A stretch of 64,000 nucleotides of DNA from a virus. The position numbers were made by a program, and so were the translations under genes. Below are positions 1-64,000 of the stretch, piece after piece (the stretch's first letter is position 1; the number at the start of each line of letters is the position of its first letter). The stretch spans positions 1 to 64,000 of IMG/VR virus record IMGVR_UViG_3300007276_000045, one strand, 5' to 3'. The notes under the pieces were generated by a model that searched no databases, was not told the origin of the DNA, and was given only the letters and a program-made list of their open reading frames with translations.

Positions 1-434
1 AATAGTTCATCCATCTCATCCCAAAGCTCTGACCCCATCGCTTCGTCAATAGGAGTAAGGCTACTACCTTGTTTTACGTTGTCAGCAGCCTTTCTAATCT
101 GATCAATGTCAGGGTGATGATGCGTGGGAGTTCCTGTTACATACCTACGGCTAACTTCGCTCCAAGAGAATCCTACCTGATGCTTGCCTAGCTGACGAAG
201 CACAAAGATAGGGCAATTGATGCGTAGAGTAACCACAGGGTGCCGAAATGGAAGAAGATGCTTTTCCCTTGCCAAGTAGTTAATAAGTTTTGTATCTTTC
301 TCATAATCAAAGTCTATATGCTCTTTGTCAAAGGAACACCTCGCAGCATTTACAACGAGAAGGTCTCCTTCCCTAGTGTGGTTTAGAAGTTCTACAGAAC
401 CATAGTCCAAAACATTAATCTTACTTGCACTCAT
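1..434 (-). CDS. thyX: Flavin-dependent thymidylate synthase ThyX (partial, C-terminus outside window)
   Basis: Reverse-strand reading from the ATG at 434 gives about 144 residues starting MSASKINVLDYG and running off the window. ThyX makes dTMP from dUMP using FAD and methylenetetrahydrofolate. The segment RQLGKHQVGFSWSEVSRRY corresponds to the ThyX signature, with the RHR part diverged and the closing S-x-RY kept. An upstream segment, VVNAARCSF, fits the usual ThyX N-terminal strand. The start overlaps the end of the upstream nuclease-like gene by 14 nt, so the two are probably translated from one message with the polymerase pieces, giving a nucleotide and replication cluster. The match to the family signature is clear, and only the C-terminal end is unseen. 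Confidence 0.9.
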   Translation of the reverse strand, partial: MSASKINVLDYGSVELLNHTREGDLLVVNAARCSFDKEHIDFDYEKDTKLINYLAREKHLLPFRHPVVTLRINCPIFVLRQLGKHQVGFSWSEVSRRYVTGTPTHHHPDIDQIRKAADNVKQGSSLTPIDEAMGSELWDEMDEL

Positions 435-897
435 GTAAATCCTTAATAGCTACGTTATAACAATTAGCCTTGACCCTGAAACCGTTAGCAGGATCAATCT
501 TTCCTTTCTTCATGAATCGGGCGTTGTCGAAATACTCTTCCTTCTTCATCTCTCCCAAGATCCAACCTTTAGACAGATCAGATAATACTCGGACAAATAT
601 ATACTTGTCACAGTTCTGCTTTGTGTTGAAAGCGGCCACTGAACAATCATAGTCTGGTTTTGGCGTTACTGTAGTACGTTTTGTTTTTACATCTACAGTC
701 TTACCCTCTGGGGTACGGAGGTCATAGTCGTAGGTGCTGTCAGTGGAGTAGCCTAGCTCCTCTCGGACTAAGATTTCCCCCAAACAGCCTGCTAGATTAC
801 CAGCACCCTTCTCAATAGAGTTTTTTAACTTACCAATTTCCATAGCACACTTCCTCGCTTCGAGGAGCATGTCATCCGTAATAGTTACTTCGATCAT
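421..897 (-). CDS. PD-(D/E)XK nuclease-like protein
   Basis: A 158-residue protein between the DNA polymerase and ThyX. The pattern GCLGEILVREELG (Glu about 41), then YDYDLRTPEGKTVDVKTKR (Asp about 59, Asp69-Val-Lys71), is the helix-strand-strand core of PD-(D/E)XK endonuclease-fold proteins. Family knowledge would allow a structure-specific or repair nuclease, but the exact substrate cannot be read. The start at 897 overlaps the polymerase end (872) by 26 nt, and the end overlaps the thyX start, so it belongs to the replication cluster. The fold assignment is moderately sure; the role is inference. Confidence 0.6.
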   Translation of the reverse strand: MIEVTITDDMLLEARKCAMEIGKLKNSIEKGAGNLAGCLGEILVREELGYSTDSTYDYDLRTPEGKTVDVKTKRTTVTPKPDYDCSVAAFNTKQNCDKYIFVRVLSDLSKGWILGEMKKEEYFDNARFMKKGKIDPANGFRVKANCYNVAIKDLHECK

Positions 898-2005
898 TTA
901 GATAGTCCTTAATTTCTTCTAGGTTTTGTGGGCTTCCATTAACATATTCGACATCAACTCCGTCACCGAAAGAGAAGCCTACTTCAGCGTCGATCTTCAA
1001 GGGTACGTCAAAGTGAATATTAAAGTTCTCTTTGATGAAAGGATAATCAACAAGCTGGGTGTGAACTACTTCCAAACATTCTTTGATGTGGTCCTTGTGG
1101 CAGATCAACTCAATACTATCGTGTACCGTAGCGCACACTCTCGCGTCGATCCCCCTTTCATTTAGAACCTTCTCTGTGCCGAGCAGACCACAAAGTAGAA
1201 TGTCGGAGGCAGTTGATTGGATAGTAAAGTTTAGCCCTTGCCTAGCCGCACGGTTAACCACCGAAAAATCTTTTGAACCAATATCAGGTAGATTGCGGCG
1301 ACGGCCAAAGATAGTGTAAGCATATTTGTTTTCCTTGATGAACTTCTCAACGAAGTCCATGTATTCGAAGATGGCGGGGTACACATTTTGATAGTTTGCA
1401 ATAATCTTCTTGGCTTTACCTACGGTAATACCCGTGGTCTCTGCCAAGTTAAAGGCACCGCCACCGTAGGCGATTAAGAAGGAGATAGCCTTTGCAATCT
1501 GGCGTTCATCTTTTGAGATCTCCTGCTTGTTGAACAATAGGCGAGCGGTGTAGGTGTGCAAGTCAGCACCTTCAGAGAAGGCTTTTTGCATGTTCCCATC
1601 CTTCGCAATGTGTGCTAGGACTCTTAGCTCCATGGCTGCGTAGTCAACCGTGATGAAGCAATAGTCTTCTGGGCAGTTGAAGAGGCTGCGGATATTATTA
1701 TCCGTATCTCTTGGTAGGGTGTGGAAAGATACACCCATAGCTTTCTGCGCGTTATATGCAGCACAAGAAAGGCGACCAGTAGCAGTGCCATCAAATCGAT
1801 AATCTACATAGACTCGATTAATGTCATTGTATTCAATTGCCTTCTTAGTCCCTTCGATATAGGTCTTGGTTAGCTTCTGCGACTTGCGAAGACCTAGGAG
1901 ACCCTTAATGAACCTTTGCGAATTTATTAGATCCTCGGTTGATTTTCCTTGCAGGACAGACTGGCTGATCCTCTTACCTTCATCTCTGTGATCCCACTTA
2001 CCCAC
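872..2005 (-). CDS. polA: Family A DNA polymerase, palm/fingers piece (third part of a split gene)
   Basis: 377 residues carrying the polymerase domain of a Pol I-type enzyme. TATGRLS (about 74-80) precedes motif A, VDYAAMELRVLAH (Asp about 121). Motif B is RQIAKAISFLIAYG, with Phe at the position equivalent to E. coli Phe762. Motif C is TVHDSIEL, so Ser replaces the usual Glu of HDE. There is no exonuclease or thumb in this ORF; those lie in the two ORFs just upstream. Translation must begin at GTG (2005), because an in-frame TAA lies only six bases before it. A GAGGAG Shine-Dalgarno site at 2016-2021 precedes it at about 10 nt. It overlaps the previous ORF by 8 nt in another frame. The polymerase identity is near certain. 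Confidence 0.93.
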   Translation of the reverse strand: MGKWDHRDEGKRISQSVLQGKSTEDLINSQRFIKGLLGLRKSQKLTKTYIEGTKKAIEYNDINRVYVDYRFDGTATGRLSCAAYNAQKAMGVSFHTLPRDTDNNIRSLFNCPEDYCFITVDYAAMELRVLAHIAKDGNMQKAFSEGADLHTYTARLLFNKQEISKDERQIAKAISFLIAYGGGAFNLAETTGITVGKAKKIIANYQNVYPAIFEYMDFVEKFIKENKYAYTIFGRRRNLPDIGSKDFSVVNRAARQGLNFTIQSTASDILLCGLLGTEKVLNERGIDARVCATVHDSIELICHKDHIKECLEVVHTQLVDYPFIKENFNIHFDVPLKIDAEVGFSFGDGVDVEYVNGSPQNLEEIKDYLNDRSNYYG

Positions 2006-2477
2006 GCTTATTTAGCTCCTCTTCGATGTGTTCCAGTAGTAGTTTAAGCGTAGGAGCAGACACGGAAGGTGTGCCCTTGGCTGTTCGGTCAGGAGGGTAC
2101 ATCTCGAACGCACCTTCACGGGTATATAATATCTCGATCAGGTCGTTATTTGAAGAGATGTTGTCAGAAGTCTGAACCTGCTTGAATGAGTAGAGATTAT
2201 CCTCCTCTTCAATATTAGCCACGCGGAGGTGGCGACCGACAGAATCTAGTTTCTCCTCACACACCTGCATCCCTTCATACTCCATATTAGAGAAGGTCTC
2301 AAGAGACGGCATGATGAGGGTATTAATAATCTTAGACATACCTAGATCTTCAAGCTTCTCTTGTATTAGATTGTAAAGCTTTAGAGTGAAGTATGTGTCC
2401 GCTGCGTTACCTTCACAGCAGTCGGACAGATCCATGTTTGCCCAGTCAAAGGTCTTAGGGTTCTTAATTGTAAGCAT
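1998..2477 (-). CDS. Family A DNA polymerase, Exo III/thumb piece (second part of a split gene)
   Basis: 159 residues that fill the gap between the exonuclease and palm of a Pol I enzyme. GNAADTYFTLKLY (about 23-35) is the third exonuclease motif region, with Asp27 aligned to the metal-binding Asp. SLETFSNMEYEGMQV is the thumb start, and PSVSAPTLKLLLEHI is the strand-helix before the palm. The YxxxD tyrosine is replaced by Gly23. The start forms a TAATG overlap with the upstream ORF, and a GGAG site lies 8 nt before the ATG. On its own this ORF could not be an enzyme, so it must assemble with its neighbours or be joined to them by frameshifting. Confidence 0.8.
   Translation of the reverse strand: MLTIKNPKTFDWANMDLSDCCEGNAADTYFTLKLYNLIQEKLEDLGMSKIINTLIMPSLETFSNMEYEGMQVCEEKLDSVGRHLRVANIEEEDNLYSFKQVQTSDNISSNNDLIEILYTREGAFEMYPPDRTAKGTPSVSAPTLKLLLEHIEEELNKRG
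2016..2021 (-). promoter_or_regulatory. Shine-Dalgarno site for the polymerase palm ORF
   Basis: GAGGAG on the minus strand ends 10 nt before the GTG at 2005. It lies inside the preceding ORF and supports independent initiation of the palm piece rather than a sequencing frameshift. Confidence 0.6.
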
Positions 2478-3490
2478 TACAGGTTCTCCAGTTCGTCTGC
2501 GAAGTATAGTTTTACTAGATCCATAAGGCTCTTAGGTGCATTCTCATTGATGAGGTGGTGTGCGATCTTAGTGTCCCAAACATTCGTAACCTTGACACGG
2601 TGATTAATGAGGAACTTAAGATCAAACTTTGCGTTATGGAAAATCTTAATGTTGTTAGGGTTCGAGAGGATCTTTCGCACCGCATCCCAAGCCACATGTT
2701 TCTCTAGGAACGGTGAGTCTTTGTGATCAAGAGGAACAACCCAATTCTGATCTCCACAAGAAAACGCAATGGACATTACGCGATCTCTCCTAAAGTTCAG
2801 ACCTGTGGTTTCAATATCAGATGCTACAGGCTCCTTAGTGGAGCCTAGCTTCTCAACTAGCGATACAAGTTCTTCTTCCTCGGAGATAACCTCATAGGAG
2901 AAGTTCCCTTGGTTCTCTTTGCCAAGTACATATTTTTCATATGCATTTTTGATGTCTGTTTCGAAGAGGTATCTGTGTCGAGGCTCTTTAAGTACAGCAA
3001 AAGGATGGTAAATAGGAACAACGATGCAAGAGTGCCCAGAATTAGTAGAGTATTCATATGATGATCCACGCTTATTCATAATGCCGCTTTTCTTAATTAA
3101 CATTTTCATAGCTAAGTTGCCACAAGCAAGAACAAGGCGCGGCTTCACCTTGTCAATTGTAGCCTCTAAGTGCTGTCTACATAACACCATATTACTAGGT
3201 GTCATATCTGCCTCCTTCACAGAAGGACATTTTACTGAAGAGGAGAACGTAAGATTGTCGCCGGGGTAAATCGACTTCAATAACTCGCGCTCCTTTTTGG
3301 AGAATACTTCTAGTACCCCAAACTTACTGCGGAAGGAATCTCCCAAAACCAGAACGTCTGATTGGGAAAGTTCCTCGTAATCCATGTGGGCATACTCAGG
3401 CTTACTCTGTTGTAGTATTGTGCATCCATCACACAGTTCGTTACTGCAACTGGACTTAAGTCCTGAGTATAAGTTTTGTAGGTCGCTCAT
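2477..3490 (-). CDS. UDG-like domain plus 3'-5' exonuclease domain (first part of a split DNA polymerase)
   Basis: 337 residues in two domains. Residues 1-190 resemble a family 4 uracil-DNA glycosylase: Cys20/Cys23 (CxxC), Cys88 and Cys104 with 15 residues between them (the Fe-S ligand spacing), VLACGNLAMK, and YHPFAVL. The active-site loop is degraded to LGDSFRSKFG. Residues 195-337 form the proofreading domain, with Exo I SDIETTGL (Asp225, Glu227) and Exo II FHNAKFDLKFL (Asp290); Exo III is in the next ORF. The same UDG-exo-pol order is known from the single-chain polymerase of phage SPO1. The start codon lies 6 nt after the TATAAT core of a CTATAATAG promoter, with no Shine-Dalgarno site. 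Confidence 0.85.
   Translation of the reverse strand: MSDLQNLYSGLKSSCSNELCDGCTILQQSKPEYAHMDYEELSQSDVLVLGDSFRSKFGVLEVFSKKERELLKSIYPGDNLTFSSSVKCPSVKEADMTPSNMVLCRQHLEATIDKVKPRLVLACGNLAMKMLIKKSGIMNKRGSSYEYSTNSGHSCIVVPIYHPFAVLKEPRHRYLFETDIKNAYEKYVLGKENQGNFSYEVISEEEELVSLVEKLGSTKEPVASDIETTGLNFRRDRVMSIAFSCGDQNWVVPLDHKDSPFLEKHVAWDAVRKILSNPNNIKIFHNAKFDLKFLINHRVKVTNVWDTKIAHHLINENAPKSLMDLVKLYFADELENL
2486..2489 (-). promoter_or_regulatory. Shine-Dalgarno site for the Exo III/thumb ORF
   Basis: GGAG on the minus strand lies 8 nt before the ATG at 2477, inside the last codons of the UDG-exonuclease ORF. With the TAATG overlap it points to translational coupling. Confidence 0.6.
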
Positions 3491-3494
3491 CCGT

Positions 3495-3503
3495 CTATTA
3501 TAG
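3495..3503. promoter_or_regulatory. Divergent CTATTATAG promoter element
   Basis: CTATTATAG on the plus strand is CTATAATAG on the minus strand. It is the only AT-rich box in the 16-nt gap between two divergent genes. On minus, TATAAT ends 6 nt before the ATG at 3490; on plus, TATTAT ends 5 nt before the ATG at 3507. Neither gene has a Shine-Dalgarno site here, so both transcripts would be leaderless if the usual box-to-start distance applies. Confidence 0.55.
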
Positions 3504-3506
3504 ATT

Positions 3507-3863
3507 ATGGGGAAAAAAGTACATTACATAGATAACAAAAGATTTGAAGAAATTATCCCCCTCTACCTACGAAACCCTGAGGCTTACGAGGATGAGTTGA
3601 TGGGACTGTTCGATCTATTGATCACGAATATTATAGGAAGCTTCAAGTTTAATATCGACAAAGAGGACGCAAAACAAGAATGTTTCTTGCTGGTCCTAAA
3701 GACGTTGAAGAATTTCAAACCGTCTAAAGGATCTGCCTTTAACTATTTTACGACCGTCATTGTCAACAACCTCAAACTTCTATACACGAAGAATAAGAGG
3801 TATGAAAACAAACTCTCCGAGTATGGAGATATACTGGGTGATCAGAGACCCAGTTGCTTATAG
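3507..3863 (+). CDS. gp55-like sigma factor for late transcription (sigma-70 region 2-like)
   Basis: 118 residues. The core (about 45-105) has KEDAKQECFLLVLKTLKNF followed by KGSAFNYFTTVIVNNLK and a basic helix, LLYTKNKRYENK. This matches sigma-70 region 2 helices as kept in phage gp55 late sigma factors: an acidic-aromatic core-polymerase binding helix, then the NAFxYFTxxI-type -10 recognition helix. T4 gp55 is longer (185 aa), so this is a short form. Its likely role is directing the host RNA polymerase to short -10-type late promoters, which fits the recurring CTAT(A/T)ATAG elements in this window. Its 3' end overlaps a convergent gene by 22 nt. A generic sigma-like protein is the alternative. 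Confidence 0.65.
   Translation: MGKKVHYIDNKRFEEIIPLYLRNPEAYEDELMGLFDLLITNIIGSFKFNIDKEDAKQECFLLVLKTLKNFKPSKGSAFNYFTTVIVNNLKLLYTKNKRYENKLSEYGDILGDQRPSCL
3834..3853. terminator. Possible hairpin at a convergent gene junction
   Basis: CTGGGT and ACCCAG flank an 8-nt loop at the overlap of the gp55-like gene (+) and the 108-aa gene (-). The stem is 6 bp and no U-tract follows on either strand, so termination is only a possibility. Confidence 0.25.
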
Positions 3864-4168
3864 ACCATCGACAGGTAGTCCTCGGACTCCATACTCCCGC
3901 GCTTAAATTGCACAAGATGCGGAACCTTCGATGTCTTAAAGATGACAAATGCGTGAGGCATCATAAAGCTGTTCACCACATAAAGAGGCTTTAGTTTACG
4001 ATTAACCGGGCCGTCCGTCTTCATCCCTCGAACCTTTTCAATCAGTTCCTTGGAATGATCGTCCCACAGGGAGACAAATAAGACACCCATATCCTGCTTA
4101 GTCTTCCTCTGATTCCTAAGAATCTTATTCAGTTGATTCTCAGTACGAATGAATACAGGTGAGTACAT
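3842..4168 (-). CDS. Small protein, possibly thioredoxin-fold
   Basis: 108 residues. VLFVSLWDDHSKELIEKVRG resembles a first strand and helix, and PLYVVNSFMMPHAFVIFKTSKVPHLVQFKRG resembles the cis-proline strand pair of thioredoxin-like folds. There is no CxxC, so no redox activity would be expected. It starts by a one-base TGATG overlap with the 118-aa gene and is probably co-translated with it. The 3' end overlaps the gp55-like gene, which reads towards it. The fold is a guess from pattern only, and no function is assigned. Confidence 0.5.
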   Translation of the reverse strand: MYSPVFIRTENQLNKILRNQRKTKQDMGVLFVSLWDDHSKELIEKVRGMKTDGPVNRKLKPLYVVNSFMMPHAFVIFKTSKVPHLVQFKRGSMESEDYLSMVYKQLGL

Positions 4169-4524
4169 CAGTCCTCTACAATATCGACGTTTCCACTTGC
4201 AGTAGCTTCGTCAATGCCGACGAGCTTACCCTGATCGTCAAAGTTGAACCCTGACGCTTCATAGTCCTCACGGTTCTGTTCCATATGCTGGACCATGTTC
4301 GTGGTGAGTTCCTGCTCCAAAGCACGGATGCCATGGAAAAAGAGGGACCGTACAAAGTCGGTCATTCCGAGATCAGTAGGCTTAACAGCGTTTGCAAAGT
4401 TGCGGAAGGCTTCAGCCTCCTCCTGATTGAGTTTGAGTTGGAACTTCATTCTATTTTTACTCCGATAGTCGATTTTGATATTCCACCCCTCAGGATGGAA
4501 AGCGAATTTCAAGTCGTTAGACAT
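4168..4524 (-). CDS. Hypothetical protein, possible ribbon-helix-helix-like core
   Basis: 118 residues, not recognised. The stretch MKFQLKLNQEEAEAFRNFANAV, then TDFVRSLFFHGIRALEQEL (about 25-75), looks like a short strand followed by two helices, which would fit a ribbon-helix-helix DNA-binding core. The C-terminal 40 residues are acidic and probably disordered. The gene starts 13 nt after the TATAAT core of the promoter at 4536-4544 and is the first gene of a two-gene unit with the thioredoxin-like ORF. Regulation of neighbouring genes is possible but not shown. Confidence 0.5.
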   Translation of the reverse strand: MSNDLKFAFHPEGWNIKIDYRSKNRMKFQLKLNQEEAEAFRNFANAVKPTDLGMTDFVRSLFFHGIRALEQELTTNMVQHMEQNREDYEASGFNFDDQGKLVGIDEATASGNVDIVED

Positions 4525-4535
4525 TATTGATTGCT

Positions 4536-4544
4536 CTATTATAG
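4536..4544. promoter_or_regulatory. Divergent CTATTATAG promoter element
   Basis: A second copy of the palindrome-like box lies between divergent genes starting at 4524 (-) and 4563 (+). On minus the TATAAT core is 13 nt from the ATG. On plus the TATTAT core is 20 nt from the ATG, with a GAGG purine run in between. Confidence 0.5.
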
Positions 4545-4562
4545 TAAGAGGTTTAAGAAACT

Positions 4563-5081
4563 ATGAATGATAATTACGATTTAAGTAAGCTTCGCAAAAA
4601 ACCTAAGCGGAAGAACAGCAGGACCAAAGGTAACACCTTCGAACGGCAGATTGCCAAGCTACTCAATGATAGATTCAAGACCGAAGAATTTTCAAGAAGT
4701 CCGGGATCTGGTGCATTTGCCACCACCCATACTCTACCTGAACACCTAAAAATTTATGGAGACTTGATTACTCCACAGAAATTTAAATTCTGTATTGAAT
4801 GTAAAAAAGGATACAATAATCAAAACTTATATAGTTTATATAATTATAGTAGCGACATCTGGAAGTTTGTAGAGCAATGTGAAAAAGATTCTGGAAAATG
4901 TAGCAGACTACCCATGGTCATCTTTAAGCAAGATAGACAGCCAACATTAGCCATTGTTCCCTATGATGTAGAGTTCGGACAAGATCTCAAGTACATAGAG
5001 GTTATGAAGCAGAAGAAGTACAGGATCTATTTATTTGATGATCTTGTTAAGTGCTGGGACCATTGTTGGTTTGATGCATGA
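4563..5081 (+). CDS. Holliday junction resolvase-like PD-(D/E)XK nuclease
   Basis: 172 residues with a basic N-terminus (KLRKKPKRKNSRTKG). Glu27 lies in TFERQIAKLLNDRF, followed by SRSPGSGAF, YGDLITP (Asp67) and FCIECKKG (Glu79-Cys-Lys81). This E...GD...ExK arrangement with an S-x-G loop is typical of archaeal-Hjc/VRR-type junction resolvases and related phage nucleases. T4 relatives need an endonuclease VII for branch removal before packaging. None was seen in the window, so this protein could do that job (inference). Its end overlaps the convergent 848-aa gene by 35 nt. Confidence 0.65.
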   Translation: MNDNYDLSKLRKKPKRKNSRTKGNTFERQIAKLLNDRFKTEEFSRSPGSGAFATTHTLPEHLKIYGDLITPQKFKFCIECKKGYNNQNLYSLYNYSSDIWKFVEQCEKDSGKCSRLPMVIFKQDRQPTLAIVPYDVEFGQDLKYIEVMKQKKYRIYLFDDLVKCWDHCWFDA

Positions 5082-7593
5082 GCTTTTCTAATAGCTCTCT
5101 CTGACCTTTGAGGAAGGTTATAAACAACTCTTCTTCCTCAGCACTCTTATCTTCGGACAATACATTTCGATGACCAGACTTTGTACCCATAGTCCACTTC
5201 TGGTTACCTCTTGCAGTGTCACAAGAAACTAAGGTGTCCCCGGTCTTCCTATCTACTAGTTTGATGGTTCCCCCTCCTCCGTATTCGAAGTAGGCTTTAT
5301 TGTCTTTGATCTTTTGCAGGTTATCTTCCACAACAGCATTGTTTAGATACACACTTTGGTAACTATCACCCAACCCTCTAGTGACCCTTAAGGTCTCCTC
5401 CATACTTCCAGCAGCTTGGCTGTAGCACATTGTTGCCCAAGACTTCCACCCTTCATCCGTTACTTCGCCTTGTGGCATTTCTTGTTTTAGAACTTCTTGC
5501 TGAATATCCTGCTTCACTTTTGCCAGCGCATCCAAATCTTCCTTAGTAGCGTTAGGTCTCATAGCCCTCTTAGCTGCTTCAGCCCTTTCTTTATTTTTAG
5601 GACTCTGCTGCTTCTTCTCAAACCAAGTGTTGATCCAAGCGTCAGACATCTCTGGAGTAACTCCCAATGATCCGGGAGTTAGTAATCTATCGAACTCCGC
5701 AGTCTTCTCATCAATCTCTTTTTGTTTAGCGCAGCCAGCTTTTTGAGTTCCTGCTCCCGCACAGGAATTTAATCTTTTTGAGTTACGCTTTGCAAAGTCC
5801 TTTGTGCCTTGAGTCATGCCACCCGGTACATCACTGCCAACAGTTGCATTACCGCAAATAGCTTGGGTTCTACTACTTGATATCTCACCCACACCCCCCT
5901 TACTTTTTGAATCGGTAAGAGTTTTTAGCTCTACCTCCATGACGCAACCCCCTCCTTCGGTTGGAGTCAGCATGTTTTTAACTCCAGAACCTTCTCCCCC
6001 ACAACCATTCTTAGGGGTTCCTCCAAGCTTCTTTTCATAAGAAGCAGCAACCTTGTCACAGTCCTTATCAAACTCGAACTTAAGATCAGCTTTTGCCCCA
6101 GAATCGGTCATGTTTTTGTCCCCTTCGTGGGTAACCTTGGTTGGGATAAGATCTGGATCGTCACCGAAAAGCTGCTTGTCAAAGGTTTGGTTAACGAATG
6201 AAGTAACAAGGATAGACATCATGAGTTGCCTATCCGATGGCGTAGATGCCTGTTCAATGAAAGCCTCAGCCTTCTTTTCGTCCATCCCCATCTCCTCAGT
6301 TAGCACTCGCTGACATTCAATAACAAATTGGGCATCCTCGTAAGCGGCTTCCCCTTTTGCTAAAAGCTCCCCTAGCGCAACCGACCTACCTACAGAAAAA
6401 GTTTCCATCATTTGATCGTAGCTGCCATCACTAAGTGCATCTTCATAAGTATCGGAGATACTTTGCCGCATTTCATGGAGAGCCTTCTTCTTCTCTGCAC
6501 CAGTCTCAGCTTGGGCGAACTTCGCTTGCCCCCTCATGATGTTCGCAGAGATGGTCATGAATTTCTCTGCTACTGGACCACGGTAAGACTCATTTACACC
6601 CCCTGTTTTCGCAGGAGATTCAGGAGGTTTTGCGACAGGAATTTTATACTTTCTCTGATCCTCATCTGGTAGATTCTCTAGTTGTTTGTTATACCTCTCA
6701 GCTTCGTTATTAAGCTGATCAACCATATTCCTAAGAGCATCATTTTTTGGAGAAGACTTCTCTCTAAACTGGAATCCGATGCCCCTAATAAGAACACCCC
6801 CGCGAGTAATAGTAATAGACTCAAGAAGCTTGCCTAGTTTCTTAGCTTCGGCCTCACTCATAGGCTCTTCACTACCTGCTCTTCCCCGTAACTGCCTGAT
6901 AGATAAGTCAATTTGTTGAAGACCTTCTAGTGCTCCAAGCTTTTCTTCTGGGGAAAGCTTATCTGAATTAAACACTTGCTGCTCTAACCTTTCAACGTCC
7001 CCGAAAAAACCTTTGGTCTGTCCTGCGGCTACGTTTGCAAGGGAATCAATACCTCTACCTCTCTTCTCTTCCAGACCGGGTGTGATACCTGCCATTTGTG
7101 CAAGCTCTCTAAAAGAGGTTACTACTTTCTCTGTTAGGTCTTGTACTTGCTTGATCATAGCCAAGCCTTGATCATCTCCACCTTCGCCTTCTTGCCCCTC
7201 TTCACCAGTGTCGCCTTGGTCCTTGGTGTCGCCTTCTTCCTCACCACCACCTGCCCATGCTTTCACTAATTTGTTAGCATTACTATTTTCTTTTTGCCAA
7301 GAAGTAGCCAAGCTTCCGATCTGAGAGCCACTAAGTTTAATTCCCCAACCTGAGAGATTGCTTCCAGTAACACTAACACCTTTTCCTTTGGTTACTTCAA
7401 CACTTAAATTTTTACCGTTACCTAAGCCCTCTTCTTTATGGCCCTCTTCTTCATTACGAATTCGGCCTAATTCAGTAGCTACATCGTTTGCTACCGAAGC
7501 TAGATCAGCCGCTTCTTCCTCACGCAAAGAGAGTCTAAATTTTCTGCGCTTTAACTGTTCGTAATTTTCTAAGAGTGAGTAGTAGTAATCCAT
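5047..7593 (-). CDS. Large protein of unknown function, possibly a virion or ejected protein
   Basis: 848 residues, unrecognised. The N-terminal 25 residues are basic (YEQLKRRKFRLSLREEEAA). Residues 100-145 are an acidic Gly/Glu run. Long helical stretches rich in Glu/Lys/Gln follow, and a region of about residues 515-640 holds several Cys in Gly-rich sequence (GCGGEGSG, GGGCVME, AICGNA, NSCAGAG, KAGCAKQ). No signal peptide or transmembrane segment is evident. It lies just after the tail tube gene but behind a strong terminator and under its own CTATAATAG promoter, so it is expressed as a separate unit. Size and position suggest an internal or structural protein; that is inference. Confidence 0.75.
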   Translation of the reverse strand: MDYYYSLLENYEQLKRRKFRLSLREEEAADLASVANDVATELGRIRNEEEGHKEEGLGNGKNLSVEVTKGKGVSVTGSNLSGWGIKLSGSQIGSLATSWQKENSNANKLVKAWAGGGEEEGDTKDQGDTGEEGQEGEGGDDQGLAMIKQVQDLTEKVVTSFRELAQMAGITPGLEEKRGRGIDSLANVAAGQTKGFFGDVERLEQQVFNSDKLSPEEKLGALEGLQQIDLSIRQLRGRAGSEEPMSEAEAKKLGKLLESITITRGGVLIRGIGFQFREKSSPKNDALRNMVDQLNNEAERYNKQLENLPDEDQRKYKIPVAKPPESPAKTGGVNESYRGPVAEKFMTISANIMRGQAKFAQAETGAEKKKALHEMRQSISDTYEDALSDGSYDQMMETFSVGRSVALGELLAKGEAAYEDAQFVIECQRVLTEEMGMDEKKAEAFIEQASTPSDRQLMMSILVTSFVNQTFDKQLFGDDPDLIPTKVTHEGDKNMTDSGAKADLKFEFDKDCDKVAASYEKKLGGTPKNGCGGEGSGVKNMLTPTEGGGCVMEVELKTLTDSKSKGGVGEISSSRTQAICGNATVGSDVPGGMTQGTKDFAKRNSKRLNSCAGAGTQKAGCAKQKEIDEKTAEFDRLLTPGSLGVTPEMSDAWINTWFEKKQQSPKNKERAEAAKRAMRPNATKEDLDALAKVKQDIQQEVLKQEMPQGEVTDEGWKSWATMCYSQAAGSMEETLRVTRGLGDSYQSVYLNNAVVEDNLQKIKDNKAYFEYGGGGTIKLVDRKTGDTLVSCDTARGNQKWTMGTKSGHRNVLSEDKSAEEEELFITFLKGQRELLEKLMHQTNNGPST

Positions 7594-7600
7594 GTGTAGT

Positions 7601-7609
7601 CTATTATAG
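7601..7609 (-). promoter_or_regulatory. CTATAATAG promoter for the 848-aa gene
   Basis: CTATAATAG on the minus strand; its TATAAT core ends 9 nt before the ATG at 7593. It follows directly on the U-tract of the upstream terminator, so the -35 position falls inside a hairpin. This fits a -10-only (late-type) promoter. Confidence 0.6.
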
Positions 7610-7644
7610 AAAAAGCCCAGCCCAGATAGTTCTAGGCTGGGCTT
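7610..7644 (-). terminator. Rho-independent terminator after the tail tube gene
   Basis: On the minus strand, AAGCCCAGCC and GGCTGGGCTT form a 10-bp GC-rich stem with a 12-nt loop, followed by TTTTT. It closes the capsid-neck-tail unit that ends with the tube gene. Confidence 0.85.
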
Positions 7645-7671
7645 AGAATTTACTTATCTAGTTGTAATCTC

Positions 7672-8280
7672 TTAGACCGTGCTTGCAAGAGCACCGCCGT
7701 AGCCAGTATCTTTACCTACATGCTCCATGAAGTCATAGCGGAGTCCAAGTTCGATAGTATGGAATTCGTTAGTAGAGTAGTTAAACTCAGCAGTCTTCCA
7801 AGACTTGGGGTAAACTCCAGTCAACCGAGTTTCATACAGAGGTTGTCCTCTGGAATCCAGATGAACAATAATCGCTCTGCCCTTAAAGGTGTTGGGTTGC
7901 CCCCCTTGACCTTCGGTATGGAACTTACCCGTAGTGGGATCGTAGATCGAAGAGAACCACTGCCACAAGGCATTCGAAACACTCTTGTTGTAGAAGTTGT
8001 CAAAGGTAACCGTAAGCTCCTCAGGCGAAGCCTTACCGGGGTAGAAGACCTTATCGTTAACACGGTTAACTTCGATGTCCTCTACTGTCATGCCGACCTG
8101 AGAGACTTGCTTTGCAGCAAGAGTTAGGTCAGTAGGATTTGCTTGATTTACCAGACTCGGCATGTCAAGAAATTGAATCTCGAACTGGTATGCTCTTACA
8201 GAATCCAGTCCTTCCGAGATGATGGGCTTAATACTTCCCCTATTGGTTTCGGAAGAGACGTAGGTTGCTTTTTGTGCCAT
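7672..8280 (-). CDS. gp19: Tail tube protein (gp19-like)
   Basis: 202 residues, near the size of T4 gp19 (163 aa) with extra N- and C-terminal segments. AYQFEIQFLDMP, then VSQVGMTVEDIEVNRVNDKVFYPGKAS and ELTVTFDNFYN, is the beta-barrel pattern of contractile-tail tube proteins. The later LTGVYPKSWKTAEFNYSTNEFHTIELGLRYD is the characteristic closing strand pair. It stacks into hexameric rings forming the inner tube. It follows the sheath gene with an 11-nt gap and an AGGAG site, as in T4 gene order, and a strong terminator lies after it. Confidence 0.93.
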   Translation of the reverse strand: MAQKATYVSSETNRGSIKPIISEGLDSVRAYQFEIQFLDMPSLVNQANPTDLTLAAKQVSQVGMTVEDIEVNRVNDKVFYPGKASPEELTVTFDNFYNKSVSNALWQWFSSIYDPTTGKFHTEGQGGQPNTFKGRAIIVHLDSRGQPLYETRLTGVYPKSWKTAEFNYSTNEFHTIELGLRYDFMEHVGKDTGYGGALASTV

Positions 8281-8291
8281 AGTTATTTCTC

Positions 8292-10475
8292 CTAGCTAAT
8301 GCTCGCTGATTGTGAAGTGAGGTTAAGTTCGAAGATCACCATCTCAGCGGTCTTGGTGGGCTTGATAAGAACTTTACACCACATCTCGTTTCGATCAACT
8401 CGAATTGGCGTGTTAACAGTCTCGTTACAGATTACCTTGAACTCGGTAATACCTCTGTTGTTAGAGATGTCTTCCAAGAGAGGGTTAATTAGATCTTCAA
8501 CTCTAGCCCAAGTGAACCTATCGTTCGGCTCGAAGACTAGTCGTTGCGTCGAAGCGAGGATGACCTTCTTGATGTAGATCATCATGCGCCTTACGTTAAT
8601 CCTGTCCAGTGCGGTAGGTTGTCTTTGTGCCGTTCTTTGGCCGAAGATTGCGATACCGTTTTGGGGGAAGTTAACGATTGGGTTGATGCAGTTTCCACCA
8701 GAGTATAGTGAATCGCGATCACCTTGGTTGAGTACAACCTCAACATCCGTAGGCTTGGTCAAGCGGCCTCGTACAAAGCCAGCAGGAGCGAACCATGGGA
8801 AGGCTACACTATCCGTTACACCCATCTGACGCACACCGTAGATGGCAGGATCTAACCAGCGGTCCTTACCGTCAAAGACTTGGAAGACTTTGACCCAAGG
8901 CCAGTAGATCGTAGCGTAAGAACTGTTGATCGCAGCCGTTCTGGTCGTAGCGAAACCGTTACTCCAGTCAATCGCATCGCCAGTTGTACCCACAGCATAT
9001 GGAGGTGAGACAGCGGCGAGGAAGTCCGTGGTTCTTTCTGCAACCGTAATCAGTCCGTTCTGAACAGATTGTAGGTCACCAACACCCGGACCCGGAGCAA
9101 GAGCAATCGAGACATTCAGGATGGGATCATCCAGAGCTTCAATTCCAGTCTTACCACCAGTCGCCTTTACTTCACCAACAATCGTGCTTACCACATCAGC
9201 TTCAGCAGATGGGATACCACTATCACCCCCAGCCAAGTTGTAGGTTCCTTGAACCAGCTTGACGAAGCGAGGATCAGCAGCCACTCCAGTAACCCCACCA
9301 CCCTGTCCACCCGTTAGGGATACAGCACCTACTAAGCTCGTAAGAGGCTTCTCGAAAGAGGTAAGAGGCGTTGGGACAATATCAGTGTATTCACCAGTGG
9401 CATAGTTTGCAGTGATGAAGTTCGAGGTTCTAGCATCGTAGTTCGTACCAATCTGATCTTCGATGAAGGCAGAAGAAGTAGCACCTGCGATGAACGACTC
9501 AGCAGCAGAGCCTAGATCGTTTACAGTGAGTGCGTTATTCGCACCACCAAGAACACCTACTTCGAAGGAGACACCGCTAGTGTCACCGTCAGTCTTGGTT
9601 CCAGTGTTATAGCCTGCTCCGGGGAACAAACTCTTAGCATGGTAACTAGCCTTGGTAGTATCAATACTAGTTCCAGAGGCAGTCCCGTTCGCGGTGGCAG
9701 TCCCAGCACCGCCAGTGATGCTTAGAGGCTGAAGGCCAACAACATCCACATAGGTGAGGTCTGTTTTCTGGATCTGCATTTGAACGTCAACAGATGCTGC
9801 GTTACCCGCTGCAAGTGCAACGAAGAAAGAGGAAGCGTCAATGCCGTTTGAATCTGCGAAAGCACCAACCTTATCAGCGTCTAGTGATCCACCGACAACC
9901 TTTTTAAGTGCAGCAATCGTAGTTGCCCCTTGCGAAGCCGAGGTGCTTAACGTACCTTTAGCAACAGTATAAGTCTTGTTATCTACAATCTTAGTTCTGT
10001 TTTGGTCATAAGCAGTAACGATGAACTTAACAGAAGAGGTTTGGAGATCGGAACTACCGAGAGCGGAAACACCCCCACCAGCAGCCCGTGCAGGAACTCC
10101 ATCTTGACCAGCCATAAGCGGGAAGGCGTTAGTACCGCTAACTTGGAAGGCAGGGCAAGCACCGATCTGGACAGCAGCCGAAGCTTCTACTGCACTGTCA
10201 CCAGCACAGCGAATGAATCGCATCGAGTTAGTAGCCTCCAGAATCTCAAGCGCACCTTCAAGGGCCTGACCCTTAACGGCTTCGCTCGGTTCACCGAAGG
10301 TATCGACAAGCTGCTGTTGGCTAGTGATCAGCGTGGCTTTGTTGTTGTTTAAACCTGCGATTGGTCCTCGGTCTGCGAAACCGACGATACCGACAACAGA
10401 TGAATTAATTTGGGCGGGGTAGTCAGAGATATCCTTCTCAATGACATATACACCGGGGCTAACGTAGTTGGGCAT
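8292..10475 (-). CDS. gp18: Contractile tail sheath protein (gp18-like)
   Basis: 727 residues, close to T4 gp18 (659 aa). The N-terminus, YVSPGVYVIEKDISDYP, and VVGIVGFADRGP are the sheath family signature. Residues about 100-470 are Gly/Ala/Thr-rich and probably form the exposed insertion domains. The C-terminal third contains the conserved core, with GIAIFGQRTAQRQPTALDRINVRRMMIYIKK and RFTWARVEDLINPLL. The sheath contracts to drive the tube into the cell. A GGAG site overlaps the stop codon of the small upstream gene (TAGGAG), coupling the two. Confidence 0.96.
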   Translation of the reverse strand: MPNYVSPGVYVIEKDISDYPAQINSSVVGIVGFADRGPIAGLNNNKATLITSQQQLVDTFGEPSEAVKGQALEGALEILEATNSMRFIRCAGDSAVEASAAVQIGACPAFQVSGTNAFPLMAGQDGVPARAAGGGVSALGSSDLQTSSVKFIVTAYDQNRTKIVDNKTYTVAKGTLSTSASQGATTIAALKKVVGGSLDADKVGAFADSNGIDASSFFVALAAGNAASVDVQMQIQKTDLTYVDVVGLQPLSITGGAGTATANGTASGTSIDTTKASYHAKSLFPGAGYNTGTKTDGDTSGVSFEVGVLGGANNALTVNDLGSAAESFIAGATSSAFIEDQIGTNYDARTSNFITANYATGEYTDIVPTPLTSFEKPLTSLVGAVSLTGGQGGGVTGVAADPRFVKLVQGTYNLAGGDSGIPSAEADVVSTIVGEVKATGGKTGIEALDDPILNVSIALAPGPGVGDLQSVQNGLITVAERTTDFLAAVSPPYAVGTTGDAIDWSNGFATTRTAAINSSYATIYWPWVKVFQVFDGKDRWLDPAIYGVRQMGVTDSVAFPWFAPAGFVRGRLTKPTDVEVVLNQGDRDSLYSGGNCINPIVNFPQNGIAIFGQRTAQRQPTALDRINVRRMMIYIKKVILASTQRLVFEPNDRFTWARVEDLINPLLEDISNNRGITEFKVICNETVNTPIRVDRNEMWCKVLIKPTKTAEMVIFELNLTSQSASIS

Positions 10476-10487
10476 TTAAATTATCTC

Positions 10488-10664
10488 CTATGCGTTTTTG
10501 ATCGAGATTAGACTTCGTTGTTGATATCTAATAACATCGTCAGTGATATACGAAGCAGGGACTTGAATACTCTGCTCTGGAGCTAAATAAAAGCTTTTAA
10601 CACCTTCTTCAGTTTGTAAATAGATGTTCCAGCTTTGTAGACTAGTGTTGGTGAGTCGCTTCAT
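10488..10664 (-). CDS. Small conserved-looking protein upstream of the tail sheath
   Basis: A 58-residue gene found by reading the gap between the gp15-like and sheath genes: start MKRLTNTSLQSWNIYLQ, end RSLISIKNA. AAGGAG lies just upstream of the ATG at 10664, and its TAG stop is part of the GGAG of the sheath gene. The sequence alternates polar and hydrophobic residues, with a central FYLAPEQSIQVPASYITDDV, suggesting a small beta-rich fold. Its position between tail terminator and sheath suggests a neck or tail accessory protein. Function is not known. Good start and stop signals make it a likely real gene. Confidence 0.75.
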   Translation of the reverse strand: MKRLTNTSLQSWNIYLQTEEGVKSFYLAPEQSIQVPASYITDDVIRYQQRSLISIKNA

Positions 10665-10707
10665 ATCATTATCTCCTTAGTATTTACTCAACTTGTGAGG
10701 GTTTTTA

Positions 10708-11445
10708 TTATTTTTTTTCATATATAGTGGCATCCAATTTGAACTCTTCAATTTCACCTGTAGATGTGATGATAAATCTAGGGTTTGGAATATAGCCTTC
10801 TAATTTTACAGAAAAGGATCTCCTAACAACGCGCTCTTGCCTGTCAGAAGTATCCAGAGAGGATTTATCAGATTCTTGCTCAATATGAGCTTGAGCTACA
10901 TTAGTTTGTGCGGTCTTAATAACTAAGTGTGGGTTGAATAGTAGTCTAACTTGCTCGACCAACTGGTCCATATCAGCCTTATATTTGCACCACACATTAA
11001 TGTTGTACTCAATATCTACTGCTCTCGGAGCCTCACTAATGATACGAACTGCTCTTTTTTTCTCTTCACTCCAAAAAGTTTCGTTAATTATCTGTGCTGC
11101 TGGCCTTCTTCGGTTATCCGCATTTGCCGAGGAGTTTTGGCTAATAGATATGATGGGTAGAATAATGTTGTTTTCTTGCTTCAGCTTGGCGATGGTCCGC
11201 TCAGGGTTTGCGTGGATACATCTAACATCTACAACCTTATCCTCGGAGTTCATATACCCTAGAGTCCCAAGTTTAGAAATTATATACTGCAAAGCATCAC
11301 GATAGAAGTGAGGGATAATATTTACTTTATTAGTACGCTCTGCGATCTTTCTTCTTGCCCACATGGTGGGATCTTCCCCCACATCCGAGACAGAAATGTC
11401 ACCAGTCGCAAAGCTTTCTAACATAGTGTTTCTACTAAAGCTCAT
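10708..11445 (-). CDS. gp15: Tail terminator / sheath stabiliser (gp15-like)
   Basis: 245 residues. It sits between gp14-like and sheath genes, the place of a tail-completion protein. YRDALQYIISKLGTLGYMNSEDKVVDV is followed by VPL-type strands and IEYNINVWCKYKADMDQLVEQVRLLFNPHLVI, which resembles the T4 gp15 pattern in which a strand is followed by a helix ending in F-x-P. The C-terminal KLEGYIPNPRFI and FKLDATIYEKK are strand-like. In T4, gp15 caps the sheath and tube and joins the tail to the head. The assignment rests on weak similarity plus position. Confidence 0.6.
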   Translation of the reverse strand: MSFSRNTMLESFATGDISVSDVGEDPTMWARRKIAERTNKVNIIPHFYRDALQYIISKLGTLGYMNSEDKVVDVRCIHANPERTIAKLKQENNIILPIISISQNSSANADNRRRPAAQIINETFWSEEKKRAVRIISEAPRAVDIEYNINVWCKYKADMDQLVEQVRLLFNPHLVIKTAQTNVAQAHIEQESDKSSLDTSDRQERVVRRSFSVKLEGYIPNPRFIITSTGEIEEFKLDATIYEKK

Positions 11446-12034
11446 TATACCCTTCCTCTAAGCTCTTAACTACTTCTTGTCTTCCAAGAGGCTCAGATAC
11501 ATCAGTGAGGGGTGTATCTTGTACATCATCAGAGTCGCGCAGGAGTTTAGCAGCGCAAACAAGATGATAAACACCATAAATTTCAAAGCTATCTTCTTGG
11601 ACTTCGATAATCTCATATCTCTGGTTCTGGAACTTGGGTTGAAGGACATCCCCAGCCTTGAGATGCCCCTTAATTCGCTGCTCCATGTAGCTCTTATTGA
11701 AGATAAAAATCTGATCGTTAGATAATTCAATTCCAAACTCAGTTAAGTTTTCCTCAAGAACCTTTGGCTCATAGTGACCAAAAACTATAACGGGATCTTT
11801 GGAGACAGGCTTGTTTCGAGCCTCCATGTATACGTCATCAAACTGATCCTCACCCTGAACATACTGGTAGTATAGAATCTCTGACCCAGAGATCTTAATC
11901 ATCTCATCATCAACCATATTAAAAAGGTTGATGTCTGGGTTGACGGGATCAAAGAAACTTAACTCCCCACTAGACTCTTCAATCTGTGGGAGAGCAGGGG
12001 GTTTTACGTTAACCTTATAGTTATTATGAGCCAT
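11435..12034 (-). CDS. gp14: Neck protein (gp14-like)
   Basis: 199 residues, versus 256 in T4 gp14. After a disordered N-terminus, MIKISGSEILYYQYVQGEDQFDDVYMEARNKP matches the gp14 pattern (a gene-specific GxxxxYY.... leading to a strand). VIVFGHYEPKVLEENLTEFGIELSNDQIFIFNK, HLKAGDVLQPKFQNQRYEIIEV and FEIYGVYHLVCAAKLL follow, like the T4 protein's YFP-x-N-x-L-FEI and Y-x-L segments. It forms part of the collar joining head and tail. It overlaps both neighbours (1 nt with gp13-like, 11 nt with gp15-like). Confidence 0.75.
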   Translation of the reverse strand: MAHNNYKVNVKPPALPQIEESSGELSFFDPVNPDINLFNMVDDEMIKISGSEILYYQYVQGEDQFDDVYMEARNKPVSKDPVIVFGHYEPKVLEENLTEFGIELSNDQIFIFNKSYMEQRIKGHLKAGDVLQPKFQNQRYEIIEVQEDSFEIYGVYHLVCAAKLLRDSDDVQDTPLTDVSEPLGRQEVVKSLEEGYNEL

Positions 12035-12900
12035 TAATAAGTTGAGAAGCGAGCGGGTTCTTCGAACTCATCAAGCAATCTCTTGAGAAGAGCTTCTTTC
12101 TCCTCTTGGCTTTCCTTAACGAGAGCGTCACCATTTAGCTTCGCACCACCACCGGGAGAAGGCACAGTTTGGTACTTGCCTCTAATCTGGCCTAAGGTTC
12201 CTTTAGCACACGCTAAGGCATAGTTCTGAATCCAGTTCCTATACGCTGGGTGTAAAGTGTCAGAGTTTAAGCCTCTGTAGATTACAATTGCTACTTGGTT
12301 ATCTGTAACAGGCTTTGGACTGATGTGGAGGTATCTGTTGTCTAGCACCGAGAAGGAACCCTCTTGGCCTAAAATCTTTCTCATCATCTCCAGATTCTGC
12401 TGTAATAGGTAGAATTCCCCCACTCCAAAGTTTTGGAACAAGTAGTTATCTTGGAAGTATTTGATAAAGAAATCAAACTCCAAGGTACCAGCTTCTTGTT
12501 GGATGGATAGTAGGGTTTTTTTGTAGACCACATACTCTAAGTTGTTAAGAATATAACTCGGCAACTCGTAAGTGGACACCCCAGCAGTGCATTGAAAGGT
12601 TACAAACTGCGTAGAGAAAAGCGGAGCATGGTTATACATGGTAGTGACCGCTTCGTCAATACAAGTCTTAAGTTGGTAGGGAGTTAACTCCACCCTAATT
12701 ACGGGGTGCCCTAGTCTAGCTAAAACGAAGTCCTTAATTACTTCATCAAAGTGTGTAAATTCAACACCATCTACCGTGGTGGTGTTGTTAAGCTTCTCAA
12801 CATCAATCTCACCATTAGTTTTAGTGGCATCATTAACATTGGCTCCTGCATAGGGAGCAAAGCTATTACCGTATGCTGCTAGCTTCGGTCGAGTCGGCAT
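12034..12900 (-). CDS. gp13: Neck protein (gp13-like)
   Basis: 288 residues (T4 gp13 is 309). VLARLGHPVIRVELTPYQLKTCIDEAV matches the T4-type RLGAPxVxVELTxxQI segment. The C-terminal NWIQNYALACAKGTLGQIRGKYQ, SPGGGAKLNGDAL and the final charged helix match the end of gp13. It is a head-completion/collar protein. The ATG at 12900 lies 35 nt inside the preceding small gene; AAGG sits almost directly before it, which is a poor spacing, so translation may depend on coupling with that gene. Confidence 0.8.
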   Translation of the reverse strand: MPTRPKLAAYGNSFAPYAGANVNDATKTNGEIDVEKLNNTTTVDGVEFTHFDEVIKDFVLARLGHPVIRVELTPYQLKTCIDEAVTTMYNHAPLFSTQFVTFQCTAGVSTYELPSYILNNLEYVVYKKTLLSIQQEAGTLEFDFFIKYFQDNYLFQNFGVGEFYLLQQNLEMMRKILGQEGSFSVLDNRYLHISPKPVTDNQVAIVIYRGLNSDTLHPAYRNWIQNYALACAKGTLGQIRGKYQTVPSPGGGAKLNGDALVKESQEEKEALLKRLLDEFEEPARFSTY

Positions 12901-13090
12901 CCTTAATCACCTTTTTAGTAGTTTGTTTGACCGCTTTCTTAACTGGTTGGGGTTTTGGTGTGCTGTCAACTGCGACAAAGCCACCTCTCGGAGTAGTCGC
13001 CGCATCAATTATATCCCCTTCTCGTACAAGACGGAGATTCCCCTCCTGCACAATGACTACGGGGTCTTTTGTGATGCAACGAAATTTCAT
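12866..13090 (-). CDS. Small head-tail region protein with basic tail (74 aa)
   Basis: 74 residues. The N-terminal 40 look beta-rich (FRCITKDPVVIVQEGNLRLVREGDIID). The C-terminal part is Lys-rich (VKKAVKQTTKKVIKD). It starts by an ATGA overlap with the 67-aa gene and overlaps gp13-like by 35 nt. With the previous gene it forms a pair of small two-part proteins (beta N-terminus, Pro/Lys tail) between major capsid and neck. Not recognised; a head-decoration or head-completion role would fit the position but is only inference. Confidence 0.65.
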   Translation of the reverse strand: MKFRCITKDPVVIVQEGNLRLVREGDIIDAATTPRGGFVAVDSTPKPQPVKKAVKQTTKKVIKDADSTEASSIR

Positions 13091-13290
13091 AGCTTCTTCT
13101 TCTTCTTAGTAGCCTTCTTCACAACCTTTGGCTCTTCTACCACTGGCTTCGTTTGAACTGCTTCAGTAACCTCGATAAGCCAGTTCTGTAACCTTGGGGG
13201 TGCATCAGGAAGTTCGACAATCTGTCCGGGAATTAAAGTGGTTTTTCGATATCTCTCTTCGTAATCACCAACGTACATGTATTTTCTCAT
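13087..13290 (-). CDS. Small head-tail region protein with polylysine tail (67 aa)
   Basis: 67 residues: a short beta-like N-terminus (KYMYVGDYEERYRKTTLIPGQIVELPDAPP), a hydrophobic patch (LQNWLIEV), and a tail ending KKATKKKKKL. A strong AGGAGG site precedes the ATG at 13290. It is the first gene after the capsid terminator, so it may be expressed by read-through or from a weak promoter near the ATTATATAG at about 13306. Function unknown. Confidence 0.65.
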   Translation of the reverse strand: MRKYMYVGDYEERYRKTTLIPGQIVELPDAPPRLQNWLIEVTEAVQTKPVVEEPKVVKKATKKKKKL

Positions 13291-13323
13291 AGGAAGTTCC
13301 TCCTAATTATATAGGTAAAAGAG

Positions 13324-13355
13324 AAGAGCCGAGGAAAATTAATTCCTCGGCTCTT
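13324..13355 (-). terminator. Terminator hairpin after the major capsid gene
   Basis: AAGAGCCGAGGAA and TTCCTCGGCTCTT form a perfect 13-bp stem with a 6-nt AATT-rich loop, 28 nt beyond the gp23-like stop. The U-tract on the minus strand is imperfect (TTCTCTTTT), so partial read-through into the neck genes is plausible and would keep capsid mRNA in excess. Confidence 0.75.
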
Positions 13356-13382
13356 ATCACTTTTAAACTAACTTACGTTAGA

Positions 13383-14927
13383 TTACGGGCTTACTCGGTT
13401 ACCACCTAAGGGGCTAGCGAGAGCTTTCTGACCGGGTTGGTACAGGAAGTTAGCCGTAGCACCGACAAGTCGGATGATGCGGTAGAAGCGACCCTCAGGC
13501 GATACAGCAGCCTTACCGTAACGGGTAAGGATACCCTTCCTTGGTTGGAAGGTAGTCGGATCGGTGATGGTGGGAAGCTGCTGGAGCGGGATGTACGGCG
13601 AGTAGACGTAACCTGCATCCATCGGGCTAGAACCCTTGTAACCAATCATGATCTCGTCCTCAGGGTACATCGGGTCGATGTAGAGATCATACTTGCCAGC
13701 GAACTTGCCACGGTACTCAATGGAGTTAGGCGTAAGGTTCGTCGGACGATCAGCAGGAGCCATGCCACCCTCAAGCTTCGCAGCCGATTCAAGCATCGAA
13801 GCGATGATTGGAGAGGTGACTAAGAACGTACCCGGACCACGGAAGGTCGTGCGGTAGATGTCGTTCGAGGCAAAGTTGATCGCAGCAAGAAGGTTGGCAT
13901 ACACCTGACCAACGTGCTGAGGAGCAAAAGCGGTTCCACGGAAGTCGCCAGCTAAGTCCACAAGGTAGACGTTGCTGTTAGTTCCCGAAGGGTTAAACGC
14001 ACCAGCGTTAGCGAAGTCGTAGAGGTACTCGGTAGGAGTAAATCCACGCTCAGACGGGGTTTCAGTGGCAGTAGCCTTAGCTGAGTTGCGACCCGTAGCA
14101 CCGAAGTCGTTGGAGTTCGCCATGTCGAGAGACTGACGGTTCCAGCCCGTCATACCAGACGGATCGTAAGCGATCATACGAAGATCTTCAATAAGCTCAC
14201 GGTCGATTTCCAAGGTAAGTTCCTTAGAAAGAAGATCCGTAAGTTCACCCTCAAGGTTGAGGTTGTGGTATGCACGAAGGTCTTGAGCGGCTTCAAGAGT
14301 CCAGAGCGCACGCATCTTGCGAGTACGCGCAACAACGGGCTGCTGCTCAATGTGCATGTTCATCTCAGGGATTTCGTCACCCGTGAGAGTTTCACCAGCC
14401 GAGACACTGTAGCCGAGGATCGTAGTCGCATCCGGGAAGGAAGCGATTTGACCACCCATCGTAGCCGATGGCGCACCAGATGCGTTGTTGAAGACAGTAC
14501 TAAACTGAATATCATCGTTGCTCGTACCAGCACCCTGCTGGATGGAGCTTGCAGTGTTGCCACCATACGTCAAGCGGTACTTGCTGTAAATGGTTTCAGT
14601 GCGGTTGAACGATCCAGAGTGACGATCAGCACCGAGGTAGAAGATCTGTGAGACGGGACCACCCATCGGTTGAACACCGACAATGGCGTTGGCGATTAAC
14701 TGTGGATAAACGCGACGAACGAGAGGGAATGCAAACTTCTGGAACGTGCCAAGCTTACCGACAGAAGTCGGAGCGTCAGCTTCGTCAACTCGATCCTGCT
14801 TCTCAGCAAGAATCGACTTGGCTTGGTTCTCAAGCAGTTGTGCAGTAACGCTACGAGTGTAGTCGTTGGAGATCCCCTCAAGCACAGGCGACCACTTAGT
14901 CAAGAGAGTAGAATTTTCTTGTAACAT
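13383..14927 (-). CDS. gp23: Major capsid protein (gp23-like)
   Basis: 514 residues, near T4 gp23 (521). LLTKWSPVLEGI, VTAQLLENQAKS, FPLVRRVYPQLIANAIVGVQPM and SQIFYLG are the family's N-terminal landmarks. Further matches are ARTRKMRALWTLEAAQDLRAYHNLNLEGEL and the C-terminal DLYIDPMYPEDEIMIGYKG with YSPYIPLQQLPTITDPTTFQPRKGI. It builds the icosahedral shell with an HK97 fold. An AGGA site precedes the start. In T4 the N-terminal arm is removed by the gp21 protease; the stretch around residues 35-50 (ILAEKQDRVDEADAP) is a candidate site here. A strong hairpin follows the gene. Confidence 0.97.
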   Translation of the reverse strand: MLQENSTLLTKWSPVLEGISNDYTRSVTAQLLENQAKSILAEKQDRVDEADAPTSVGKLGTFQKFAFPLVRRVYPQLIANAIVGVQPMGGPVSQIFYLGADRHSGSFNRTETIYSKYRLTYGGNTASSIQQGAGTSNDDIQFSTVFNNASGAPSATMGGQIASFPDATTILGYSVSAGETLTGDEIPEMNMHIEQQPVVARTRKMRALWTLEAAQDLRAYHNLNLEGELTDLLSKELTLEIDRELIEDLRMIAYDPSGMTGWNRQSLDMANSNDFGATGRNSAKATATETPSERGFTPTEYLYDFANAGAFNPSGTNSNVYLVDLAGDFRGTAFAPQHVGQVYANLLAAINFASNDIYRTTFRGPGTFLVTSPIIASMLESAAKLEGGMAPADRPTNLTPNSIEYRGKFAGKYDLYIDPMYPEDEIMIGYKGSSPMDAGYVYSPYIPLQQLPTITDPTTFQPRKGILTRYGKAAVSPEGRFYRIIRLVGATANFLYQPGQKALASPLGGNRVSP

Positions 14928-14938
14928 AGTATTTTTCC

Positions 14939-15580
14939 TTACTTAAGATTGGATTGAGGCATGAACTTCATAACCTCCGGGGTTAAGAGTTCGTTGTATG
15001 CCTGTGCTTCAGGCTTATTAACCTCTCTTTTGTCAACATCTTCTGCAATGATGACAGCTTTTTCGGAAGACTTAAACGGCTCGTCCTTAGATTCCTCTAA
15101 TACATCGACAGCCTCTAATAGAGTTGCCTTATCTTCCTTAAGTCTATCGACTTTCGAAGAGACAGCTTTCAGGGAAGTAGCAAGCTTCTCGTTTTCCTCA
15201 AAAGATTTTTTGAGTTCTTCGGTAAGCACACTAACCTCTTCTTCATGCTCTCTCTGTTCTTGAACGAGATCAGAAATTGCGCTTTCTTCATCGTCCTTCT
15301 TCAGTTCCAGTGCCATCAAAGTTTTAACTGATTCGAATAGCGAAGCGTTGCGTAGAACGTCACTCTCCTCATTCAATTCTCTCATGGCTTGGTCTTTTAC
15401 TTCGTCAACTCTAGAGCGGAGGAAGCCTTTGACCTTGGATTCAAGTTCACGGACTTTCTCATCCACCTGTTCAGTGATGACGGTGTTAACCAGCGTGGCA
15501 ATTTCCGTAATTGCAGCCTCCGAGAGACCCTCGGGCAGCAACTCAGCAATCGGCAGCGTTTGTTCGTTTGGTTTATTCAT
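14939..15580 (-). CDS. gp22: Prohead scaffold/core protein (gp22-like)
   Basis: 213 residues, almost entirely helical and highly charged, with coiled-coil heptads from about 40 to 150. PIAELLPEGLSEAAITEIATLVNTVITEQVDEKV matches the gp22 N-terminal pattern, and the C-terminus NELLTPEVMKFMPQS is also family-like. LPE-G and LSE-A near the N-terminus fit the T4 protease rule (Leu/Ile-x-Glu before Ala/Gly). It forms the core around which gp23 assembles and is then digested. It lies between protease and capsid genes, as in T4. Confidence 0.85.
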   Translation of the reverse strand: MNKPNEQTLPIAELLPEGLSEAAITEIATLVNTVITEQVDEKVRELESKVKGFLRSRVDEVKDQAMRELNEESDVLRNASLFESVKTLMALELKKDDEESAISDLVQEQREHEEEVSVLTEELKKSFEENEKLATSLKAVSSKVDRLKEDKATLLEAVDVLEESKDEPFKSSEKAVIIAEDVDKREVNKPEAQAYNELLTPEVMKFMPQSNLK

Positions 15581-15637
15581 AGAGTTCGACTCCTATCAAA
15601 ATATTTACAGAATAACTGTAGTTAAGGTTAAAAATTT

Positions 15638-16243
15638 TTATTTTTTGCTTAGTTTATTTTTGAGCATCGTAATAAAAACTTTTTCAGATAATGCCTTATC
15701 ATAGGTCTGTCGTACCGTGTCATCAATAAATTTTGAATCCGTGGACTCGTTAACGAGGCCGGGGAAAGCTCCCTTCGTAGAAGGATCAGCAACCAGATCA
15801 AAAGTTACGAGCTTGAAGTCCTCGTTTACAACAGAATATTCACCTCTTTCTGTGAGAGATCCCATCCCTCTAGAGGAGATTCCGAGCTTAACACCACCCT
15901 TAATAAGAGCCTGTGCGACTTGGCCGCAAGGAGTATTAAGGATCTCAGCCTCACCAATCATCTCATCACCTCGCATTTGTAGCTTAGTAACTAGATGAGA
16001 GACATTGCCTAATTTTACCGCATCGTGGGTAGGGTGGTCAAGTTCACCCATGAGCCTGCGCTCAACAATAGCTTCATCCAACCGATTCATCTCCCGAACA
16101 AGAAGCTTCTTTTCATAGATTCTCTTGTTGTGGTTTGGGGAACCAGCGCGTTGAAAGATGCCAGCAATCTTCATAGTACCTGAAGACTTTGATTCCTCTA
16201 GAACTTGTAGTTCCTCAATAATAAATGTATCAGTAATAAACAT
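15638..16243 (-). CDS. gp21: Prohead core protease (gp21-like)
   Basis: 201 residues (T4 gp21 is 212). RRLMGELDHPTH supplies the catalytic His, GVKLGISSRGMGSL the serine, and VTFDLVADPST a following acidic position, which is the layout of the herpesvirus-type assembly protease fold used by gp21. It cleaves scaffold and capsid proteins during head maturation. It starts with a one-base overlap of the basic 147-aa gene and is followed by scaffold and capsid genes, the canonical T4 order 21-22-23. Confidence 0.93.
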   Translation of the reverse strand: MFITDTFIIEELQVLEESKSSGTMKIAGIFQRAGSPNHNKRIYEKKLLVREMNRLDEAIVERRLMGELDHPTHDAVKLGNVSHLVTKLQMRGDEMIGEAEILNTPCGQVAQALIKGGVKLGISSRGMGSLTERGEYSVVNEDFKLVTFDLVADPSTKGAFPGLVNESTDSKFIDDTVRQTYDKALSEKVFITMLKNKLSKK

Positions 16244-16686
16244 TAGGAGCCTCCTCCTTTAATAGCTTTCTTAGAGTTCTTGATCTTGTCTTTAGCACCC
16301 GGCCCGTACTTACTCATTAGTCTCTTACTTTTGGTAGCACCATGTTTAAGTGCTGTCCTATTAGAATGTGCTTTTACACTCTTCCAATCAGAAGATGGAG
16401 TAGACGCTCCCGGAGTAAAGCCTTTGGCAATTTTCCCAGAACTCTTCTTGCCCCAACCAGCTTTAGAAATTACATAAAGCCTATCGGAGCCTTTAGTGCT
16501 GAAGACCTGTCCAACTGTTCCTTGTTCTAGAGCCTTGGCAATAGTAGCAAAGACGCGCACCCGACCTTTAACAGCCTTGGTAGCACCTTTTTTCTTTGCA
16601 CCGTCTCTACTGGTATACTTCTCTCGGCCCTTGGATGATCCTTGGCCCGATTCGGCACGCCCCTCTAGAATATGGAATAAGCTCAT
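16243..16686 (-). CDS. Basic, Gly/Ser/Lys-rich prohead-region protein (147 aa)
   Basis: 147 residues, strongly basic throughout (KGREKYTSRDGAKKKGATKAVKGRVR; KSKRLMSKYGPGAKDKIKNSKKAIKGGG). A central strand-like segment, VRVFATIAKALEQGTVGQVFSTKGSDRLYVISKAGWGKK, may be the only folded part. It overlaps protease and upstream gene by 1-4 nt. Its place just before gp21 is that of T4 gp67/gp68 prohead core proteins. A DNA-binding internal head protein is possible from its charge. Neither is proven. Confidence 0.7.
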   Translation of the reverse strand: MSLFHILEGRAESGQGSSKGREKYTSRDGAKKKGATKAVKGRVRVFATIAKALEQGTVGQVFSTKGSDRLYVISKAGWGKKSSGKIAKGFTPGASTPSSDWKSVKAHSNRTALKHGATKSKRLMSKYGPGAKDKIKNSKKAIKGGGS

Positions 16687-17129
16687 GATCTCTTAGCTTT
16701 AATACGCTTGAGGATTCGTTTTACGTTGTCCTCTTCGTCATCCTTCTTAGTGTCTTTACTTTGGGCACCACCCATGTTCACACCCAGACCACCAGCAGCG
16801 GTCATCTCGGTAATAGTTTGTTTCATTTCCGAAACAAGCTCCTTTAATTCACTGACTAAGGATTTTAGTTCAGCAACTTCCGTCAAGGGTTGAGGGGTTG
16901 GTGTTTCGGGGATGGACTCTTGCTGTACTTCAGGCTGGTTGCCTTCAGTAAGGGAAGCGACGAAATCATTAGGAACCTCGATGTTAGAAACATCTGGTAC
17001 CTGTTGAGTAATGTCTGGCGAGTAAGAAGATTGCACAGGGTTAAGAGTAGGAGGGGTGTTAAACCCCTGCCCACCAGTTTGTTCCTGAGCTAATAGCTTC
17101 TCCGCGAAATCTCCAACTGAGAACTCCAC
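16683..17129 (-). CDS. Coiled-coil prohead-region protein (148 aa)
   Basis: 148 residues. The first 80 are Pro/Gln/Ser-rich and probably disordered. Residues 85-110 (VAELKSLVSELKELVSEMKQTITEM) form a clear heptad coiled coil. The end is charged (KKDDEEDNVKRILKRIKAKRS). SLTE-G fits the gp21 cleavage rule. Position in the prohead operon suggests a core component or assembly adaptor. No homologue is recognised from sequence alone. Confidence 0.7.
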   Translation of the reverse strand: MEFSVGDFAEKLLAQEQTGGQGFNTPPTLNPVQSSYSPDITQQVPDVSNIEVPNDFVASLTEGNQPEVQQESIPETPTPQPLTEVAELKSLVSELKELVSEMKQTITEMTAAGGLGVNMGGAQSKDTKKDDEEDNVKRILKRIKAKRS

Positions 17130-17136
17130 GTTAGCC

Positions 17137-17664
17137 TCACTTACCCTTCTTAGCAGATGCCTTGAGTTCCTTGACCTTCTTCATGACCTTAGCCTTCTTT
17201 GAAGCATTCATCTTCATTTCCTTAGGCTCGTCTTCTTCTGGGTCCATGGCTTCTTCAACTTCTTCCTCTTCCTCGTCTTCCTCTTCAACTTCCTTTTCGT
17301 CGGCAGCTTCTTCAAGAGTTTCAACGGCTTCAAGAATGTCGTTAACGTGCTCAGAGATACGCTCGTCGGAAAGTTCTTCCTCCAACTTAGACTCGCAGAG
17401 GGGGCAAACATGCTCCTCAACCGACTCCTTCATCTCCTTCTCGTCCTTCTCGTCCTTCTCGTCCTTTTCAGGCTTCTTGCCCTTCTTAGAGCGGAGCTTG
17501 GCGAGATCATCACCTTCGATGTCCCCGTCCTTATCCTTGTCCATGGCCTTTTGAGCGGGAGAGAGTTCTTTCTTCTCCTCCAGCTTAACCTTTGCGATGT
17601 CCCAAGCAGCGTTCTTGATCAGGGCATCTACATAACTTTCTTCAACTTTGATGTAATCAGACAT
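17137..17664 (-). CDS. Acidic prohead-region protein with EF-hand-like loop (175 aa)
   Basis: 175 residues and very highly charged. DKDKDGDIEGDDL (about 42-54) has Asp at loop positions 1, 3 and 5, Gly at 6, Ile at 8 and an acidic residue at 12, like an EF-hand or dockerin calcium loop. KDEKDEKDEKE is a short repeat. CPLC is a lone CxxC. Residues 130-150 are an unbroken acidic run, and the C-terminus is basic. It is the first gene of the prohead unit, preceded by GGAT and an AT-rich 97-nt gap. It resembles T4 gp67 in acidity and position only. Calcium binding is untested. Confidence 0.7.
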   Translation of the reverse strand: MSDYIKVEESYVDALIKNAAWDIAKVKLEEKKELSPAQKAMDKDKDGDIEGDDLAKLRSKKGKKPEKDEKDEKDEKEMKESVEEHVCPLCESKLEEELSDERISEHVNDILEAVETLEEAADEKEVEEEDEEEEEVEEAMDPEEDEPKEMKMNASKKAKVMKKVKELKASAKKGK

Positions 17665-17761
17665 AATTATTTATCCTTTGTGGTATGCTCAGGACAGCTA
17701 AATGTCCCTACTTTATATTTAGCCGTATTATGGCTAGTGTTTTATTTTTTATTTAATTTTG

Positions 17762-18133
17762 TTACCCATTAGCAAAAACAGTGCTCTGGGTAGGCTCCTG
17801 AATGATGTGGTCGTTGACCAAAAAATAAGTATCCAACTCCCTTGCAACAGGCTGCCCATTAACATAAACGTCAGGTGATCCTGAGTTGCAAGGAGGCTCA
17901 TGAGGGGTACACAGGGGGTCTGTCGGACTGAGCTTGTAGTTTTTTGGGTGCGCTAGCATTAAATCTCCCAACCTTACAGCCCCGAACCCCTCTACAAATA
18001 CATCGGTAGAACATTCGTTGGTAAGAGGTTCTTTTAATTCCTTGCAGCATGGGCACACGTTCGGCTCAGGTGCTCCGTGCGCTACGCACGCTACCTCATC
18101 CCCACTCCCAATCCCTCTTGCAATTAATGGCAT
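17762..18133 (-). CDS. PAAR-like spike tip protein
   Basis: 123 residues. Two related segments, STDVFVEGFGAVRLGD and GSPDVYVNGQPVARELD, are the repeated beta-strand and turn of PAAR proteins, which cap the membrane-piercing spike (T4 gp5.4 is the model). His19, His62 and several Cys (VCPCC, PLCTPHEPPC) could bind the metal that stiffens the tip. It sits directly after the 918-aa virion protein with no gap and ahead of the prohead genes. Confidence 0.8.
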   Translation of the reverse strand: MPLIARGIGSGDEVACVAHGAPEPNVCPCCKELKEPLTNECSTDVFVEGFGAVRLGDLMLAHPKNYKLSPTDPLCTPHEPPCNSGSPDVYVNGQPVARELDTYFLVNDHIIQEPTQSTVFANG

Positions 18134-18134
18134 A

Positions 18135-20891
18135 TTATTTATATAGCCTACCTAAGAATTCGGTAGGAAAGTATCTTGCGTTGTTAAGTGCAGTGCTTTG
18201 CACTTTATTTGTTAGAGGAGTTCCAGTTAACCTATCTGCTGTTAAGAATGTTTTTTCTAAATCCTGTAGTTCCACAGGCTCCACCTTAATGTTATTATAG
18301 CTGCCTGCGAATAGGTTAGATATAATAGTTCCGGGAACAAACTCAAAAAACTCAGCAACCTCTGCGGCAGTCATGTTAAAGAATACATCTGGCTGAAGAA
18401 TTCGTTTTCCTCTAGCCCCATCTTCAATATTATAATTATCGTCGATAGCCTTAACTCTAGAAAAGACTTCAGCTAGTGGAGATTTAATAGTTGTAAAACT
18501 TGTTTCTGTTCCATGCAGAGTAGAAGCTTCTCCAACCACGGATTCCCTAGCTGCATACTCAAATGCATAGTTATCTTCCTTAAGGGAAGGTGCTTTACCA
18601 TTCGCAGTCTTTGCTGACTGAACATAGTTTTCTTGGGCGACAGATTGCAAGGGGTTGTTTACAATACGCATGGTTCTAACTGAGTGTTGTCCCTCGACAA
18701 AGGTCTCAAGAGTAGATCTTCCTTGGTAGGGGGAATACTTGATTAGATTTGTTGGGTAGATCGCAAAGTCTGTATAAATTTTCCTAGCAAAAACCTTACC
18801 ATCTAAAGCTCTAGTAAAGTCCGTCATCTTTAGCTGAACTGTATTCTTCTCCAGCAAGTAGTTCCAAATAGGATCTCGATAATCAATATAGATTGACATC
18901 CTCGGTCCTGACCAAGAAGACACCGTTGCATTAAAGTTTTCGTAGTTATTCCCATTGGTAATGGAGTCCCAAGCTAACTCATAGTCTACAGTGGTATTGG
19001 TAAAATCTATGTCACCAGCAGCTTCTGTTCTAATAGTTTCTCTAGTGGACGAGAAGAGCATAACGGAAGGGATAGCCGAACCCTCGCCAGAAACCTCGAC
19101 GCTACCACTACCTCCATAAGTTAGGGAGCTAACGACTAACTCTGGTTCGTATGTTCGGATCATCGTCTCCTGTTGAGGTGGGATAACAAAAGCCTTGTCT
19201 CTGTTTGAGACGAGACTTACAGTTTCAATGGTAGAGTCTGCCTTCCTTACTTTAACAAACTCATTTAACTGATAAACAGAGGAGGTATTTGTGCCAGCAT
19301 CAGTAATACCTCTAACTGTAATCCCGTCATCATCTCTAACCCGAACACCTGTTAGCTTACCACTTTTTGTTTTTACCGAGACAGTAAGATCAATATCGGT
19401 AGGCATAGCACGCCATCTTTGGATCTCACGCTTCCTATCCCCATTCGAGTATTGACCAGTGAAGATAGACGCTGGTTGGCTATTTCTTACGATTGAGTAC
19501 TTAAGTCTAGATCCTGTATCGGTAAAGCCCTTGGGCATTTCAGGAACACCGTAGGGAAAGAAGGTCTTACCCGCTTTAATAATCTCATCTAAAACTTCTT
19601 GGTTATAACCACTTACAGTACCTAAAATAGTTGCTCGCCTAATAGCAGCAGTTAAAAGACCCTTACCGTCTTTTGAAGACACATTAAACTTACTAGCCTC
19701 TTCAAGCCGCTCTCTAGCAGAGTCTTTAAGGGACTCTGGAATGGCTTGTTGGTTATAAAGAACAGTGGATATACCGATACCACTAAAGGGAGTATTACCT
19801 CTAAGTACATCTCCTACCGCAACATTAATTTTATCTCTAAGCACTCCTTCGTTAGAGAAGACAGGGTTACCTGCTTCATTACGGGCGTAAGATAAAAGAG
19901 TTTGGTTTGTGGAAATCAGTAGGTTATGCTCTGGGTCAAATACTTCATCCTCTGTTGGGTATAACGGGAAGTTAGATACGTTATCTCCTGTCGCAGTTGC
20001 TTGTGGAGGAAGGTTTGCATTAGTATTACCGCTATTGATAACCTGTCCAACTATAGGATCTTGAGAGGTAGTAGTATTCCCAAAAGCGGGTGTATTGCTA
20101 CCTATTGCTACATTTCCCGGAGATACAGGAGTTCCTCCATTTTCACCACCATCAACTTCTTGCACATCCCCAGCAGATATACCCCCTCCCGGTTCTGTTA
20201 CATGACAGTAGGTGATACTCCACATCACCTTAGCAGTTTTGCAGGTCTTATTCCCGCACCCCCCAGAGCCACCACAGGTATGGTTCCCAGATAACACAGT
20301 CTTTTGATTTGTAGGCTGAGACGGGTTTCCAAATTGATCAGTTGCCCCATCTGGGGCCGCAGGAGGTTGATAAGTATCTTCGGGTCGAGGAGGTCGTTGA
20401 GTTCTAAGTTTGCAAGTATACGTCCAAGTAGCTACATATCTGCGTATCTTATAGCAAGGTCCACCACCACTAAGAGGCGAGTCGGTAAATGTAATCGTGG
20501 GGGTATTACTATCAGGTACACAATAACATGCAGCACCACCAGTAGTAGGGCCTTGGCCTCCACCGCCCTGACCACCCATTTGGCTCATCTGCCCTCCTCC
20601 CGGAAAAACAGGACCGGGGTGTGGAGGAATAGAAAAATCCATCTGGCCCATTTGACCCATCTGGCCTCCCATTTGCCCACCTCCATTATGGGAGATTGGG
20701 TCCATCATGCCAATGTTCATCTGACCCATCTGACCCATCTGACCCATTTGCCCACCGGGAGGTGCAGGTAGACGGTGACATACTCCCCCTACTGCGGGAG
20801 GAACTTCATTCATCTGACCACCGCCTTGACCACCCGGAGGGTCTTGGATCGGTGTATCTTCGCAATCACATTGGCTCAGATCCTGAGGCAT
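18135..20891 (-). CDS. Large virion protein with GQM-repeat N-terminus
   Basis: 918 residues, not recognised. Residues 20-135 are Gly/Pro-rich with many GQM/GQMGQM units (GGQMGQMGQMGQMN). Residues 138-230 are Cys-containing and Pro-rich. The remainder (330-918) reads as folded beta/alpha sequence with no membrane segment, including DIDLTVSVKTKSGKLTGVRVRDDDG and MSIYIDYRDPIWNYLLEKNT. It is translated in the baseplate/fibre operon between a related large protein and the PAAR tip, so a baseplate-peripheral or fibre role is likely by context. Confidence 0.7.
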   Translation of the reverse strand: MPQDLSQCDCEDTPIQDPPGGQGGGQMNEVPPAVGGVCHRLPAPPGGQMGQMGQMGQMNIGMMDPISHNGGGQMGGQMGQMGQMDFSIPPHPGPVFPGGGQMSQMGGQGGGGQGPTTGGAACYCVPDSNTPTITFTDSPLSGGGPCYKIRRYVATWTYTCKLRTQRPPRPEDTYQPPAAPDGATDQFGNPSQPTNQKTVLSGNHTCGGSGGCGNKTCKTAKVMWSITYCHVTEPGGGISAGDVQEVDGGENGGTPVSPGNVAIGSNTPAFGNTTTSQDPIVGQVINSGNTNANLPPQATATGDNVSNFPLYPTEDEVFDPEHNLLISTNQTLLSYARNEAGNPVFSNEGVLRDKINVAVGDVLRGNTPFSGIGISTVLYNQQAIPESLKDSARERLEEASKFNVSSKDGKGLLTAAIRRATILGTVSGYNQEVLDEIIKAGKTFFPYGVPEMPKGFTDTGSRLKYSIVRNSQPASIFTGQYSNGDRKREIQRWRAMPTDIDLTVSVKTKSGKLTGVRVRDDDGITVRGITDAGTNTSSVYQLNEFVKVRKADSTIETVSLVSNRDKAFVIPPQQETMIRTYEPELVVSSLTYGGSGSVEVSGEGSAIPSVMLFSSTRETIRTEAAGDIDFTNTTVDYELAWDSITNGNNYENFNATVSSWSGPRMSIYIDYRDPIWNYLLEKNTVQLKMTDFTRALDGKVFARKIYTDFAIYPTNLIKYSPYQGRSTLETFVEGQHSVRTMRIVNNPLQSVAQENYVQSAKTANGKAPSLKEDNYAFEYAARESVVGEASTLHGTETSFTTIKSPLAEVFSRVKAIDDNYNIEDGARGKRILQPDVFFNMTAAEVAEFFEFVPGTIISNLFAGSYNNIKVEPVELQDLEKTFLTADRLTGTPLTNKVQSTALNNARYFPTEFLGRLYK
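18136..18143 (-). promoter_or_regulatory. Possible TATAAATA late-type promoter
   Basis: TATAAATA on the minus strand is identical to the T4 late promoter box and lies 2 nt before the PAAR ATG. It overlaps the last codons and stop of the upstream gene, so it may be chance in coding sequence. Usage is uncertain. Confidence 0.3.
20572..20815 (-). repeat. GQM-coding tandem repeats
   Basis: Reiterated 9-nt units reading Gly-Gln-Met on the minus strand (seen on plus as catctgacc/catttggcc), grouped in three blocks inside the 918-aa gene. The repetition is visible at both DNA and protein level. Confidence 0.8.
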
Positions 20892-20904
20892 TTAAAAGAC
20901 CTTC

Positions 20905-23664
20905 TTAGGTAACAGATCGGATGTCAACAAGGCTTGGTTGGTTGGGACTAGTAACGGGAGCTTGTGATCCTAGCAGGTTTGTAGTCGCTTGCCCATTAAT
21001 AACATTTTGAATAAGTGAATACTTGTTACCCGCAGCGTAAGCTTGGTTCCTAGTAAACGTATCCGACTTGTAGCCTACGATGGTAAACTTTACAGTTGGG
21101 TAGTAAGAAGCACCAGTCTTAGGAGCCAGCCTTCTCAAGTTTTGAACCCCTACTGTTTGTTTTTGCATGTCCCAATTAGTCTGCTTAAATTGTGGCAGAA
21201 CAACCGAGTAGCTTAAGAACTGATATAGTTTATTTTGATCGGAGTTAGCAGACTCAAAAGTTCCTGAATCGGTATCTAGCATATCCCCATCACCTTGAAC
21301 AAAGGAAGAATGATCTCTTCCCGGCTCAATGTTGACGTTATCTGCCATTGAGTTAATTTGGAAAACAGCGTGACGCAATCCAGATCCTGAATCGGTATAC
21401 ACTGGCCCCTTGTTTACGAACAACCCACCACCAGTACCAATGTTAGCATCATTCGTTGACATCCCAGTTATAGGAGAGCAGTTAGTGTATTCAACAATTA
21501 CGTCATAGTCGTTACACCAAGTGGGCAAGGTAACTTGAATCTTCTTGGAGCAAACATTATACCCCGCCTTCATCTGCTCATCACCTGTTCCAAATCCGTA
21601 AAGTCTAGACAGATGCGAGTTAGCGATTGCAGAGTTTTGAGAAACAACACCACCGGGAGCATAAGCTAGACCTCTGTTATTAGTGGTCGCATCAAAGTGC
21701 ATCCACCAAGATACCTTCGGAGTGTTTGCAAAAAACTGATTAAGGCTATTACTATCTACTGGCGCATCCCACTCTGGGAAAACAGGGATGTTTCTGCCCA
21801 CATCTCCCTGCGGTAATCCTAGGTAGGTTAAAGATCCAGATTGACCTCCTAAGCCCCCAGTGTTGGGGTCAGAGAGCCAACGCTTTAGACTGCCTTGTCT
21901 CTGCTCTACGATATACTGTAAGTATGCTTCTCGCAAAGTAAGATCTTGGCTCTCTAAGAATGCTTTAGGGCTAGTAAAGTTTAGCGAGTATTGAGTATTT
22001 GTCTCTGGGTTGGTATATGTCGTAGTAGACTCAGAGCCAAAGGGGTCAGTCGTAGTTTGTGTATAATCACACATGGTTAGCATGGTTCCTTCTACACCAT
22101 AGGCTAATCCACCCATAACATAATCCGTGTAGAGAGCTTGCCCATCCTTCTCAACCTCTTCTACATTATCAATCTTAGTGTTGAGAACATCGACAGCACG
22201 CTGAATCTGATAAGCACCTACAGCGGGGTTGGCAAATGACAGCGGAGGGTTTGCTCCTGCTACACCAGCACGTTCGTTATAGGTAAGCTCCGTAGTTCTT
22301 AGGAACGGACGGATATCAATGATATCGTCTTGGGTAATGTTGGTCTGGTCCTTCTTAACAACGACATATGCGAGCGGTAGAGCAGCCTGCCCAACCAGTT
22401 GGAAATCGTCAGCATCAACGTCAAGAGCGATAAGAGGAGCTATATTAAGTAGGTCATCGGGAGACGGGAAGCTACCGTGAACTTTCACACCAAGTCGGTT
22501 AGTAATTCCCTGATTTGCATCAGAGTTCTTATCAGACACATTTCCTACAATCCTAGCGGAACCAGCGGGAGGCGTGTCGGTGGCTCTTCCACCATCGGCT
22601 GTTCCAAGCACATTGGTAGTAGCATTGTTGGTAATACCGATGCCTGCACCCTTATATAAGCCTAGGACAGGCTGCGTAATCTTCTTTGGAGAAGCTGACG
22701 AGCCAGTGTTTCCAAAGCCAGTTTGGTAATCTTGTAGGGCTGCTCCAGAAGAATCTACTGGAACACTATACGCAACTAACAAGTCGATGCGCTGATCAGC
22801 GGTAATCGTAATCTTGTTTTCATTCTCATCATAGTAGTAGAAGTCTTCGTCGTTCCACTCTGGGATGTTAATCGTGGACTCTGGGAAATCTACAACAGCA
22901 GTGCGGAAAACACCTCGCCACATCTTAACAAAGGCTTGGTGAATATCAGCTAAGTCTTGGGCTTCATAAATAATCTGATCGCTACCCGCTACTTTACGCA
23001 GAGTTTGACCAGCTAAAGGGCCGAGAACATTATGTCCGGGCCATCTGTGTTGGTTGTTGGGGTCTACGTTTTTGTAATGGGGGTAATTACCAGAACCTTC
23101 TCCAGAAGAGAAAGTGCTAGGTTGCCATCCGTAGTTGCTCCCAACACCAGTGGAGGGTGATAGGTGGAAGGTATAAGTAAACTCTAGACCGTTAATGTTG
23201 TATGCTTTTCCAGCAGAAGCAGCACCTGTGAATCTATCAAAGATAGTCTGTCTGAGGCTGGATGCGAACACATCCTTCATAGGTGGGATGATGACTGGAG
23301 TGCTCTGAGGAACAGTTGAGTCTGTAGCTAGACTGAAGAGTGCTTTATCAATATCAAAAGCATCATTAATTCTAGAGTTGAATACACCAGCATTAACCGT
23401 GACCTGTCTACCTCCCGTAGACTTCGGCCTTAGTTGTTTAATAAGTGTTAGATCTAATTCACTGTTTGTCGTTACTAGCCCACCTACACCTGATCCTGAG
23501 CCTGATCCTGAGCTACCAGAACTGGAACCAGTTCCGTCTAACAACTTCTTAACGTATAGAATATTTTCTTCTAGTTGACGTAATGGAATATTATCTACTT
23601 CGTAGTAGTACGGATCATTCGCCTTGTAGTAGCGAATGGGTTGTGTAAACGTGTAATCAGCCAT
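20905..23664 (-). CDS. Large virion protein with DNxP N-terminal module
   Basis: 919 residues. The N-terminus, RYYKANDPYYYEVDNIPLRQLEEN, resembles the N-terminus of the next upstream gene (FYNWEQDNLPIYDLEDR), so both may dock on the same virion site. A Ser/Gly linker (SSSGSSGSGSGSG) follows at about 47-60. The rest is beta-rich, with acidic and aromatic strands such as VVDFPESTINIPEWNDEDFYYYDENENKITI. It lies in the baseplate/fibre operon with a 1-nt gap from the beta-helix gene. A baseplate-attached fibre or connector is the best guess. Confidence 0.7.
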   Translation of the reverse strand: MADYTFTQPIRYYKANDPYYYEVDNIPLRQLEENILYVKKLLDGTGSSSGSSGSGSGSGVGGLVTTNSELDLTLIKQLRPKSTGGRQVTVNAGVFNSRINDAFDIDKALFSLATDSTVPQSTPVIIPPMKDVFASSLRQTIFDRFTGAASAGKAYNINGLEFTYTFHLSPSTGVGSNYGWQPSTFSSGEGSGNYPHYKNVDPNNQHRWPGHNVLGPLAGQTLRKVAGSDQIIYEAQDLADIHQAFVKMWRGVFRTAVVDFPESTINIPEWNDEDFYYYDENENKITITADQRIDLLVAYSVPVDSSGAALQDYQTGFGNTGSSASPKKITQPVLGLYKGAGIGITNNATTNVLGTADGGRATDTPPAGSARIVGNVSDKNSDANQGITNRLGVKVHGSFPSPDDLLNIAPLIALDVDADDFQLVGQAALPLAYVVVKKDQTNITQDDIIDIRPFLRTTELTYNERAGVAGANPPLSFANPAVGAYQIQRAVDVLNTKIDNVEEVEKDGQALYTDYVMGGLAYGVEGTMLTMCDYTQTTTDPFGSESTTTYTNPETNTQYSLNFTSPKAFLESQDLTLREAYLQYIVEQRQGSLKRWLSDPNTGGLGGQSGSLTYLGLPQGDVGRNIPVFPEWDAPVDSNSLNQFFANTPKVSWWMHFDATTNNRGLAYAPGGVVSQNSAIANSHLSRLYGFGTGDEQMKAGYNVCSKKIQVTLPTWCNDYDVIVEYTNCSPITGMSTNDANIGTGGGLFVNKGPVYTDSGSGLRHAVFQINSMADNVNIEPGRDHSSFVQGDGDMLDTDSGTFESANSDQNKLYQFLSYSVVLPQFKQTNWDMQKQTVGVQNLRRLAPKTGASYYPTVKFTIVGYKSDTFTRNQAYAAGNKYSLIQNVINGQATTNLLGSQAPVTSPNQPSLVDIRSVT
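23478..23532 (-). repeat. Ser-Gly linker-coding repeat
   Basis: Short imperfect DNA repeat (cctgatcctgagcc on plus) coding a Gly/Ser linker of about 18 residues that separates the N-terminal module from the body of the 919-aa protein. Confidence 0.6.
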
Positions 23665-23665
23665 A

Positions 23666-26600
23666 TTATAAATACCTGTCTAGATCGAATAGTGATGCGG
23701 ACCCAATACCTCTAGCCATGTCCGTTGAGTCTGTCGCACCTGTGCCCCCACCATAGTAACCAGCACCAAACCCTAGATCGGCATTGTGGAACCAGCTACG
23801 GTAAACCGAGAAAATCTTCTTTCTATTAGAGGTTCCTAACAAGCCGTTCTTAGCGTTTGCAAAGGTGTTTGCTGCGGATTCATCTAGCCAGATCTTATGC
23901 TCAGAATCATTCGGAAGCAAGTCTTTTGCATAGAAGAAAGAGGAGGCTACATTCTGCCCCTGCTGGTCAGCAGGCAGGCTTAAAATGTGTGAGCTAAATC
24001 CAAGCTCTTGGTAGATAGAACTTGGGTTATTGTAGGTTGCCCCCATGTCATTTAAGGAGCTACAGTCACCAGAGGTGTTATACCCCTGAGCAACAACTTG
24101 GTAAGGTGCCCCAGTCTTTAGCACCGCTTGATCACTAAACTGGAATCCCATACTGACGAATGCGGCTGGGTTTACTGGTGGCACATAAGCAGCACCAGCA
24201 GCAACTGGGTATCCTAGGTACTTAGCTCTGGAGGCAGGTGATACATAGATTCGGAAAGGACCAATGTTCTCCTGCTCAGTCTTACCGTAATAACCTAACT
24301 CCCCACCTGTCTGAACCCCTAATCCATACGAATCAAGAACACTCGCGCCAGAAGTATCAGGCGTTGACGATGGAGCACCTGACAATCCTGTGCCCGTATC
24401 AGCGGTCCACATAGCACTTGGTCCGTAGTAGTTACCACTCATATCCTGTGGGTGATAACCACTTACCATTAAGAACGAAGCATTTAACTCTGAGTTATCC
24501 GCAATGTTCCAAATCTTTAGTAGGTCACACGCAGTTCCAGAAAGATCGTAGTACGCTCCAGAGGTGTTAAGCCACCCACATGGGAACTTGGTATTAAGAA
24601 CATTAACAGTACTCCCCTTGGTAGCTCTGACACACATGCCTCCAAAAGATGCCCCTGAGAAAGTAGCTGGGGTTAGAGCAGAATCAAGCTGAACGTCTGT
24701 CCATACCTGCGTCTCACTAGGAGCTTTAAGAGTAATGTTCTTCGTCTGAGTTGGATACTCAGCTTGTGGACCAATATTAAATGTACCAGAGGCTACAAGA
24801 GGGTTAGCAAAGAACTGCATGTAACCCCCAGAAGTACAGAATGCCTTATTGTATCTAATGTCGTTAGTAGCGACAGTAGCAGTAGGGTAGTCTAGCCCAA
24901 GGTTAGATTGATACTTACTTGCCCACTCAACAGTGTGGTCCCCCAAATCCTTCATATTAATTACAGAACCCTTATCCGCAACTAATGAAGCTCTAGAAGA
25001 GTGTAGCTGCACCTTGGTATGGTTTGCTCCGTCAAGACCAATATTGTCTAGACCATAACCGCTAACATCCAAAACACCATCTCTCATGTGTGGTTGGAAG
25101 TTGACCGTAGAATTGTTTTGTGCTAGAACTGGGACACCGTATTGGGCGATACTAGTAGGTCCAGCAATGTTAATAGTGGAGCCTCCATCCGCGTAAACTC
25201 CAGCACTAATTTGCTGGGCCTGTAGCTCTACTGGGCCGAGGATATTAGTAACGTAGTTCTTAGTTCCATTTAGATCTAAGGTGCTTCCACCCTTAACACA
25301 GAATGCGGCACCGTAAGTCGGCCTAAAGTATGGAGATCCTTGAGTAGTGCTCTGAGCAGCAAAACTAGCTCTAAGCACGTTACCTGCATTAACTGCATTC
25401 ATGTAAGAGCTATCGTTTAGAACAACGGCAGGGTTTACAGAACCCACCGTGCTTACCTTTCCATCAACTCCGAATACCTTATTGAAAGCTAGGCGATTGT
25501 ATACATCATACATACCGCTAACTTGGGTAGGGATAAATTGCGAATTACTTAGGTTTGCATGTTGCCCGTTGAGTTCAAAATCACTTTGGAATCCAACAGC
25601 AGGTGTTAGCTTCTCCGCATTTAGGTTATAATTGAACACGGAGTTTTTAGCCAGCAGCCCATGTTGTTGGTTATGGTCAATCGTAAACATGGCAGTAGCC
25701 AGTTCAGAGTTAACTAACTCAACACCTACTTTATTTTGGTAAGAGCTAATAGCCGTTCCCATGCTGATGTTTGAACTCTTAGCTAGGATTCCTTGTTCGG
25801 TATTAAGAGAAGTCTGTAAGTAAATAGTTTGCGACCCAAAGATTTCAGTTGATGTCGGGGTGTCACCAGCAGTGTTCTTCCCATTCTTGTACCCATCTGG
25901 GGTTTTAAGAATCGAGTTTACTAAATCAACTCCAATTACGTTTCTAGTAAATTGGAACGGGGAGTCGATAGGTAGACCTAAGCTATCCTCAGTGGAAGAA
26001 CTGAGCGTTACTGATGAGTTAACCGCTCTCATGCCGGGAGTTTTCCTAGCACTATTTCTCGTATTTAGGTGCGAGCCATCGGTCAAAAGCTCATAGTTAT
26101 AGAAAGCTAAGAACCCTCTGCTTAAGGTTACGTCAGAGTTATCAATATGTAACCCCGCTTCCTTACATCTGGTTGCGGTGCAGTTTTCAACAACAACCTC
26201 AGAGTTTACAATATCAAACCCTCGGCTAGTTCGTTGCGATCCTGCACTAGTAATATCTGCTTGAGTAGCTCCGTCAACGCAGAAGCCTCTAATGAAAACT
26301 TTACCAGTGCAATTCTTAATAGTAACTTGGCTAAGGCAGTTATTGTATAGCATACCTACTGCTCTGTTCTTAGTCCCAGAACCAACCGCAAACTTAGTCC
26401 TTTCAATTACTTCAGTTTGGTAGTTGGGGTTTCTAATTACAATGTCATCAGAAGGAGTGGTATTGTCTGCATAAGCATCAAAAGCAAAAACATTAGCTGT
26501 TGGACTACCAGACTGCTTAAAGTAGGTTCCGTTATTATCGCTGAAGTTACAAGTGGTAGCAATTCCTCTAACAGTGGTGGTATGCGCTTGCTGAACCTCT

Positions 26601-27229
26601 GGGGCTAACGCAAACCCTCTAGCAAAACTATTCCAGAAGGTGAAAGTTGTAGCGTGCTTGTTGCCAACTCTCGCCCCCTTAAGACCAACACTAAATGTGT
26701 CAGTCATCGTACTGCTAGTGTCGGGGGACAGGAGCGTAACCACGCTATCTCCATCTGAAGCACCGTTCTCAGACGTTAACGCTACAGAAGAGGGGCTAGT
26801 GCTACTACCGCACATTACCTTTGCAAAGCCTCTGTTGATAATCTCGATGCCTCCCCCTGAGGCTACAAATTCCTTATTCTCCAGTCTAAGATCCCCAAGC
26901 TGACCACTGACGCAAACCTCAATAATTACAGGTTGTCTAATGGTATTAGGTAGTGCTTCCACAGCAGAAGAGACAGAACCAAAAACCTTTTTATTATCTA
27001 CACCACAGTCTGAGACTGTAAGCATGATGCTTGGAGCAGTTGCGGAGGCTGGGTAACCAGCCATTTCATGAAGCAGATCGTCTCTATCTTCTAAATCGTA
27101 AATAGGGAGGTTGTCTTGTTCCCAGTTATAGAAGGAACTGGAATCAAACTTATACACAGGATCAGTCCAGCTATTAATTAGCTGTCCAGTTCCAGATGCT
27201 AGATAAAGATCATCTTTATTAAATGCCAT
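23666..27229 (-). CDS. Parallel beta-helix virion protein (probable tailspike/adhesin)
   Basis: 1187 residues. After the N-terminal YNWEQDNLPIYDLEDR module, much of the chain is short strands with regularly spaced Asn/Val/Ser, e.g. IVNSEVVVENCTATRCKEAG, HIDNSDVTLSRGFLAFYN and VNSSVTLSSS, the look of a right-handed parallel beta-helix as in pectate lyase and tailspike folds. Many loops are Thr/Ser/Gly-rich. The C-terminal 200 residues are more globular. It probably recognises or degrades a cell-surface polysaccharide. No catalytic residues can be assigned. Confidence 0.7.
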   Translation of the reverse strand: MAFNKDDLYLASGTGQLINSWTDPVYKFDSSSFYNWEQDNLPIYDLEDRDDLLHEMAGYPASATAPSIMLTVSDCGVDNKKVFGSVSSAVEALPNTIRQPVIIEVCVSGQLGDLRLENKEFVASGGGIEIINRGFAKVMCGSSTSPSSVALTSENGASDGDSVVTLLSPDTSSTMTDTFSVGLKGARVGNKHATTFTFWNSFARGFALAPEVQQAHTTTVRGIATTCNFSDNNGTYFKQSGSPTANVFAFDAYADNTTPSDDIVIRNPNYQTEVIERTKFAVGSGTKNRAVGMLYNNCLSQVTIKNCTGKVFIRGFCVDGATQADITSAGSQRTSRGFDIVNSEVVVENCTATRCKEAGLHIDNSDVTLSRGFLAFYNYELLTDGSHLNTRNSARKTPGMRAVNSSVTLSSSTEDSLGLPIDSPFQFTRNVIGVDLVNSILKTPDGYKNGKNTAGDTPTSTEIFGSQTIYLQTSLNTEQGILAKSSNISMGTAISSYQNKVGVELVNSELATAMFTIDHNQQHGLLAKNSVFNYNLNAEKLTPAVGFQSDFELNGQHANLSNSQFIPTQVSGMYDVYNRLAFNKVFGVDGKVSTVGSVNPAVVLNDSSYMNAVNAGNVLRASFAAQSTTQGSPYFRPTYGAAFCVKGGSTLDLNGTKNYVTNILGPVELQAQQISAGVYADGGSTINIAGPTSIAQYGVPVLAQNNSTVNFQPHMRDGVLDVSGYGLDNIGLDGANHTKVQLHSSRASLVADKGSVINMKDLGDHTVEWASKYQSNLGLDYPTATVATNDIRYNKAFCTSGGYMQFFANPLVASGTFNIGPQAEYPTQTKNITLKAPSETQVWTDVQLDSALTPATFSGASFGGMCVRATKGSTVNVLNTKFPCGWLNTSGAYYDLSGTACDLLKIWNIADNSELNASFLMVSGYHPQDMSGNYYGPSAMWTADTGTGLSGAPSSTPDTSGASVLDSYGLGVQTGGELGYYGKTEQENIGPFRIYVSPASRAKYLGYPVAAGAAYVPPVNPAAFVSMGFQFSDQAVLKTGAPYQVVAQGYNTSGDCSSLNDMGATYNNPSSIYQELGFSSHILSLPADQQGQNVASSFFYAKDLLPNDSEHKIWLDESAANTFANAKNGLLGTSNRKKIFSVYRSWFHNADLGFGAGYYGGGTGATDSTDMARGIGSASLFDLDRYL

Positions 27230-27230
27230 T

Positions 27231-27857
27231 TTAGAAGTTTAACGTCCACTTAAAAATTAACGAGAAATCGTCTGTTTTTGTAATATTTGTAAAGGGCCTA
27301 TACGCCACCAAGTTAGATCGGTAAGTCGCATTACCCAGAGGGTTTTTCATAAACAGACCCACCTCATTTAAAGGCTCCGTTAAATCGTTACAGGAGTTTC
27401 TGTCTATGTAAAGTATATAGGTGACTGAGTTCAAATCCACTCGTTTGATTGCATTATCAGAAATAAGTGGGAATACCCAAGTATCACTGCCGTCAGAGTT
27501 GTCCTTGGGGGTACCGTCCCAGTCCATTAATTGGTGAGTCTCCACAGGCAATTTTGAATCACCGTTGGTATTGTAATCAGTGGTTCCGTTCTCCTGACCC
27601 AGCGCAGATGCTAGAAAGCTCTCGGAGACCCCGTAAGTGCTAATTTTATCATCCCCACCCACGCCTAGTTGGAAATATCTAACTTGAAAATTATCTACAG
27701 AGGTGGCACCTGACCCAGCATAAAGAAGCCCCAAACCAACTCCCATCCCAGAAGTAATGGTATTTGCTTCGTCAAAAAATAGTTCCTCATCGCCGCTCTC
27801 GTAAACTTTATAAATTTCCAAGTGGCCTGATACGTCAATAATGTCTGAGTTTTTCAT
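27231..27857 (-). CDS. Virion protein, tandem paralogue 1
   Basis: 208 residues. VSGHLEIYKVYESGDEELFFDEANTI at the start, and NEVGLFMKNP with AYRPFTNITKTDDFSLIFKWTLNF at the end, match the next gene closely (ISGHITICKIYKDGT...ANMI; TEVGLFSKNP; EFSLIINWSIGF). The middle differs, as in surface proteins under diversifying selection. It has its own CTATAATAG box 9 nt upstream. Location beside the beta-helix protein suggests a fibre or receptor-binding component. Function unknown. Confidence 0.7.
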   Translation of the reverse strand: MKNSDIIDVSGHLEIYKVYESGDEELFFDEANTITSGMGVGLGLLYAGSGATSVDNFQVRYFQLGVGGDDKISTYGVSESFLASALGQENGTTDYNTNGDSKLPVETHQLMDWDGTPKDNSDGSDTWVFPLISDNAIKRVDLNSVTYILYIDRNSCNDLTEPLNEVGLFMKNPLGNATYRSNLVAYRPFTNITKTDDFSLIFKWTLNF

Positions 27858-27864
27858 AATTTAC

Positions 27865-27873
27865 CTATTATAG
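27865..27873 (-). promoter_or_regulatory. CTATAATAG promoter inside the baseplate/fibre operon
   Basis: A minus-strand CTATAATAG fills the 16-nt gap between paralogues 2 and 1; its TATAAT core ends 9 nt before the ATG at 27857. It would let the beta-helix and following genes be transcribed apart from the baseplate genes. Confidence 0.5.
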
Positions 27874-28587
27874 TTATCTAATATGGAAAGGGGTTACTTT
27901 ACCTAAGCTCTCTGTATCTCCTTGAGAGAAGTGATCATCCACATTAGAATCTAGGCCCAAGAACCCTATGGACCAGTTAATAATTAAGGAGAACTCCGCA
28001 GTCTTATTTAGTGCTGCAAAGCTTCTGTATGCCATCAGAAGAGGACTCTCTTCGTAAAACCCTTTTGGATTTTTAGAAAATAGCCCTACCTCTGTAATAG
28101 CTAACCCATTGGCTGTGTTCTCATCTAAAACAATCTGAGACTCAAATGAGTCTAAGAAATTTTTAGTTACCGAACCCTTGGTAATATTTGCAAAGTAACC
28201 GTCTGCTCCACTAAAAACAACAGATGACAAGGGTGCTTTTGTTTGCTCAAGCTCCGTGTACACCCCATCCACTACACTGCTTGCATAAAAGCCTCTATAC
28301 TTTTGTGAGATAGTTAACTCTGTATCTTCCCCATACCCATCCCAGCTTACAGGAGCACAGACTTGGTACCAGAAACCAGAGGTATCAGTCGCTGCAAAGC
28401 TAGGAGCACCTGTTCCAATCTGGAAGTAGGCGGGTGAGTAGTCGGAGGGGTGCTTAGAGCCAACATCCTTTTGGATATCTAAAAAGGAGGAGCCAAGCCC
28501 CGCTGTGATCATGTTGGCACGATCAAGAACGGTTTCTTTGGTTCCATCTTTGTAGATTTTACAAATTGTTATATGTCCACTAATCAT
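27874..28587 (-). CDS. Virion protein, tandem paralogue 2
   Basis: 237 residues, sharing its first 30 and last 60 residues with the following gene, plus an extra C-terminal tail (DSNVDDHFSQGDTESLGKVTPFHIR). YFQIGTGAPSF corresponds to YFQLGVGGDDK in paralogue 1. It overlaps paralogue 3 by 8 nt. The shared ends and variable middle suggest gene duplication. Probably a distal tail or baseplate component; not otherwise recognised. Confidence 0.7.
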   Translation of the reverse strand: MISGHITICKIYKDGTKETVLDRANMITAGLGSSFLDIQKDVGSKHPSDYSPAYFQIGTGAPSFAATDTSGFWYQVCAPVSWDGYGEDTELTISQKYRGFYASSVVDGVYTELEQTKAPLSSVVFSGADGYFANITKGSVTKNFLDSFESQIVLDENTANGLAITEVGLFSKNPKGFYEESPLLMAYRSFAALNKTAEFSLIINWSIGFLGLDSNVDDHFSQGDTESLGKVTPFHIR

Positions 28588-29794
28588 GATCTGACCTAAA
28601 GTCTAATGTCCACCTAACTAAAAGAGAGGCGTGGTTTAAGAGTCCGGGAAGAGGTACAGTTCCTAAAAGCGGGACAGATGGAGACTGATCACTCGTAGCT
28701 GCCAAGTTAGACGAGAAGGTCTTCTTGGCAAAAAGTTTAAACTCTTGTTTTGTTACTCCCGATGTATCAATGTACAACGCATTATCTTGTAAGAAAGGGG
28801 CAGCGTTACTTTTCAAAGACTCTTTACAATCTAAGCCCCATAATCCCATTTGATGGAATCCTCCATACACGTTTAATGCTTGAACGTCCCATCTTGCAAT
28901 GTAGCACGCAATTGTTACACGGGGATCTTGAACAAACTCCCGTACATTTGCTGCGCCTGCTGTTGAGGAAACCATGGTATTGCCTACACCCGGTGCTGCT
29001 TGTTTGGAATAATCCACGGTAGCGAACCCTCTATAGTCCATACTACTGGCGTAATTAAATCCTCCAATCAAACTACTAAGATAAAAATAAGGTTGTTGAG
29101 TGGAACCGGGGAAATAGGAAGACGCGCAGTTTACCATTGCATTAACCGTTGGTCCTGTAAAGTCCCCATCAAAAGAGCTTACAATTACAGTCTGTGGTAC
29201 GTTCACCACAGTCACAGGTGTAGCATCTCCTGTCGGATAACCCCCTTGGAAGTAACTAGAGGGGTCACCACTAGCGAAAGCAATTCTGTTTTCTAAGTGG
29301 CCGTATGACCTAGTTCCATCCCCACTAAACATAGTGTATGCGGTGTCTTCTTTTTCGAGTCTCGTATCAAGAGGGTCTGGGTATGAGGGTAGATGATAAT
29401 TTGGAGTATAGGTTGAGACATCCCCAGCCACCTCTCTTGCGGAGTTACTCAGTAGTCGTAATGTTTTTTGTACACCAACAGCATTTAACATGTTTGAAAC
29501 ACGTTGAGAACCTGTCCCATCACACTGATCCCCCGGAGGAGTCCATGATGCACCAGATGGAAAAAAGAATCCATTCTCTTGAAACGCTCCACCCGCAGGA
29601 CCGAAAGACAAAGCTCCAAATCTCCAGTTAGAAGTGTCCATGACCCGTGGTGCTATACCCAGAGTGCTTGAGGGGACCGTCAGCATGTCCACAACAAGCT
29701 CGCCAGCACCATCCACCACAAGGTTACGAGCACTGTGTACGAGCCTCTGAGAGCCATCTGAGGCGATGGCATAAACTTCTACTTTACCCTTCAT
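28580..29794 (-). CDS. Virion protein, tandem paralogue 3 (longer, diverged)
   Basis: 404 residues. The start KGKVEVYAIASDGSQRLVHSARNLVVDGAG follows the same plan as the two smaller paralogues (strand, xxDGS, RN-hydrophobic-x-DG), and the end LLVRWTLDFRSDHD matches FKWTLNF. HQMGLWGLDCKES stands where the others have NEVGLFMKNP. The centre is enlarged. It overlaps the 1519-aa gene by 11 nt. Same family and presumably the same structural role as its neighbours. Confidence 0.7.
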   Translation of the reverse strand: MKGKVEVYAIASDGSQRLVHSARNLVVDGAGELVVDMLTVPSSTLGIAPRVMDTSNWRFGALSFGPAGGAFQENGFFFPSGASWTPPGDQCDGTGSQRVSNMLNAVGVQKTLRLLSNSAREVAGDVSTYTPNYHLPSYPDPLDTRLEKEDTAYTMFSGDGTRSYGHLENRIAFASGDPSSYFQGGYPTGDATPVTVVNVPQTVIVSSFDGDFTGPTVNAMVNCASSYFPGSTQQPYFYLSSLIGGFNYASSMDYRGFATVDYSKQAAPGVGNTMVSSTAGAANVREFVQDPRVTIACYIARWDVQALNVYGGFHQMGLWGLDCKESLKSNAAPFLQDNALYIDTSGVTKQEFKLFAKKTFSSNLAATSDQSPSVPLLGTVPLPGLLNHASLLVRWTLDFRSDHD

Positions 29795-32700
29795 AAATAT
29801 CCACGCTTGAAACTTGGAAGAATCCGACAGGTGAAACTCCCCACCCTAAAGCACCGCCATCCATAATTGCCGTCTCATCCTCATACATGCCAGAGGCAGA
29901 GCGATAATTTAGGCGACTTCCACCACTAACTTCCATAACCGCAGAAGTATTGTAAGCATCTCTACTTGCTAAACCACTACTTAAAGATTTAAAGTACCTA
30001 CAAACAGATTTAAAATCTTGCACTGTTAGCTGGGCATCACCATGATCAGTTTCAATCACTGCATTATTATAGTTAGTTAGATCAACAATAGAAATCTCTT
30101 CGATAACTACAAACCTCCGCTCATCTCCGTCACGGACGAACAACTCGATTGCATACTTCTGGTCAGTCCTGTGAACGTAACCCTTAGCTTCTTCATACTC
30201 AGCAGTCGGAGGAGTTACTCCAAAATCATTATTTGTGGTAAACCTAAACTTCATCTCTTGTAGAGAGTTCTCGTTTATATTAACAATAGCTAGGGGGTTA
30301 GATCCTTCGACAATCTGAGTCTTCCCAATAGGCTCCCAACATCTATAATCATAAGTGGTCTCCAGAAGCGGCCCGTCTGCAACACTTTCTCCACGACCTA
30401 TTACGTTATCAAGATTGAATGTATCAAAAGTATTTAGTTGAACTTTATTTTCAACCCAGTTAATGCCTGCGGTGGAGTTTAAAAAGTTATTAGTTACTAT
30501 CTCCCATCTGTCAAACTCTCTACCACAGTCATCATATACACCTTGAGGATCAAAAGACCAGATATGCCCATACCCTTCATCCAAAGTATGAATCCAACAA
30601 CCAAGGCTTTGTCCTCCACATAAGTCGAAGCCTCTGGATATGTTGTGAGCTTTTACAGTTATCTCATATTCGTGATTAGGTTGTAAGAAGTTTTTTGCTT
30701 GAGTAGTATCTGAAGGGTCAATCACGATCCGAATTCTTGGGAAGGTTGACCCAGACTCACCTCGGTGATACTTGATAATTTGATTATTAATTAAGTACTT
30801 AGCGTAGGAGTACTTGCTTTGATCATCTCTAGACAACCTGAACAAGCTGAATGTTGGGTTACTAGGACCAGTGGGAACTGTCACATCCGATGATGTGTCA
30901 ACTAGCTCCACCCCACTAACAAGATGCTTATTCCTGAACTCAGGCTTAGAAAGGTATAAATCAGTGGAGTCCGAAGCGGTTACTGTGCCAACTTCATATA
31001 CACTTCCTGAAGTTCCTGAAATACTTAAGACTCCACTGCCATCAGCAAATGCGATATCAGCTTCGTATAAAGAAGAACTTGCAGACAAATACCCAGATGC
31101 ATCTAATGCTGACCCATCAGTGTCTAGGTTCGAGTTGTAGATTAGAGGGCCAAAGGAGTGTGAGAACATGTTAGGCACACCAAGGAGGTTATAATTGTTG
31201 GTTGTGCCATGCCCCCCAAAGAGACCCATGTAGTCATTGTACAGCCTATGAACTTTCCTACCAAACGTAAAGTGGTCATAGTCATGTATGCTTGTATCAG
31301 AATTATCGTTTTCAATAAGCTGGTTTGCAATTGATCTAATTACAGAATCCATTGGATCGTAAGTAGTGTTAAATTGATTAAACCAGTCTTGGAAACTAGT
31401 GGGCCTAAGCAGAGAAGACTCAGACGGCCAATCCGTATTACTAACTCCTGTCTGGGTATCGAAGCATCCTGAAACTAGAGAGCTTGCTTGTAGGTATTTT
31501 TCTAAATCATTTACACGGGTCATCATGTAAATGATTTCGGGTAGTTGCCCCCTTCTACCGTAGGTGTTACAACTAGATGTTGGAACATTCTGCTTTGCTC
31601 TAGATGCAAAAGTATTGCTTACATCATAGCCGAAGTGGGAGCTAGGGGAGGTAAGGTTTTGACAAATTTCCCAGACAGGGTGAACATCCCCTAGAAGATA
31701 ACCTATACCACAAGCTTGTGTATCTTCAACTAAAGATACCTCTTGGAAGTGTTGAGATGATGGGACAAAGCCTAGAGGCAAGTATCCTGTGGCTGACGAA
31801 TAATAACTAGTAGATAATTCTAGTGATCCGGGATTATTCCTCCCACCCCTAGTGAATAATTTACCCTCTGGTAAAAGGTTCTTAAAGCTTCTGCGTCGAA
31901 GTGAGTTTCTAGGAGCGGCTCCTCTGGCTACAAAATCAATAGCTTGGCCCGACCCAGAAACCATAATGTCATTAATGTTATTAACATCTATTCTTTTGAA
32001 GCGGTTTGGGGTTAGTCCTGCGGATAACGACAGATTAGCCATATCCACCGCGCAAGTAGCCCAGCCAGTGGTTACTGTTGAAGAACCTTCATACAGGTCA
32101 TTGAAGTTGGGTCTCCACTCTTGGCACGGATTATCAGCGATAGCATCTAGGCTGTCTGCAACACTTGATACCCCCACTAAGATCTCAGGCATAGCGTGCG
32201 CTGGGATAACTTGATTTAAGACTCGCACAACTTTGGTTAAGCCATACTTGCTTGTAGCCTCAAGAGCATCAGAGTTGAAGTTAAAGCTACTAGCATCAAA
32301 ATTAATAATAAAGTGGGAAGACTTACCGTTCCAGAGGGACAAGAGACTCACAGGGTCTGGTGTCCTTTCCGCTGTTACGTTCTTTAGAATAGTATCGTAA
32401 TTAGGTGCATACTTCTTTTCTTTTGTAAAGAATAGGAAACTGTTAATCGCGCTATCCGTATCCAAGGTTTTTACGGTGTTTACATCAATGTAATCCGTAA
32501 CTTGGTTTGCAAAACTAGTGTCTACACCATAGCATCTAAGGTAGTAATTAATCCTTTCAAGCATCCCCGACGAAATCTTCGTAGGCATGTAATACTGACG
32601 CTTCTCATACGGTGGGATGTATTGGATACCTCCTCTATATTGGAACACAAACTCTGGATCGTAGTGTAAAGTAAGCTCTTCCGACGCAGCTTCAAACTGC

Positions 32701-34343
32701 GATCCAACGAAGTATCGCACATCCCCTTCTGAGTCTACTTTAATATTATACGGCCCGATGTAAGCACCCGTGCCTTCCTCTGAACCTTCAGGCCATTGCA
32801 GTTGTGGCACTGGGAAGGGTTTACCTCCGAGGAAGAAAGAGTTTGGAAACTCCCTGACTAGATCAAACATTATCTTGTCTACCAACATCTTAATATTGGT
32901 GTTTAGATTAGCAGGATCATACTTAGTAACTCCGAACTGTTTTGCTAATTCAGGAGTGTAAGTGTCAAAGTTTTGGAATGCAGCAGAACTAGTAGCAAGG
33001 GAGTAGTAGATTAAGTCTGGAACGTAAGACTCCCAAAGCTCTTTTAAGTTCTGAGTGGGGGTACTGAATACTCCTGTAGAAAATAACGTATCAAGTAAAT
33101 ATTGGATTGACCGCTTCGTGCCTTTCATCTTATAGATGTCTACTGCGTTGCGAAGCTGTACTCGCCACTTATCAATGTCGCCTCCAATAAACTTCCAACC
33201 AATAAGTTCCCCAAGAAGTTCTAAGAATTCCTCAGGACACTTACCAATATCATAAAGAACATTAAGCTCTGCTTGTTCTGTTACTCGATCAGCGATAGCG
33301 AAAGAGATGGAGTCTACAAACCTCTTCAGTGGTCCTGCTTCTTCTACATCTGTAATCAAAACCCCATCAGCCGTAACAGAGGAGGTGTCAAAGAAGGATG
33401 TGAATGCAGACTTTACTTTGTTATCTGTGCTGTCTAGGAAGTGCGGGGAGTATACGATATCAACCAGAGTCTTCAACCGATCTACCTGTTGGGTACCGCT
33501 GGTGAATACGCCCACACTACTATCCAAGGAGGAGGTATAGCTTGCTGGGATAAGGTCATCCGTTGTCGTAAACGTAGGCTGGTTCTTCCAGAGATACTCT
33601 TGATACAGTGCTAGAGTATCTTGTAGTACGATTGATTTACCCTGCCATACTGTTTTTGCTAGAAGTTCTGGTAGAGCCGTGGAGGGGTCAAACGGAGTAG
33701 GCTTCAGCGATACTGGGGCTGGTCCTGATCTGTTTAAGAAATATACCCAACCTAAATTATTTGCTAGGTACTTATATGTTCCCGATGAATCATTAGAAAA
33801 CGCGCTAGCGGTCAGTGTGGCTAAGTTATCTGTTGCGTGGTCTCCCGCATGAACTAGAGGGATGCTAGGGAGGAGTGTTCCAGAAACGTAATCAACGAAC
33901 GCTTGGCTTGTCGCGTAGTCCTTTAGCTTTACGTTTAGAGGGGTTAGGATATTTCTTTGAAAATCATCCGAGTTAATCTGTGCTGGGTTTTGAGTTTTGT
34001 AGAAGTATCTTGCGAATCCTTGCGGGGTTCCTAGGCTAGAAAGCTCCTCATCATACGTTAGAGACGATACTGGGAATATGGTAGCTTGGTTCTTATTAGC
34101 AAGAATATGTGAGTTGATTAGCTGGTTAGGGTATGATACATGCGTCCCACTAATTGTCTGCTCATCGGAAAAATAAAACTTTGGAATAATCTTCCGAATA
34201 GCATCCGAGTAGTTTCTTTTAAAATACTGCTGCTCATCATTAGAGACTATAAGATCGTCCCTAGAAGTTACGACAGCCATGACCTCAGGTATAATCTTAC
34301 CCTGATCATCAAATCTAGATTTTTGGACGTATCTTCTTGCCAT
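29784..34343 (-). CDS. Large baseplate wedge protein with tail-protein-I-like domain (gp7-like by position)
   Basis: 1519 residues. CPEEFLELLGELIGWKFIGGDIDKWRVQLRNAVDIYKMKGTKRS (about 365-408) is the P2 gpI/tail protein I signature (LG-hydrophobic core, W, RxxxxxAxxxYKxKGT). The gene directly follows gp25- and gp6-like genes, the place of the wedge protein that T4 gp7 represents. Later regions contain beta-rich domains, e.g. NHEYEITVKAHNISRGFDLC and FVVIEEISIVDL, possibly carbohydrate-binding-like. It likely joins the wedge to peripheral fibres. The domain is well supported; the full role is inferred. Confidence 0.75.
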   Translation of the reverse strand: MARRYVQKSRFDDQGKIIPEVMAVVTSRDDLIVSNDEQQYFKRNYSDAIRKIIPKFYFSDEQTISGTHVSYPNQLINSHILANKNQATIFPVSSLTYDEELSSLGTPQGFARYFYKTQNPAQINSDDFQRNILTPLNVKLKDYATSQAFVDYVSGTLLPSIPLVHAGDHATDNLATLTASAFSNDSSGTYKYLANNLGWVYFLNRSGPAPVSLKPTPFDPSTALPELLAKTVWQGKSIVLQDTLALYQEYLWKNQPTFTTTDDLIPASYTSSLDSSVGVFTSGTQQVDRLKTLVDIVYSPHFLDSTDNKVKSAFTSFFDTSSVTADGVLITDVEEAGPLKRFVDSISFAIADRVTEQAELNVLYDIGKCPEEFLELLGELIGWKFIGGDIDKWRVQLRNAVDIYKMKGTKRSIQYLLDTLFSTGVFSTPTQNLKELWESYVPDLIYYSLATSSAAFQNFDTYTPELAKQFGVTKYDPANLNTNIKMLVDKIMFDLVREFPNSFFLGGKPFPVPQLQWPEGSEEGTGAYIGPYNIKVDSEGDVRYFVGSQFEAASEELTLHYDPEFVFQYRGGIQYIPPYEKRQYYMPTKISSGMLERINYYLRCYGVDTSFANQVTDYIDVNTVKTLDTDSAINSFLFFTKEKKYAPNYDTILKNVTAERTPDPVSLLSLWNGKSSHFIINFDASSFNFNSDALEATSKYGLTKVVRVLNQVIPAHAMPEILVGVSSVADSLDAIADNPCQEWRPNFNDLYEGSSTVTTGWATCAVDMANLSLSAGLTPNRFKRIDVNNINDIMVSGSGQAIDFVARGAAPRNSLRRRSFKNLLPEGKLFTRGGRNNPGSLELSTSYYSSATGYLPLGFVPSSQHFQEVSLVEDTQACGIGYLLGDVHPVWEICQNLTSPSSHFGYDVSNTFASRAKQNVPTSSCNTYGRRGQLPEIIYMMTRVNDLEKYLQASSLVSGCFDTQTGVSNTDWPSESSLLRPTSFQDWFNQFNTTYDPMDSVIRSIANQLIENDNSDTSIHDYDHFTFGRKVHRLYNDYMGLFGGHGTTNNYNLLGVPNMFSHSFGPLIYNSNLDTDGSALDASGYLSASSSLYEADIAFADGSGVLSISGTSGSVYEVGTVTASDSTDLYLSKPEFRNKHLVSGVELVDTSSDVTVPTGPSNPTFSLFRLSRDDQSKYSYAKYLINNQIIKYHRGESGSTFPRIRIVIDPSDTTQAKNFLQPNHEYEITVKAHNISRGFDLCGGQSLGCWIHTLDEGYGHIWSFDPQGVYDDCGREFDRWEIVTNNFLNSTAGINWVENKVQLNTFDTFNLDNVIGRGESVADGPLLETTYDYRCWEPIGKTQIVEGSNPLAIVNINENSLQEMKFRFTTNNDFGVTPPTAEYEEAKGYVHRTDQKYAIELFVRDGDERRFVVIEEISIVDLTNYNNAVIETDHGDAQLTVQDFKSVCRYFKSLSSGLASRDAYNTSAVMEVSGGSRLNYRSASGMYEDETAIMDGGALGWGVSPVGFFQVSSVDIYEG

Positions 34344-35962
34344 TAGATTAGAACAGTGTTGATAGTAAAGTTATTTAGCTGAATAATCTCACTAAAATCG
34401 ACCTCGGTAACCTCTGGGAGATTGTCAATCGTGGAGTACCTAACACTAGGTAGTCTGAAGATCTCCCTGTTTAGCTCCGAAGCTATAAAAGGCTTACCAA
34501 AATCAGCATTATCAATATTGAAATACTCCCGAATTATCTCAGCAACCTCTTGCTCAACCTGCTGTTGGCGAGGAGATAGCTCTCTGTCAATGCGAATAGT
34601 TATAACTATATCTAAAGTTCTAATTAAGCCATCAACCACTACTACTTCATCCGTTAGCATCTTCTTAGGTTCAATCTCTTCTAACAACTCCTGCTTAAAA
34701 GTAGGAGAAGCTTTTTGCAATCTAAGATCATCTGCCTTCTCTAAAGTATACATGTCAATTACGTTGCCTGATGAAAAAGCGTCTCTAACAGCAGCAGTAG
34801 TTTTACCTACGGTTCCTTGTTTTGATCTAAACGTATTACCAATAGCAATAAAGTCCTCAAGAGTTACAACCCTATCTTGTCGTTTGAAAGTATATGGGGC
34901 GTACTTTTTAGCGTGTTCGGCAGTTTCTGCCTCTGCTCCACCCGTGGCAGGTGTTCTGTTTTCTACCGTTAAGGATGTCGCACCTCCTGATCCTGCTCGG
35001 GCTGTTGTTTCTACATTTAACACCCCTTGGTCCAAGTTTCCTCTAGATCCTCCTCCCACTCTATAGGCTACAGTAAACTCAGCACCTGCGGGTGGGGAAA
35101 TGCCAATAGCATTATCCCCAAAAAGAACAGTGGCTGCGTAGTTATCATCGTAGACCACTTGGAAAATTTTATCAGTTCCACCAGAGGCTGAGTATAACCT
35201 ATCTGCCTGAGTATAGGCTCCGTTCGCGTCTGAGTCTTCGTTTTCCGTGGTCACAAAAACTTGAACACTTCCCTCCACAATCGGAGAGTTTGTTAAACCA
35301 ATTCTTTTGTTACCTTCTAAAGTATCAAAGGTGCCTTTCTGAATAGCTATGGCACCCTCAAGCAAAGCGCAGTTCTCAAACACAGAACTAGCCCCTGTTG
35401 CCCCACCATTTGCAACTTCAGATTGTTCGAAGTTTAATTGTGCAGCAGCATTCTGAATATCCTCAATAGCATTATTTGTAATTTTGTAAAGAGTATAGTT
35501 TACAGGAGCACTATCTTCCTTAGATGTAATAGCAACTGTTCTATTAGTAGGAACAATACTCACTGGGAAATCGTTATGGTCTGAGGGGAGGGTTTGGTTG
35601 GTTAGCCTAGCCCCAGCCCCAGCAGCTAACGGACCTTTCATGTCCACGCCTACTAGCTCCAAAAGTTTCTTAAGGTTATTCCTATTTTTTACAGTTCTTA
35701 AGTAGTTCTCGTTAGCCAACATGTCCCCCTTCAAGGATAGGACACTGCCCATGTAGGAGACTACTTCAATAAGCATCATTCCTAGATCCGACTCTGAGAA
35801 GTTTTGATAATCCTCAGGGTAGACAGCCTTGATGTATGAGACGAGGTTTTCTCTAAGCGAGAAGAAGTCCGTTCCCGCGTAGTCAATATACTCAACCTTT
35901 TTTCTATCAGGGATAGAGGCGAGCTTCATAAAATCACTGTTTGCTGTTCCTGAAAAAGACAT
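34343..35962 (-). CDS. gp6: Baseplate wedge protein (gp6/baseplate J-like)
   Basis: 539 residues (T4 gp6 is 660). The N-terminus, FFSLRENLVSYIKAVYPEDYQNFSESDLGMMLIEVVSYMG, is typical of gp6-type proteins (PxDY-x-F-x-x-S-D-x-G). The baseplate J core follows: TLDIVITIRIDRELSPRQQ, then EIIREYFNIDNADFGKPFIASELNREIF. It forms the inner baseplate ring that triggers contraction. It overlaps the gp25-like and wedge genes by 1 nt each. Confidence 0.9.
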   Translation of the reverse strand: MSFSGTANSDFMKLASIPDRKKVEYIDYAGTDFFSLRENLVSYIKAVYPEDYQNFSESDLGMMLIEVVSYMGSVLSLKGDMLANENYLRTVKNRNNLKKLLELVGVDMKGPLAAGAGARLTNQTLPSDHNDFPVSIVPTNRTVAITSKEDSAPVNYTLYKITNNAIEDIQNAAAQLNFEQSEVANGGATGASSVFENCALLEGAIAIQKGTFDTLEGNKRIGLTNSPIVEGSVQVFVTTENEDSDANGAYTQADRLYSASGGTDKIFQVVYDDNYAATVLFGDNAIGISPPAGAEFTVAYRVGGGSRGNLDQGVLNVETTARAGSGGATSLTVENRTPATGGAEAETAEHAKKYAPYTFKRQDRVVTLEDFIAIGNTFRSKQGTVGKTTAAVRDAFSSGNVIDMYTLEKADDLRLQKASPTFKQELLEEIEPKKMLTDEVVVVDGLIRTLDIVITIRIDRELSPRQQQVEQEVAEIIREYFNIDNADFGKPFIASELNREIFRLPSVRYSTIDNLPEVTEVDFSEIIQLNNFTINTVLI

Positions 35963-36465
35963 TATCCTATAGTAACCTCAACATCAAAAATATCTAACGA
36001 CTGATCAAGTAATTGAAGTGTTAGACTAACATAAAGCTGAGATCTCTCTGCCTGAAGAGGGTCTGAGTAGACAGACAACGTGATAACATTTACAGAGCTA
36101 AAATACCTCTCTAGTGTTCTAAGAATGTCTTGCTTTATTAAATAATAAGTTGTTTGATCTAATGGCTCAAACAGGTACCTTTCTAAGTTAAGGCCATAGT
36201 CTGGTAACATGACGCGCTCGCCTTTGTTACACATAAGAAGCTGCCTTAAGTTATTTCGAATGAGTTCTCTACCAGTCTCACCAGTGAAGTATGACCCCTC
36301 ACCTGTGTTATTTTGAAGGCTGGGGGGAGCACCTGTGACCGTCTTAAACTTACCCACAAGTGGGTAACACATACCCAGCTTCTTCTTATACTTAGACTGT
36401 ACCTTTCTTTTTACAGAAAGGCTGGGTTCAGCACCATATAAATTATTTGAAGTAGTAGTAGCCAT
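35962..36465 (-). CDS. gp25: Baseplate wedge protein (gp25/W-like)
   Basis: 167 residues (T4 gp25 is 132) with a basic N-terminal extension of about 55 residues. IRNNLRQLLMCNKGERVMLPDYGLNLERYLFEPLD is the strongly conserved gp25 segment (LLxTxxGERxxxPxxG-x-L). LERYFSSVNVITLSVYSDP completes the lysozyme-like fold that lacks enzyme activity. It links sheath and baseplate and nucleates sheath assembly. Translationally coupled to gp6-like. Confidence 0.95.
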   Translation of the reverse strand: MATTTSNNLYGAEPSLSVKRKVQSKYKKKLGMCYPLVGKFKTVTGAPPSLQNNTGEGSYFTGETGRELIRNNLRQLLMCNKGERVMLPDYGLNLERYLFEPLDQTTYYLIKQDILRTLERYFSSVNVITLSVYSDPLQAERSQLYVSLTLQLLDQSLDIFDVEVTIG

Positions 36466-39400
36466 TAATAGGAGTAAGTTCTAATATTTGTGAAAAAGCC
36501 TTTTTGTGCATTGTAGTTCTTCAATACTTCTACTGAAGTTAAGGCTCTATTATATAGCTTCATACTACCAATGAACCCATGTAGACCACTTTTTTTGCCG
36601 CCAAACTCTCCACCCATGAAGTTCATGCCTTGAGTGGTTCCAGCATAATTAGCTAAGTATGTTGCTGCGTCTGGGAAATCTATAACGTGCATACCGTCCG
36701 TGTAGCCCCCTCCGATAACCCACGGTGTCAACGCGGTCATGCCTCCAATAACTTTAGGGGTAGGCCCTTCCCACCACCAAAAGTCTCTAAATCCTAAGGC
36801 ATCTGGTGGGAATAAGGGTGCGTTAGGGGGTAGATAACTTTCAAAAGATTTTGTATAACTAAACGAATTAGAGTCCACCGTGGATGGAATATTCGGTGGA
36901 GTAGCCTCAGTAGTTCCAAAAGTGTCCGCAATGCTAGCAGTCGTTAACTCCTCACCGTTTAAGTATATGGATACTTGATCCATGCCATAGTCAATAGTAA
37001 TGGCCGTATGAACAAATGCGGTGCTACAGTCATTAAACTTATGACCTCCTGTAGTTGCGCTAGAAGTGTCAACCCTAATACCGAAGTACCCACTAGGAGG
37101 AACCTCATCTTGGATGCAATACCCAGAAGATCCTGATGCTGTTAGGAAAGTAACTGCGCTAGTATTGACTGACTGCGTAGGACTCATATGAAACACTAAT
37201 CCTGCGTTAAGATCATTATCTGCTGGGAGGTTTGATGGAGGCAAGTTCTTAGTTAATCTACGGTCTCTACTAAACCCAATAAGAAGCCCTTTGACAGCAT
37301 TGCTATTTGGGGGTGCTCCTGCCGCATCTCCAGTTGTGGCTCCACCCCTATTCTCACATCCTAAAATAACTCTATGGATAGATGATAAGCTACTATCAGC
37401 ATTCCAACCCGGATCATTCGGATTCGCTAGGTCTGGGACATGTGTCCAGAAATCAAAGGATGCTCCTGTTTGTCTGTATAAAAGGCTATCAATATTGTCA
37501 AAGCCTTCTTGTAGGCTAGCATACCCATACGGGCGATATGCTGAATGCAGATACTGGGTGTTGTTTGTTCTAGAAGAGGCTTTGCTATTCCCGTCCCCAT
37601 CAACACCTGAGAAGAAGTTACACACTCCTCTAAAGTAAGGCACACCGATCCCTGACGGGAAAACGCTATCTATTGAAGAAGCTACTATCTGAGCAGGTGC
37701 CTCAAATGTAGACGAGGTAGCACAGTTAATGGACAAATACTTGTCGGAGTCTGGTAGAACTAGGTCTGCGTCTAAGAAGTTATAAACCGCAGCAAGACCG
37801 TCTGTTGATATCATATCGGTTAATGAGAGGACGGTTCCACTAGTGCCCGATGCTCCGGGATCAGAGGTAATAATTTGTCCAACTCCAACCTCAGGAACTA
37901 TAAGATCTTTAGCAGTAAACTCGTCTTGAGGAACTTCACTCTTAATAAACTCAGGGCAAAGGGGCAACACTACACCAGAAACCTCTGCTGGGTTAAATAA
38001 TAGATTCTGCTGCTTAGATTGCTCTACTGCGATAAGACCCGCATCTAGATTTTGGAAGTTGTTGATAGGGATCTCTCCCAAAACAGCAGGCTGTTCGGCT
38101 GGTGCTAGCAGAACATGCACTTCAATCTGCTTCTTGCGTCTTTTGATTTTGTTGTCGTGATCTGCAATCTTAGAGAACATGACTTGTCTTTGGTTACTAA
38201 GGACCGCACTGTCTTCAGTATACCCTGAAGATTTCAACTCCCCAACATAAGCGGATAGATCATAAAGTTCTCGGTTTCTATTATCAATTAGAACCTGTAA
38301 GAAATGATCGGTGTCGTAGTATTGTTGAATCTGAGGATCTTCATTAATATAATCCAAATCAAACGCTGTGTTAGCCCACTTGTTAAATGTGTGCCAACTT
38401 ACGATCTCACCCTTACCTCCAATATTAGGATTGTATGCGTGTAAATACTTTAGTGCCTCAGGAGGAACTCCTGTTCCTGCTCTCGGATTCCCAGATGCAT
38501 CGTAGTAAATAGCACTTACAATGTTGGTTATACATCCAGAGTAGTTTAATCCTCCACCATAAGAATCATAATAAATCCCTGTACGCGAGAACAAGAACTG
38601 GCCCTGATTGGAGACAGGAGGCTCCATCCCACTTACATTAATTACATCTACAAACGGGTTAAACCCATCATCGCTAGGGATGATAGGGTTGCCTTGGGCA
38701 TCTGTCTCGCAGTCGATTAGTTTAAACGAGGTAAGCCCTGAGAGCGCGTCTCCCAGCGTTTTGCTAGGGTCGTTAGGGTCAGGCATGTTGTTCCAGAACA
38801 CAGGCTCAGGGTTGTTCTCAGGGTCTGCCTGACGCGCTTGTTTAATCTCTCGGATGGACTGTAGCTGCTTATCTGCACCAGCCACGAAACCAGCGGCTTG
38901 CTCTAAAGTTTCTTTATTATCGTCGTAAACTTGGCTTGCTGCTTCTAGTGCTGGGGGAGGTGGGTCGAATGCAATCTCTTCTCCCGTTACGGGATCAATA
39001 GCCGTAAAGCCCACCATCTTATCTGCGATTGCAGATGGGCCTTTTTGCAATGCGCTATAGGATTTAAATTGGTCTAAACAATTCTTAACACTATCAATCT
39101 GGTTCCCGATGTTTTGCCCAATTACAACAGCTTGTGCTCCAAACCCTAGGATAGTCCCTAGACCTTGGAGATCATTAAGCCCCTGTAAGGCGTTTTGCTC
39201 AATACCTTTATTGGAAGAACTTGAAACAAAAACAAACCTTCCAAGAGTAGTATCATACTCTACGATACCCGTATCAAGGAATACCGAACGCATAACATCT
39301 TTGAATACGGAATCGGCTAATGCCTTACCTTCATTAATGCCTTTCGACATATCGTTTAGGATAGGTGATGGGAAGGCTTGAAGAACCTCCTTTGTAAAAT

Positions 39401-39506
39401 CCAACATACATTGAGGAACTCCGAACTGTGCCCCTAAGGCACCCAGAACGGGTTGATCAGATGTGGTAATAATACCTGCTGCTTTTGTGAAATCAAATGT
39501 TGCCAT
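36465..39506 (-). CDS. Large virion protein with C-terminal LamG/concanavalin-like domain
   Basis: 1013 residues. The N-terminal 260 residues are helical. The centre has KIADHDNKIKRRKKQIEVHVLL. The C-terminal 330 residues form a LamG-type jelly roll: GLVFHMSP, THxAITIDYG-type strand (TAITIDYGMDQVSIYLNGEEL), and the closing GFIGSMKLYNRALTSVEVLKNYNAQ. That ending is common in phage structural proteins with lectin-like domains. It lies between spike and gp25-like genes, so it is probably a baseplate protein that may touch host glycans. Confidence 0.75.
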   Translation of the reverse strand: MATFDFTKAAGIITTSDQPVLGALGAQFGVPQCMLDFTKEVLQAFPSPILNDMSKGINEGKALADSVFKDVMRSVFLDTGIVEYDTTLGRFVFVSSSSNKGIEQNALQGLNDLQGLGTILGFGAQAVVIGQNIGNQIDSVKNCLDQFKSYSALQKGPSAIADKMVGFTAIDPVTGEEIAFDPPPPALEAASQVYDDNKETLEQAAGFVAGADKQLQSIREIKQARQADPENNPEPVFWNNMPDPNDPSKTLGDALSGLTSFKLIDCETDAQGNPIIPSDDGFNPFVDVINVSGMEPPVSNQGQFLFSRTGIYYDSYGGGLNYSGCITNIVSAIYYDASGNPRAGTGVPPEALKYLHAYNPNIGGKGEIVSWHTFNKWANTAFDLDYINEDPQIQQYYDTDHFLQVLIDNRNRELYDLSAYVGELKSSGYTEDSAVLSNQRQVMFSKIADHDNKIKRRKKQIEVHVLLAPAEQPAVLGEIPINNFQNLDAGLIAVEQSKQQNLLFNPAEVSGVVLPLCPEFIKSEVPQDEFTAKDLIVPEVGVGQIITSDPGASGTSGTVLSLTDMISTDGLAAVYNFLDADLVLPDSDKYLSINCATSSTFEAPAQIVASSIDSVFPSGIGVPYFRGVCNFFSGVDGDGNSKASSRTNNTQYLHSAYRPYGYASLQEGFDNIDSLLYRQTGASFDFWTHVPDLANPNDPGWNADSSLSSIHRVILGCENRGGATTGDAAGAPPNSNAVKGLLIGFSRDRRLTKNLPPSNLPADNDLNAGLVFHMSPTQSVNTSAVTFLTASGSSGYCIQDEVPPSGYFGIRVDTSSATTGGHKFNDCSTAFVHTAITIDYGMDQVSIYLNGEELTTASIADTFGTTEATPPNIPSTVDSNSFSYTKSFESYLPPNAPLFPPDALGFRDFWWWEGPTPKVIGGMTALTPWVIGGGYTDGMHVIDFPDAATYLANYAGTTQGMNFMGGEFGGKKSGLHGFIGSMKLYNRALTSVEVLKNYNAQKGFFTNIRTYSY

Positions 39507-40726
39507 TATGCTGTGTATGGTCCTCCACCAAGACTGTCGTTGATTCTAACCTGAGGTCCACCATCAATGGTAACCACTCCTCCGTTAATGTCAACTGCGC
39601 TCTGTCCATTAATTTGTACTTCTGGGCTGTTAATCTCCACCTTCGTATCGCTCTGTAGTGTAAGCTTTCCAGCGGCAACAACGTCAACGCTGCCCCCACC
39701 ATCAATTATGATTCTAGAGTTTTGTCCCGGAGTATTTATATAGATCACTGAGTCATCTTCTTTTGCTTCGAGAGAAATGTTGTTATGATGACTCACCAAT
39801 TGAATGCACCCAGTGGTCTGATTTCCAAAGACCCCTTGGCGACTAGCCTTATACCCGCCTACTCCCGGATCTCCAAGCTTGGTATGCTTCTGGGCACCAT
39901 ACTCTTTAGACCCTGTAGACTTGTTTTCGATCTGCATATTCAAACCATCTTCTACCCAAATATGAAATCTGTTAAATAGGGTGTACATATTAACAGGACC
40001 GTGAGTACGCATATGGTATTCCCCCTCTGCAAAGGGGCTTTCTGGGCTAAGGCCAGTGCTCCAAATGAAGAAGTCCTTACCCCTGTGCTCGTTTGTCATT
40101 ACAATACCGTCAACGACTGGGGAGTCAACAGCTTGAATACGTTTACCATTTCCACTCATGATACCAATGGCATAATCTTGGAATGGGTCGGCAGATTCAG
40201 AAGTTGAGTTGTACCTATCGGTAATCTGGAAAGCGTCACCTCGGTGGTTAGTAAAGCCTAGCTGCTCAGGGATTACACCCTTTCCATCATACATTCCTTT
40301 GAATCTTTCAGGAATCCAACCTAGGTTTTCTTTAGTGGAGACTGCTACCTGATCTTCTGCTAATCCCGGACCATGCTGTCCCGGTTTGTTTTTTGGCACA
40401 TACTCAGTGCTGGGCGTGGCTTTCTTATTTGCAAAATTTCTATCTTGTTGGTTGTTCCCCTCAATAGCTCCCATAACAGAACCCAGATAAAAGTAACCCT
40501 TAAAGTTATCTCCATCTAATGCTGCGTTTGGTTCATACCCTACCAAAACTTGAGCACCTACAGGTGGTAAAAAGAACGCACCTTCCTTGGAGTTTCCGTA
40601 AGGAGACACATACCTGACATTCTCCACAATAGCTCTACCCTCTTCAACGGGTCCAAACGAGACCTTAAATAGACCTGTTCTGGAGATGTCTGCTTTTGAT
40701 TTTACTGTTCCAATTTTAAGATCCAT
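39506..40726 (-). CDS. gp5: Baseplate central spike protein (gp5-like, no lysozyme domain)
   Basis: 406 residues. The N-terminal 90 residues (GLFKVSFGPVEEGRA, FFLPPVGAQVLVGYEPN) form an OB-fold as in gp5/VgrG. The last 120 residues are repetitive strands (VYINTPGQNSRIIIDGGG, VEINSPEVQINGQSAVDINGG) of the trimeric beta-helix needle. T4 gp5 has a lysozyme between these parts; here the middle shows no recognisable lysozyme, so peptidoglycan digestion must be done elsewhere. It acts with the hub gene just upstream and the PAAR tip. Confidence 0.85.
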   Translation of the reverse strand: MDLKIGTVKSKADISRTGLFKVSFGPVEEGRAIVENVRYVSPYGNSKEGAFFLPPVGAQVLVGYEPNAALDGDNFKGYFYLGSVMGAIEGNNQQDRNFANKKATPSTEYVPKNKPGQHGPGLAEDQVAVSTKENLGWIPERFKGMYDGKGVIPEQLGFTNHRGDAFQITDRYNSTSESADPFQDYAIGIMSGNGKRIQAVDSPVVDGIVMTNEHRGKDFFIWSTGLSPESPFAEGEYHMRTHGPVNMYTLFNRFHIWVEDGLNMQIENKSTGSKEYGAQKHTKLGDPGVGGYKASRQGVFGNQTTGCIQLVSHHNNISLEAKEDDSVIYINTPGQNSRIIIDGGGSVDVVAAGKLTLQSDTKVEINSPEVQINGQSAVDINGGVVTIDGGPQVRINDSLGGGPYTA

Positions 40727-43470
40727 CAGTCATCCTCATTGGGTTTCGCAAGCCCCTTGTTTCCGGGTCTTGATAGGTAGAAAGTAGATTTAGCAGACTG
40801 CGCTGAAATTGAATGCTTAAACCCAATCATATTATAGATGCCACTAAACCAAGTAGTATTGCCTTTATAGCTTTCTTGGGGATTATTTGGGATAGTAATT
40901 CTAGGTTCCACACAGTGAACAACACACGCCTTATTTAACACTCTTCGATCTGTGGATAAGGCAAACATAGGCAAAGTGCTAATGTTTCCATTCAAAGCCA
41001 TCTGGTTAATATTTTGTGTTACACGAACACTATTTGCAATCGCTGCCTTACTGGGATTCTTTGAAGGAGTAACCTGCTCCATGGTGGGCTTAGAAGCTTT
41101 GTATAATTGAGAAAATGCTTCCCACATAAATTTCATGAACTTTTGTTTACCATCCAAACCGCCGAACCAGTCACTTGAGAAAGACTTGTCAGACATGTTC
41201 TGATACTTATCGGAGTCTAATTGATCGAAAACCTCTTGCCACTGCTCGAAGTTTTGGATATCATCTCCACTGAGGTAATCGTGGTCGTAGTAATTTTCCA
41301 TCAACTTTTCAAAACCCCTAGGCACTTTTGTCTCAGGGTCAACGTCAGTCAGATCTAAAGTTGCAATGCCCTTAAATATGCGTGCAGCCTCGGCTTCAAA
41401 GCCAGCAGGGATCATACCTGCTACGCCTCCAAAAGCCTGCCTTCCAATCGGGCTTGAGGAGTTCATTGCTGCAATATACTGATTGTCTAAATTAAAATTA
41501 ACAGATAAGATATTTGGGTTCTTATTTCCAAAGCTAAACAATGGCATTCGAGAAGCTAGTAAAGGATTAGCTTTTTTCGCATCCTTGGAAGCGTTCTGTA
41601 AGTTTGTATCTGCTGGGAAGGTAGCGTCTAATTCGTTACTACCATTGTACTGTTTTCCAAAGGGGCCAATCCAACTAGTAGGAACAAAGTAATCGAACAC
41701 ATCTTTAGCAAACTCTGAATTAAGACCTCGTAGCTGATCCAATCGGTGAACGTAGTCGGTTAGTTTCTCATCAACGTAGGCTAATAGGTCACCTGTGTCT
41801 GCAAAAGAAGCATCCTTTATAGTTTGCTCCTCTGCATCTGCGTCTTGTGCCTTTGCTCTAGCCTTAGCAGTTGTTTCATAAACTCTACCATATAAAACTT
41901 GATCTACAATGTTTCTTTCGCCCCATAGAAGAACAGGCTGTCTATTATTAGTAATTAGACCTTTTTCAAATAAAATCTGAATAAGGTTGAAGTCGGTAAT
42001 AACATTAACCTGATTCATAAACTGAGTGGGGATGGCTTTATCGTCTGGAGCGTATTCAGCCATCTTGTTTGCGATGGCCTTACCTACCTCACTTAGAGTC
42101 TGTAGGAAGGTCTTCTTAGGAATTTCAGTTTGTAGAACTGCTCTGTAGTGATTCTTAGCAAACCAATCTGTTACCTTATCAGCAGATCCACACTCCTCAA
42201 TATACTCAAAAACATTCTCTCCGATAGCTCCTGTGAAGTTAGAATCTGATCCCGTATCAACCTCACACATACCTAATCCTATACCCTCCAAACACTTGGA
42301 ATATCCTAGCACATCATCCGCTAAATCTTTCCAACTGCCGGGATTGGGGGCACCGAAGTCCGTCATCCCTAAAGTAAGAACCTCCCCTACGGAGGCGTAT
42401 ACACTATCTTGCATCTCAGCGTAATACCCCTGCAAATAGAAGTCTAAGTCTGGCATGAAGACCAAGACGTTTTCAGATTTATTAGTCGCTGATCTAATGA
42501 AATTTTCTATAGCTCCAACTACGGCCCAGTGAAGGCTAGGCTTAAAAGAATTACCGTCCCCATCGAAACTTAACCCCTCCTCAACTTCACTCCTCTCCGA
42601 AGCTTGAATTTGGTAGGTTTTTACAAACTCATCTGCCTCCTTCTTAAACCCTTCCTCACTGAATAGTCTAAATTTTGAAACACCCTTACATAGTAATCCT
42701 TTATTAAAGTTAATACCAAGAGGACTAACTCCGAGTTGGGTCAAGTTAGGATGAATACTTTTTCCAGTAAAGTGCATAGTTAAAGTTCTAACACCATCGC
42801 CTGTAAACCCATAATCAATTCTAAGAATTTTTCCGAAGCACTGCACAGGTGCCCAGTCCTGCAAGTTGCTCCCTATACCATAGGTGATATACACCTGCCT
42901 TTGCATCTTACCCGTATAAGCTTTTAATTGATCTTTAATAGATTGATTTTTATCATCATCATCTAATACAGAAGTATTTGCAATCTCTGTTTCTATTGCA
43001 TCAAGCTTATCTTCAAGTTTTGTGCGTTCCTGTTTGAGATCCTCAAGATTCTTCTTTGGACCAATATAGTTTTTCCTTTGGGCATTTTCTTGGTCTTTCT
43101 TTAATTGAGCAAGTTCATTGTCAGCTAAAAACTTCTCAGACTCTAAAGCCTCTAGACGCTGTAGGAATGGGTCTGATTTAATATCTAACTGCATCCCCAA
43201 GCTATTGTCTAACATCTCACTCTCAAAAACACCTTGTGGGTCCATGATCTTTAGTTTCATTTGGTTATCAGAATCTCCTCCACCAAATGAATGAACCAAA
43301 TCCAGAAAGTTTGAATTCGGAGCATTAGAGAAGATCATGGTTTCTCGTTTCTTACCATCGCTCTGACTATCAATAAACTTTTTAAACGAACCAAAATCCT
43401 TAGTGTTCTGGAACGCGATCATTGCTTCAGGGTCGTAGCTAACTACGATGTTGGCAGCAGGGATATACAT
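40726..43470 (-). CDS. Baseplate hub protein (gp27/gpD-like) with coiled-coil insertion
   Basis: 914 residues. The N-terminal 225 residues show a hub-like barrel, FLDLVHSFGGG, NQMKLKIMDP, then VYITYGIGSNLQDWAPVQCFGKILRIDYGF. It is interrupted at about 105-170 by a charged coiled coil (LEALESEKFLADNELAQLKK...LEDKLDAIETEI). The long C-terminal part is mixed. It precedes the spike gene, as hub proteins do. The ATG at 43470 is 5 nt from the TATAAT core of a promoter and lacks a Shine-Dalgarno site. The hub call is from position and pattern. Confidence 0.65.
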   Translation of the reverse strand: MYIPAANIVVSYDPEAMIAFQNTKDFGSFKKFIDSQSDGKKRETMIFSNAPNSNFLDLVHSFGGGDSDNQMKLKIMDPQGVFESEMLDNSLGMQLDIKSDPFLQRLEALESEKFLADNELAQLKKDQENAQRKNYIGPKKNLEDLKQERTKLEDKLDAIETEIANTSVLDDDDKNQSIKDQLKAYTGKMQRQVYITYGIGSNLQDWAPVQCFGKILRIDYGFTGDGVRTLTMHFTGKSIHPNLTQLGVSPLGINFNKGLLCKGVSKFRLFSEEGFKKEADEFVKTYQIQASERSEVEEGLSFDGDGNSFKPSLHWAVVGAIENFIRSATNKSENVLVFMPDLDFYLQGYYAEMQDSVYASVGEVLTLGMTDFGAPNPGSWKDLADDVLGYSKCLEGIGLGMCEVDTGSDSNFTGAIGENVFEYIEECGSADKVTDWFAKNHYRAVLQTEIPKKTFLQTLSEVGKAIANKMAEYAPDDKAIPTQFMNQVNVITDFNLIQILFEKGLITNNRQPVLLWGERNIVDQVLYGRVYETTAKARAKAQDADAEEQTIKDASFADTGDLLAYVDEKLTDYVHRLDQLRGLNSEFAKDVFDYFVPTSWIGPFGKQYNGSNELDATFPADTNLQNASKDAKKANPLLASRMPLFSFGNKNPNILSVNFNLDNQYIAAMNSSSPIGRQAFGGVAGMIPAGFEAEAARIFKGIATLDLTDVDPETKVPRGFEKLMENYYDHDYLSGDDIQNFEQWQEVFDQLDSDKYQNMSDKSFSSDWFGGLDGKQKFMKFMWEAFSQLYKASKPTMEQVTPSKNPSKAAIANSVRVTQNINQMALNGNISTLPMFALSTDRRVLNKACVVHCVEPRITIPNNPQESYKGNTTWFSGIYNMIGFKHSISAQSAKSTFYLSRPGNKGLAKPNEDD

Positions 43471-43472
43471 GA

Positions 43473-43482
43473 TATATTATAG
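43473..43482 (-). promoter_or_regulatory. CTATAATATA promoter before the hub gene
   Basis: Minus-strand CTATAATATA; the TATAAT core ends 5 nt before the ATG at 43470. It overlaps the last codon and stop of the gp53-like gene. It is a variant of the common CTATAATAG box, and its start geometry suggests a leaderless hub mRNA. Confidence 0.45.
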
Positions 43483-43779
43483 TGGCAGCCTAATTGCTTC
43501 ACCAGATTTCAATTGTTCGAATACATCAAAAATAGCGTTTCGTTCACAAATTACCCACCAAGAAAGAGGACTCTCTAAGAACAAGTTTGAAATCAAATCA
43601 GGTCGATGCTCGTAACCTAGTGGAATGTTTCCATTAGTGTTTCTAAAATTTCTAAGACCCTTCTCGCCTGCGAAGAAGTCCTCATACTGTGCGCTGCCTA
43701 CTGAAGTTTTTAAAACCTTTCCTTTGTGTTTAATCTCAACTTGCCCGTAAGACGATCTTGAACCTTTTTTTCTTTCCAT
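43477..43779 (-). CDS. gp53: Baseplate wedge protein (gp53/LysM-like)
   Basis: 100 residues, shorter than T4 gp53 (196). GYEHRPDLISNLFLESPLSWWVICERNAIFDVFEQLKSGEAIRLP matches the gp53-type pattern in which D-hyd-I-x-x-hyd-F/Y precedes a WW motif, and a LysM-like strand-helix ends in xxGxxIxxP. It binds gp25/gp6 in the wedge. It is coupled by a 1-nt overlap to the upstream initiator-like gene. Confidence 0.8.
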   Translation of the reverse strand: MERKKGSRSSYGQVEIKHKGKVLKTSVGSAQYEDFFAGEKGLRNFRNTNGNIPLGYEHRPDLISNLFLESPLSWWVICERNAIFDVFEQLKSGEAIRLPL

Positions 43780-44651
43780 TAGTTAGACCCCTTCCAAAAT
43801 CCACCCGCAGCCAAGGGGTCTGTGGTGTGTGGTGAGTTAATAGCACTTTCCCATCCTGTTAAGTTATCTCTCTTTGTAAATACAGCAGGATCATAAGTGC
43901 TAAAATCTCCAGTCCTTATTTCCTCTAAATTGAGGCTAATTTTTACAACTCTAGGTGTAGTGGTTTCTAAGTCGTAACCTCCAGCTTCATCATAAGAAAT
44001 ATTATACGATTTACAAACACAAGGAACTTGTTGATACATCGTGCCAAAGTCTATCCTAATCAGTGGTGGGCCAAGCAAGGGATTAGTAGCTTTATTAACT
44101 ACAGAAGTTCTGAGTAGCGCAACGAAAAATAATAAAGTGTCTAATACTCTGTTTCTGTCCGTCAAAGATAAAGTATTTAGAAAAGCAGCATTTAAATCAA
44201 CCCCAAATGGCCCATCAAAATTATCATCATCTAACTGTAGCCGAACAAAAGCTTTTTCTACTGCTAGAGACAGTGATTTGTTAGGGTCACCGGGTAAAGG
44301 CTTTGAAGAAAACTTAGCGTCCTTCGTGAATAAAAGTTGCTGGGACTCCTTGCTACTGCCTGAGTACACACGAATAAACCTACTAATTCCCATTGGGTGT
44401 TGTGCTAGGTGAGGTAGTGTCATGTTGAAAGACAACTTAAACTTCCTAGAGGAAGCTCCTGTGTATGCATATAATGCGCCTGCTCGCCCTATGGGGTTAT
44501 ACTCAGCGTAGTTAGCACTTTGGGTTTCCGTGATCGTTGGGTTCTCGTAAAAAGGTAAGAAGACTGTCGTGGTTTCTCCATCTTCACTAGGGTATTCAAA
44601 GATGAGTTTATTCCTCTCAGAGAAATATCTGTTATTAAAAAAGTTACTCAT
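43779..44651 (-). CDS. Tail tube initiator / baseplate protein (gp54/gp48-like)
   Basis: 290 residues (T4 gp54 is 320). VFLPFYENPTITETQSANYAEYNPIGRAGALYAYTGASSRKFKLSFNMTLPHLA has the A-x-Y-x-x-x-x-I/P-x-GR...Y-x-YTGA..R signature of baseplate-to-tube proteins in contractile phages. GTMYQQVPCVCKSYNISYDEAGGYDLET resembles the second barrel. It sits between tape measure and gp53-like genes, which fits an initiator of tube polymerisation. Whether it equals gp48 or gp54 is uncertain. Confidence 0.7.
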   Translation of the reverse strand: MSNFFNNRYFSERNKLIFEYPSEDGETTTVFLPFYENPTITETQSANYAEYNPIGRAGALYAYTGASSRKFKLSFNMTLPHLAQHPMGISRFIRVYSGSSKESQQLLFTKDAKFSSKPLPGDPNKSLSLAVEKAFVRLQLDDDNFDGPFGVDLNAAFLNTLSLTDRNRVLDTLLFFVALLRTSVVNKATNPLLGPPLIRIDFGTMYQQVPCVCKSYNISYDEAGGYDLETTTPRVVKISLNLEEIRTGDFSTYDPAVFTKRDNLTGWESAINSPHTTDPLAAGGFWKGSN

Positions 44652-47035
44652 TAGTCTCTACCTGCTGGTTGACCTAAGGGGGATGAATTGTCCATTGTTT
44701 CCTGAACTTGCTGTACCCTTCGGTTATGGAGTCGCGTCTGCTCACCACCGTTTTCATAAATATCTACTAGGATCTCATTCATCTTCTGTTGCTCGCGAAT
44801 CTGCTCCCGCAACATCCGCGCCACTTCTCTTTGAGGTTGACGGCCATCGTCTTTGAATCGCTGTGCCTTCGCTCGGGTTTCCTCGATTTCTTTAGGGTCG
44901 GTGTATCTAGTGTCTGTGCGGTAGTCCGTCTTCATCTTTGGCTGATTTGAACCTAGCTCGGCACTTCCAGCAAAAGGCACAGAGATCTTTGGCTTCGATA
45001 CCGCCTTAGAAGCCTTAGAAGCCGCAGAAACCTTAGCTAGTTTCGTAATATCACCCGCTTTAAGTTGCCCTAATGAGGGGCCTAAGGAGGATACTGCCTC
45101 CGATAGAATGCTAAAGCTTTTCGCTAGCTCAACTAGTGCAGGAGCGTGCTTGCCTAGTTGGATAAGTTTATCAAGAGGATTATTTCCTCCCGTAAAGAAA
45201 CCTACAATACCTCCAACAAGACTTCCAACAGTTAATGCAGCGAAGCCTGCGGACAAAGCAATTAAAGAAAGTCCTAACAAAGTGATCTGTAACGGACTAA
45301 TACTACTCATCCTCTTTAGGGCTTTTGAGAACTGCTCCATTGGTGGTCCTGCTAGACTTAAAGCGTAAGCTAGGGGGATAAGTGCAACACCTAGTGCTGC
45401 GATTCCAAGGACTCCAGCAGCAAATGCTACCCCACCAACGCCCGTACCAAGTAACATACCTAAACCAAAGGCAGCGGCACTGAAGATAACTAATGCGCCA
45501 GCTAAGAGCAGGATACTACCGATCCCTACTCCCTTAACCATATTTAAAGCTTTTCCAAAACCCATTAAACCTAAGGAAAGTCCTCCAATAGCAAGAACTC
45601 CCATTAGAACTTTCGGGTTGCCAAAAGCAGCGACTCCCTTGGCTATCCCTTTAAGCACTCCACCAATGCCCTTTCCAATACCCTTACCTAAACCTTTTAC
45701 ACCTTTCCCTATTCCGGCCAAACCTTTTCCAATGCCACCGCCCATTGCGCCACCACCACTTGCTGCACCTGCCGCTCCACTCGCAGCACCTTGTGCAACT
45801 CTGGCTACGCCTCGCGCTATCACTAAGGCTTTAAAAGCAATAAATGCTGCGGTAAGAGCAACAATAGCTTTGGTGGCTGTAAGAAGGATTGGATTGTTTA
45901 GAATAACACCAGTAACCGCTGTTAGACCTTGGACAACTTTGGTCATTGCCCACTGGAGAGGAGAAAATACTGTGCTGTAAAAGTTATCTAACGTGTTGTT
46001 AAACTCTTCTTTAATTCTCTTCTCTTCTGCTACGCTCTGCAAGTACTCTCCAACACTCTTATTCTGAGCCTTCGCTTGAATCACTAACTGGTCGTATGTC
46101 TGCGCGGATTTAGCCATCGCTGGTCCGAGAGCGTCTTCTACGGCTTTGTATGCAATAGCGGGGTCTCCAGTTCCTGCGAGATAAGACTCATACATTCTAC
46201 TGGCTTCCGCTCCAGCAGCCTCAACCATTCGTAATGCATTTTTAGTAGTATCACCTTCTTTATTTAGAAGAGCATTTCGCTCATTCATTACGCCTAGCTG
46301 GCTTGCTAAAACTGCTCCCTCAGCAGATGTGAAAGCGGTCATTACATCTGCTGCCATATCACCTGCTTCTTGACCAAGAGCGGCACCTAGTCTGGCTGTA
46401 GCCTCGGCAATTTCGGGTGCGATACCGAGAATTTTGTACATGGGCATGGCTTTATCCAACCCTTTAATAGTACTCATAAGCTCATCGGTGGTCATGCCGT
46501 AGTTCTGGCTCATGGTCATGATCGTTTTCCCAAGCTTGCCTTGCTGCTCCGAGGAAATACCAACACCGAAGCCAAGCTCACCCATTTGTTTCAAAAGCTT
46601 CTTAGAATCACCGCCCGTTAACTTTGTGTATAGAGCAAGCTTATCCATTCCCTTTGAGTTAACCTCAATACCTGCTGCAAACTTCTCCCCTTGGATCTCA
46701 TACATATTTGAGAACCCAGTAAGCTTACCAGCTAAATCATTGTTTGACTGTGCCTGTCTTTCTACAATCTTATTAAGATTAAGACCCCTAGAAAGACCTT
46801 TCTTCTGGAGATCAAAAGATTGTTTAATTGCTGCCTCAACAGCCGCAGACCCCTTCTTGACGGCCCCTTCAACGCTGGGAAAACCCTTCCTAAGATTTTT
46901 AGCGGATCTGTCTAGAACGCCAAGATTCTTATCATCATTATCCTTCTTCTCTTTGTCATTTTGCTCCTGACGATCATTTTGGCGTGCTAACTCGCTCAGA
47001 ATGTCTGCCAAGATGTCTTTTGTTGAATCAGCCAT
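44651..47035 (-). CDS. Tape measure protein
   Basis: 794 residues. Helical N-terminal half with long amphipathic stretches (LGKTIMTMSQNYGMTTDELMSTIKGL; AEATARLGAALGQEAGDMAADVMTAF). The centre has Gly/Lys repeats (GKGLAGIGKGVKGLGKGIGKGIGG), and several hydrophobic segments at about 395-420, 490-590 and 610-650 could insert into the host membrane. The C-terminus is charged. These are tape-measure hallmarks. It sets tail length and is released at ejection. It lies immediately upstream of baseplate genes, as T4 gp29 does functionally. Confidence 0.8.
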   Translation of the reverse strand: MADSTKDILADILSELARQNDRQEQNDKEKKDNDDKNLGVLDRSAKNLRKGFPSVEGAVKKGSAAVEAAIKQSFDLQKKGLSRGLNLNKIVERQAQSNNDLAGKLTGFSNMYEIQGEKFAAGIEVNSKGMDKLALYTKLTGGDSKKLLKQMGELGFGVGISSEQQGKLGKTIMTMSQNYGMTTDELMSTIKGLDKAMPMYKILGIAPEIAEATARLGAALGQEAGDMAADVMTAFTSAEGAVLASQLGVMNERNALLNKEGDTTKNALRMVEAAGAEASRMYESYLAGTGDPAIAYKAVEDALGPAMAKSAQTYDQLVIQAKAQNKSVGEYLQSVAEEKRIKEEFNNTLDNFYSTVFSPLQWAMTKVVQGLTAVTGVILNNPILLTATKAIVALTAAFIAFKALVIARGVARVAQGAASGAAGAASGGGAMGGGIGKGLAGIGKGVKGLGKGIGKGIGGVLKGIAKGVAAFGNPKVLMGVLAIGGLSLGLMGFGKALNMVKGVGIGSILLLAGALVIFSAAAFGLGMLLGTGVGGVAFAAGVLGIAALGVALIPLAYALSLAGPPMEQFSKALKRMSSISPLQITLLGLSLIALSAGFAALTVGSLVGGIVGFFTGGNNPLDKLIQLGKHAPALVELAKSFSILSEAVSSLGPSLGQLKAGDITKLAKVSAASKASKAVSKPKISVPFAGSAELGSNQPKMKTDYRTDTRYTDPKEIEETRAKAQRFKDDGRQPQREVARMLREQIREQQKMNEILVDIYENGGEQTRLHNRRVQQVQETMDNSSPLGQPAGRD

Positions 47036-47451
47036 TATTTAAGAAAAACTTTGTATATCTCTTTCATCTGTTCGAGCTTATAGGTACGATAGCTGTCGAT
47101 ACCTAGTAGCTTAATCAGACTCTTTTTAATCTTACCATAGTAAGATGCAACTCGTCTCTTCTTATATAGGTTATCTACGATAGCATTCACTACATCCTCA
47201 GAATTACCATCTAATTTAAAACAACTGACAAGTTTTCCTGATAATCCCGGAAAAACTCCATCTCCTCTTCTATTCTTAATTATAAGGATAACACGCTGGG
47301 ACTGACTACCGGGACCAACCCCTAGAAAGTATCTAAAGACTAATAAATCTCCCGGAGTTATCCTACTGGCACTAGCAGGCATAGGCTGGAGAATCTTCGG
47401 TCCTCCAACTACTCCTAAAAATTCCTTGGTTTCTTTTGAAAAACGTGGCAT
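47035..47451 (-). CDS. Hypothetical structural-type protein upstream of the tape measure (138 aa)
   Basis: 138 residues. ITPGDLLVFRYFLGVGPGSQSQRVILIIKNRRGDGVFPGLSGKLVSCFKLD resembles a small SH3-like barrel, as seen in short virion-assembly proteins of T4-like marine phages. The C-terminal YRTYKLEQMKEIYKVFLK is an amphipathic helix. It overlaps the tape measure start by 1 nt. No symbol is assigned; a baseplate-assembly function is context inference. Confidence 0.6.
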   Translation of the reverse strand: MPRFSKETKEFLGVVGGPKILQPMPASASRITPGDLLVFRYFLGVGPGSQSQRVILIIKNRRGDGVFPGLSGKLVSCFKLDGNSEDVVNAIVDNLYKKRRVASYYGKIKKSLIKLLGIDSYRTYKLEQMKEIYKVFLK

Positions 47452-47467
47452 AGTCCTGCTCTAATAC

Positions 47468-47480
47468 TATAAATTATATA
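47468..47480. promoter_or_regulatory. AT-rich divergent promoter region (TATAAATTATATA)
   Basis: The 34-nt gap between genes starting at 47451 (-) and 47486 (+) holds TATAAATTATATA. Plus has TATAAATT 10 nt from the ATG; minus has TATATAATTTATAG. It is similar to the other divergent boxes but less exact. Confidence 0.4.
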
Positions 47481-47485
47481 AGCTT

Positions 47486-47776
47486 ATGAATACTGATATT
47501 GATCTCGTTGATTTTATGGATTTACTAAACTACACTCTACACAAAGACTTCGTAGAGAAATGGAGATATAAATACTCTGAGAAGTTTATAAAGCATTTCC
47601 AGATTAAAGTTCTAGAATCACTTAACAAACAGAAGATTTTAAAGAGAAGTAGTCTATTCAATTACATGACCAAGAAGTGTAGGTACTCTCCAGACCAAGT
47701 AGAAAACTTTTTCATTTCCATAGACATTAGTATATACTCACCCCTGATCGTAAATGACAAACCGAGACAAAAATGA
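47486..47776 (+). CDS. Hypothetical small protein (96 aa)
   Basis: 96 residues, mostly helical (VDFMDLLNYTLHKDFVEKWRYKYSEKFIKHFQIKVLESLNKQKIL), followed by SLFNYMTKKCRYSPDQVENFFISIDISIYSPLI, which could be a small winged-helix-like element. The second half loosely recalls T4 gp33-type coactivators by length and by a helix-turn-helix-like spacing, but no diagnostic residues were found. It starts the mixed-strand replication block and is expressed divergently from the tape measure unit. Confidence 0.5.
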   Translation: MNTDIDLVDFMDLLNYTLHKDFVEKWRYKYSEKFIKHFQIKVLESLNKQKILKRSSLFNYMTKKCRYSPDQVENFFISIDISIYSPLIVNDKPRQK

Positions 47777-47912
47777 AATTACCCAGACCCTACTGGCTAT
47801 TCTCTTCATGGAGAACTTTCCGGGTCTTACCCGGTTGATCCTATTGGGCTGGCAGCTTTTCTTTCTAGCTGTTTTACTTCTTCTTCCGTTTGGATTTTTT
47901 GCTAGCCTTTAA
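47754..47912 (+). CDS. Possible small single-TM protein (52 aa)
   Basis: A 52-residue reading, MTNRDKNEITQTLLAIL, then a strongly hydrophobic stretch, LTRLILLGWQLFFLAVLL, ending in FFASL. It starts 22 nt inside the end of the 96-aa gene in another frame and runs 39 nt into the 3' end of the convergent nuclease gene. No clear Shine-Dalgarno site. If real it is a membrane peptide, perhaps holin-like. It could equally be a chance ORF. Confidence 0.3.
   Translation: MTNRDKNEITQTLLAILFMENFPGLTRLILLGWQLFFLAVLLLLPFGFFASL
47820..47834. terminator. Possible hairpin at a convergent junction
   Basis: CCGGGT and ACCCGG with a CTT loop form a 6-bp GC-rich stem between convergent genes. No U-tract follows on either strand. 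Confidence 0.25.
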
Positions 47913-48665
47913 GGCAGTAATCCTTTCCTCGCAGATGTGCCCAGAATTGAACTCGGGACACATAGGCTTGTAAGCACACCAGTTGCAGAACTGATTCTGC
48001 ATGGCATGGAATTGATCCTTCTTCATCTTTCGGATCTTCCAGATCTGATCAACCTTCTCCTTGATGTAGTGCTTGATCTGATTCGCGGAATACTTACAAC
48101 TGACGAAGTGGTTGGTGACGGGGTAGTAGTGTGCTACCGTGATCTTATCCAACGACACACCCAGCTTCTTATGGATGGCAAAGGCGTAGCCTTGCATTTG
48201 TCGGTCTTGATACAGGTCTAGTTCCGATAGCTCACGCTTTGAAGTCTTGTAGTCAATGATGAGGTAGCCCCCATCCTTGCCTTTGATCACTCGGTCGATA
48301 ACACCATTGAACTTGATGTCCTTCTCTTTGTCATACACAACTTCATACACCATCTCAGTAGAGACGGTCTCCTGTAAAGTTGCATTGAAGCGGAGGAAGT
48401 TCTCTAAACACGTTTTGATCTTCGGAGTATAACTTTCTGAAAACGTGTAGTCTTTTTTGGCCTGCTCGGCTATAACAAGTAGCTGATCGAGCGTGGTAGC
48501 TTGATAGCCATCCTCTAAGATTTTATGAATAAACGAGCCAAAGTGAAGAGCGTCAGTGGGAGCATCAGAAGGCTCGGGAAGACGATCAACATACCGATAA
48601 CGGTATTTGAGTTGGCAATCTTTGAAGGTTTTGGATTTTGATTCGGAAATTGTATTAATGAACAT
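47874..48665 (-). CDS. Cas4/RecB-like PD-(D/E)XK exonuclease with Fe-S cluster
   Basis: 263 residues. SESKSKTFKDCQLKYRYRYV (Cys17) opens the domain. HFGSFIHKILEDG has the conserved His, FNGVIDRVI the Asp, YLIIDYKTSK the DYK motif, and QMQGYAFA the QxxxY motif. CNWCAYKPMC supplies the three C-terminal cysteines of a Cas4-type 4Fe-4S cluster. The end is polylysine. Such enzymes resect single- or double-strand DNA in recombination. In this phage it would serve recombination-dependent replication with the UvsW-like helicase and primase nearby. The start ATG (48665) overlaps the divergent primase start. Confidence 0.88.
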   Translation of the reverse strand: MFINTISESKSKTFKDCQLKYRYRYVDRLPEPSDAPTDALHFGSFIHKILEDGYQATTLDQLLVIAEQAKKDYTFSESYTPKIKTCLENFLRFNATLQETVSTEMVYEVVYDKEKDIKFNGVIDRVIKGKDGGYLIIDYKTSKRELSELDLYQDRQMQGYAFAIHKKLGVSLDKITVAHYYPVTNHFVSCKYSANQIKHYIKEKVDQIWKIRKMKKDQFHAMQNQFCNWCAYKPMCPEFNSGHICEERITALKASKKSKRKKK

Positions 48666-49662
48666 TATAGTACCTCAGTATATTAGAGACTACCTGACGG
48701 AGAAGTTCGAAGAAAATTACAGGTTATCTTCTAGCAACGATGAGATGATCGTCCCGTCTCTTTTTGTTCCCGACGATTACAAGCGTCACATGTCCGTAAA
48801 TTTGAATACGGGGTTGTGGCAATGTTTTAAGAGCGGAAACAAGGGTAACTTTATCCAGCTTTACGCATACCTAGAAGGTATCACTTATAATAAAGCTGAG
48901 TCTGCGATCCTATTCAAAGAGCTTCTCGACGGTGAAGTATTTAGTGCTCCTAAAGAACTACCTAAGAAAAAGCATAATCCTAAGAGGCAGGAAGAGCTTG
49001 GTCTTATTCCCGTCACAGTGGATTCTTATGAATCAGAAAACAGTCTGATTCAGAAAGCTTGGGCTTTTCTGTATGAGCGTGGTCTTTTTAACCTAAATCC
49101 TGATGTGGAGTTCTCTCCCACATACTACATCGCCACTAAGGGCATCTACAGAAACCGTCTGATTATCCCCTTCGAATATAATTCGCAGATTTTTTACTTT
49201 CAGGCACGAACTTTAGCGGACGAGACACCTAAATATCTTAACGCGACTGGGGACTGGCCTAAGTCCTCCGCAGTTCTATATCCGTATGATACTGAAGCGG
49301 ATCACCTTGTGGTGTGTGAGGGACCACTAGATGCCATCTCACTACAGTTGCAGGGTGTGAATGCTACTTGCACGCTAGGTTGTTCAATTTCTGATCTTCA
49401 AGTCGAGGAATTGAAGTCTTTTGAAGGGAAGATCATCGTAGGTTACGACAACGATGCAGCGGGGAAGAAGGGGGTAAACAGGTTTGATTATCTGCGCCGT
49501 CTAAAAAGGATGGCAGACTTGCACATCTGCCATCCACCTTCGGAAGTTAAAGATTGGAACGAGGCCCATATGAAGAGTATAGGCTTAAAGCGTTTTGTCG
49601 AATTGCGTACTACGAAGTACGACTACGACTACCTTGTTGATCACCTCCTTACGACACTGTGA
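48658..49662 (+). CDS. DnaG-type DNA primase (gp61-like), without intact zinc ribbon
   Basis: 334 residues from the ATG at 48658 (MNIIVPQYIRDYL), close to T4 gp61 (342). The N-terminal domain, KRHMSVNLNTGLWQCFKSGNKGNFIQL, keeps the GLWxCFxSGxKGN loop of primase zinc-binding domains but lacks the CxxC/CxxH ligands. RNRLIIPFEYNSQIFYFQAR leads to the TOPRIM core, VVCEGPLDAISL (catalytic Glu) and VGYDNDAAGKKG (DxD). It makes primers for lagging-strand synthesis. An in-frame ATG at 48607 exists, but it would lie 59 nt inside the divergent nuclease gene, so the later start is preferred. Confidence 0.85.
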   Translation: MNIIVPQYIRDYLTEKFEENYRLSSSNDEMIVPSLFVPDDYKRHMSVNLNTGLWQCFKSGNKGNFIQLYAYLEGITYNKAESAILFKELLDGEVFSAPKELPKKKHNPKRQEELGLIPVTVDSYESENSLIQKAWAFLYERGLFNLNPDVEFSPTYYIATKGIYRNRLIIPFEYNSQIFYFQARTLADETPKYLNATGDWPKSSAVLYPYDTEADHLVVCEGPLDAISLQLQGVNATCTLGCSISDLQVEELKSFEGKIIVGYDNDAAGKKGVNRFDYLRRLKRMADLHICHPPSEVKDWNEAHMKSIGLKRFVELRTTKYDYDYLVDHLLTTL

Positions 49663-50575
49663 GGTAGTACAGCGGACTTATAATTGTCTGATTTAGCAAG
49701 GTGTATTTTACTTGCACGCTATACGTCCCTGTCAAACTTCCAAAAGTTCCGTTCGTGAAGCTGGACAACCCGTTAATTTGGGTCGTGTCCCAGTTCATGA
49801 TAATAGTATTATCTTTAGTAATAGTAGTTGTTGAGTCAGCAAACGAGGATACTGTAAAGGGACCATCAAAGTTGTGGTCTTGGTTGACCTTCTTGATCTC
49901 CATCGTTGCGCTAGTAATTACAGAGTCTTTGAAGATATTCTGAACAGTGTCAGTCATGCCTTCATTCTGAACTGTAGTCTCAGTACTTACCTTAAGATCA
50001 ATCTTCTCCCCGAGCCTAACCTTCTTATTCATTAATTTGTTAGAAGTGGTTAGCAGCAGCGGTTCCGTGAAGGCGAAGAAGGTATCTTCATGCAGGCTGA
50101 AGTGGTTTGTAATTACTTGATACTTAGATGCTGAATCTAATTTGACCGTCCAAAGGTCAACGTAGTCACCTACAGAAGAAAGGCTAGAAACGCAAAGCTC
50201 TGTGGAGGAGTTGGTATCATACCCAGAAAGGGATAAAGTCTGGTCCAGAACAACAACGTAGTCCCCCGTCCCAACTTTATAAATTCCACTAGCTGTGACA
50301 GAGGGTATGTAATTACTGCTGTCAAAGTTATCATGAGAAGTGAGGGTCTGCCCCGAAGCCCCGTATGTCATTAAGGGTGTAGAGCTAACGAGGTTCTCAC
50401 TATCGAGTACTGTATTAGGGGTTAAAGTAGAGGACTTAGTGAATAGTTGGACTGAGCTAATCTCATAAGGATCAACGTATGCCCCGTCATTTATAAAGAA
50501 GACGCGCAACCCTACTCGCTGGCTCACGTTAGGGCGATTTCCTCTATCTACGATTACTGTGTTGTTGACTTGCAC
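49649..50575 (-). CDS. Hypothetical beta-rich virion-type protein (308 aa)
   Basis: 308 residues, Ser/Thr-rich and beta-rich, without Cys pairs, membrane segments or known motifs. GTYSVQVKYTLLNQTIISPLYYLTVS at the end and GDYVVVLDQTLSLSGY in the middle read like immunoglobulin-type strands. It follows the gp26-like chaperone gene, overlaps its frameshifted extension by 32 nt, and is probably co-transcribed with it. A tail-associated protein is likely by context. The 3' end overlaps the primase gene by 14 nt. Confidence 0.6.
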   Translation of the reverse strand: MQVNNTVIVDRGNRPNVSQRVGLRVFFINDGAYVDPYEISSVQLFTKSSTLTPNTVLDSENLVSSTPLMTYGASGQTLTSHDNFDSSNYIPSVTASGIYKVGTGDYVVVLDQTLSLSGYDTNSSTELCVSSLSSVGDYVDLWTVKLDSASKYQVITNHFSLHEDTFFAFTEPLLLTTSNKLMNKKVRLGEKIDLKVSTETTVQNEGMTDTVQNIFKDSVITSATMEIKKVNQDHNFDGPFTVSSFADSTTTITKDNTIIMNWDTTQINGLSSFTNGTFGSLTGTYSVQVKYTLLNQTIISPLYYLTVS

Positions 50576-50738
50576 GCTTTTCCTCTTCTATTTCTTGGCT
50601 GAAAAACTCTAAGAACGCCGACCGATCCGCTCGGCTCATGTCCTTTACGTCCGCATAGCTGAATCTGACATGCTTCACAAGTATATAGGCTTCATGAAGC
50701 AAGTCTTTTAAATTAAAAGACTCAGCTATTTGCTCGAA
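50544..50738 (-). CDS. C-terminal extension of the gp26-like chaperone by -1 frameshift
   Basis: Directly after a run of eight T on the minus strand, the -1 frame stays open for 64 codons to a TAG at 50544, reading FEQIAESFNLKDLLHEAYIL and ending in RASQQHSNRR. The frame has no good start of its own (the only ATG is mid-frame), and the text is protein-like with a helical profile. The zero frame stops two codons beyond the slip. A shifted product would have 317 residues instead of 256. This arrangement is typical of tail assembly chaperones (P2 E/E', lambda G/GT). Confidence 0.65.
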   Translation of the reverse strand, partial: FEQIAESFNLKDLLHEAYILVKHVRFSYADVKDMSRADRSAFLEFFSQEIEEEKRASQQHSNRR

Positions 50739-51496
50739 AAAAAATCCGCTGTAATCGGTAGCTCCATACTTTCAACATGATCGCAGTATGAACAGGCAAA
50801 TCTCACATTAGTATCAATGCCATAATTCGTGCAACCTAATGCTTCCATAATAATGTGAGCATCTTTGATAGGTAATTGAGGAACTACCTTAGAGATAACA
50901 GATTTAGCATCGTATCCTCCAATGCTAACAATAAATCTCCACAAGTTATTTAGTGTGGTCTCTGAGTTAGTAAAGTATCTTTCATCTTCAACACGCGGAA
51001 TCTTAACAACTACCTCCTTTTTTAGGATAGGCAGTTGGACTTTCATGGGATTGGTAAGCTCTTCATCAGCGTAATTAACATTAAACGTGTCCAGTGCAAA
51101 CACTACATTGTTTTCCGACTTACAACTTGGGCAGTTAATAGTAACATGGTAGTTTGGTCCGTAGGAAATCTCTCGTAGCTTCATTAGCATGTAGAGTTTA
51201 TCCATCTGCAAAAGCTGTGCAATGTCAATATTGGTCACACACCTAGCCAGTAGCTTATTAATGATATCACTCCCCCCGTCTTTCTTAGACAACATGCTCT
51301 TTTCATCCGCAAAACTCATTGGGCGCATCGTAATTGGCATACTAGGGTCTTGAAGAGTGTAAAAACGGTTCTTTGAAGGAAGGTCTACCTCGATAGCATC
51401 GTTAGATGGCATCTCTTTCAAGATATCATCAATAATAGACTGGTCACCTTGGGGGAACTTCGTCTCTTTTGGATTTGGGTTGGTTGGTTCTGACAT
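50726..51496 (-). CDS. Baseplate hub assembly / tail chaperone protein (T4 gp26/gp51-type)
   Basis: 256 residues. PITMRPMSFADEKSMLSKKDGGSDIINKLLARCV and QLLQMDKLYMLMKLREISYGPNYHVTINCPSC match the T4_baseplate-type family (gp26/gp51). Two CxxC pairs (NCPSC and ACSYC) frame a zinc-ribbon-like segment before the C-terminal ITADFF. It is probably a chaperone for the tape measure or hub and not a virion part. An AGGAG site precedes the ATG, 35 nt from the divergent promoter. The C-terminal codons contain the T8 slippery run. Confidence 0.75.
   Translation of the reverse strand: MSEPTNPNPKETKFPQGDQSIIDDILKEMPSNDAIEVDLPSKNRFYTLQDPSMPITMRPMSFADEKSMLSKKDGGSDIINKLLARCVTNIDIAQLLQMDKLYMLMKLREISYGPNYHVTINCPSCKSENNVVFALDTFNVNYADEELTNPMKVQLPILKKEVVVKIPRVEDERYFTNSETTLNNLWRFIVSIGGYDAKSVISKVVPQLPIKDAHIIMEALGCTNYGIDTNVRFACSYCDHVESMELPITADFFSSK
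50737..50744 (-). promoter_or_regulatory. Slippery T8 site for -1 ribosomal frameshift
   Basis: In the zero frame the message reads GAT TTT TTT TCG, so T-TTT-TTT fits the X-XXY-YYZ heptamer exactly. The -1 frame then continues for 64 codons. Downstream, AGTCTTTTAATTTAAAAGACT forms a possible stem (AGTCTTTTA with TAAAAGACT) about 10 nt after the slip, which could stimulate shifting. Confidence 0.65.
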
Positions 51497-51530
51497 AAAA
51501 AATACTCCTACTGCGGTACACAGAGCTATT

Positions 51531-51539
51531 CTATAATAG
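51531..51539. promoter_or_regulatory. Divergent CTATAATAG promoter element
   Basis: CTATAATAG on the plus strand lies between divergent genes at 51496 (-) and 51544 (+). On plus, TATAAT ends 6 nt before the ATG of the helicase, whose start is fixed by homology. On minus, the reverse box (TATTAT) is followed by a leader with AGGAG. Confidence 0.55.
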
Positions 51540-51543
51540 TCTG

Positions 51544-52920
51544 ATGAAGATCCATATAAACACTCTAAAATCTAGGATAGAAACGGATAACCAATCTCTC
51601 CTTGATGCGTTATATAGCCTATACTCTGAAAAAACTCCCGGATACCAATATTCTCCCGCGTACAAGCGGCGACAATGGGACGGGAATATGCACTTTATCA
51701 CTAAAACAGGCACATTTAGGACTGGATTGTTAAATAAGGTGTTAGAAGACCTTGAGAAGATTGGTTGTACACCTGAGCTTTGCTATGAAAATGCACAAAA
51801 AGTGGACACTTCTACACAAAACTACGAAATTGATAACTTTTCCTACTACTCGTACCAAAAAGAGCTAATTGAAAAAGGTTTAGAGGAACAGCGCGGAATC
51901 ATAAAATCCCCTACAGGGTCTGGAAAAACACTAATTATGGCTGGATTGGTTAAAGCACTGGCTGGAAGGAAAATGGTGCTTCTTTTTAACGCAAAACAGC
52001 TACTTACACAAAGTTATGATTTTCTTACTAAAACTTGTGGGATGGATAATATTGGCCTTTGTTTTGGTGAGGGTTATATTTACGGTGATATTATGCTTTG
52101 TACTGTCCAGAGCATTGAAAAAATTCTAGACACGCACTTGGAAGAAGCCGAAGTTTTGATGGTAGATGAGTGTCATGAGTTTGGAAACGGCAAGACTACA
52201 CTAGCTGCCCTACAAGCCTTCCCTAAGGCCCTGTATCGCTTTGGGTTCACCGCAACGCCACCATCCGACAAGATACCCAAGTTGAACCTAGAGGGTGCTC
52301 TAGGGCCTGTGTGGGCCTCTGTGGAGACTGCTGGTCTTGTGGAGTCAGGAAAGCTCACTAAACCCATTATTCAACTGATTGATAGACCTTACACGGCAAG
52401 TGGGGCAGACGAAGATATGTCCTATCTTGAGGCATATGATGAGTACATTGTCTATAACGAAGATAGGAATAATATAATTAAGGATGTAGTTAATGAAATT
52501 AGAAAAAACAACAAACAATCTCGCATACTTATACTTACCAAATCACTTGATCATGGAAGAACCTTGGAGGAGTTGCTTGGAGACGGGCCAGTTCAGTTTC
52601 TACAGGGTGAAAACTCGCTCGGAGACAGGTATCAGAGTATTGCTAAGTTCCTCGGACATAAAGAATCTAGTGTCCTTATTGGCACTAAAATTCTCCAAAC
52701 AGGAATCAACATTGAGGAAATCACCCACTTCATTAACGCAAGAGGGATGAAGTCTGAAATAGCAACCCTACAGGCTCTGGGAAGAGCCTTACGCCGACAC
52801 GAATCTAAGGACAAAGTATTTGTATACGATTTCTTAGATAAAGAAAAATACCTTCGCGAGCACTCTAATGCTAGACGAAGGCACTACAAGAAAGAAGGAC
52901 ATGAGGTACGCACAATATGA
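51544..52920 (+). CDS. uvsW: UvsW-like SF2 DNA helicase
   Basis: 458 residues (T4 UvsW is 503). The N-terminal GYQYSPAYKRRQWDGNMHFI matches the UvsW entry domain (GYKFSPKFK...WDG). Helicase motifs are I SPTGSGKT, II VDECHEFG (DExH), III FTATPP, a motif-V-like IGTKILQTGINI, and VI QALGRALRR. It remodels branched DNA and R-loops and helps switch from origin- to recombination-dependent replication in T4. The N-terminal family match requires the start at 51544, so the promoter-to-ATG distance is real. Overlaps the next gene by 4 nt (ATGA). Confidence 0.93.
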   Translation: MKIHINTLKSRIETDNQSLLDALYSLYSEKTPGYQYSPAYKRRQWDGNMHFITKTGTFRTGLLNKVLEDLEKIGCTPELCYENAQKVDTSTQNYEIDNFSYYSYQKELIEKGLEEQRGIIKSPTGSGKTLIMAGLVKALAGRKMVLLFNAKQLLTQSYDFLTKTCGMDNIGLCFGEGYIYGDIMLCTVQSIEKILDTHLEEAEVLMVDECHEFGNGKTTLAALQAFPKALYRFGFTATPPSDKIPKLNLEGALGPVWASVETAGLVESGKLTKPIIQLIDRPYTASGADEDMSYLEAYDEYIVYNEDRNNIIKDVVNEIRKNNKQSRILILTKSLDHGRTLEELLGDGPVQFLQGENSLGDRYQSIAKFLGHKESSVLIGTKILQTGINIEEITHFINARGMKSEIATLQALGRALRRHESKDKVFVYDFLDKEKYLREHSNARRRHYKKEGHEVRTI

Positions 52921-53144
52921 AAACCCCCGATGAAATTAAGGAAAGCAAAAGTAAGTTTAACACATCAGAGATTAGCGATTTAAGTTGGCTATCGGCTGAG
53001 TTGGAAACTTTTATTAAGGATGACGAGGTTAGTGTCCAAGGACTACAAACACTGGAGAACATGACCAACACTCTTAATAACTTTAAGCGGACGTATACTC
53101 AACGTATCATCCGCTTATTAAAGAGTGCTCACATAGTAGACTAG
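52917..53144 (+). CDS. Small helical protein after uvsW (uvsW.1-like by position)
   Basis: 75 residues, helical and polar (ELETFIKDDEVSVQGLQTLENMTNTLNNFKRTYTQRIIRLLKS). ATGA overlap with the helicase gene shows co-translation. T4 has a protein of about the same length (UvsW.1, 76 aa) in the same place; similarity beyond size and position is not evident. Its 3' end touches the convergent membrane-protein gene by 4 nt. Confidence 0.6.
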   Translation: MKTPDEIKESKSKFNTSEISDLSWLSAELETFIKDDEVSVQGLQTLENMTNTLNNFKRTYTQRIIRLLKSAHIVD

Positions 53145-53383
53145 TTACCCTCAGCGATTCCGGGAATCTTAATATTTGGGTTCTCCATTTTAAGCCTAAG
53201 CCCCCAGTTCTCCATGTCCCGCACGGTCCACTGATCTTCAAGCTTCTGCTCTAATGTGTCGAGCTTATAATTAATGTTAGTAAGCTGAGTGCTTATCCAG
53301 ACTACACCTCCACAGAGGGCAATCACCATGCCCAGTGGCATTAGAGTCTCTTTCGAGAGTGTAAGTGTTTTTGTTTTTTCCAT
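53141..53383 (-). CDS. Small membrane protein with one TM segment (80 aa)
   Basis: 80 residues: a polar N-terminus, a TM segment LMPLGMVIALCGGVVWISTQL (about 14-34), then a helix NINYKLDTLEQKLEDQWTVRDMENW with heptad character. No lipobox or signal-peptidase motif. The layout resembles small phage membrane proteins placed near lysis or fibre genes, but there is no evidence of holin function. It overlaps the collagen-like gene stop by 1 nt and ends the minus-strand terminase-to-fibre unit. Confidence 0.6.
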   Translation of the reverse strand: MEKTKTLTLSKETLMPLGMVIALCGGVVWISTQLTNINYKLDTLEQKLEDQWTVRDMENWGLRLKMENPNIKIPGIAEGN

Positions 53384-55317
53384 TATGCTATTCTGACGAT
53401 ACTCACGGTGGTACCAGATTTAAACGCGCAATTCCCTGTACTGGCTGTAGCGGTAAATTCGATGTCCCACGAAGTTCTACCTACTTGTCCTACCCACTCT
53501 AGTGTCATACATTGAGGTGAAATAACCGAGTAACTGTTATTAGCGATAGTATGCTTAGTACTACCATTAATATCTAGATCAATAGTAACAGTAGGGTTGA
53601 CAGCACTGTTTGAAACTATCGCACACAGTAGAACTCTGTAGACTCCAGTCCCTGTGCCAACTCGCCATGCTGCCGGAGTTGAACCATCTGGGTCTTTGGT
53701 AAACGTCAAGAAGGTGTCATCACCTGCTGCTGCGCCAGTTGGGATACTCTTTACTGTAGCCGTATCCCCGTCAGAAGATAAACCTTGTCCTAGATTGGAG
53801 ATTGTTGCGTTATTTGAATCGCCAAGGAATCTAGTCCATAGGAACTCCCCATGCATGTGTGGAGCAGCCCAGTTTTCAGAAATAGTGGCTACAGTACCAT
53901 CATAATCAACAGTGCCAGTCGTGGAATAGGATAAAGGAGCATTAGTATCAATAGCCACACCTGAGAGATTAATACTTTTAGCAAAGTTACCCACTCCAGA
54001 CACGTTCAAGCCAGCGTTAGTCTTTAGTCCAGCGGTAGTAACGATCCCTCTAAAAGTTGCAGCAATCGAATTAAACTGGTTGGAGGGAACATCTCCACTA
54101 TCTTCAGGGTCAGCATCGCCAGCAAAGTATGTAATGGGCAGACCTGTAACATCTAAGATAGTGTTATCACTCTTTCTAATCTTGTCTGCTGCAATATGCC
54201 CAGACCCAGTAGCGGCAAGAGTTTGCCCTGAAATAAAGAGAAGAGTTACGGGACTATTTCCATCACTACCTTCAATAAAGTTGCCATCACTACCAAATAC
54301 ACCTTGCGAAAAATCGAACTCGGCACCGACTTGATCACCCGGAGTAACGATTCCAAGAGCAACATCATTCATAGGTCTCAACCCGTAGGATGAACCCTCT
54401 GCGTTCGGCATGAATTTAAATACTTGTCCACCTCTAGGGTTAGGGCCTGTAAATTTAAACTCTCCTGTTAGGTTAGTGGGCATGGAAAGTCCAGCAACGA
54501 CAATCCTATCCTTTGGACCCGCATCTCCCTGAGCACCTTGAGTACCTTGAGCACCCTGAGAACCAGTATCACCAACAACCTTACCTAGCTCCTCAAGTAA
54601 AGTACTACCATCTGGCTTAATGAAGTCCACAAAAAGACTAGGACCAGAGATCCTCGCCCTAGTAAACCCTGATCCTGCTGAACCAGCCGCGCCATCATTT
54701 CCATTAGATCCATTATCACCAACAACCTTACCTAGCTCTTCAAGTAAAGTACTACCATCGGGTTTAATGAAGTCCACAAAAAGACTAGGACCAACGATCC
54801 TCGCCCTAGTATACCCTGATCCTGCTGATCCGTCAGACCCGTTAGTACCGTTAGATCCATTATCACCAACAACCTTACCTAGCTCTTCAAGTAAAGTACT
54901 ACCATCGGGCTTAATGAAGTCCACAAAAAGGCTCGGGCCAACGATCCTCGCCCTAGTATACCCTGATCCTGCTGAACCATCCGAACCATCCGAACCATTA
55001 GATCCATTATCACCAACAACCTTACCTAGCTCTTCGAGTAAAGTACTACCATCTGGCTTAATGAAGTCCACAAAAAGGGTTGGACCCAAGATCTGCGCCC
55101 TAGTATACCCTGATCCTGCTGATCCGTCAGACCCGTTAGTACCCGCTGGCCCTTGTGGGCCTTGTGGGCCTTGTGGGCCTTGAGCACCCGCGCCACCTGA
55201 GCCTCCCGAATACATCCCACAAATGGGAGCACAGATCTCGTCCCCTGCGGGTAGCTCCTCGAAGATAATCTGCCCGTTAGCGTCAGTCCCTAATACAAGA
55301 GGTATGCGATCTGCCAC
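53383..55317 (-). CDS. Collagen-like repeat tail fibre/appendage protein
   Basis: 644 residues. The N-terminus, LVLGTDANGQIIFEELPAGD, is a short docking-like segment. Then come Gly-x-y triplets (GPQGPQGPQGPAG), four 49-residue repeats each with YTRARIVGPSLFVDFIKPDG, TLLEELGKVVGD and a Gly/Ser/Asp triplet stretch, and a GAQGTQGAQGDAG block. The C-terminal 370 residues are globular beta-rich sequence. Collagen triplets in phage fibres trimerise. This is likely a trimeric fibre binding a host surface. It follows the acidic head-region gene with a 3-nt gap. Confidence 0.85.
   Translation of the reverse strand: MADRIPLVLGTDANGQIIFEELPAGDEICAPICGMYSGGSGGAGAQGPQGPQGPQGPAGTNGSDGSAGSGYTRAQILGPTLFVDFIKPDGSTLLEELGKVVGDNGSNGSDGSDGSAGSGYTRARIVGPSLFVDFIKPDGSTLLEELGKVVGDNGSNGTNGSDGSAGSGYTRARIVGPSLFVDFIKPDGSTLLEELGKVVGDNGSNGNDGAAGSAGSGFTRARISGPSLFVDFIKPDGSTLLEELGKVVGDTGSQGAQGTQGAQGDAGPKDRIVVAGLSMPTNLTGEFKFTGPNPRGGQVFKFMPNAEGSSYGLRPMNDVALGIVTPGDQVGAEFDFSQGVFGSDGNFIEGSDGNSPVTLLFISGQTLAATGSGHIAADKIRKSDNTILDVTGLPITYFAGDADPEDSGDVPSNQFNSIAATFRGIVTTAGLKTNAGLNVSGVGNFAKSINLSGVAIDTNAPLSYSTTGTVDYDGTVATISENWAAPHMHGEFLWTRFLGDSNNATISNLGQGLSSDGDTATVKSIPTGAAAGDDTFLTFTKDPDGSTPAAWRVGTGTGVYRVLLCAIVSNSAVNPTVTIDLDINGSTKHTIANNSYSVISPQCMTLEWVGQVGRTSWDIEFTATASTGNCAFKSGTTVSIVRIA
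54571..55145 (-). repeat. Four tandem 147-bp repeats in the fibre gene
   Basis: The sequence accaacaaccttacctagct (plus strand) begins at 54571, 54718, 54865 and 55012, exactly 147 bp apart, coding 49-residue units. Units 2-4 are nearly identical; unit 1 is slightly diverged. Copy number is likely to vary by recombination. Confidence 0.9.
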
Positions 55318-55320
55318 TTA

Positions 55321-57105
55321 TTAACCCTCTTGTGATTCGTCCTCGTCCTCGTCTTCGGATTCTTGCTCAGGCTCATCACCTTTCATACCTGCGAGCAACT
55401 CATCCATATCCTTCAAAGCCTCTAAGAACTCTTCCTTCTTCATTGGCTCTGCTTTTTCCTCTGAGTCCTCGGTTTCTGGTACGACTGGTTCCTCAGCCTC
55501 TTCTTTTACCTTCTTCTTCTTCTTCTTTTTAGATTCGGTTTTCTCATCAGGGCCTTCCTCGCCACCCTCTTCAGAGTCAGCGTCATCATCATCTCCACCA
55601 CCACCTCCAGCGGTACTGAATGGAGCAGGCTTGGAGAACTCAGCAGCACCTTCCTGTGCTTTTTGGACTGAATCGTCTTCCATATCGGCTTCACTGGCTG
55701 GGTCTTTTTCATCGGCCTCAGCCTTCTTCTTCTGCTTCTCTTGTTCAATACCCAACTTATCCTTCTCAATCACCTTAGCCTTGTCGTGCAGAAGCTTGGC
55801 CTTAGCCTTTTCAAGAAGCTCTTGGGTGTTAACATTCTCATCTAAGATATCTTCAAACGAGATGCTTTCAGCTAGGGTAAAGTCTTCACAGAAGGAAGTA
55901 TACCCACAAGTTTCAAAGCATTCTTGCAGAACATCATTAACATCAATAACCTCTACACCGTTTTTCTTCTTCAGGAGTAAAGCAACTTCTGATAACGTGG
56001 ACTTAACAACGCTACCTTTAGGAGCTAATCGGGAGAGAGCTTCAAAAATCACAACTTGCGTATTGGCTAGGCTAGAGAACGTAGCCGTTTCCTTAAGGTT
56101 CTGGACATTAATACCGTACTTCTCATTTAGAAGATTAAGGATAATCTGCTTAAGAGGCTTCTTCATCTCGTAGATTCTAGAGCTAAACTCTTTAATATCC
56201 TTAGCGGAGATTGCGTTATGATCGGTTAAGCTAAAAGCGTTAGTAAGACTCTCGTTTAGTTGACGCTTAGTAGTTAGTGCGAGAAAGGGAACATCCACAA
56301 CGGCTTCGACTAGCGACTCAAGAACTGTCTCATCGTTATCTTCAAAGAGTAAGCTAGCGAGTTGGCGAATATGGGGGTTAGTAGCCCAAACATCTTCAAA
56401 GTTCTTCTTGGATTCAAGAAGTTCCTTCTTTACAAGCTCTTGCTTGCAGACCAAATCGTAAACCGACTTGTTGATCCCTTTAGCGACACGGTAGCTGCCT
56501 GATTCTTGAAGAGCTTCGAAAGATAGACGCGGGAAGTTAAAGGCTCTCGATACGGAGTCAGAAAGTTTAATCGAGTTCTCTACTTCTTGTACCTTTTGCA
56601 CCGTCTCACGGTTTTCTTCAAGGAACTCCACGATCTGAGGCATAATCTCTAGGAATCGTTGGAACTGCTCAGTGTTAACGATGTCTTGGCTATCACCGAA
56701 AACAGCAGACTTCTCATCTAATCGCTTCTTCACGTTCTGGAACTTCAACCGATTCTCCCAAAGGGACAAAAGCTCGTTGAAGCTGCCGTCAGCATCATTG
56801 TAGCGATCCTCATTTAGATCCCCAACAAAATAACTAACCTTTCGATCCACAAAGCTGTCGAACACTTCGTTGTCTGAGAAGATCTCAGAATCTTGGATAG
56901 TGATGTTGCTAAAGGCTAAATCCTCTTGGCAATCATAGTTACCTGAAATAACCTTACCATTTTCAGTAAGGTAGGCTACTTTTTGGTCTTCACTATCAAT
57001 AGAGAACAACTCTACATTTTCTCGTAAAGATCTACCTAAGCAATCACCTAACTTAAGTAGGTTCGTAACGGTTGTGTTTCTGTTTTCGAATAAATGATCA
57101 AACAT
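55321..57105 (-). CDS. Acidic-tailed head-region protein after the portal (594 aa)
   Basis: 594 residues. The first 450 are mainly helical, with FQRFLEIMPQIVEFLEENRETVQKVQEV and KAKAKLLHDKAKVIEKDKLGIEQEKQKKKAE as probable coiled coils. The C-terminal 130 are low-complexity acidic sequence (GGDDDDADSEEGGEEGPDEK, EQESEDEDEDESQEG) with one polylysine block. It lies just after the portal gene, where T4 has gp67/gp68 core genes, so a core or scaffold-associated protein that is proteolysed or packaged is plausible. Not recognised by sequence. An AAGGAG site precedes the ATG. Confidence 0.7.
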   Translation of the reverse strand: MFDHLFENRNTTVTNLLKLGDCLGRSLRENVELFSIDSEDQKVAYLTENGKVISGNYDCQEDLAFSNITIQDSEIFSDNEVFDSFVDRKVSYFVGDLNEDRYNDADGSFNELLSLWENRLKFQNVKKRLDEKSAVFGDSQDIVNTEQFQRFLEIMPQIVEFLEENRETVQKVQEVENSIKLSDSVSRAFNFPRLSFEALQESGSYRVAKGINKSVYDLVCKQELVKKELLESKKNFEDVWATNPHIRQLASLLFEDNDETVLESLVEAVVDVPFLALTTKRQLNESLTNAFSLTDHNAISAKDIKEFSSRIYEMKKPLKQIILNLLNEKYGINVQNLKETATFSSLANTQVVIFEALSRLAPKGSVVKSTLSEVALLLKKKNGVEVIDVNDVLQECFETCGYTSFCEDFTLAESISFEDILDENVNTQELLEKAKAKLLHDKAKVIEKDKLGIEQEKQKKKAEADEKDPASEADMEDDSVQKAQEGAAEFSKPAPFSTAGGGGGDDDDADSEEGGEEGPDEKTESKKKKKKKVKEEAEEPVVPETEDSEEKAEPMKKEEFLEALKDMDELLAGMKGDEPEQESEDEDEDESQEG

Positions 57106-57122
57106 TTCTAACTCCTTGTCTT

Positions 57123-57131
57123 TTATAATAG
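57123..57131 (-). promoter_or_regulatory. CTATTATAA-type promoter for the acidic head-region gene
   Basis: Minus-strand CTATTATAA is 19 nt from the ATG at 57105, with an AAGGAG site between. A leadered version of the recurrent box, in the 50-nt gap after the portal gene. Confidence 0.45.
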
Positions 57132-57155
57132 ACCATGTTTATATAGTAAAGCTAC

Positions 57156-59033
57156 TTAGATATTATTTTGGGGATTTCGTACATTTCTGTTCATAACCCT
57201 ATCTAACGCTTTTGTTTTAGTGGAACCGCTACCAGATTCAGAAATTATTTTCTTCTTAAGTCTAGCAAGAGCGGCATGAGTTTTGGGATCAATGGATTCC
57301 TTCTTAGGCTTGGCCTTTTCGACTTCCATTTGTCTTTCAGCATCAGCCTGTTTAGAACCTTCATCACGGTCAGCATCAGCGTCCTTACCCTTCTGCTCGC
57401 GATCCATGTCCTTGTCTTTGTTTTGTTGGTCAAGACCAGACTGCTGTTCAGCCTCTCCCTGCTGATCTGCTGCTTCCTCTTCTTTCTCTTTCTTAAGCTC
57501 CTCCTGCATCTGCTGGATTTGCTCCTCAGTCATGTCGTAGAACTCTTTATAGATGGTAGATTTAGGAAAAATACCTAAGCCCACAACTGCCTGTACTACG
57601 CGAGCTTTTTGCTCATCAATTTCCATTTTTCTCTTAGTAAATACATCACTAGGGTCTGGAAGCTGGATACGAAGTTCTTTAAACATGCTGGCTGGGTAAC
57701 CTACAAGAGCAAGGTGTCTACGAGCAATCTGCTCTAAGCCCATCTCCATTTGCTGTTGAACGCGACTAATAACGCGAGCAAACTTAGCATCTAATTGTGA
57801 CAGGTTCGCCTTACGCTCAGGGGACTTATCCTTCTCAACAATGTAATCCTTCGGAACCTTCAGTGCAGCCAGAAGCTTATCACGGAAGTACCTTACATCA
57901 TCAACCTCACCTAAGTTTTGTGCGCCGGGGAGCGTGTCAATCTTAGTGCCTTGGTTTCCTCTTGTGGGAACGAAAAAGTCCTCATCAGCACTAAGTGGGT
58001 TGTAGCGAGAATCAACAGTGCCATCATTAGCGTTGTAGTATTTTTCCTTCTTGAACTTCTCCTTTACCTTTTCGATGAACATCTCAGCTTTGGTAGCTGG
58101 CATGTTGGCAACGTCAATGTAGAAAATTCTTCTTTCAGGTGCTCTAGCTAGACGGTAGATAAGCATCGCATCTTCCATAAGCTTGAGAGAGCGGAATACT
58201 CGAACAGCTAGGGCTGCAATAGACTTACCGTATGGGTAGAATGCAGGGTCAGAAGTTCTAAGCCTAAAGTGTACAATCTGGTTTCTATCTAAAGTGATAT
58301 ACTTAGAACTAGCCATATTACCAGCCATGCTACCAAATGCTTGCCAATCATTATCCTCTGGAATCTCTTGCAAGAAATCCGTAAGGTAGCCGTATTCATT
58401 CTCCACCCGAATAATAAAGTTAGGGTTTAGAACCTTTAGCCTTTGCAATCCTCTTTTTGGATGATTAACATCGAGAACCGTTTCGATAAAGCAGTCCCCA
58501 TATTTGCAGGTATTTCTGATGATATCCCAGTAGTCCCTATCTAGCTGAATCTTCTTGAAGCACTTATTTACCTCATCCACAACCATCTGGCTATCAGCAA
58601 GAACAGTCCATCTCTCGTTACGCAGATTTTTTTGAGTCGAATCGTCAGCATAGATATCAAATGCAACCCCGATTTCGGGATAATCATCCATCTCCTCATA
58701 CTTTGTATAACGCTCCCTCCTGTTCTTCTCCAGTTCAGGAAGCTGCAATGTGGTCCTACTAAGAGCACCAAGAGCGGGGAGAGTATCGGGCTTGACAGTA
58801 TCGACATTCTGTACCGTGTCTCCAGCTAGGGTGGCTTGAGGAGTTACCCCATCATCTGCCTGCTTTGCCATATAAGGCGCAGCCTTTGTAGCAAAGAATC
58901 TAGCGAGGAATTGGCCTAACCGACCTGACGGCCAGAAGTAAGGACCAGTGTTACTATCAGGTGTGTTTGAGAATTTAGTATTGCCGATGGCATCCTCATT
59001 TAACTTGTCTTCGTCTTTTATTTCATCAGCCAT
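57156..59033 (-). CDS. gp20: Portal protein (gp20-like)
   Basis: 625 residues (T4 gp20 is 524). RYTKYEEMDDYPEIGVAFDIYADDST, YGDCFIETVLD, YPYGKSIAALAVRVFRSLKLMEDAMLIYRLARAPERRIFYIDV, YNPLSADEDFFVPTRGNQGTKIDTLPG and NLGEVDDVRYFRDKLLAALKVP are all gp20 landmarks. The last 110 residues are a Gln/Lys/Glu/Asp-rich low-complexity extension that T4 lacks. It forms the dodecameric DNA gate. It overlaps the terminase end by 16 nt, so the two are co-translated. Confidence 0.96.
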   Translation of the reverse strand: MADEIKDEDKLNEDAIGNTKFSNTPDSNTGPYFWPSGRLGQFLARFFATKAAPYMAKQADDGVTPQATLAGDTVQNVDTVKPDTLPALGALSRTTLQLPELEKNRRERYTKYEEMDDYPEIGVAFDIYADDSTQKNLRNERWTVLADSQMVVDEVNKCFKKIQLDRDYWDIIRNTCKYGDCFIETVLDVNHPKRGLQRLKVLNPNFIIRVENEYGYLTDFLQEIPEDNDWQAFGSMAGNMASSKYITLDRNQIVHFRLRTSDPAFYPYGKSIAALAVRVFRSLKLMEDAMLIYRLARAPERRIFYIDVANMPATKAEMFIEKVKEKFKKEKYYNANDGTVDSRYNPLSADEDFFVPTRGNQGTKIDTLPGAQNLGEVDDVRYFRDKLLAALKVPKDYIVEKDKSPERKANLSQLDAKFARVISRVQQQMEMGLEQIARRHLALVGYPASMFKELRIQLPDPSDVFTKRKMEIDEQKARVVQAVVGLGIFPKSTIYKEFYDMTEEQIQQMQEELKKEKEEEAADQQGEAEQQSGLDQQNKDKDMDREQKGKDADADRDEGSKQADAERQMEVEKAKPKKESIDPKTHAALARLKKKIISESGSGSTKTKALDRVMNRNVRNPQNNI

Positions 59034-60556
59034 CTTATATCTTCCTCTAATTCTTGGTTAACCGCGTCATGGACAGTGGACCTCATAGGTTCTGGAGGTC
59101 TACGTTCTTGTTCTTCTAGGCTATCTTTCATCTCTAAGGGACCACTCCCTGCTAATGTATGTAGTAAAAATATAGAAATTGAAAGGCTCATAATTAAATC
59201 ATCATGCTTGCCTTCATCAGCAGTAATCTTTCCATTATCGTCAACAATAAAAGTTAGAAGCTCCTCCACAGTTCTTTTAGAATTAATTTTAATAAAGTTG
59301 TTTCGAATGTATTCTTCCATCCTAGCTAGAAGTTCCTCACGGTTCCTCGTCGTGACCTGAATACCAAAATCGTTTTTATCATCAATCCATAGATTGTCAT
59401 ACTCCATAACATTGAACATCCAATCAATCAGGTTGTTGCCGATTGTGTTCCGCTCAATAATTACGGATGCATTATTATATAGATTAGCTTCGTTAGTTAA
59501 AATTTGAGCAAGTTCATTAATTGGGGTTTTATTGGAGTAAAATTCCGCAACTTGCTCACCTGTGTAGGCATTAAAAATATGAAAAGCGGAATTATCCCGT
59601 TCCCTACCTAAGCTCACATCTACCCCAATCACATATTCGTGCTCTGGGCTAGGGTCTTTCCAGACCCGCATCTTATTATTGTACTTAATCCAGTAGTCTT
59701 CGTTCTGCTCCTCTACCAACCTAGTGAGTAGGTAACCCTCCAAATAGGTATCACCTGTACCGAGGAACTCACACTCATACTCTTGAAGCCACTGCTTTAG
59801 GGGCATGTTAGCTTTTGTAGTTTTTTCCCAATCATCTACATGAAGATCTTTCTTTTCCATCTCATCGTAAAGAAAATCAAACCCCTCCATCCGTTTATAC
59901 TCAGGGTGGGATTCCCAGTTAATGTCAATAGCGTTGAAGGAGTTCTCCTTTGCTAAGGCTTTGTGATACACATCATAATACCAATTGCCAATACCATTAA
60001 CGGTAGAAAGGACAAAAGCCCTACCTCCTGTGGAGATAATTGGGTATACAGCAGCCCAAATAGTGTCAATGTTTTCAATGAAAGCAGCCTCGTCAATAAT
60101 TAGAAGGGAGCCAGCTAGGGAGCGGCCTGATTGCTTGCCTGATGGGCGAGACTTGATTGAAGAGCCTGTGGCTAACTTCATGGTATGTTTGTTATCTTCA
60201 ACTAACTTAGGTCTTAAGAACACGGGAAGTTCTTCGTACATAATTTTAATACGATCCAGAACCTCCGTTGACTCAGCATCACCTTTTGACAAAATAACTA
60301 CTTGCTTGTGTTTCTGGAACACGATCATCCACAAGGCATACGCAGCCGAGATCGTAGTGCAACCAGCCTGTCGGAACTTTCTTAGAATATTAAACCGATG
60401 TTCTTGCAAACATTTTAAAATATCCGTTTGAAAAGGGTATAACTTAAAGGGGACAAGACCACGAACGGGGTGAGTGACCTTGATGTAGTTAGAAATAAAA
60501 TAACTAGCATCAGCCCTACACTTCTTAAACTCTTCTACTAATTCTGCTTGTTCCAT
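59018..60556 (-). CDS. gp17: Terminase large subunit (gp17-like)
   Basis: 512 residues (T4 gp17 is 610). ILRKFRQAGCTTISAAYALW is the Walker A region, with Cys where GKT would have Lys, so the deviant Walker A with the basic residue earlier is used. Walker B is LLIIDEAAFIE; the coupling motif is VLSTVNG. The nuclease domain has VIGVDVSLG, ASVIIERNTIGNNL and the C-terminal KHDDLIMSLSI. It cuts and pumps DNA into the portal. A CTATAATAG box lies 21 nt upstream. No small terminase subunit gene was recognised beside it. Confidence 0.95.
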   Translation of the reverse strand: MEQAELVEEFKKCRADASYFISNYIKVTHPVRGLVPFKLYPFQTDILKCLQEHRFNILRKFRQAGCTTISAAYALWMIVFQKHKQVVILSKGDAESTEVLDRIKIMYEELPVFLRPKLVEDNKHTMKLATGSSIKSRPSGKQSGRSLAGSLLIIDEAAFIENIDTIWAAVYPIISTGGRAFVLSTVNGIGNWYYDVYHKALAKENSFNAIDINWESHPEYKRMEGFDFLYDEMEKKDLHVDDWEKTTKANMPLKQWLQEYECEFLGTGDTYLEGYLLTRLVEEQNEDYWIKYNNKMRVWKDPSPEHEYVIGVDVSLGRERDNSAFHIFNAYTGEQVAEFYSNKTPINELAQILTNEANLYNNASVIIERNTIGNNLIDWMFNVMEYDNLWIDDKNDFGIQVTTRNREELLARMEEYIRNNFIKINSKRTVEELLTFIVDDNGKITADEGKHDDLIMSLSISIFLLHTLAGSGPLEMKDSLEEQERRPPEPMRSTVHDAVNQELEEDIRWLMK

Positions 60557-60575
60557 GATTGTATGCTAACTTTTA

Positions 60576-60584
60576 CTATTATAG
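60576..60584. promoter_or_regulatory. Divergent CTATTATAG promoter element
   Basis: One box in the 31-nt gap between terminase (-) and glycosyltransferase (+). Plus TATTAT ends 5 nt before the ATG at 60588; minus TATAAT ends 21 nt before the ATG at 60556. Confidence 0.55.
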
Positions 60585-60587
60585 TCC

Positions 60588-61268
60588 ATGAAGATCTTCG
60601 CAGTAATATGTACTAGAACTAATAATTTCAGCAAAGTTACACGGGACTTGTTAGATACACTATCTAGCTTTGGTGTGCAAGTTAAAGTGATGACAAACCA
60701 AACATCTATCTTTGAAGCCTACAAAAAAGGACTAGACAAGTGTGATGCAAGCAGTGAGGATATCGTGATATTCTGCCATGACGATATTGAGCTTTTGGAT
60801 ACTAAGGCCGACTTCATAGCTAAAATAGCTTCTTGCTTACGAGAGAATACAGGCATCGTAGGCCCAGCAGGAACCACACGGCTTGGCCCTGATGCCGTAT
60901 GGTGGAATTACGACAACTGGAGGGCTGGTTTACATAGCGGAGCAGTGTATCACCGAGGCGAGAAGGGTCAAATATACAACACTGAATACGGACCCTACAG
61001 AAGAGTGGTAGTTTTAGACGGTCTATTCCTAGCGGCTAGAAAATGTGTATGGGATACCGTAGGAATGGGCAAGCCAGACTACTTTAGAGGGGACTGGGAC
61101 TTCTACGATCTCCATTATACCAGCAAAGCACACAATTCAAAGCTAGAGAACCACACAATTCCCATAAAAATCATCCACCACTCCGCAGGGGATATCGTGG
61201 GCAGAGATTCTTGGCACAAAAACCGAGAAGCCTTCATAAATAACACTTCACTACCCTTGGTTTCCTAA
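60588..61268 (+). CDS. Glycosyltransferase-like protein
   Basis: 226 residues. KIFAVICTRTN starts a Rossmann-like strand, VIFCHDDIELLD has a DD-metal site, and IVGPAGTTRLGP, VVVLDGLFLAARKCVWDTVGM and FRGDWDFYDLHYTSKAHNSK follow, ending in IIHHSAGD. This is the order of GT-A family 2-type glycosyltransferases (strand, DxD-like, GxF-x-x-R, W-x-x-x-D). It may glycosylate virion protein, DNA or host surface; the acceptor is unknown. The ATG is 5 nt from the promoter core, and the first residues are an integral strand, so the start is fixed. Overlaps the next gene by 1 nt. Confidence 0.75.
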   Translation: MKIFAVICTRTNNFSKVTRDLLDTLSSFGVQVKVMTNQTSIFEAYKKGLDKCDASSEDIVIFCHDDIELLDTKADFIAKIASCLRENTGIVGPAGTTRLGPDAVWWNYDNWRAGLHSGAVYHRGEKGQIYNTEYGPYRRVVVLDGLFLAARKCVWDTVGMGKPDYFRGDWDFYDLHYTSKAHNSKLENHTIPIKIIHHSAGDIVGRDSWHKNREAFINNTSLPLVS

Positions 61269-61552
61269 TGGAATTACTTATCTGGACACTCGTTAGTTTT
61301 GGAATCACTTTCTCAGTGACTCACGGCAAGATTTTTGCCAATATGCGTAAAAACGCAGCAGAGGAGAGCCAAAAGCTTGGAGAACTCCTCCACTGTCCCA
61401 TGTGTTTGGGATTTTGGGTTGGAATGTTGCTTAGTGTAGCTTGGAAAAGTATCACTGGCAACTTTATCCTTGATGGGTTCCTCTCCCTATCAACGTGTTG
61501 GCTGCTTTTCACAGTCAGTTGGGCATTAGCCCTGCACGATGATAGGGTTTAG
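61268..61552 (+). CDS. DUF1360-like membrane protein
   Basis: 94 residues. LLIWTLVSFGITFSVTHGKIF (TM1), GELLHCPMCLGFWVGMLLSVAW (signature CPMCLGFW at the start of TM2), and LSTCWLLFTVSWALAL (TM3). The CxxCxGFW motif is the hallmark of DUF1360, a family common in phages but of unknown function. It is translationally coupled to the glycosyltransferase, so it may anchor or assist it. Confidence 0.75.
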   Translation: MELLIWTLVSFGITFSVTHGKIFANMRKNAAEESQKLGELLHCPMCLGFWVGMLLSVAWKSITGNFILDGFLSLSTCWLLFTVSWALALHDDRV

Positions 61553-61574
61553 TCAGCACCCGTTACTACAGTGA

Positions 61575-61589
61575 GCTACCCTTGGTAGC
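61575..61589. terminator. Possible hairpin between convergent genes
   Basis: GCTACC and GGTAGC with a CTT loop form a 6-bp stem in the 69-nt gap between the convergent DUF1360-like (+) and PAP2-like (-) genes, followed on plus by an AT-rich stretch with TTTT. Modest support. Confidence 0.35.
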
Positions 61590-61621
61590 ATAAACCTTTT
61601 AGTTAGCATATACCCTCCAGT

Positions 61622-62287
61622 TTATCGTTTTCTAGTGGTGAGATCAATCTTTTGATCATATTTTATAGCCTCTTTATTAGTTTTTAGGAGACTATAAAGT
61701 CTTTTAGCTAAGTAGACCCCAGCTTTGTGGTCAGAAGGATAGTGGAAACCCGCCATAATTCTCCCCTGCCCACATTCTTCCGCTGCCCTGAGAAGGTTCT
61801 TTCGATGCTCTGGGTATTTCGCAGCGTAGATCTCAGCAATCAGTCTTGATTGGGTCGTGTGTCCACTAGGGTAGGCAGGAGTTTTTGCCGTTCGGCTACC
61901 CAAAACGTCTAATTCTATATCGTAGTAGGGAGCAAGCTGAAAGGGTCGAGGTCTATTGAAGCTGTTTTTGATAGTTTTTACAATGTATGCACTTTCAGTC
62001 AAAATCTTATCAATAAACTGCTGGTCATACTCCAAACCGAAGATGTCCATATACCGTTTCACAGCAAAAGCTGGGTCAGTATCATGTTTCTTAATACTTT
62101 TTATGATACCATCTGCTCGTAAGTAGGTCGCACCCTGAACTGCTAGGAGATCCTTCCCTGTTGCCAGACTGGAGTTTTCGCTTGGTGGGGGAAGAGCAAT
62201 GAATTCTGCTCCGTCCCGAAACAAGGTTATTTCTCCTTTTGGCTTTCTTAATTTTGTAGAGTAAACTAAATCGTCTACCGGGTCCAT
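61622..62287 (-). CDS. PAP2-superfamily acid phosphatase-like protein
   Basis: 221 residues. KNSFNRPRPF (K-x6-RP), YPSGHTT (PSGH) and GRIMAGFHYPSDHKAG (R-x-x-x-x-x-H-x-x-x-D) are the three PAP2/vanadium-haloperoxidase phosphatase motifs, in correct order and spacing, with the catalytic His in PSGH and the second His in GFHYPSD. The protein has no clear signal peptide or TM, unlike lipid phosphatases, and resembles class A acid phosphatases. It could release phosphate from nucleotides or lipids, or act on capsule precursors. Followed after a 24-nt gap by the basic protein gene upstream. Confidence 0.8.
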   Translation of the reverse strand: MDPVDDLVYSTKLRKPKGEITLFRDGAEFIALPPPSENSSLATGKDLLAVQGATYLRADGIIKSIKKHDTDPAFAVKRYMDIFGLEYDQQFIDKILTESAYIVKTIKNSFNRPRPFQLAPYYDIELDVLGSRTAKTPAYPSGHTTQSRLIAEIYAAKYPEHRKNLLRAAEECGQGRIMAGFHYPSDHKAGVYLAKRLYSLLKTNKEAIKYDQKIDLTTRKR

Positions 62288-62311
62288 TTGTATACCTCAA
62301 CTATTAACACG

Positions 62312-63208
62312 CTAACAGTTCCATTTACGAAGAGCCTTGTTGATACGAGAGTTCGGATCACTGGCAGTCTTCTTGGAGGTTAGGCGTTTCTTCATACCAC
62401 CCATTCTAGAGCAGAAAGACTTACGGCGACCAGCAGCCTTACTACCTTTCTTAAGCTTAGATGGCTTCGTGGTTACAGCAGTCTTTAATTTAGAACCGGG
62501 GTTCTTTCTACGGTAGGCAGCAACGCCCTTGGCCGTCAGACCACCAGCACGGGACTTGTGAACACCCATCTTCATCTTTGGCATCGTGCCCTTCTTCTCG
62601 TCCATGTCTTCGGTCTTGCTCTTACCATAGTTTGCAGCACCTTTCTTACGGCACTGAACGAGTCGGCCAGAAGCATACGCAGAAGGCCATACCTTAGCAG
62701 TTGCTTTTACCTTACTGTAACAAGCATCCTTTTTTTCAAGGAGTTGTTCTGCCAATTTGACGTATACGGTTTCTTTTTGTTCCTTTCTCATTTTAAGTCC
62801 TTTTTTAGTAGAAGGAGTATTAATAGGTTTGCCTGATCTTTCTGGATTTGGATCATCCCTGCGCTTTTTACGAACCGCAGCACTACGACCCTTTTTACCA
62901 AGTGCAGCAGCCTTCTCTTTAGAGAAGCATTTGGGTTTCGCTTCTCCCTCCTTACGACCGCCACACTTACCTAGCTTCTTTCCCTTGGAATCATAGCGAT
63001 CCCAACCACCACCTTTGAACCAGCCTCGTAAGCCACCCTTATCGGAGCCTTCTCCTAAGCCAGCGTCTTCAGCATCCATCTCAGCCTCTTCTTCGTCATC
63101 ATATTCGGTAACCTTTTTACAAGATCCCTTCTGACCTGATACCTTACCGGGCACCCTACGATACCCCGACCAACACTTCTTTTCTTTGATTATTTTTGAG
63201 ATGGACAT
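62312..63208 (-). CDS. Basic Cys-containing multi-domain protein (DUF5872/DUF6321-like)
   Basis: 298 residues, very Lys/Arg-rich. LRGWFKGGGWDRYDSKGKKLGKCGG with GKPINTPSTKKGLKMR is the DUF5872-type domain. CYSKVKATAKVWPSAYASGRLVQCRKKGAANYG is a short domain seen in many marine phage and large-DNA-virus proteins. RAGGLTAKGVAAYRRKNPGSKLKTAVT and RRKSFCSRMGGMKKRL, ending SRINKALRKWNC, are DUF6321-type. Three such modules are fused here. A nucleic-acid-binding or virion-packaged role is guessed from charge. Start follows AGAGG and a CTATATAATA box. Confidence 0.75.
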   Translation of the reverse strand: MSISKIIKEKKCWSGYRRVPGKVSGQKGSCKKVTEYDDEEEAEMDAEDAGLGEGSDKGGLRGWFKGGGWDRYDSKGKKLGKCGGRKEGEAKPKCFSKEKAAALGKKGRSAAVRKKRRDDPNPERSGKPINTPSTKKGLKMRKEQKETVYVKLAEQLLEKKDACYSKVKATAKVWPSAYASGRLVQCRKKGAANYGKSKTEDMDEKKGTMPKMKMGVHKSRAGGLTAKGVAAYRRKNPGSKLKTAVTTKPSKLKKGSKAAGRRKSFCSRMGGMKKRLTSKKTASDPNSRINKALRKWNC

Positions 63209-63242
63209 GTATTACCTCTTGCATTATTATATAGCAGTCATT

Positions 63243-63255
63243 GGCCCGAAGGGCC
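63243..63255. terminator. Short GC hairpin in a divergent gap
   Basis: GGCCC-GAA-GGGCC forms a 5-bp GC stem in the 116-nt gap between divergent genes at 63208 (-) and 63325 (+). It is followed on plus by an AATTTTAAA stretch. A terminator is odd here since both flanking genes point away; it could instead block read-through or act in regulation. Confidence 0.3.
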
Positions 63256-63292
63256 GCGAAATTTTAAAGCCCGCTCTAAGTACTTAGCCCTA

Positions 63293-63302
63293 TATATTAT
63301 AG
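63293..63302 (+). promoter_or_regulatory. TATATTATAG promoter for the two-TM gene
   Basis: TATATTATAG on plus; the TATTAT core is 24 nt from the ATG at 63325, with a perfect AGGAGG in the leader. It is a leadered member of the recurrent box family. Confidence 0.5.
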
Positions 63303-63324
63303 TTCCCGCTTTTAGGAGGCCCAT

Positions 63325-63762
63325 ATGACGAAAAAACGACCCGTGTTTGAAGATGATGATTATACAGAGCCACGCACTCAGTTTGTGGTAAAAGATACTA
63401 CCTCTGCCTTAAAGATTAAGCGCGAAGAGCGCAAAGAAGCCGAGAAGAGATTCAAAGCTGTTATTGAAAAATCTAGAATGGAGCAGAAGCTAGAGCTTCA
63501 AAAAATGAAGCTTCAAATGACCGCTCGCGAATCAGCATCTAAGCATATCGCAGTGTTCGGTCCCCTGTACCTACTAGTTCTTGTTGGAGCATTCTTGTAC
63601 GCAGTACAATATATTCCCAGCAGCGAGATCTCAGTTGTGTCCTCAATTTTAACCTTGCTCATAACAATGTTCGGAGCCAACCTCAGATCTATTGTGGCTG
63701 GTGAGACAGATACTGGGAAGATCAAGGATGAACCGCCCAAAAAAGTAGAAGATAGTAAGTAA
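63325..63762 (+). CDS. Membrane protein with two TM segments and coiled coil (145 aa)
   Basis: 145 residues. A cytosolic helix, IKREERKEAEKRFKAVIEKSRMEQKLELQKMKLQM, gives a coiled coil. HIAVFGPLYLLVLVGAFLYAVQYI (TM1) and VSSILTLLITMFGANLRSIVAG (TM2) follow, then a charged tail. Strong AGGAGG start. Class II holins have two TMs, but the long coiled coil in front is atypical, so a lysis function is unproven. Confidence 0.65.
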   Translation: MTKKRPVFEDDDYTEPRTQFVVKDTTSALKIKREERKEAEKRFKAVIEKSRMEQKLELQKMKLQMTARESASKHIAVFGPLYLLVLVGAFLYAVQYIPSSEISVVSSILTLLITMFGANLRSIVAGETDTGKIKDEPPKKVEDSK

Positions 63763-63835
63763 TTCGTTCTTACCCGTTTGAAGTTTAGCTATATAAATTA
63801 GAGAAGAGAAACACAACTCATCCTAGGAGATAATT

Positions 63836-64000
63836 ATGACAGACAGTGACAGCAGAACACCCTTACCACCAGCAGACTTCAGCCCTGCTCTCCCAGACTA
63901 CAATAGCTCAGGTACCGCAAGCGTAAGCGGTACTGGTTTTTCCGCGTCGAATGCCTTTGGAGGACCATGGTATATTGAGACCCAATCTCTTAATATCGAA
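63836..64000 (+). CDS. Start of a further gene (partial)
   Basis: ATG at 63836 preceded by GGAG and, further up, a TATATAAATTAG box. 55 codons stay open to the window end (MTDSDSRTPLPPADFSPALP ... GFSASNAFGGPWYIETQSLN). Ser/Pro-rich start, then a globular onset. Product cannot be named from this fragment. It follows the two-TM gene on the same strand by 73 nt. Confidence 0.65.
   Translation, partial: MTDSDSRTPLPPADFSPALPDYNSSGTASVSGTGFSASNAFGGPWYIETQSLNIE

Follow-up and report, generated by a model that had tools for sequence, protein, structure and literature searches.

A family A DNA polymerase divided among three separate genes in a broad group of uncultured phages

The window analysed here is a stretch of 64,000 nucleotides of viral DNA (positions 1 to 64,000 of IMG/VR record IMGVR_UViG_3300007276_000045). 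Three consecutive genes lie on its minus strand: A (positions 2477-3490, 337 aa, ATG start), B (1998-2477, 159 aa, ATG start) and C (872-2005, 377 aa, GTG start). Gene A encodes a UDG-like domain followed by a 3'-5' exonuclease with motifs Exo I and Exo II. Gene B encodes the end of the exonuclease, including Exo III Asp27, and the first half of the thumb, and gene C the second half of the thumb, the palm and the fingers. In textbooks, family A polymerases are enzymes of one chain.

Gene A is matched by the Pfam families PF03167 (UDG, 1e-7) and PF01612 (3'-5' exonuclease, 2.4e-22, model positions 1-129 of 173). Exo I is formed by D225 and E227 and Exo II by N286 and D290, with the catalytic residues kept in 43/43 relatives aligned, the set to which all invariance counts given here refer. 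Four cysteines, Cys20, Cys23, Cys88 and Cys104, are also invariant (43/43) and match the 4Fe-4S ligand pattern of family 4 UDG, from which cluster binding is predicted. The fold resembles family 4 UDG both by Foldseek (4zby, 1.5e-6) and by sequence profile (4zbx, 7.4e-14). The AlphaFold2 model of A is good except for low-confidence final residues, and matches the Klenow exonuclease as well as family 4 UDG; its best Foldseek match is the phiLo family A polymerase (PDB 9qhs, 329 columns). His162-Pro163 is retained in the UDG-like domain. The family 4 catalytic motif 1 is absent, and S/A/G-D-S is found at positions 50-52, which we take to be the place of this GEAPG-type motif. With its cysteine pattern kept and its first catalytic motif altered, the domain may serve as an Fe-S domain for structure or DNA binding. 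SPO1 gp31 lacks at least two of the four cysteine ligands, both covered by its alignment to A.

No domain above threshold was found in B by the Pfam search, and annotation of the kind that gives names to A and C can be expected to miss this middle piece. A profile built from 43 members of B matches the Klenow chain at 161-294 (E 4.6e-9), corresponding to the exonuclease end and the thumb. Exo III D27 is invariant (43/43); together with D225, E227 and D290 of A, it completes the set of DEDD exonuclease carboxylates, three of which lie in A and one in B in 43/43 relatives. The tyrosine of the Exo III YxxxD motif, seen in SPO1 as YLADD, is replaced by Gly23 in 43/43, suggesting that the proofreading chemistry may have changed in this clade. 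Modelled alone, B gave no confident compact fold (pLDDT 78.7, pTM 0.42), and Foldseek comparison of this model with structures gave no significant match. Such a poor lone fold is what a fragment dependent on partners would be expected to give, though it is no proof of partners. In a single relative (L126, 8583-8994), gene B is broken by a frame change, either a sequence error or decay.

Gene C belongs to DNA_pol_A (PF00476, 1.1e-76) and matches Bst Pol I at 7e-41. Motif A (D121-E126), motif B (R168-K172-F176-Y180) and motif C (H295-D296) can all be recognized, and the residues D121, R168, K172, Y180, H295 and D296 are invariant (43/43), identifying C as a family A polymerase.

The earlier note on this DNA, made from the sequence alone, had described three open reading frames carrying a complete chain of UDG-like domain, exonuclease, thumb and palm, and the coordinates were confirmed in the sequence and the order by Pfam, by the PHROG model phrog_17 and by alignment to SPO1 gp31. 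On phrog_17 the pieces occupy positions 481-785 (A), 794-926 (B) and 931-1257 (C), in order and without overlap or loss. According to profiles of the three proteins, residues 75-329 of A correspond to 63-338 of gp31, residues 27-148 of B to 379-542, and C from residue 26 onward to 541 onward. As the three proteins cover successive stretches of gp31, no part has been lost or repeated; the only extra residues are about 11 at the end of B and about 25 at the start of C. The Klenow and gp31 alignments also bear out the claim that the cuts fall within the exonuclease and the thumb: cut 1 separates Exo II from Exo III, and cut 2 falls within the thumb at about 294-300 of the Klenow chain. The label "SPO1-like" holds for the architecture. 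It does not extend further, as identity is only about 25% for A and 33% for C, the virion is T4-like, and the SPO1 polymerase is a single chain after splicing.

The two junctions are as tight as had been noted. At the A/B junction (2474-2489, minus strand), GGAG at 2486-2489 and an 8-nt spacer precede a TAATG stop/start overlap of 1 nt; at the B/C junction (1998-2021, minus strand), GAGGAG at 2016-2021 is separated by a 10-nt spacer from the GTG, and the genes overlap by 8 nt (GTGGGTAA). The presence of these Shine-Dalgarno sites had been offered as an argument against random sequencing errors, which stands for one junction and is weak for the other. At B/C, the GAA-GAG-GAG codons are clearly biased against an overall GAG share of about 56%, with 33 GAA and no GAG at -8, 35 GAG at -7, and GAG for 39 of the 45 Glu at -6. 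At A/B, the TTG-GAG codons are about equally common where B is far from A, so that selection for a Shine-Dalgarno site is unsupported there and the site says little. In the divergent intergenic stretch upstream of A (3491-3506), TATAAT-like boxes are found on both strands, a few bases from the start codon of A on one side and from that of the ORF at 3507 on the other. The box upstream of A is conserved in relatives as CTATAATAG-N-ATG, and where B is set apart from A, mostly a TATATAG-type box (TATATAG-N2-ATG) stands just before its ATG. Only about 2-6 nt separate these promoter-like boxes from the start codons, which suggests near-leaderless transcripts for A and for separated B.

When each of the three genes was used to scan IMG/VR, 88 non-identical loci with C were obtained, of which 81, some of them close to each other, span all three genes. 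All 81 spanning loci have three separate frames, far more than chance would give, and no fused A-B or B-C frame was found among them; a single-chain family A polymerase is thus encoded in none. Identity to the window falls to about 41-50% among the relatives, and A, B and C are all under purifying selection (dN/dS 0.01-0.15 where dS is unsaturated). The split is a stable inherited trait of a large and broad group of uncultured, mostly marine-looking phages, and is not peculiar to the phage of the window. Among GenBank phages, no relative above 60% identity was found. When viral and genome sequences were scanned for an unsplit sister, every hit was either a split relative or a very distant protein, the search patterns being derived from the clade, such that closer unsplit relatives could escape them; two genome-scan hits (L240 and L241) were set aside as distant bacterial proteins. 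The single-cell genome Prochlorococcus sp. AG-409-P03 includes one relative of 130,604 bases (L239, QCKN01000003.1); the sorted cell may be the host, or virus and cell may have been sorted together. The gene psbA, a sign of a cyanobacterial host, was present in 0 of 10 records, and a cyanobacterial host is unsupported on that ground.

The arrangement of the three genes varies among the relatives. A and B touch in 47 of the 81 loci, with an offset of -1 in 44, and are apart in the other 34, where spacers of 0.15-2.4 kb carry unrelated genes: a glycosyltransferase 2 family gene, a 2OG-Fe(II) oxygenase, a 91-aa probable membrane protein and genes on the opposite strand. The B/C overlap is 8 nt in 50 loci and takes other offsets or frames elsewhere (-1, -4, -23 and others). 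In one relative (L043), B and C are separated by an intact ORF of about 200 aa (about 5400-5998); an ORF related to it lies directly upstream of C in another (L041, 1-460). The linkage of B to C is nearly always retained among spanning loci. On a tree of C, a quick tree with many weak forks, at least 16 changes between joined and separate A and B can be counted, with C intact throughout. The insertion of unrelated genes at A/B in 34 of 81 loci and at B/C in L043 demonstrates that both junctions are true gene boundaries.

A single PolA match was found per record in 8/8 records. No PolB (PF00136) was detected in these 8 records, nor Pol III alpha in the 4 records searched for it; since most records are fragments, a further replicase may have escaped notice. 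Two relatives of about 130 kb carry one PolA and neither PolB nor Pol III alpha. PCNA_C, a sign of a clamp, had no match in 3 records. The portal, capsid (MCP), terminase and sheath genes of the window (within 8292-60556) are T4-like, and a UvsW-like helicase lies in the same region. Judged from these genes, a T4-like virion together with a family A polymerase appears to be an unusual combination. Additionally, the ORF at 53383-55317 contains collagen-like GPQGPQGPQ repeats and is perhaps a fibre, and the ORF at 18135-20891 contains GGQMGQMGQ repeats.

Very probably, each of the three genes is translated on its own, and the proteins A, B and C join non-covalently to form one family A replicase. 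A would supply most of the exonuclease together with the UDG-like domain, which bears the cysteines of a 4Fe-4S cluster; B would complete the exonuclease active site with the fourth carboxylate and begin the thumb; and C would supply the remaining thumb, the palm and the fingers. In the window, one message would serve all three genes, with B translated through the stop/start overlap after A, and C through the overlap after B. In the relatives, A and B-C could occupy separate transcription units. The claim of the earlier note that the pieces must act together is supported; translation of all three, the assembly itself, polymerase and proofreading activity, and the role of main replicase are what we infer. 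Non-covalent assembly into an active polymerase has a precedent in phage 25, whose split gp43A and gp43B co-purify and have polymerase activity (PMC2988022).

That a sequencing or assembly error interrupts one continuous polA is already refuted by the conservation of the split, and its probability is practically nil. Errors or decay do occur, as the disrupted B of L126 indicates; however, in 81/81 loci, drawn from numerous metagenomes and a single-cell genome, both cuts fall at the same places, and other genes sit at the cuts. It is very unlikely that the ribosome makes one protein by crossing the overlaps through programmed frameshifting or recoding. The overlaps of the window are short (-1 and -8 nt) and could be crossed in principle, but B-C offsets of -8, -1, -4, -23 and others would demand different frame changes in each lineage, and no frameshift can bridge the intervening 0.15-2.4 kb that keeps A and B apart in 34 loci. 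Rejoining of exons by group I introns, or of proteins by split inteins, is extremely improbable. The polA genes of phage K, which has three exons, and of SPO1 are indeed interrupted by introns with endonuclease ORFs. Nevertheless, the junctions in the window overlap with nothing intron-like between the pieces, and the introns of K and SPO1 are placed elsewhere than the present cuts, namely at Exo II and in the interval from the TGRLS motif to motif A. An Rfam search found no intron, but as the known phage K introns were likewise missed at the gathering threshold, this result does not weigh against introns. As for inteins, the extra termini of about 11 and 25 aa relative to SPO1 leave no room for intein halves, such lengths being too short for a complete intein pair. 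Frozen intron sites were also considered as the origin of the cuts and rejected, since the positions differ from those of phage K, SPO1 and MEP401. Error, frameshifting, introns and inteins do not account for the inserted genes, the varied B-C offsets and the changes in A/B linkage taken together.

The pieces might no longer form one enzyme, with C acting as a lone exonuclease-free polymerase and A and B in other roles. The repeated changes of A-B linkage and the loss of the Exo III tyrosine would fit this explanation. Yet B comprises half a thumb and one of four exonuclease carboxylates, so that neither it nor A amounts to a whole enzyme of any known type, the DEDD residues on the two sides of the A/B cut show no variation, and B-C linkage is almost always kept; separate roles are accordingly considered quite unlikely. 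A functional adaptation may also be imagined, in which A is a detachable, separately expressed subunit docking on a B-C core, so that proofreading or DNA-damage sensing could be switched during infection. This would account for the repeated placement of A in a transcription unit apart from B-C, and is regarded as doubtful. With assembly of the three products into one replicase, an exonuclease site and a thumb would each be divided between proteins in a deeply stable manner, implying that the fold would tolerate two permanent breaks in a replicase. For the engineering of split polymerases, the cuts would also offer natural points of division, and the persistence of fragmented replicases becomes testable.

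Among known systems, the polymerases of SPO1 (gp31) and other Herelleviridae share the UDG-like, exonuclease and polymerase parts and are collinear over the full length, but are single polypeptides with group I introns at other places and 25-33% identity. The phiLo polymerase (PDB 9qhs) was likewise solved as one chain, of 1142 residues, and the pieces of the three-piece phage K polA are exons. Flavobacterium phage immuto (MW353176) also combines a T4-like virion with a family A polymerase; its polymerase is, however, a single 777-aa chain, only distantly similar and without a UDG-like domain. Rhodothermus phage RM378 resembles the present phages in its T4-like (far-T4) virion and separate exonuclease subunit gene. 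It had been cited in the earlier note as a case of split Pol A, which is not correct: its exonuclease subunit p024 is of family B (PF03104, 2.6e-14), and the gene described as similar to DNA polymerase I encodes a 5'-3' exonuclease (PF02739). The trio p012, p025 and p024 was also rejected as a three-part homologue, p012 being the 5'-3' exonuclease, p025 having no family match and p024 being the family B exonuclease. The expectation that a three-way split would be new agrees with the literature searched, outside which most subscription papers lie: no earlier report of a three-way family A split was found in it. Two-way splits of phage polymerases are already known. In OM43 phage MEP401 and most of its relatives, a family A polymerase is encoded in two ORFs with a small ORF between them, for which the authors considered an intron (PMC10580990). 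That polymerase resembles ours in being family A and in separate ORFs; it differs in having two pieces, the break falling after the TGRLS motif and before motif A, in a region that C keeps whole, and nothing in it was seen to match the UDG-like part of A. In the T4-type phages 25 and 44RR, the gp43A/gp43B split is linked to a homing endonuclease or an untranslated spacer (PMC2988022). These phages share with the present group a T4-type virion and a replicase in separate polypeptides, but their polymerase is of family B and in two pieces, whereas the one described here is of family A and in three.

Follow-up and report, generated by a model that had tools for sequence, protein, structure and literature searches.

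A nine-base, near-palindromic sequence, CTATWATAG, recurs between genes of an uncultured marine virus, and its position beside start codons, often between diverging genes, raises the question of whether so short a box can act as a promoter, and for both flanking genes at once. The window analyzed here is the whole stretch of DNA from base 1 to base 64,000 of a 72,734-base virus record. Its PHROG matches include tail sheath, tube, portal, a T4-type major head protein, protease, terminase and a split T4-type DNA polymerase, and the virus is therefore a distant T4-like myovirus; no listed phage of the collection exceeds ∼37% identity in the sheath. Among viral contigs, we found 134 relatives of the major head protein and 259 of the sigma gene that adjoins the first box. 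The DNA polymerase (872-3490, minus strand) is made up of three adjacent ORFs (337, 159, and 377 aa), and their matches to PHROG 17 cover successive parts of the model. From the sequence analysis below, we consider it likely that the box is the -10 element of a class of phage promoters that lack a -35 element, are read by a phage sigma factor, often give leaderless transcripts, and are symmetric where divergent genes share them.

Exact copies of CTATWATAG occur six times in the window (Table 1), at the coordinates of the original prediction. Dinucleotide shuffles gave an expectation of 0.77, in line with the one chance copy previously estimated from base composition, and none of 100 shuffles reached six. 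Among odd-length 9-bp palindromes of the window, CTATWATAG is the most over-represented (6 versus 0.70 expected), and it is absent from the other 8.7 kb of the record. As had been claimed, all six copies are intergenic and four stand alone in divergent gaps; the window's six divergent gaps sum to 282 nt (0.44%), which gives a P value of ∼6e-9 for four of six boxes. Many copies inside genes had been named as evidence that would count against the prediction, and a search of the window found no exact copy inside a gene. Matches with at most one mismatch, exact ones included, numbered 27 versus 17.9 expected, which is barely above chance, so that position alone counts for the near copies. The one listed at 57123 was correctly placed, and those listed at 43473 and 63293 were one base off, as they begin at 43474 and 63294. 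The copy at 43474, CTATAATATatcATG, stands in the same register as the exact boxes; those at 57123 and 63294 are farther from starts, which have their own Shine-Dalgarno sequences. A different palindrome, GTATSATAC, is found at 34131, 39250, 49284, and 50214 (4 versus 0.35 expected) and was dropped as a further element, as all its copies lie within genes.

Table 1. Boxes and neighboring features in the window
Feature	Coordinates	Strand	Context
DNA polymerase piece	2477..3490	-	Start 4 nt from box (CTATAATAGacggATG); PHROG 17, E 3e-40
Box CTATTATAG	3495..3503		Divergent gap, DNA polymerase piece (-)/gp55-like sigma (+); fills the 16 nt separating the start codons
gp55-like sigma factor, 118 aa, region 2 only	3507..3863	+	Start 3 nt past box
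Conserved 118-aa protein	4168..4524	-	Start 11 nt from box; 3-4 nt in many relatives
Box CTATTATAG	4536..4544		Divergent gap, 118-aa gene (-)/RusA-like resolvase (+)
RusA-like Holliday junction resolvase	4563..5081	+	Start 18 nt from box; PHROG 244, E 1.3e-25
848-aa protein behind the 7601 box	5047..7593	-	No PHROG match
Box CTATAATAG	7601..7609	-	Tandem gap, 7 nt ahead of 848-aa gene start
Intrinsic terminator hairpin	7613..7644	-	Closes the preceding operon; T tract enters the 7601 box
208-aa gene, head of a long structural gene run	27231..27857	-	No PHROG match
Box CTATAATAG	27865..27873	-	Tandem gap, 7 nt ahead of 208-aa gene
914-aa gene behind the 43474 one-way form	40726..43470	-	Homolog in G003 has CTATAATATAAATATG
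One-way form CTATAATAT	43474..43482	-	3 nt ahead of 914-aa gene start; lacks the terminal G
Baseplate hub protein	50726..51496	-	Start 34 nt from box, own Shine-Dalgarno; PHROG 150, E 1e-20
Box CTATAATAG	51531..51539		Divergent gap, baseplate hub (-)/DNA helicase (+)
DNA helicase	51544..52920	+	Start 4 nt past box; PHROG 16, E 8e-71
Terminase large subunit	59018..60556	-	Start 19 nt from box; PHROG 2, E 1e-45
Box CTATTATAG	60576..60584		Divergent gap, terminase large subunit (-)/glycosyltransferase-like gene (+)
Glycosyltransferase-like gene	60588..61268	+	Start 3 nt past box; Pfam PF13712, E 4e-16

In 35 reassembled contigs, 59 of 75 boxes were outside called genes, and gene gaps accounted for 57 of these. 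Divergent gaps held 30 and tandem gaps 25, and 16 lay inside called ORFs, part of which probably reflect over-extended start calls. Control palindromes of like composition were 63 to 100% in-gene in the same contigs. The box between the conserved 118-aa gene and the resolvase is present in about 40 diverse relatives, and that between the helicase and the baseplate hub is retained in relatives down to ∼48% helicase identity. Sites of the 7601 type have a 3-nt box-start spacing in relatives, and homologs of the 848-aa protein (788 to 994 aa) have CTATAATA 11 nt from the start. The AT richness of the window and the adjacency of the boxes to start codons might suggest an artefact of chance or composition, or else a translation signal unrelated to promoters, but the shuffle statistics, the mostly in-gene controls, the conservation in dozens of contigs, and a placement that is equal on the strand opposite to the reading frame leave this explanation next to no probability. 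At 7593-7644, a start codon, a promoter box, and a terminator hairpin are packed within ∼50 nt.

We then considered the spacing between box and start codon. Across the loci compared, an ATG followed exactly 3 or 4 nt downstream in 60 of 164 box orientations, versus a flat distribution for control palindromes of the same composition. Upstream of 1,191 distinct gene starts, CTATAAT was the most enriched 7-mer at 12 to 13 nt, above Shine-Dalgarno words, and, in the genome of the window and in almost all groups of relatives, TATAAT or TATTAT was most frequent with its first T 11 to 12 nt from the start. Gene starts were taken from ORFs; the N terminus of the sigma is conserved from residue 1. A -10 hexamer (TANNNT) ∼12 nt upstream of the start codon is an accepted sign of leaderless genes in bacteria (PMC3160421), and both hexamer and distance recur here, in this case in a phage, in two promoter classes, and with divergent start codons sharing the hexamer. 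With the first T at this distance, many box genes should be leaderless, with +1 falling on the start codon or close to it. Not all would be, since at several boxes one flanking start is 11 to 34 nt away. At tandem sites of three relatives (G041, G044, and G049) with a 6-nt gap, the upstream TAA would sit inside the TATAAT of the next box, so that stop, promoter, and start would overlap.

The symmetry of the box varies with gene orientation. Among leaderless-type starts without a -35 element, to which this comparison was limited, the palindrome was completed by its 3'-terminal G at 40 of 49 divergent sites versus 9 of 34 tandem sites (Fisher P = 9e-7). Because relatives are not independent samples, the fair value is that obtained by gene family, where the G averaged 71% in 7 divergent families and 22% in 20 tandem families (P = 0.011). 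Tandem sites retain C-TATAAT-A, which indicates that the one-way promoter would be CTATAATA and the palindrome two overlapping copies of it; the view of the box as a palindrome per se was rejected, since the final G is missing at tandem sites. The pattern is best read as symmetry that follows two-way use, for which the terminal G is the strongest sequence evidence.

Dyad symmetry beside start codons would also suit an operator, through which a dimeric phage regulator would repress or activate the genes on either side. A possible regulator is the 118-aa product of 4168-4524, whose family is conserved next to a nearly invariant box and is predicted to fold as strand-strand-helix-helix. However, the dyad is lost at tandem sites while the -10 core and the fixed start distance are retained, the core is identical to a -10 hexamer, and no regulator fold was found for this protein. 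It had no match in Pfam, PHROG, or PDB despite its strand-helix-helix look, and we did not retain it as a known regulator. We regard the operator as very improbable.

Two-way use is clearest, on the promoter reading, between the DNA polymerase and sigma genes. In 41 of 48 distinct polymerase/sigma gaps of relatives, the start codons are separated by only 13 to 16 nt, which hold the box or a near match to it; in 39 of the 48, the sigma start lies 11 nt away from the first T. The distance between the two start codons in the window (3490/3507) is 17 bp. In bacteria, two-way -10 promoters are established, and their divergent starts are preferentially spaced by 18 bp (PMC10268837, PMC12825309); as sequence geometry, a symmetric -10 with opposite starts ∼18 bp apart is what the gap presents. 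The box of the sigma gene itself varies in some groups (CTATAACA, CTATGATA). A search for co-variation between sigma and box revealed no clear co-change, and the other genes inspected in G041 and G044 retain CTATAATA.

Alternatively, each box might drive one gene of a pair, in which case its symmetry would simply follow from sequence preference and the other gene would be expressed from elsewhere. Several gaps have one start 3 to 5 nt from the box and the other at 11 to 34 nt with a Shine-Dalgarno sequence, and the half-sites differ in strength because one direction must read TATTAT. This explanation appears improbable, given that the terminal G is retained mainly in divergent gaps and that the polymerase/sigma gap has no non-coding room for another promoter and has both starts in register.

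To define what reads the box, we compared its surroundings with those of host-type promoters. At 67 box sites, the mean best mismatch to TTGACA was 3.51, versus 3.52 at control positions, and a hidden -35 element within the opposing gene was discarded as its signal was not above control. Host-type promoters, TTGACA-N16/17-TATAAT mostly with TGG or TGT before the hexamer, are absent from the 64-kb window and number 22, on one strand, in the 8.7-kb tail beyond it. They form an array (G000:C1:64983-72256, L085) of near-identical TTGACA-N17-TGGTATAAT sequences heading short plus-strand genes, and in 16 of the 22 an ATG follows exactly 6 nt after, i.e., at +1. These tail sites look like early promoters of host sigma-70 that are leaderless as well. 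The base before TATAAT is C at box sites versus TGG/TGT at the host-type promoters. As the latter are separate from the boxes, the virus carries two promoter classes, which makes the attribution of the boxes to a gp55-type sigma plausible. The genes behind boxes are mixed (polymerase, sigma, resolvase, helicase, terminase, baseplate, and a structural operon); together with the C before TATAAT and the lack of a -35, this points toward a reading factor specific to the phage. The original promoter reading was supported in part, by the behavior of the box as a -10 element placed beside start codons, by the lack of a -35, and by the association of symmetry with divergence; it had missed the leaderless spacing, the C-TATAAT-A core, and the host-type class.

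The main rival holds that the boxes are read by host sigma-70 polymerase and that the phage sigma acts at different sites. In its favor, the core matches the sigma-70 -10 hexamer perfectly, and this hexamer is capable of two-way transcription in bacteria (PMC10268837); two relatives (G047 and G048) have one CTATAATAG each with a proper -35, TTGACA, 16 to 17 nt upstream; and the box of the sigma gene must be read before the sigma exists. Against this, boxes in general show no -35 signal and carry C rather than TGG/TGT before TATAAT, and the two promoter classes occupy separate parts of the genome. We judge reading by host sigma-70 unlikely, and the best inference is that the gp55-like sigma reads the box.

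The claim that the window encodes a gp55-like sigma was supported in that its 118-aa protein is a remote relative of gp55. The protein matches Pfam Sigma70_r2 (E = 1.3e-5, 25.4 bits versus a cut-off of 24) and, weakly, PHROG 234 "late sigma". Aligned by hhalign with seven gp55 sequences of T4-type phages, it scored a probability of 72.5 and an E value of 3.2e-5 over 87 columns, which include the N-terminal HYIDNK/HYVDNK. A sequence search of PDB gave no match. An AlphaFold model (pLDDT 85) matches sigma region 2 folds, and T4 gp55 (7D7C chain F) is among its PDB structure matches, weakly (TMq 0.66, Foldseek E = 0.28). The chain ends shortly past region 2 and has no region 4, the -35 recognition domain, within its 118 aa; a -10-only promoter class fits such a phage sigma. 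Searches for gp33 and gp45 (Pfam PF16805, PF02916) gave no match in 12 related records, which are fragments and whose proteins may have diverged.

We propose that the box, with C-TATAAT-A as its one-way core and no -35, would most likely be opened by host RNA polymerase together with the small gp55-like sigma. Transcription would start ∼7 nt past the last T of TATAAT, at many sites the A of the start codon, and would then yield leaderless mRNAs. Between divergent genes, the core would close into CTATWATAG, readable as a -10 on either strand, so that one 9-bp box could serve two genes, most clearly the DNA polymerase and sigma genes 16 nt apart. In this scheme, we infer where transcripts begin, that they are translated without a leader, that a box fires both ways, and which sigma factor reads it. 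A stronger version, which we advance tentatively and hold to be possible rather than probable, is that with a region-2-only sigma of 118 aa, no -35, and perhaps no gp33 or clamp, the 9-bp box may be a complete two-way promoter whose transcripts both begin at start codons; the regulatory region would then measure 13 to 16 bp, and the sigma would drive its own gene and replication.

The proposed promoters share with the late promoters of T4 a -10-only element, the lack of a -35, and a phage-encoded gp55-type sigma. The box had been said to differ from the T4 late consensus, and indeed TATAAATA was dismissed as the motif of this virus for want of positional enrichment, CTATAAT being enriched instead. 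Compared with TATAAATA, CTATAATA has a TATA core shorter by one base and is often symmetric. In the T4 late region, the box is 22 to 36 nt from the start of the directly following gene, leaving room for a leader and a Shine-Dalgarno sequence, versus 11 to 12 nt here. Between T4 genes 26 and 51, overlapping opposite late promoters, TATTTATAAATA, occupy a divergent gap (L270:46455-46466; matches at 46455/46458). Bacterial bidirectional promoters, described by Warman, Grainger and colleagues, likewise have overlapping -10 readings on opposite strands, with a preferred start distance of 18 bp versus 17 bp between the polymerase and sigma start codons here. They are read by sigma-70 and their second transcript is often non-coding, whereas conserved genes lie on both sides here and the sigma is seemingly supplied by the phage. 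The late promoters of phiKZ (TATG) are also very short phage elements close to the transcript start but are read by a phage multisubunit polymerase rather than a gp55-type sigma (PMC5312081). The parts are thus of known kinds, and their combination, compactness, and conservation look new; no report of this combination was found in the literature searched, in which subscription journals were mostly outside reach.

If correct, these would be among the smallest divergent promoters known, with two genes, their promoters, and their translation starts within 13 to 16 bp, conserved across a widespread group of marine viruses. They would extend gp55-type late transcription to leaderless mRNAs, which suggests that the hosts translate leaderless messages well, and the motif could serve to annotate starts and operons of these uncultured viruses. 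Because divergent and tandem copies of the same genomes differ at one base, they also provide a natural and conserved case in which to test whether selection for two-way firing underlies symmetric -10 elements. A relative of the group, with a sigma 64% identical, is carried on a 130-kb contig (G066:C3, L253) filed under the single-cell genome Prochlorococcus sp. AG-409-P03, a filing that is only a hint as to the host of one branch.
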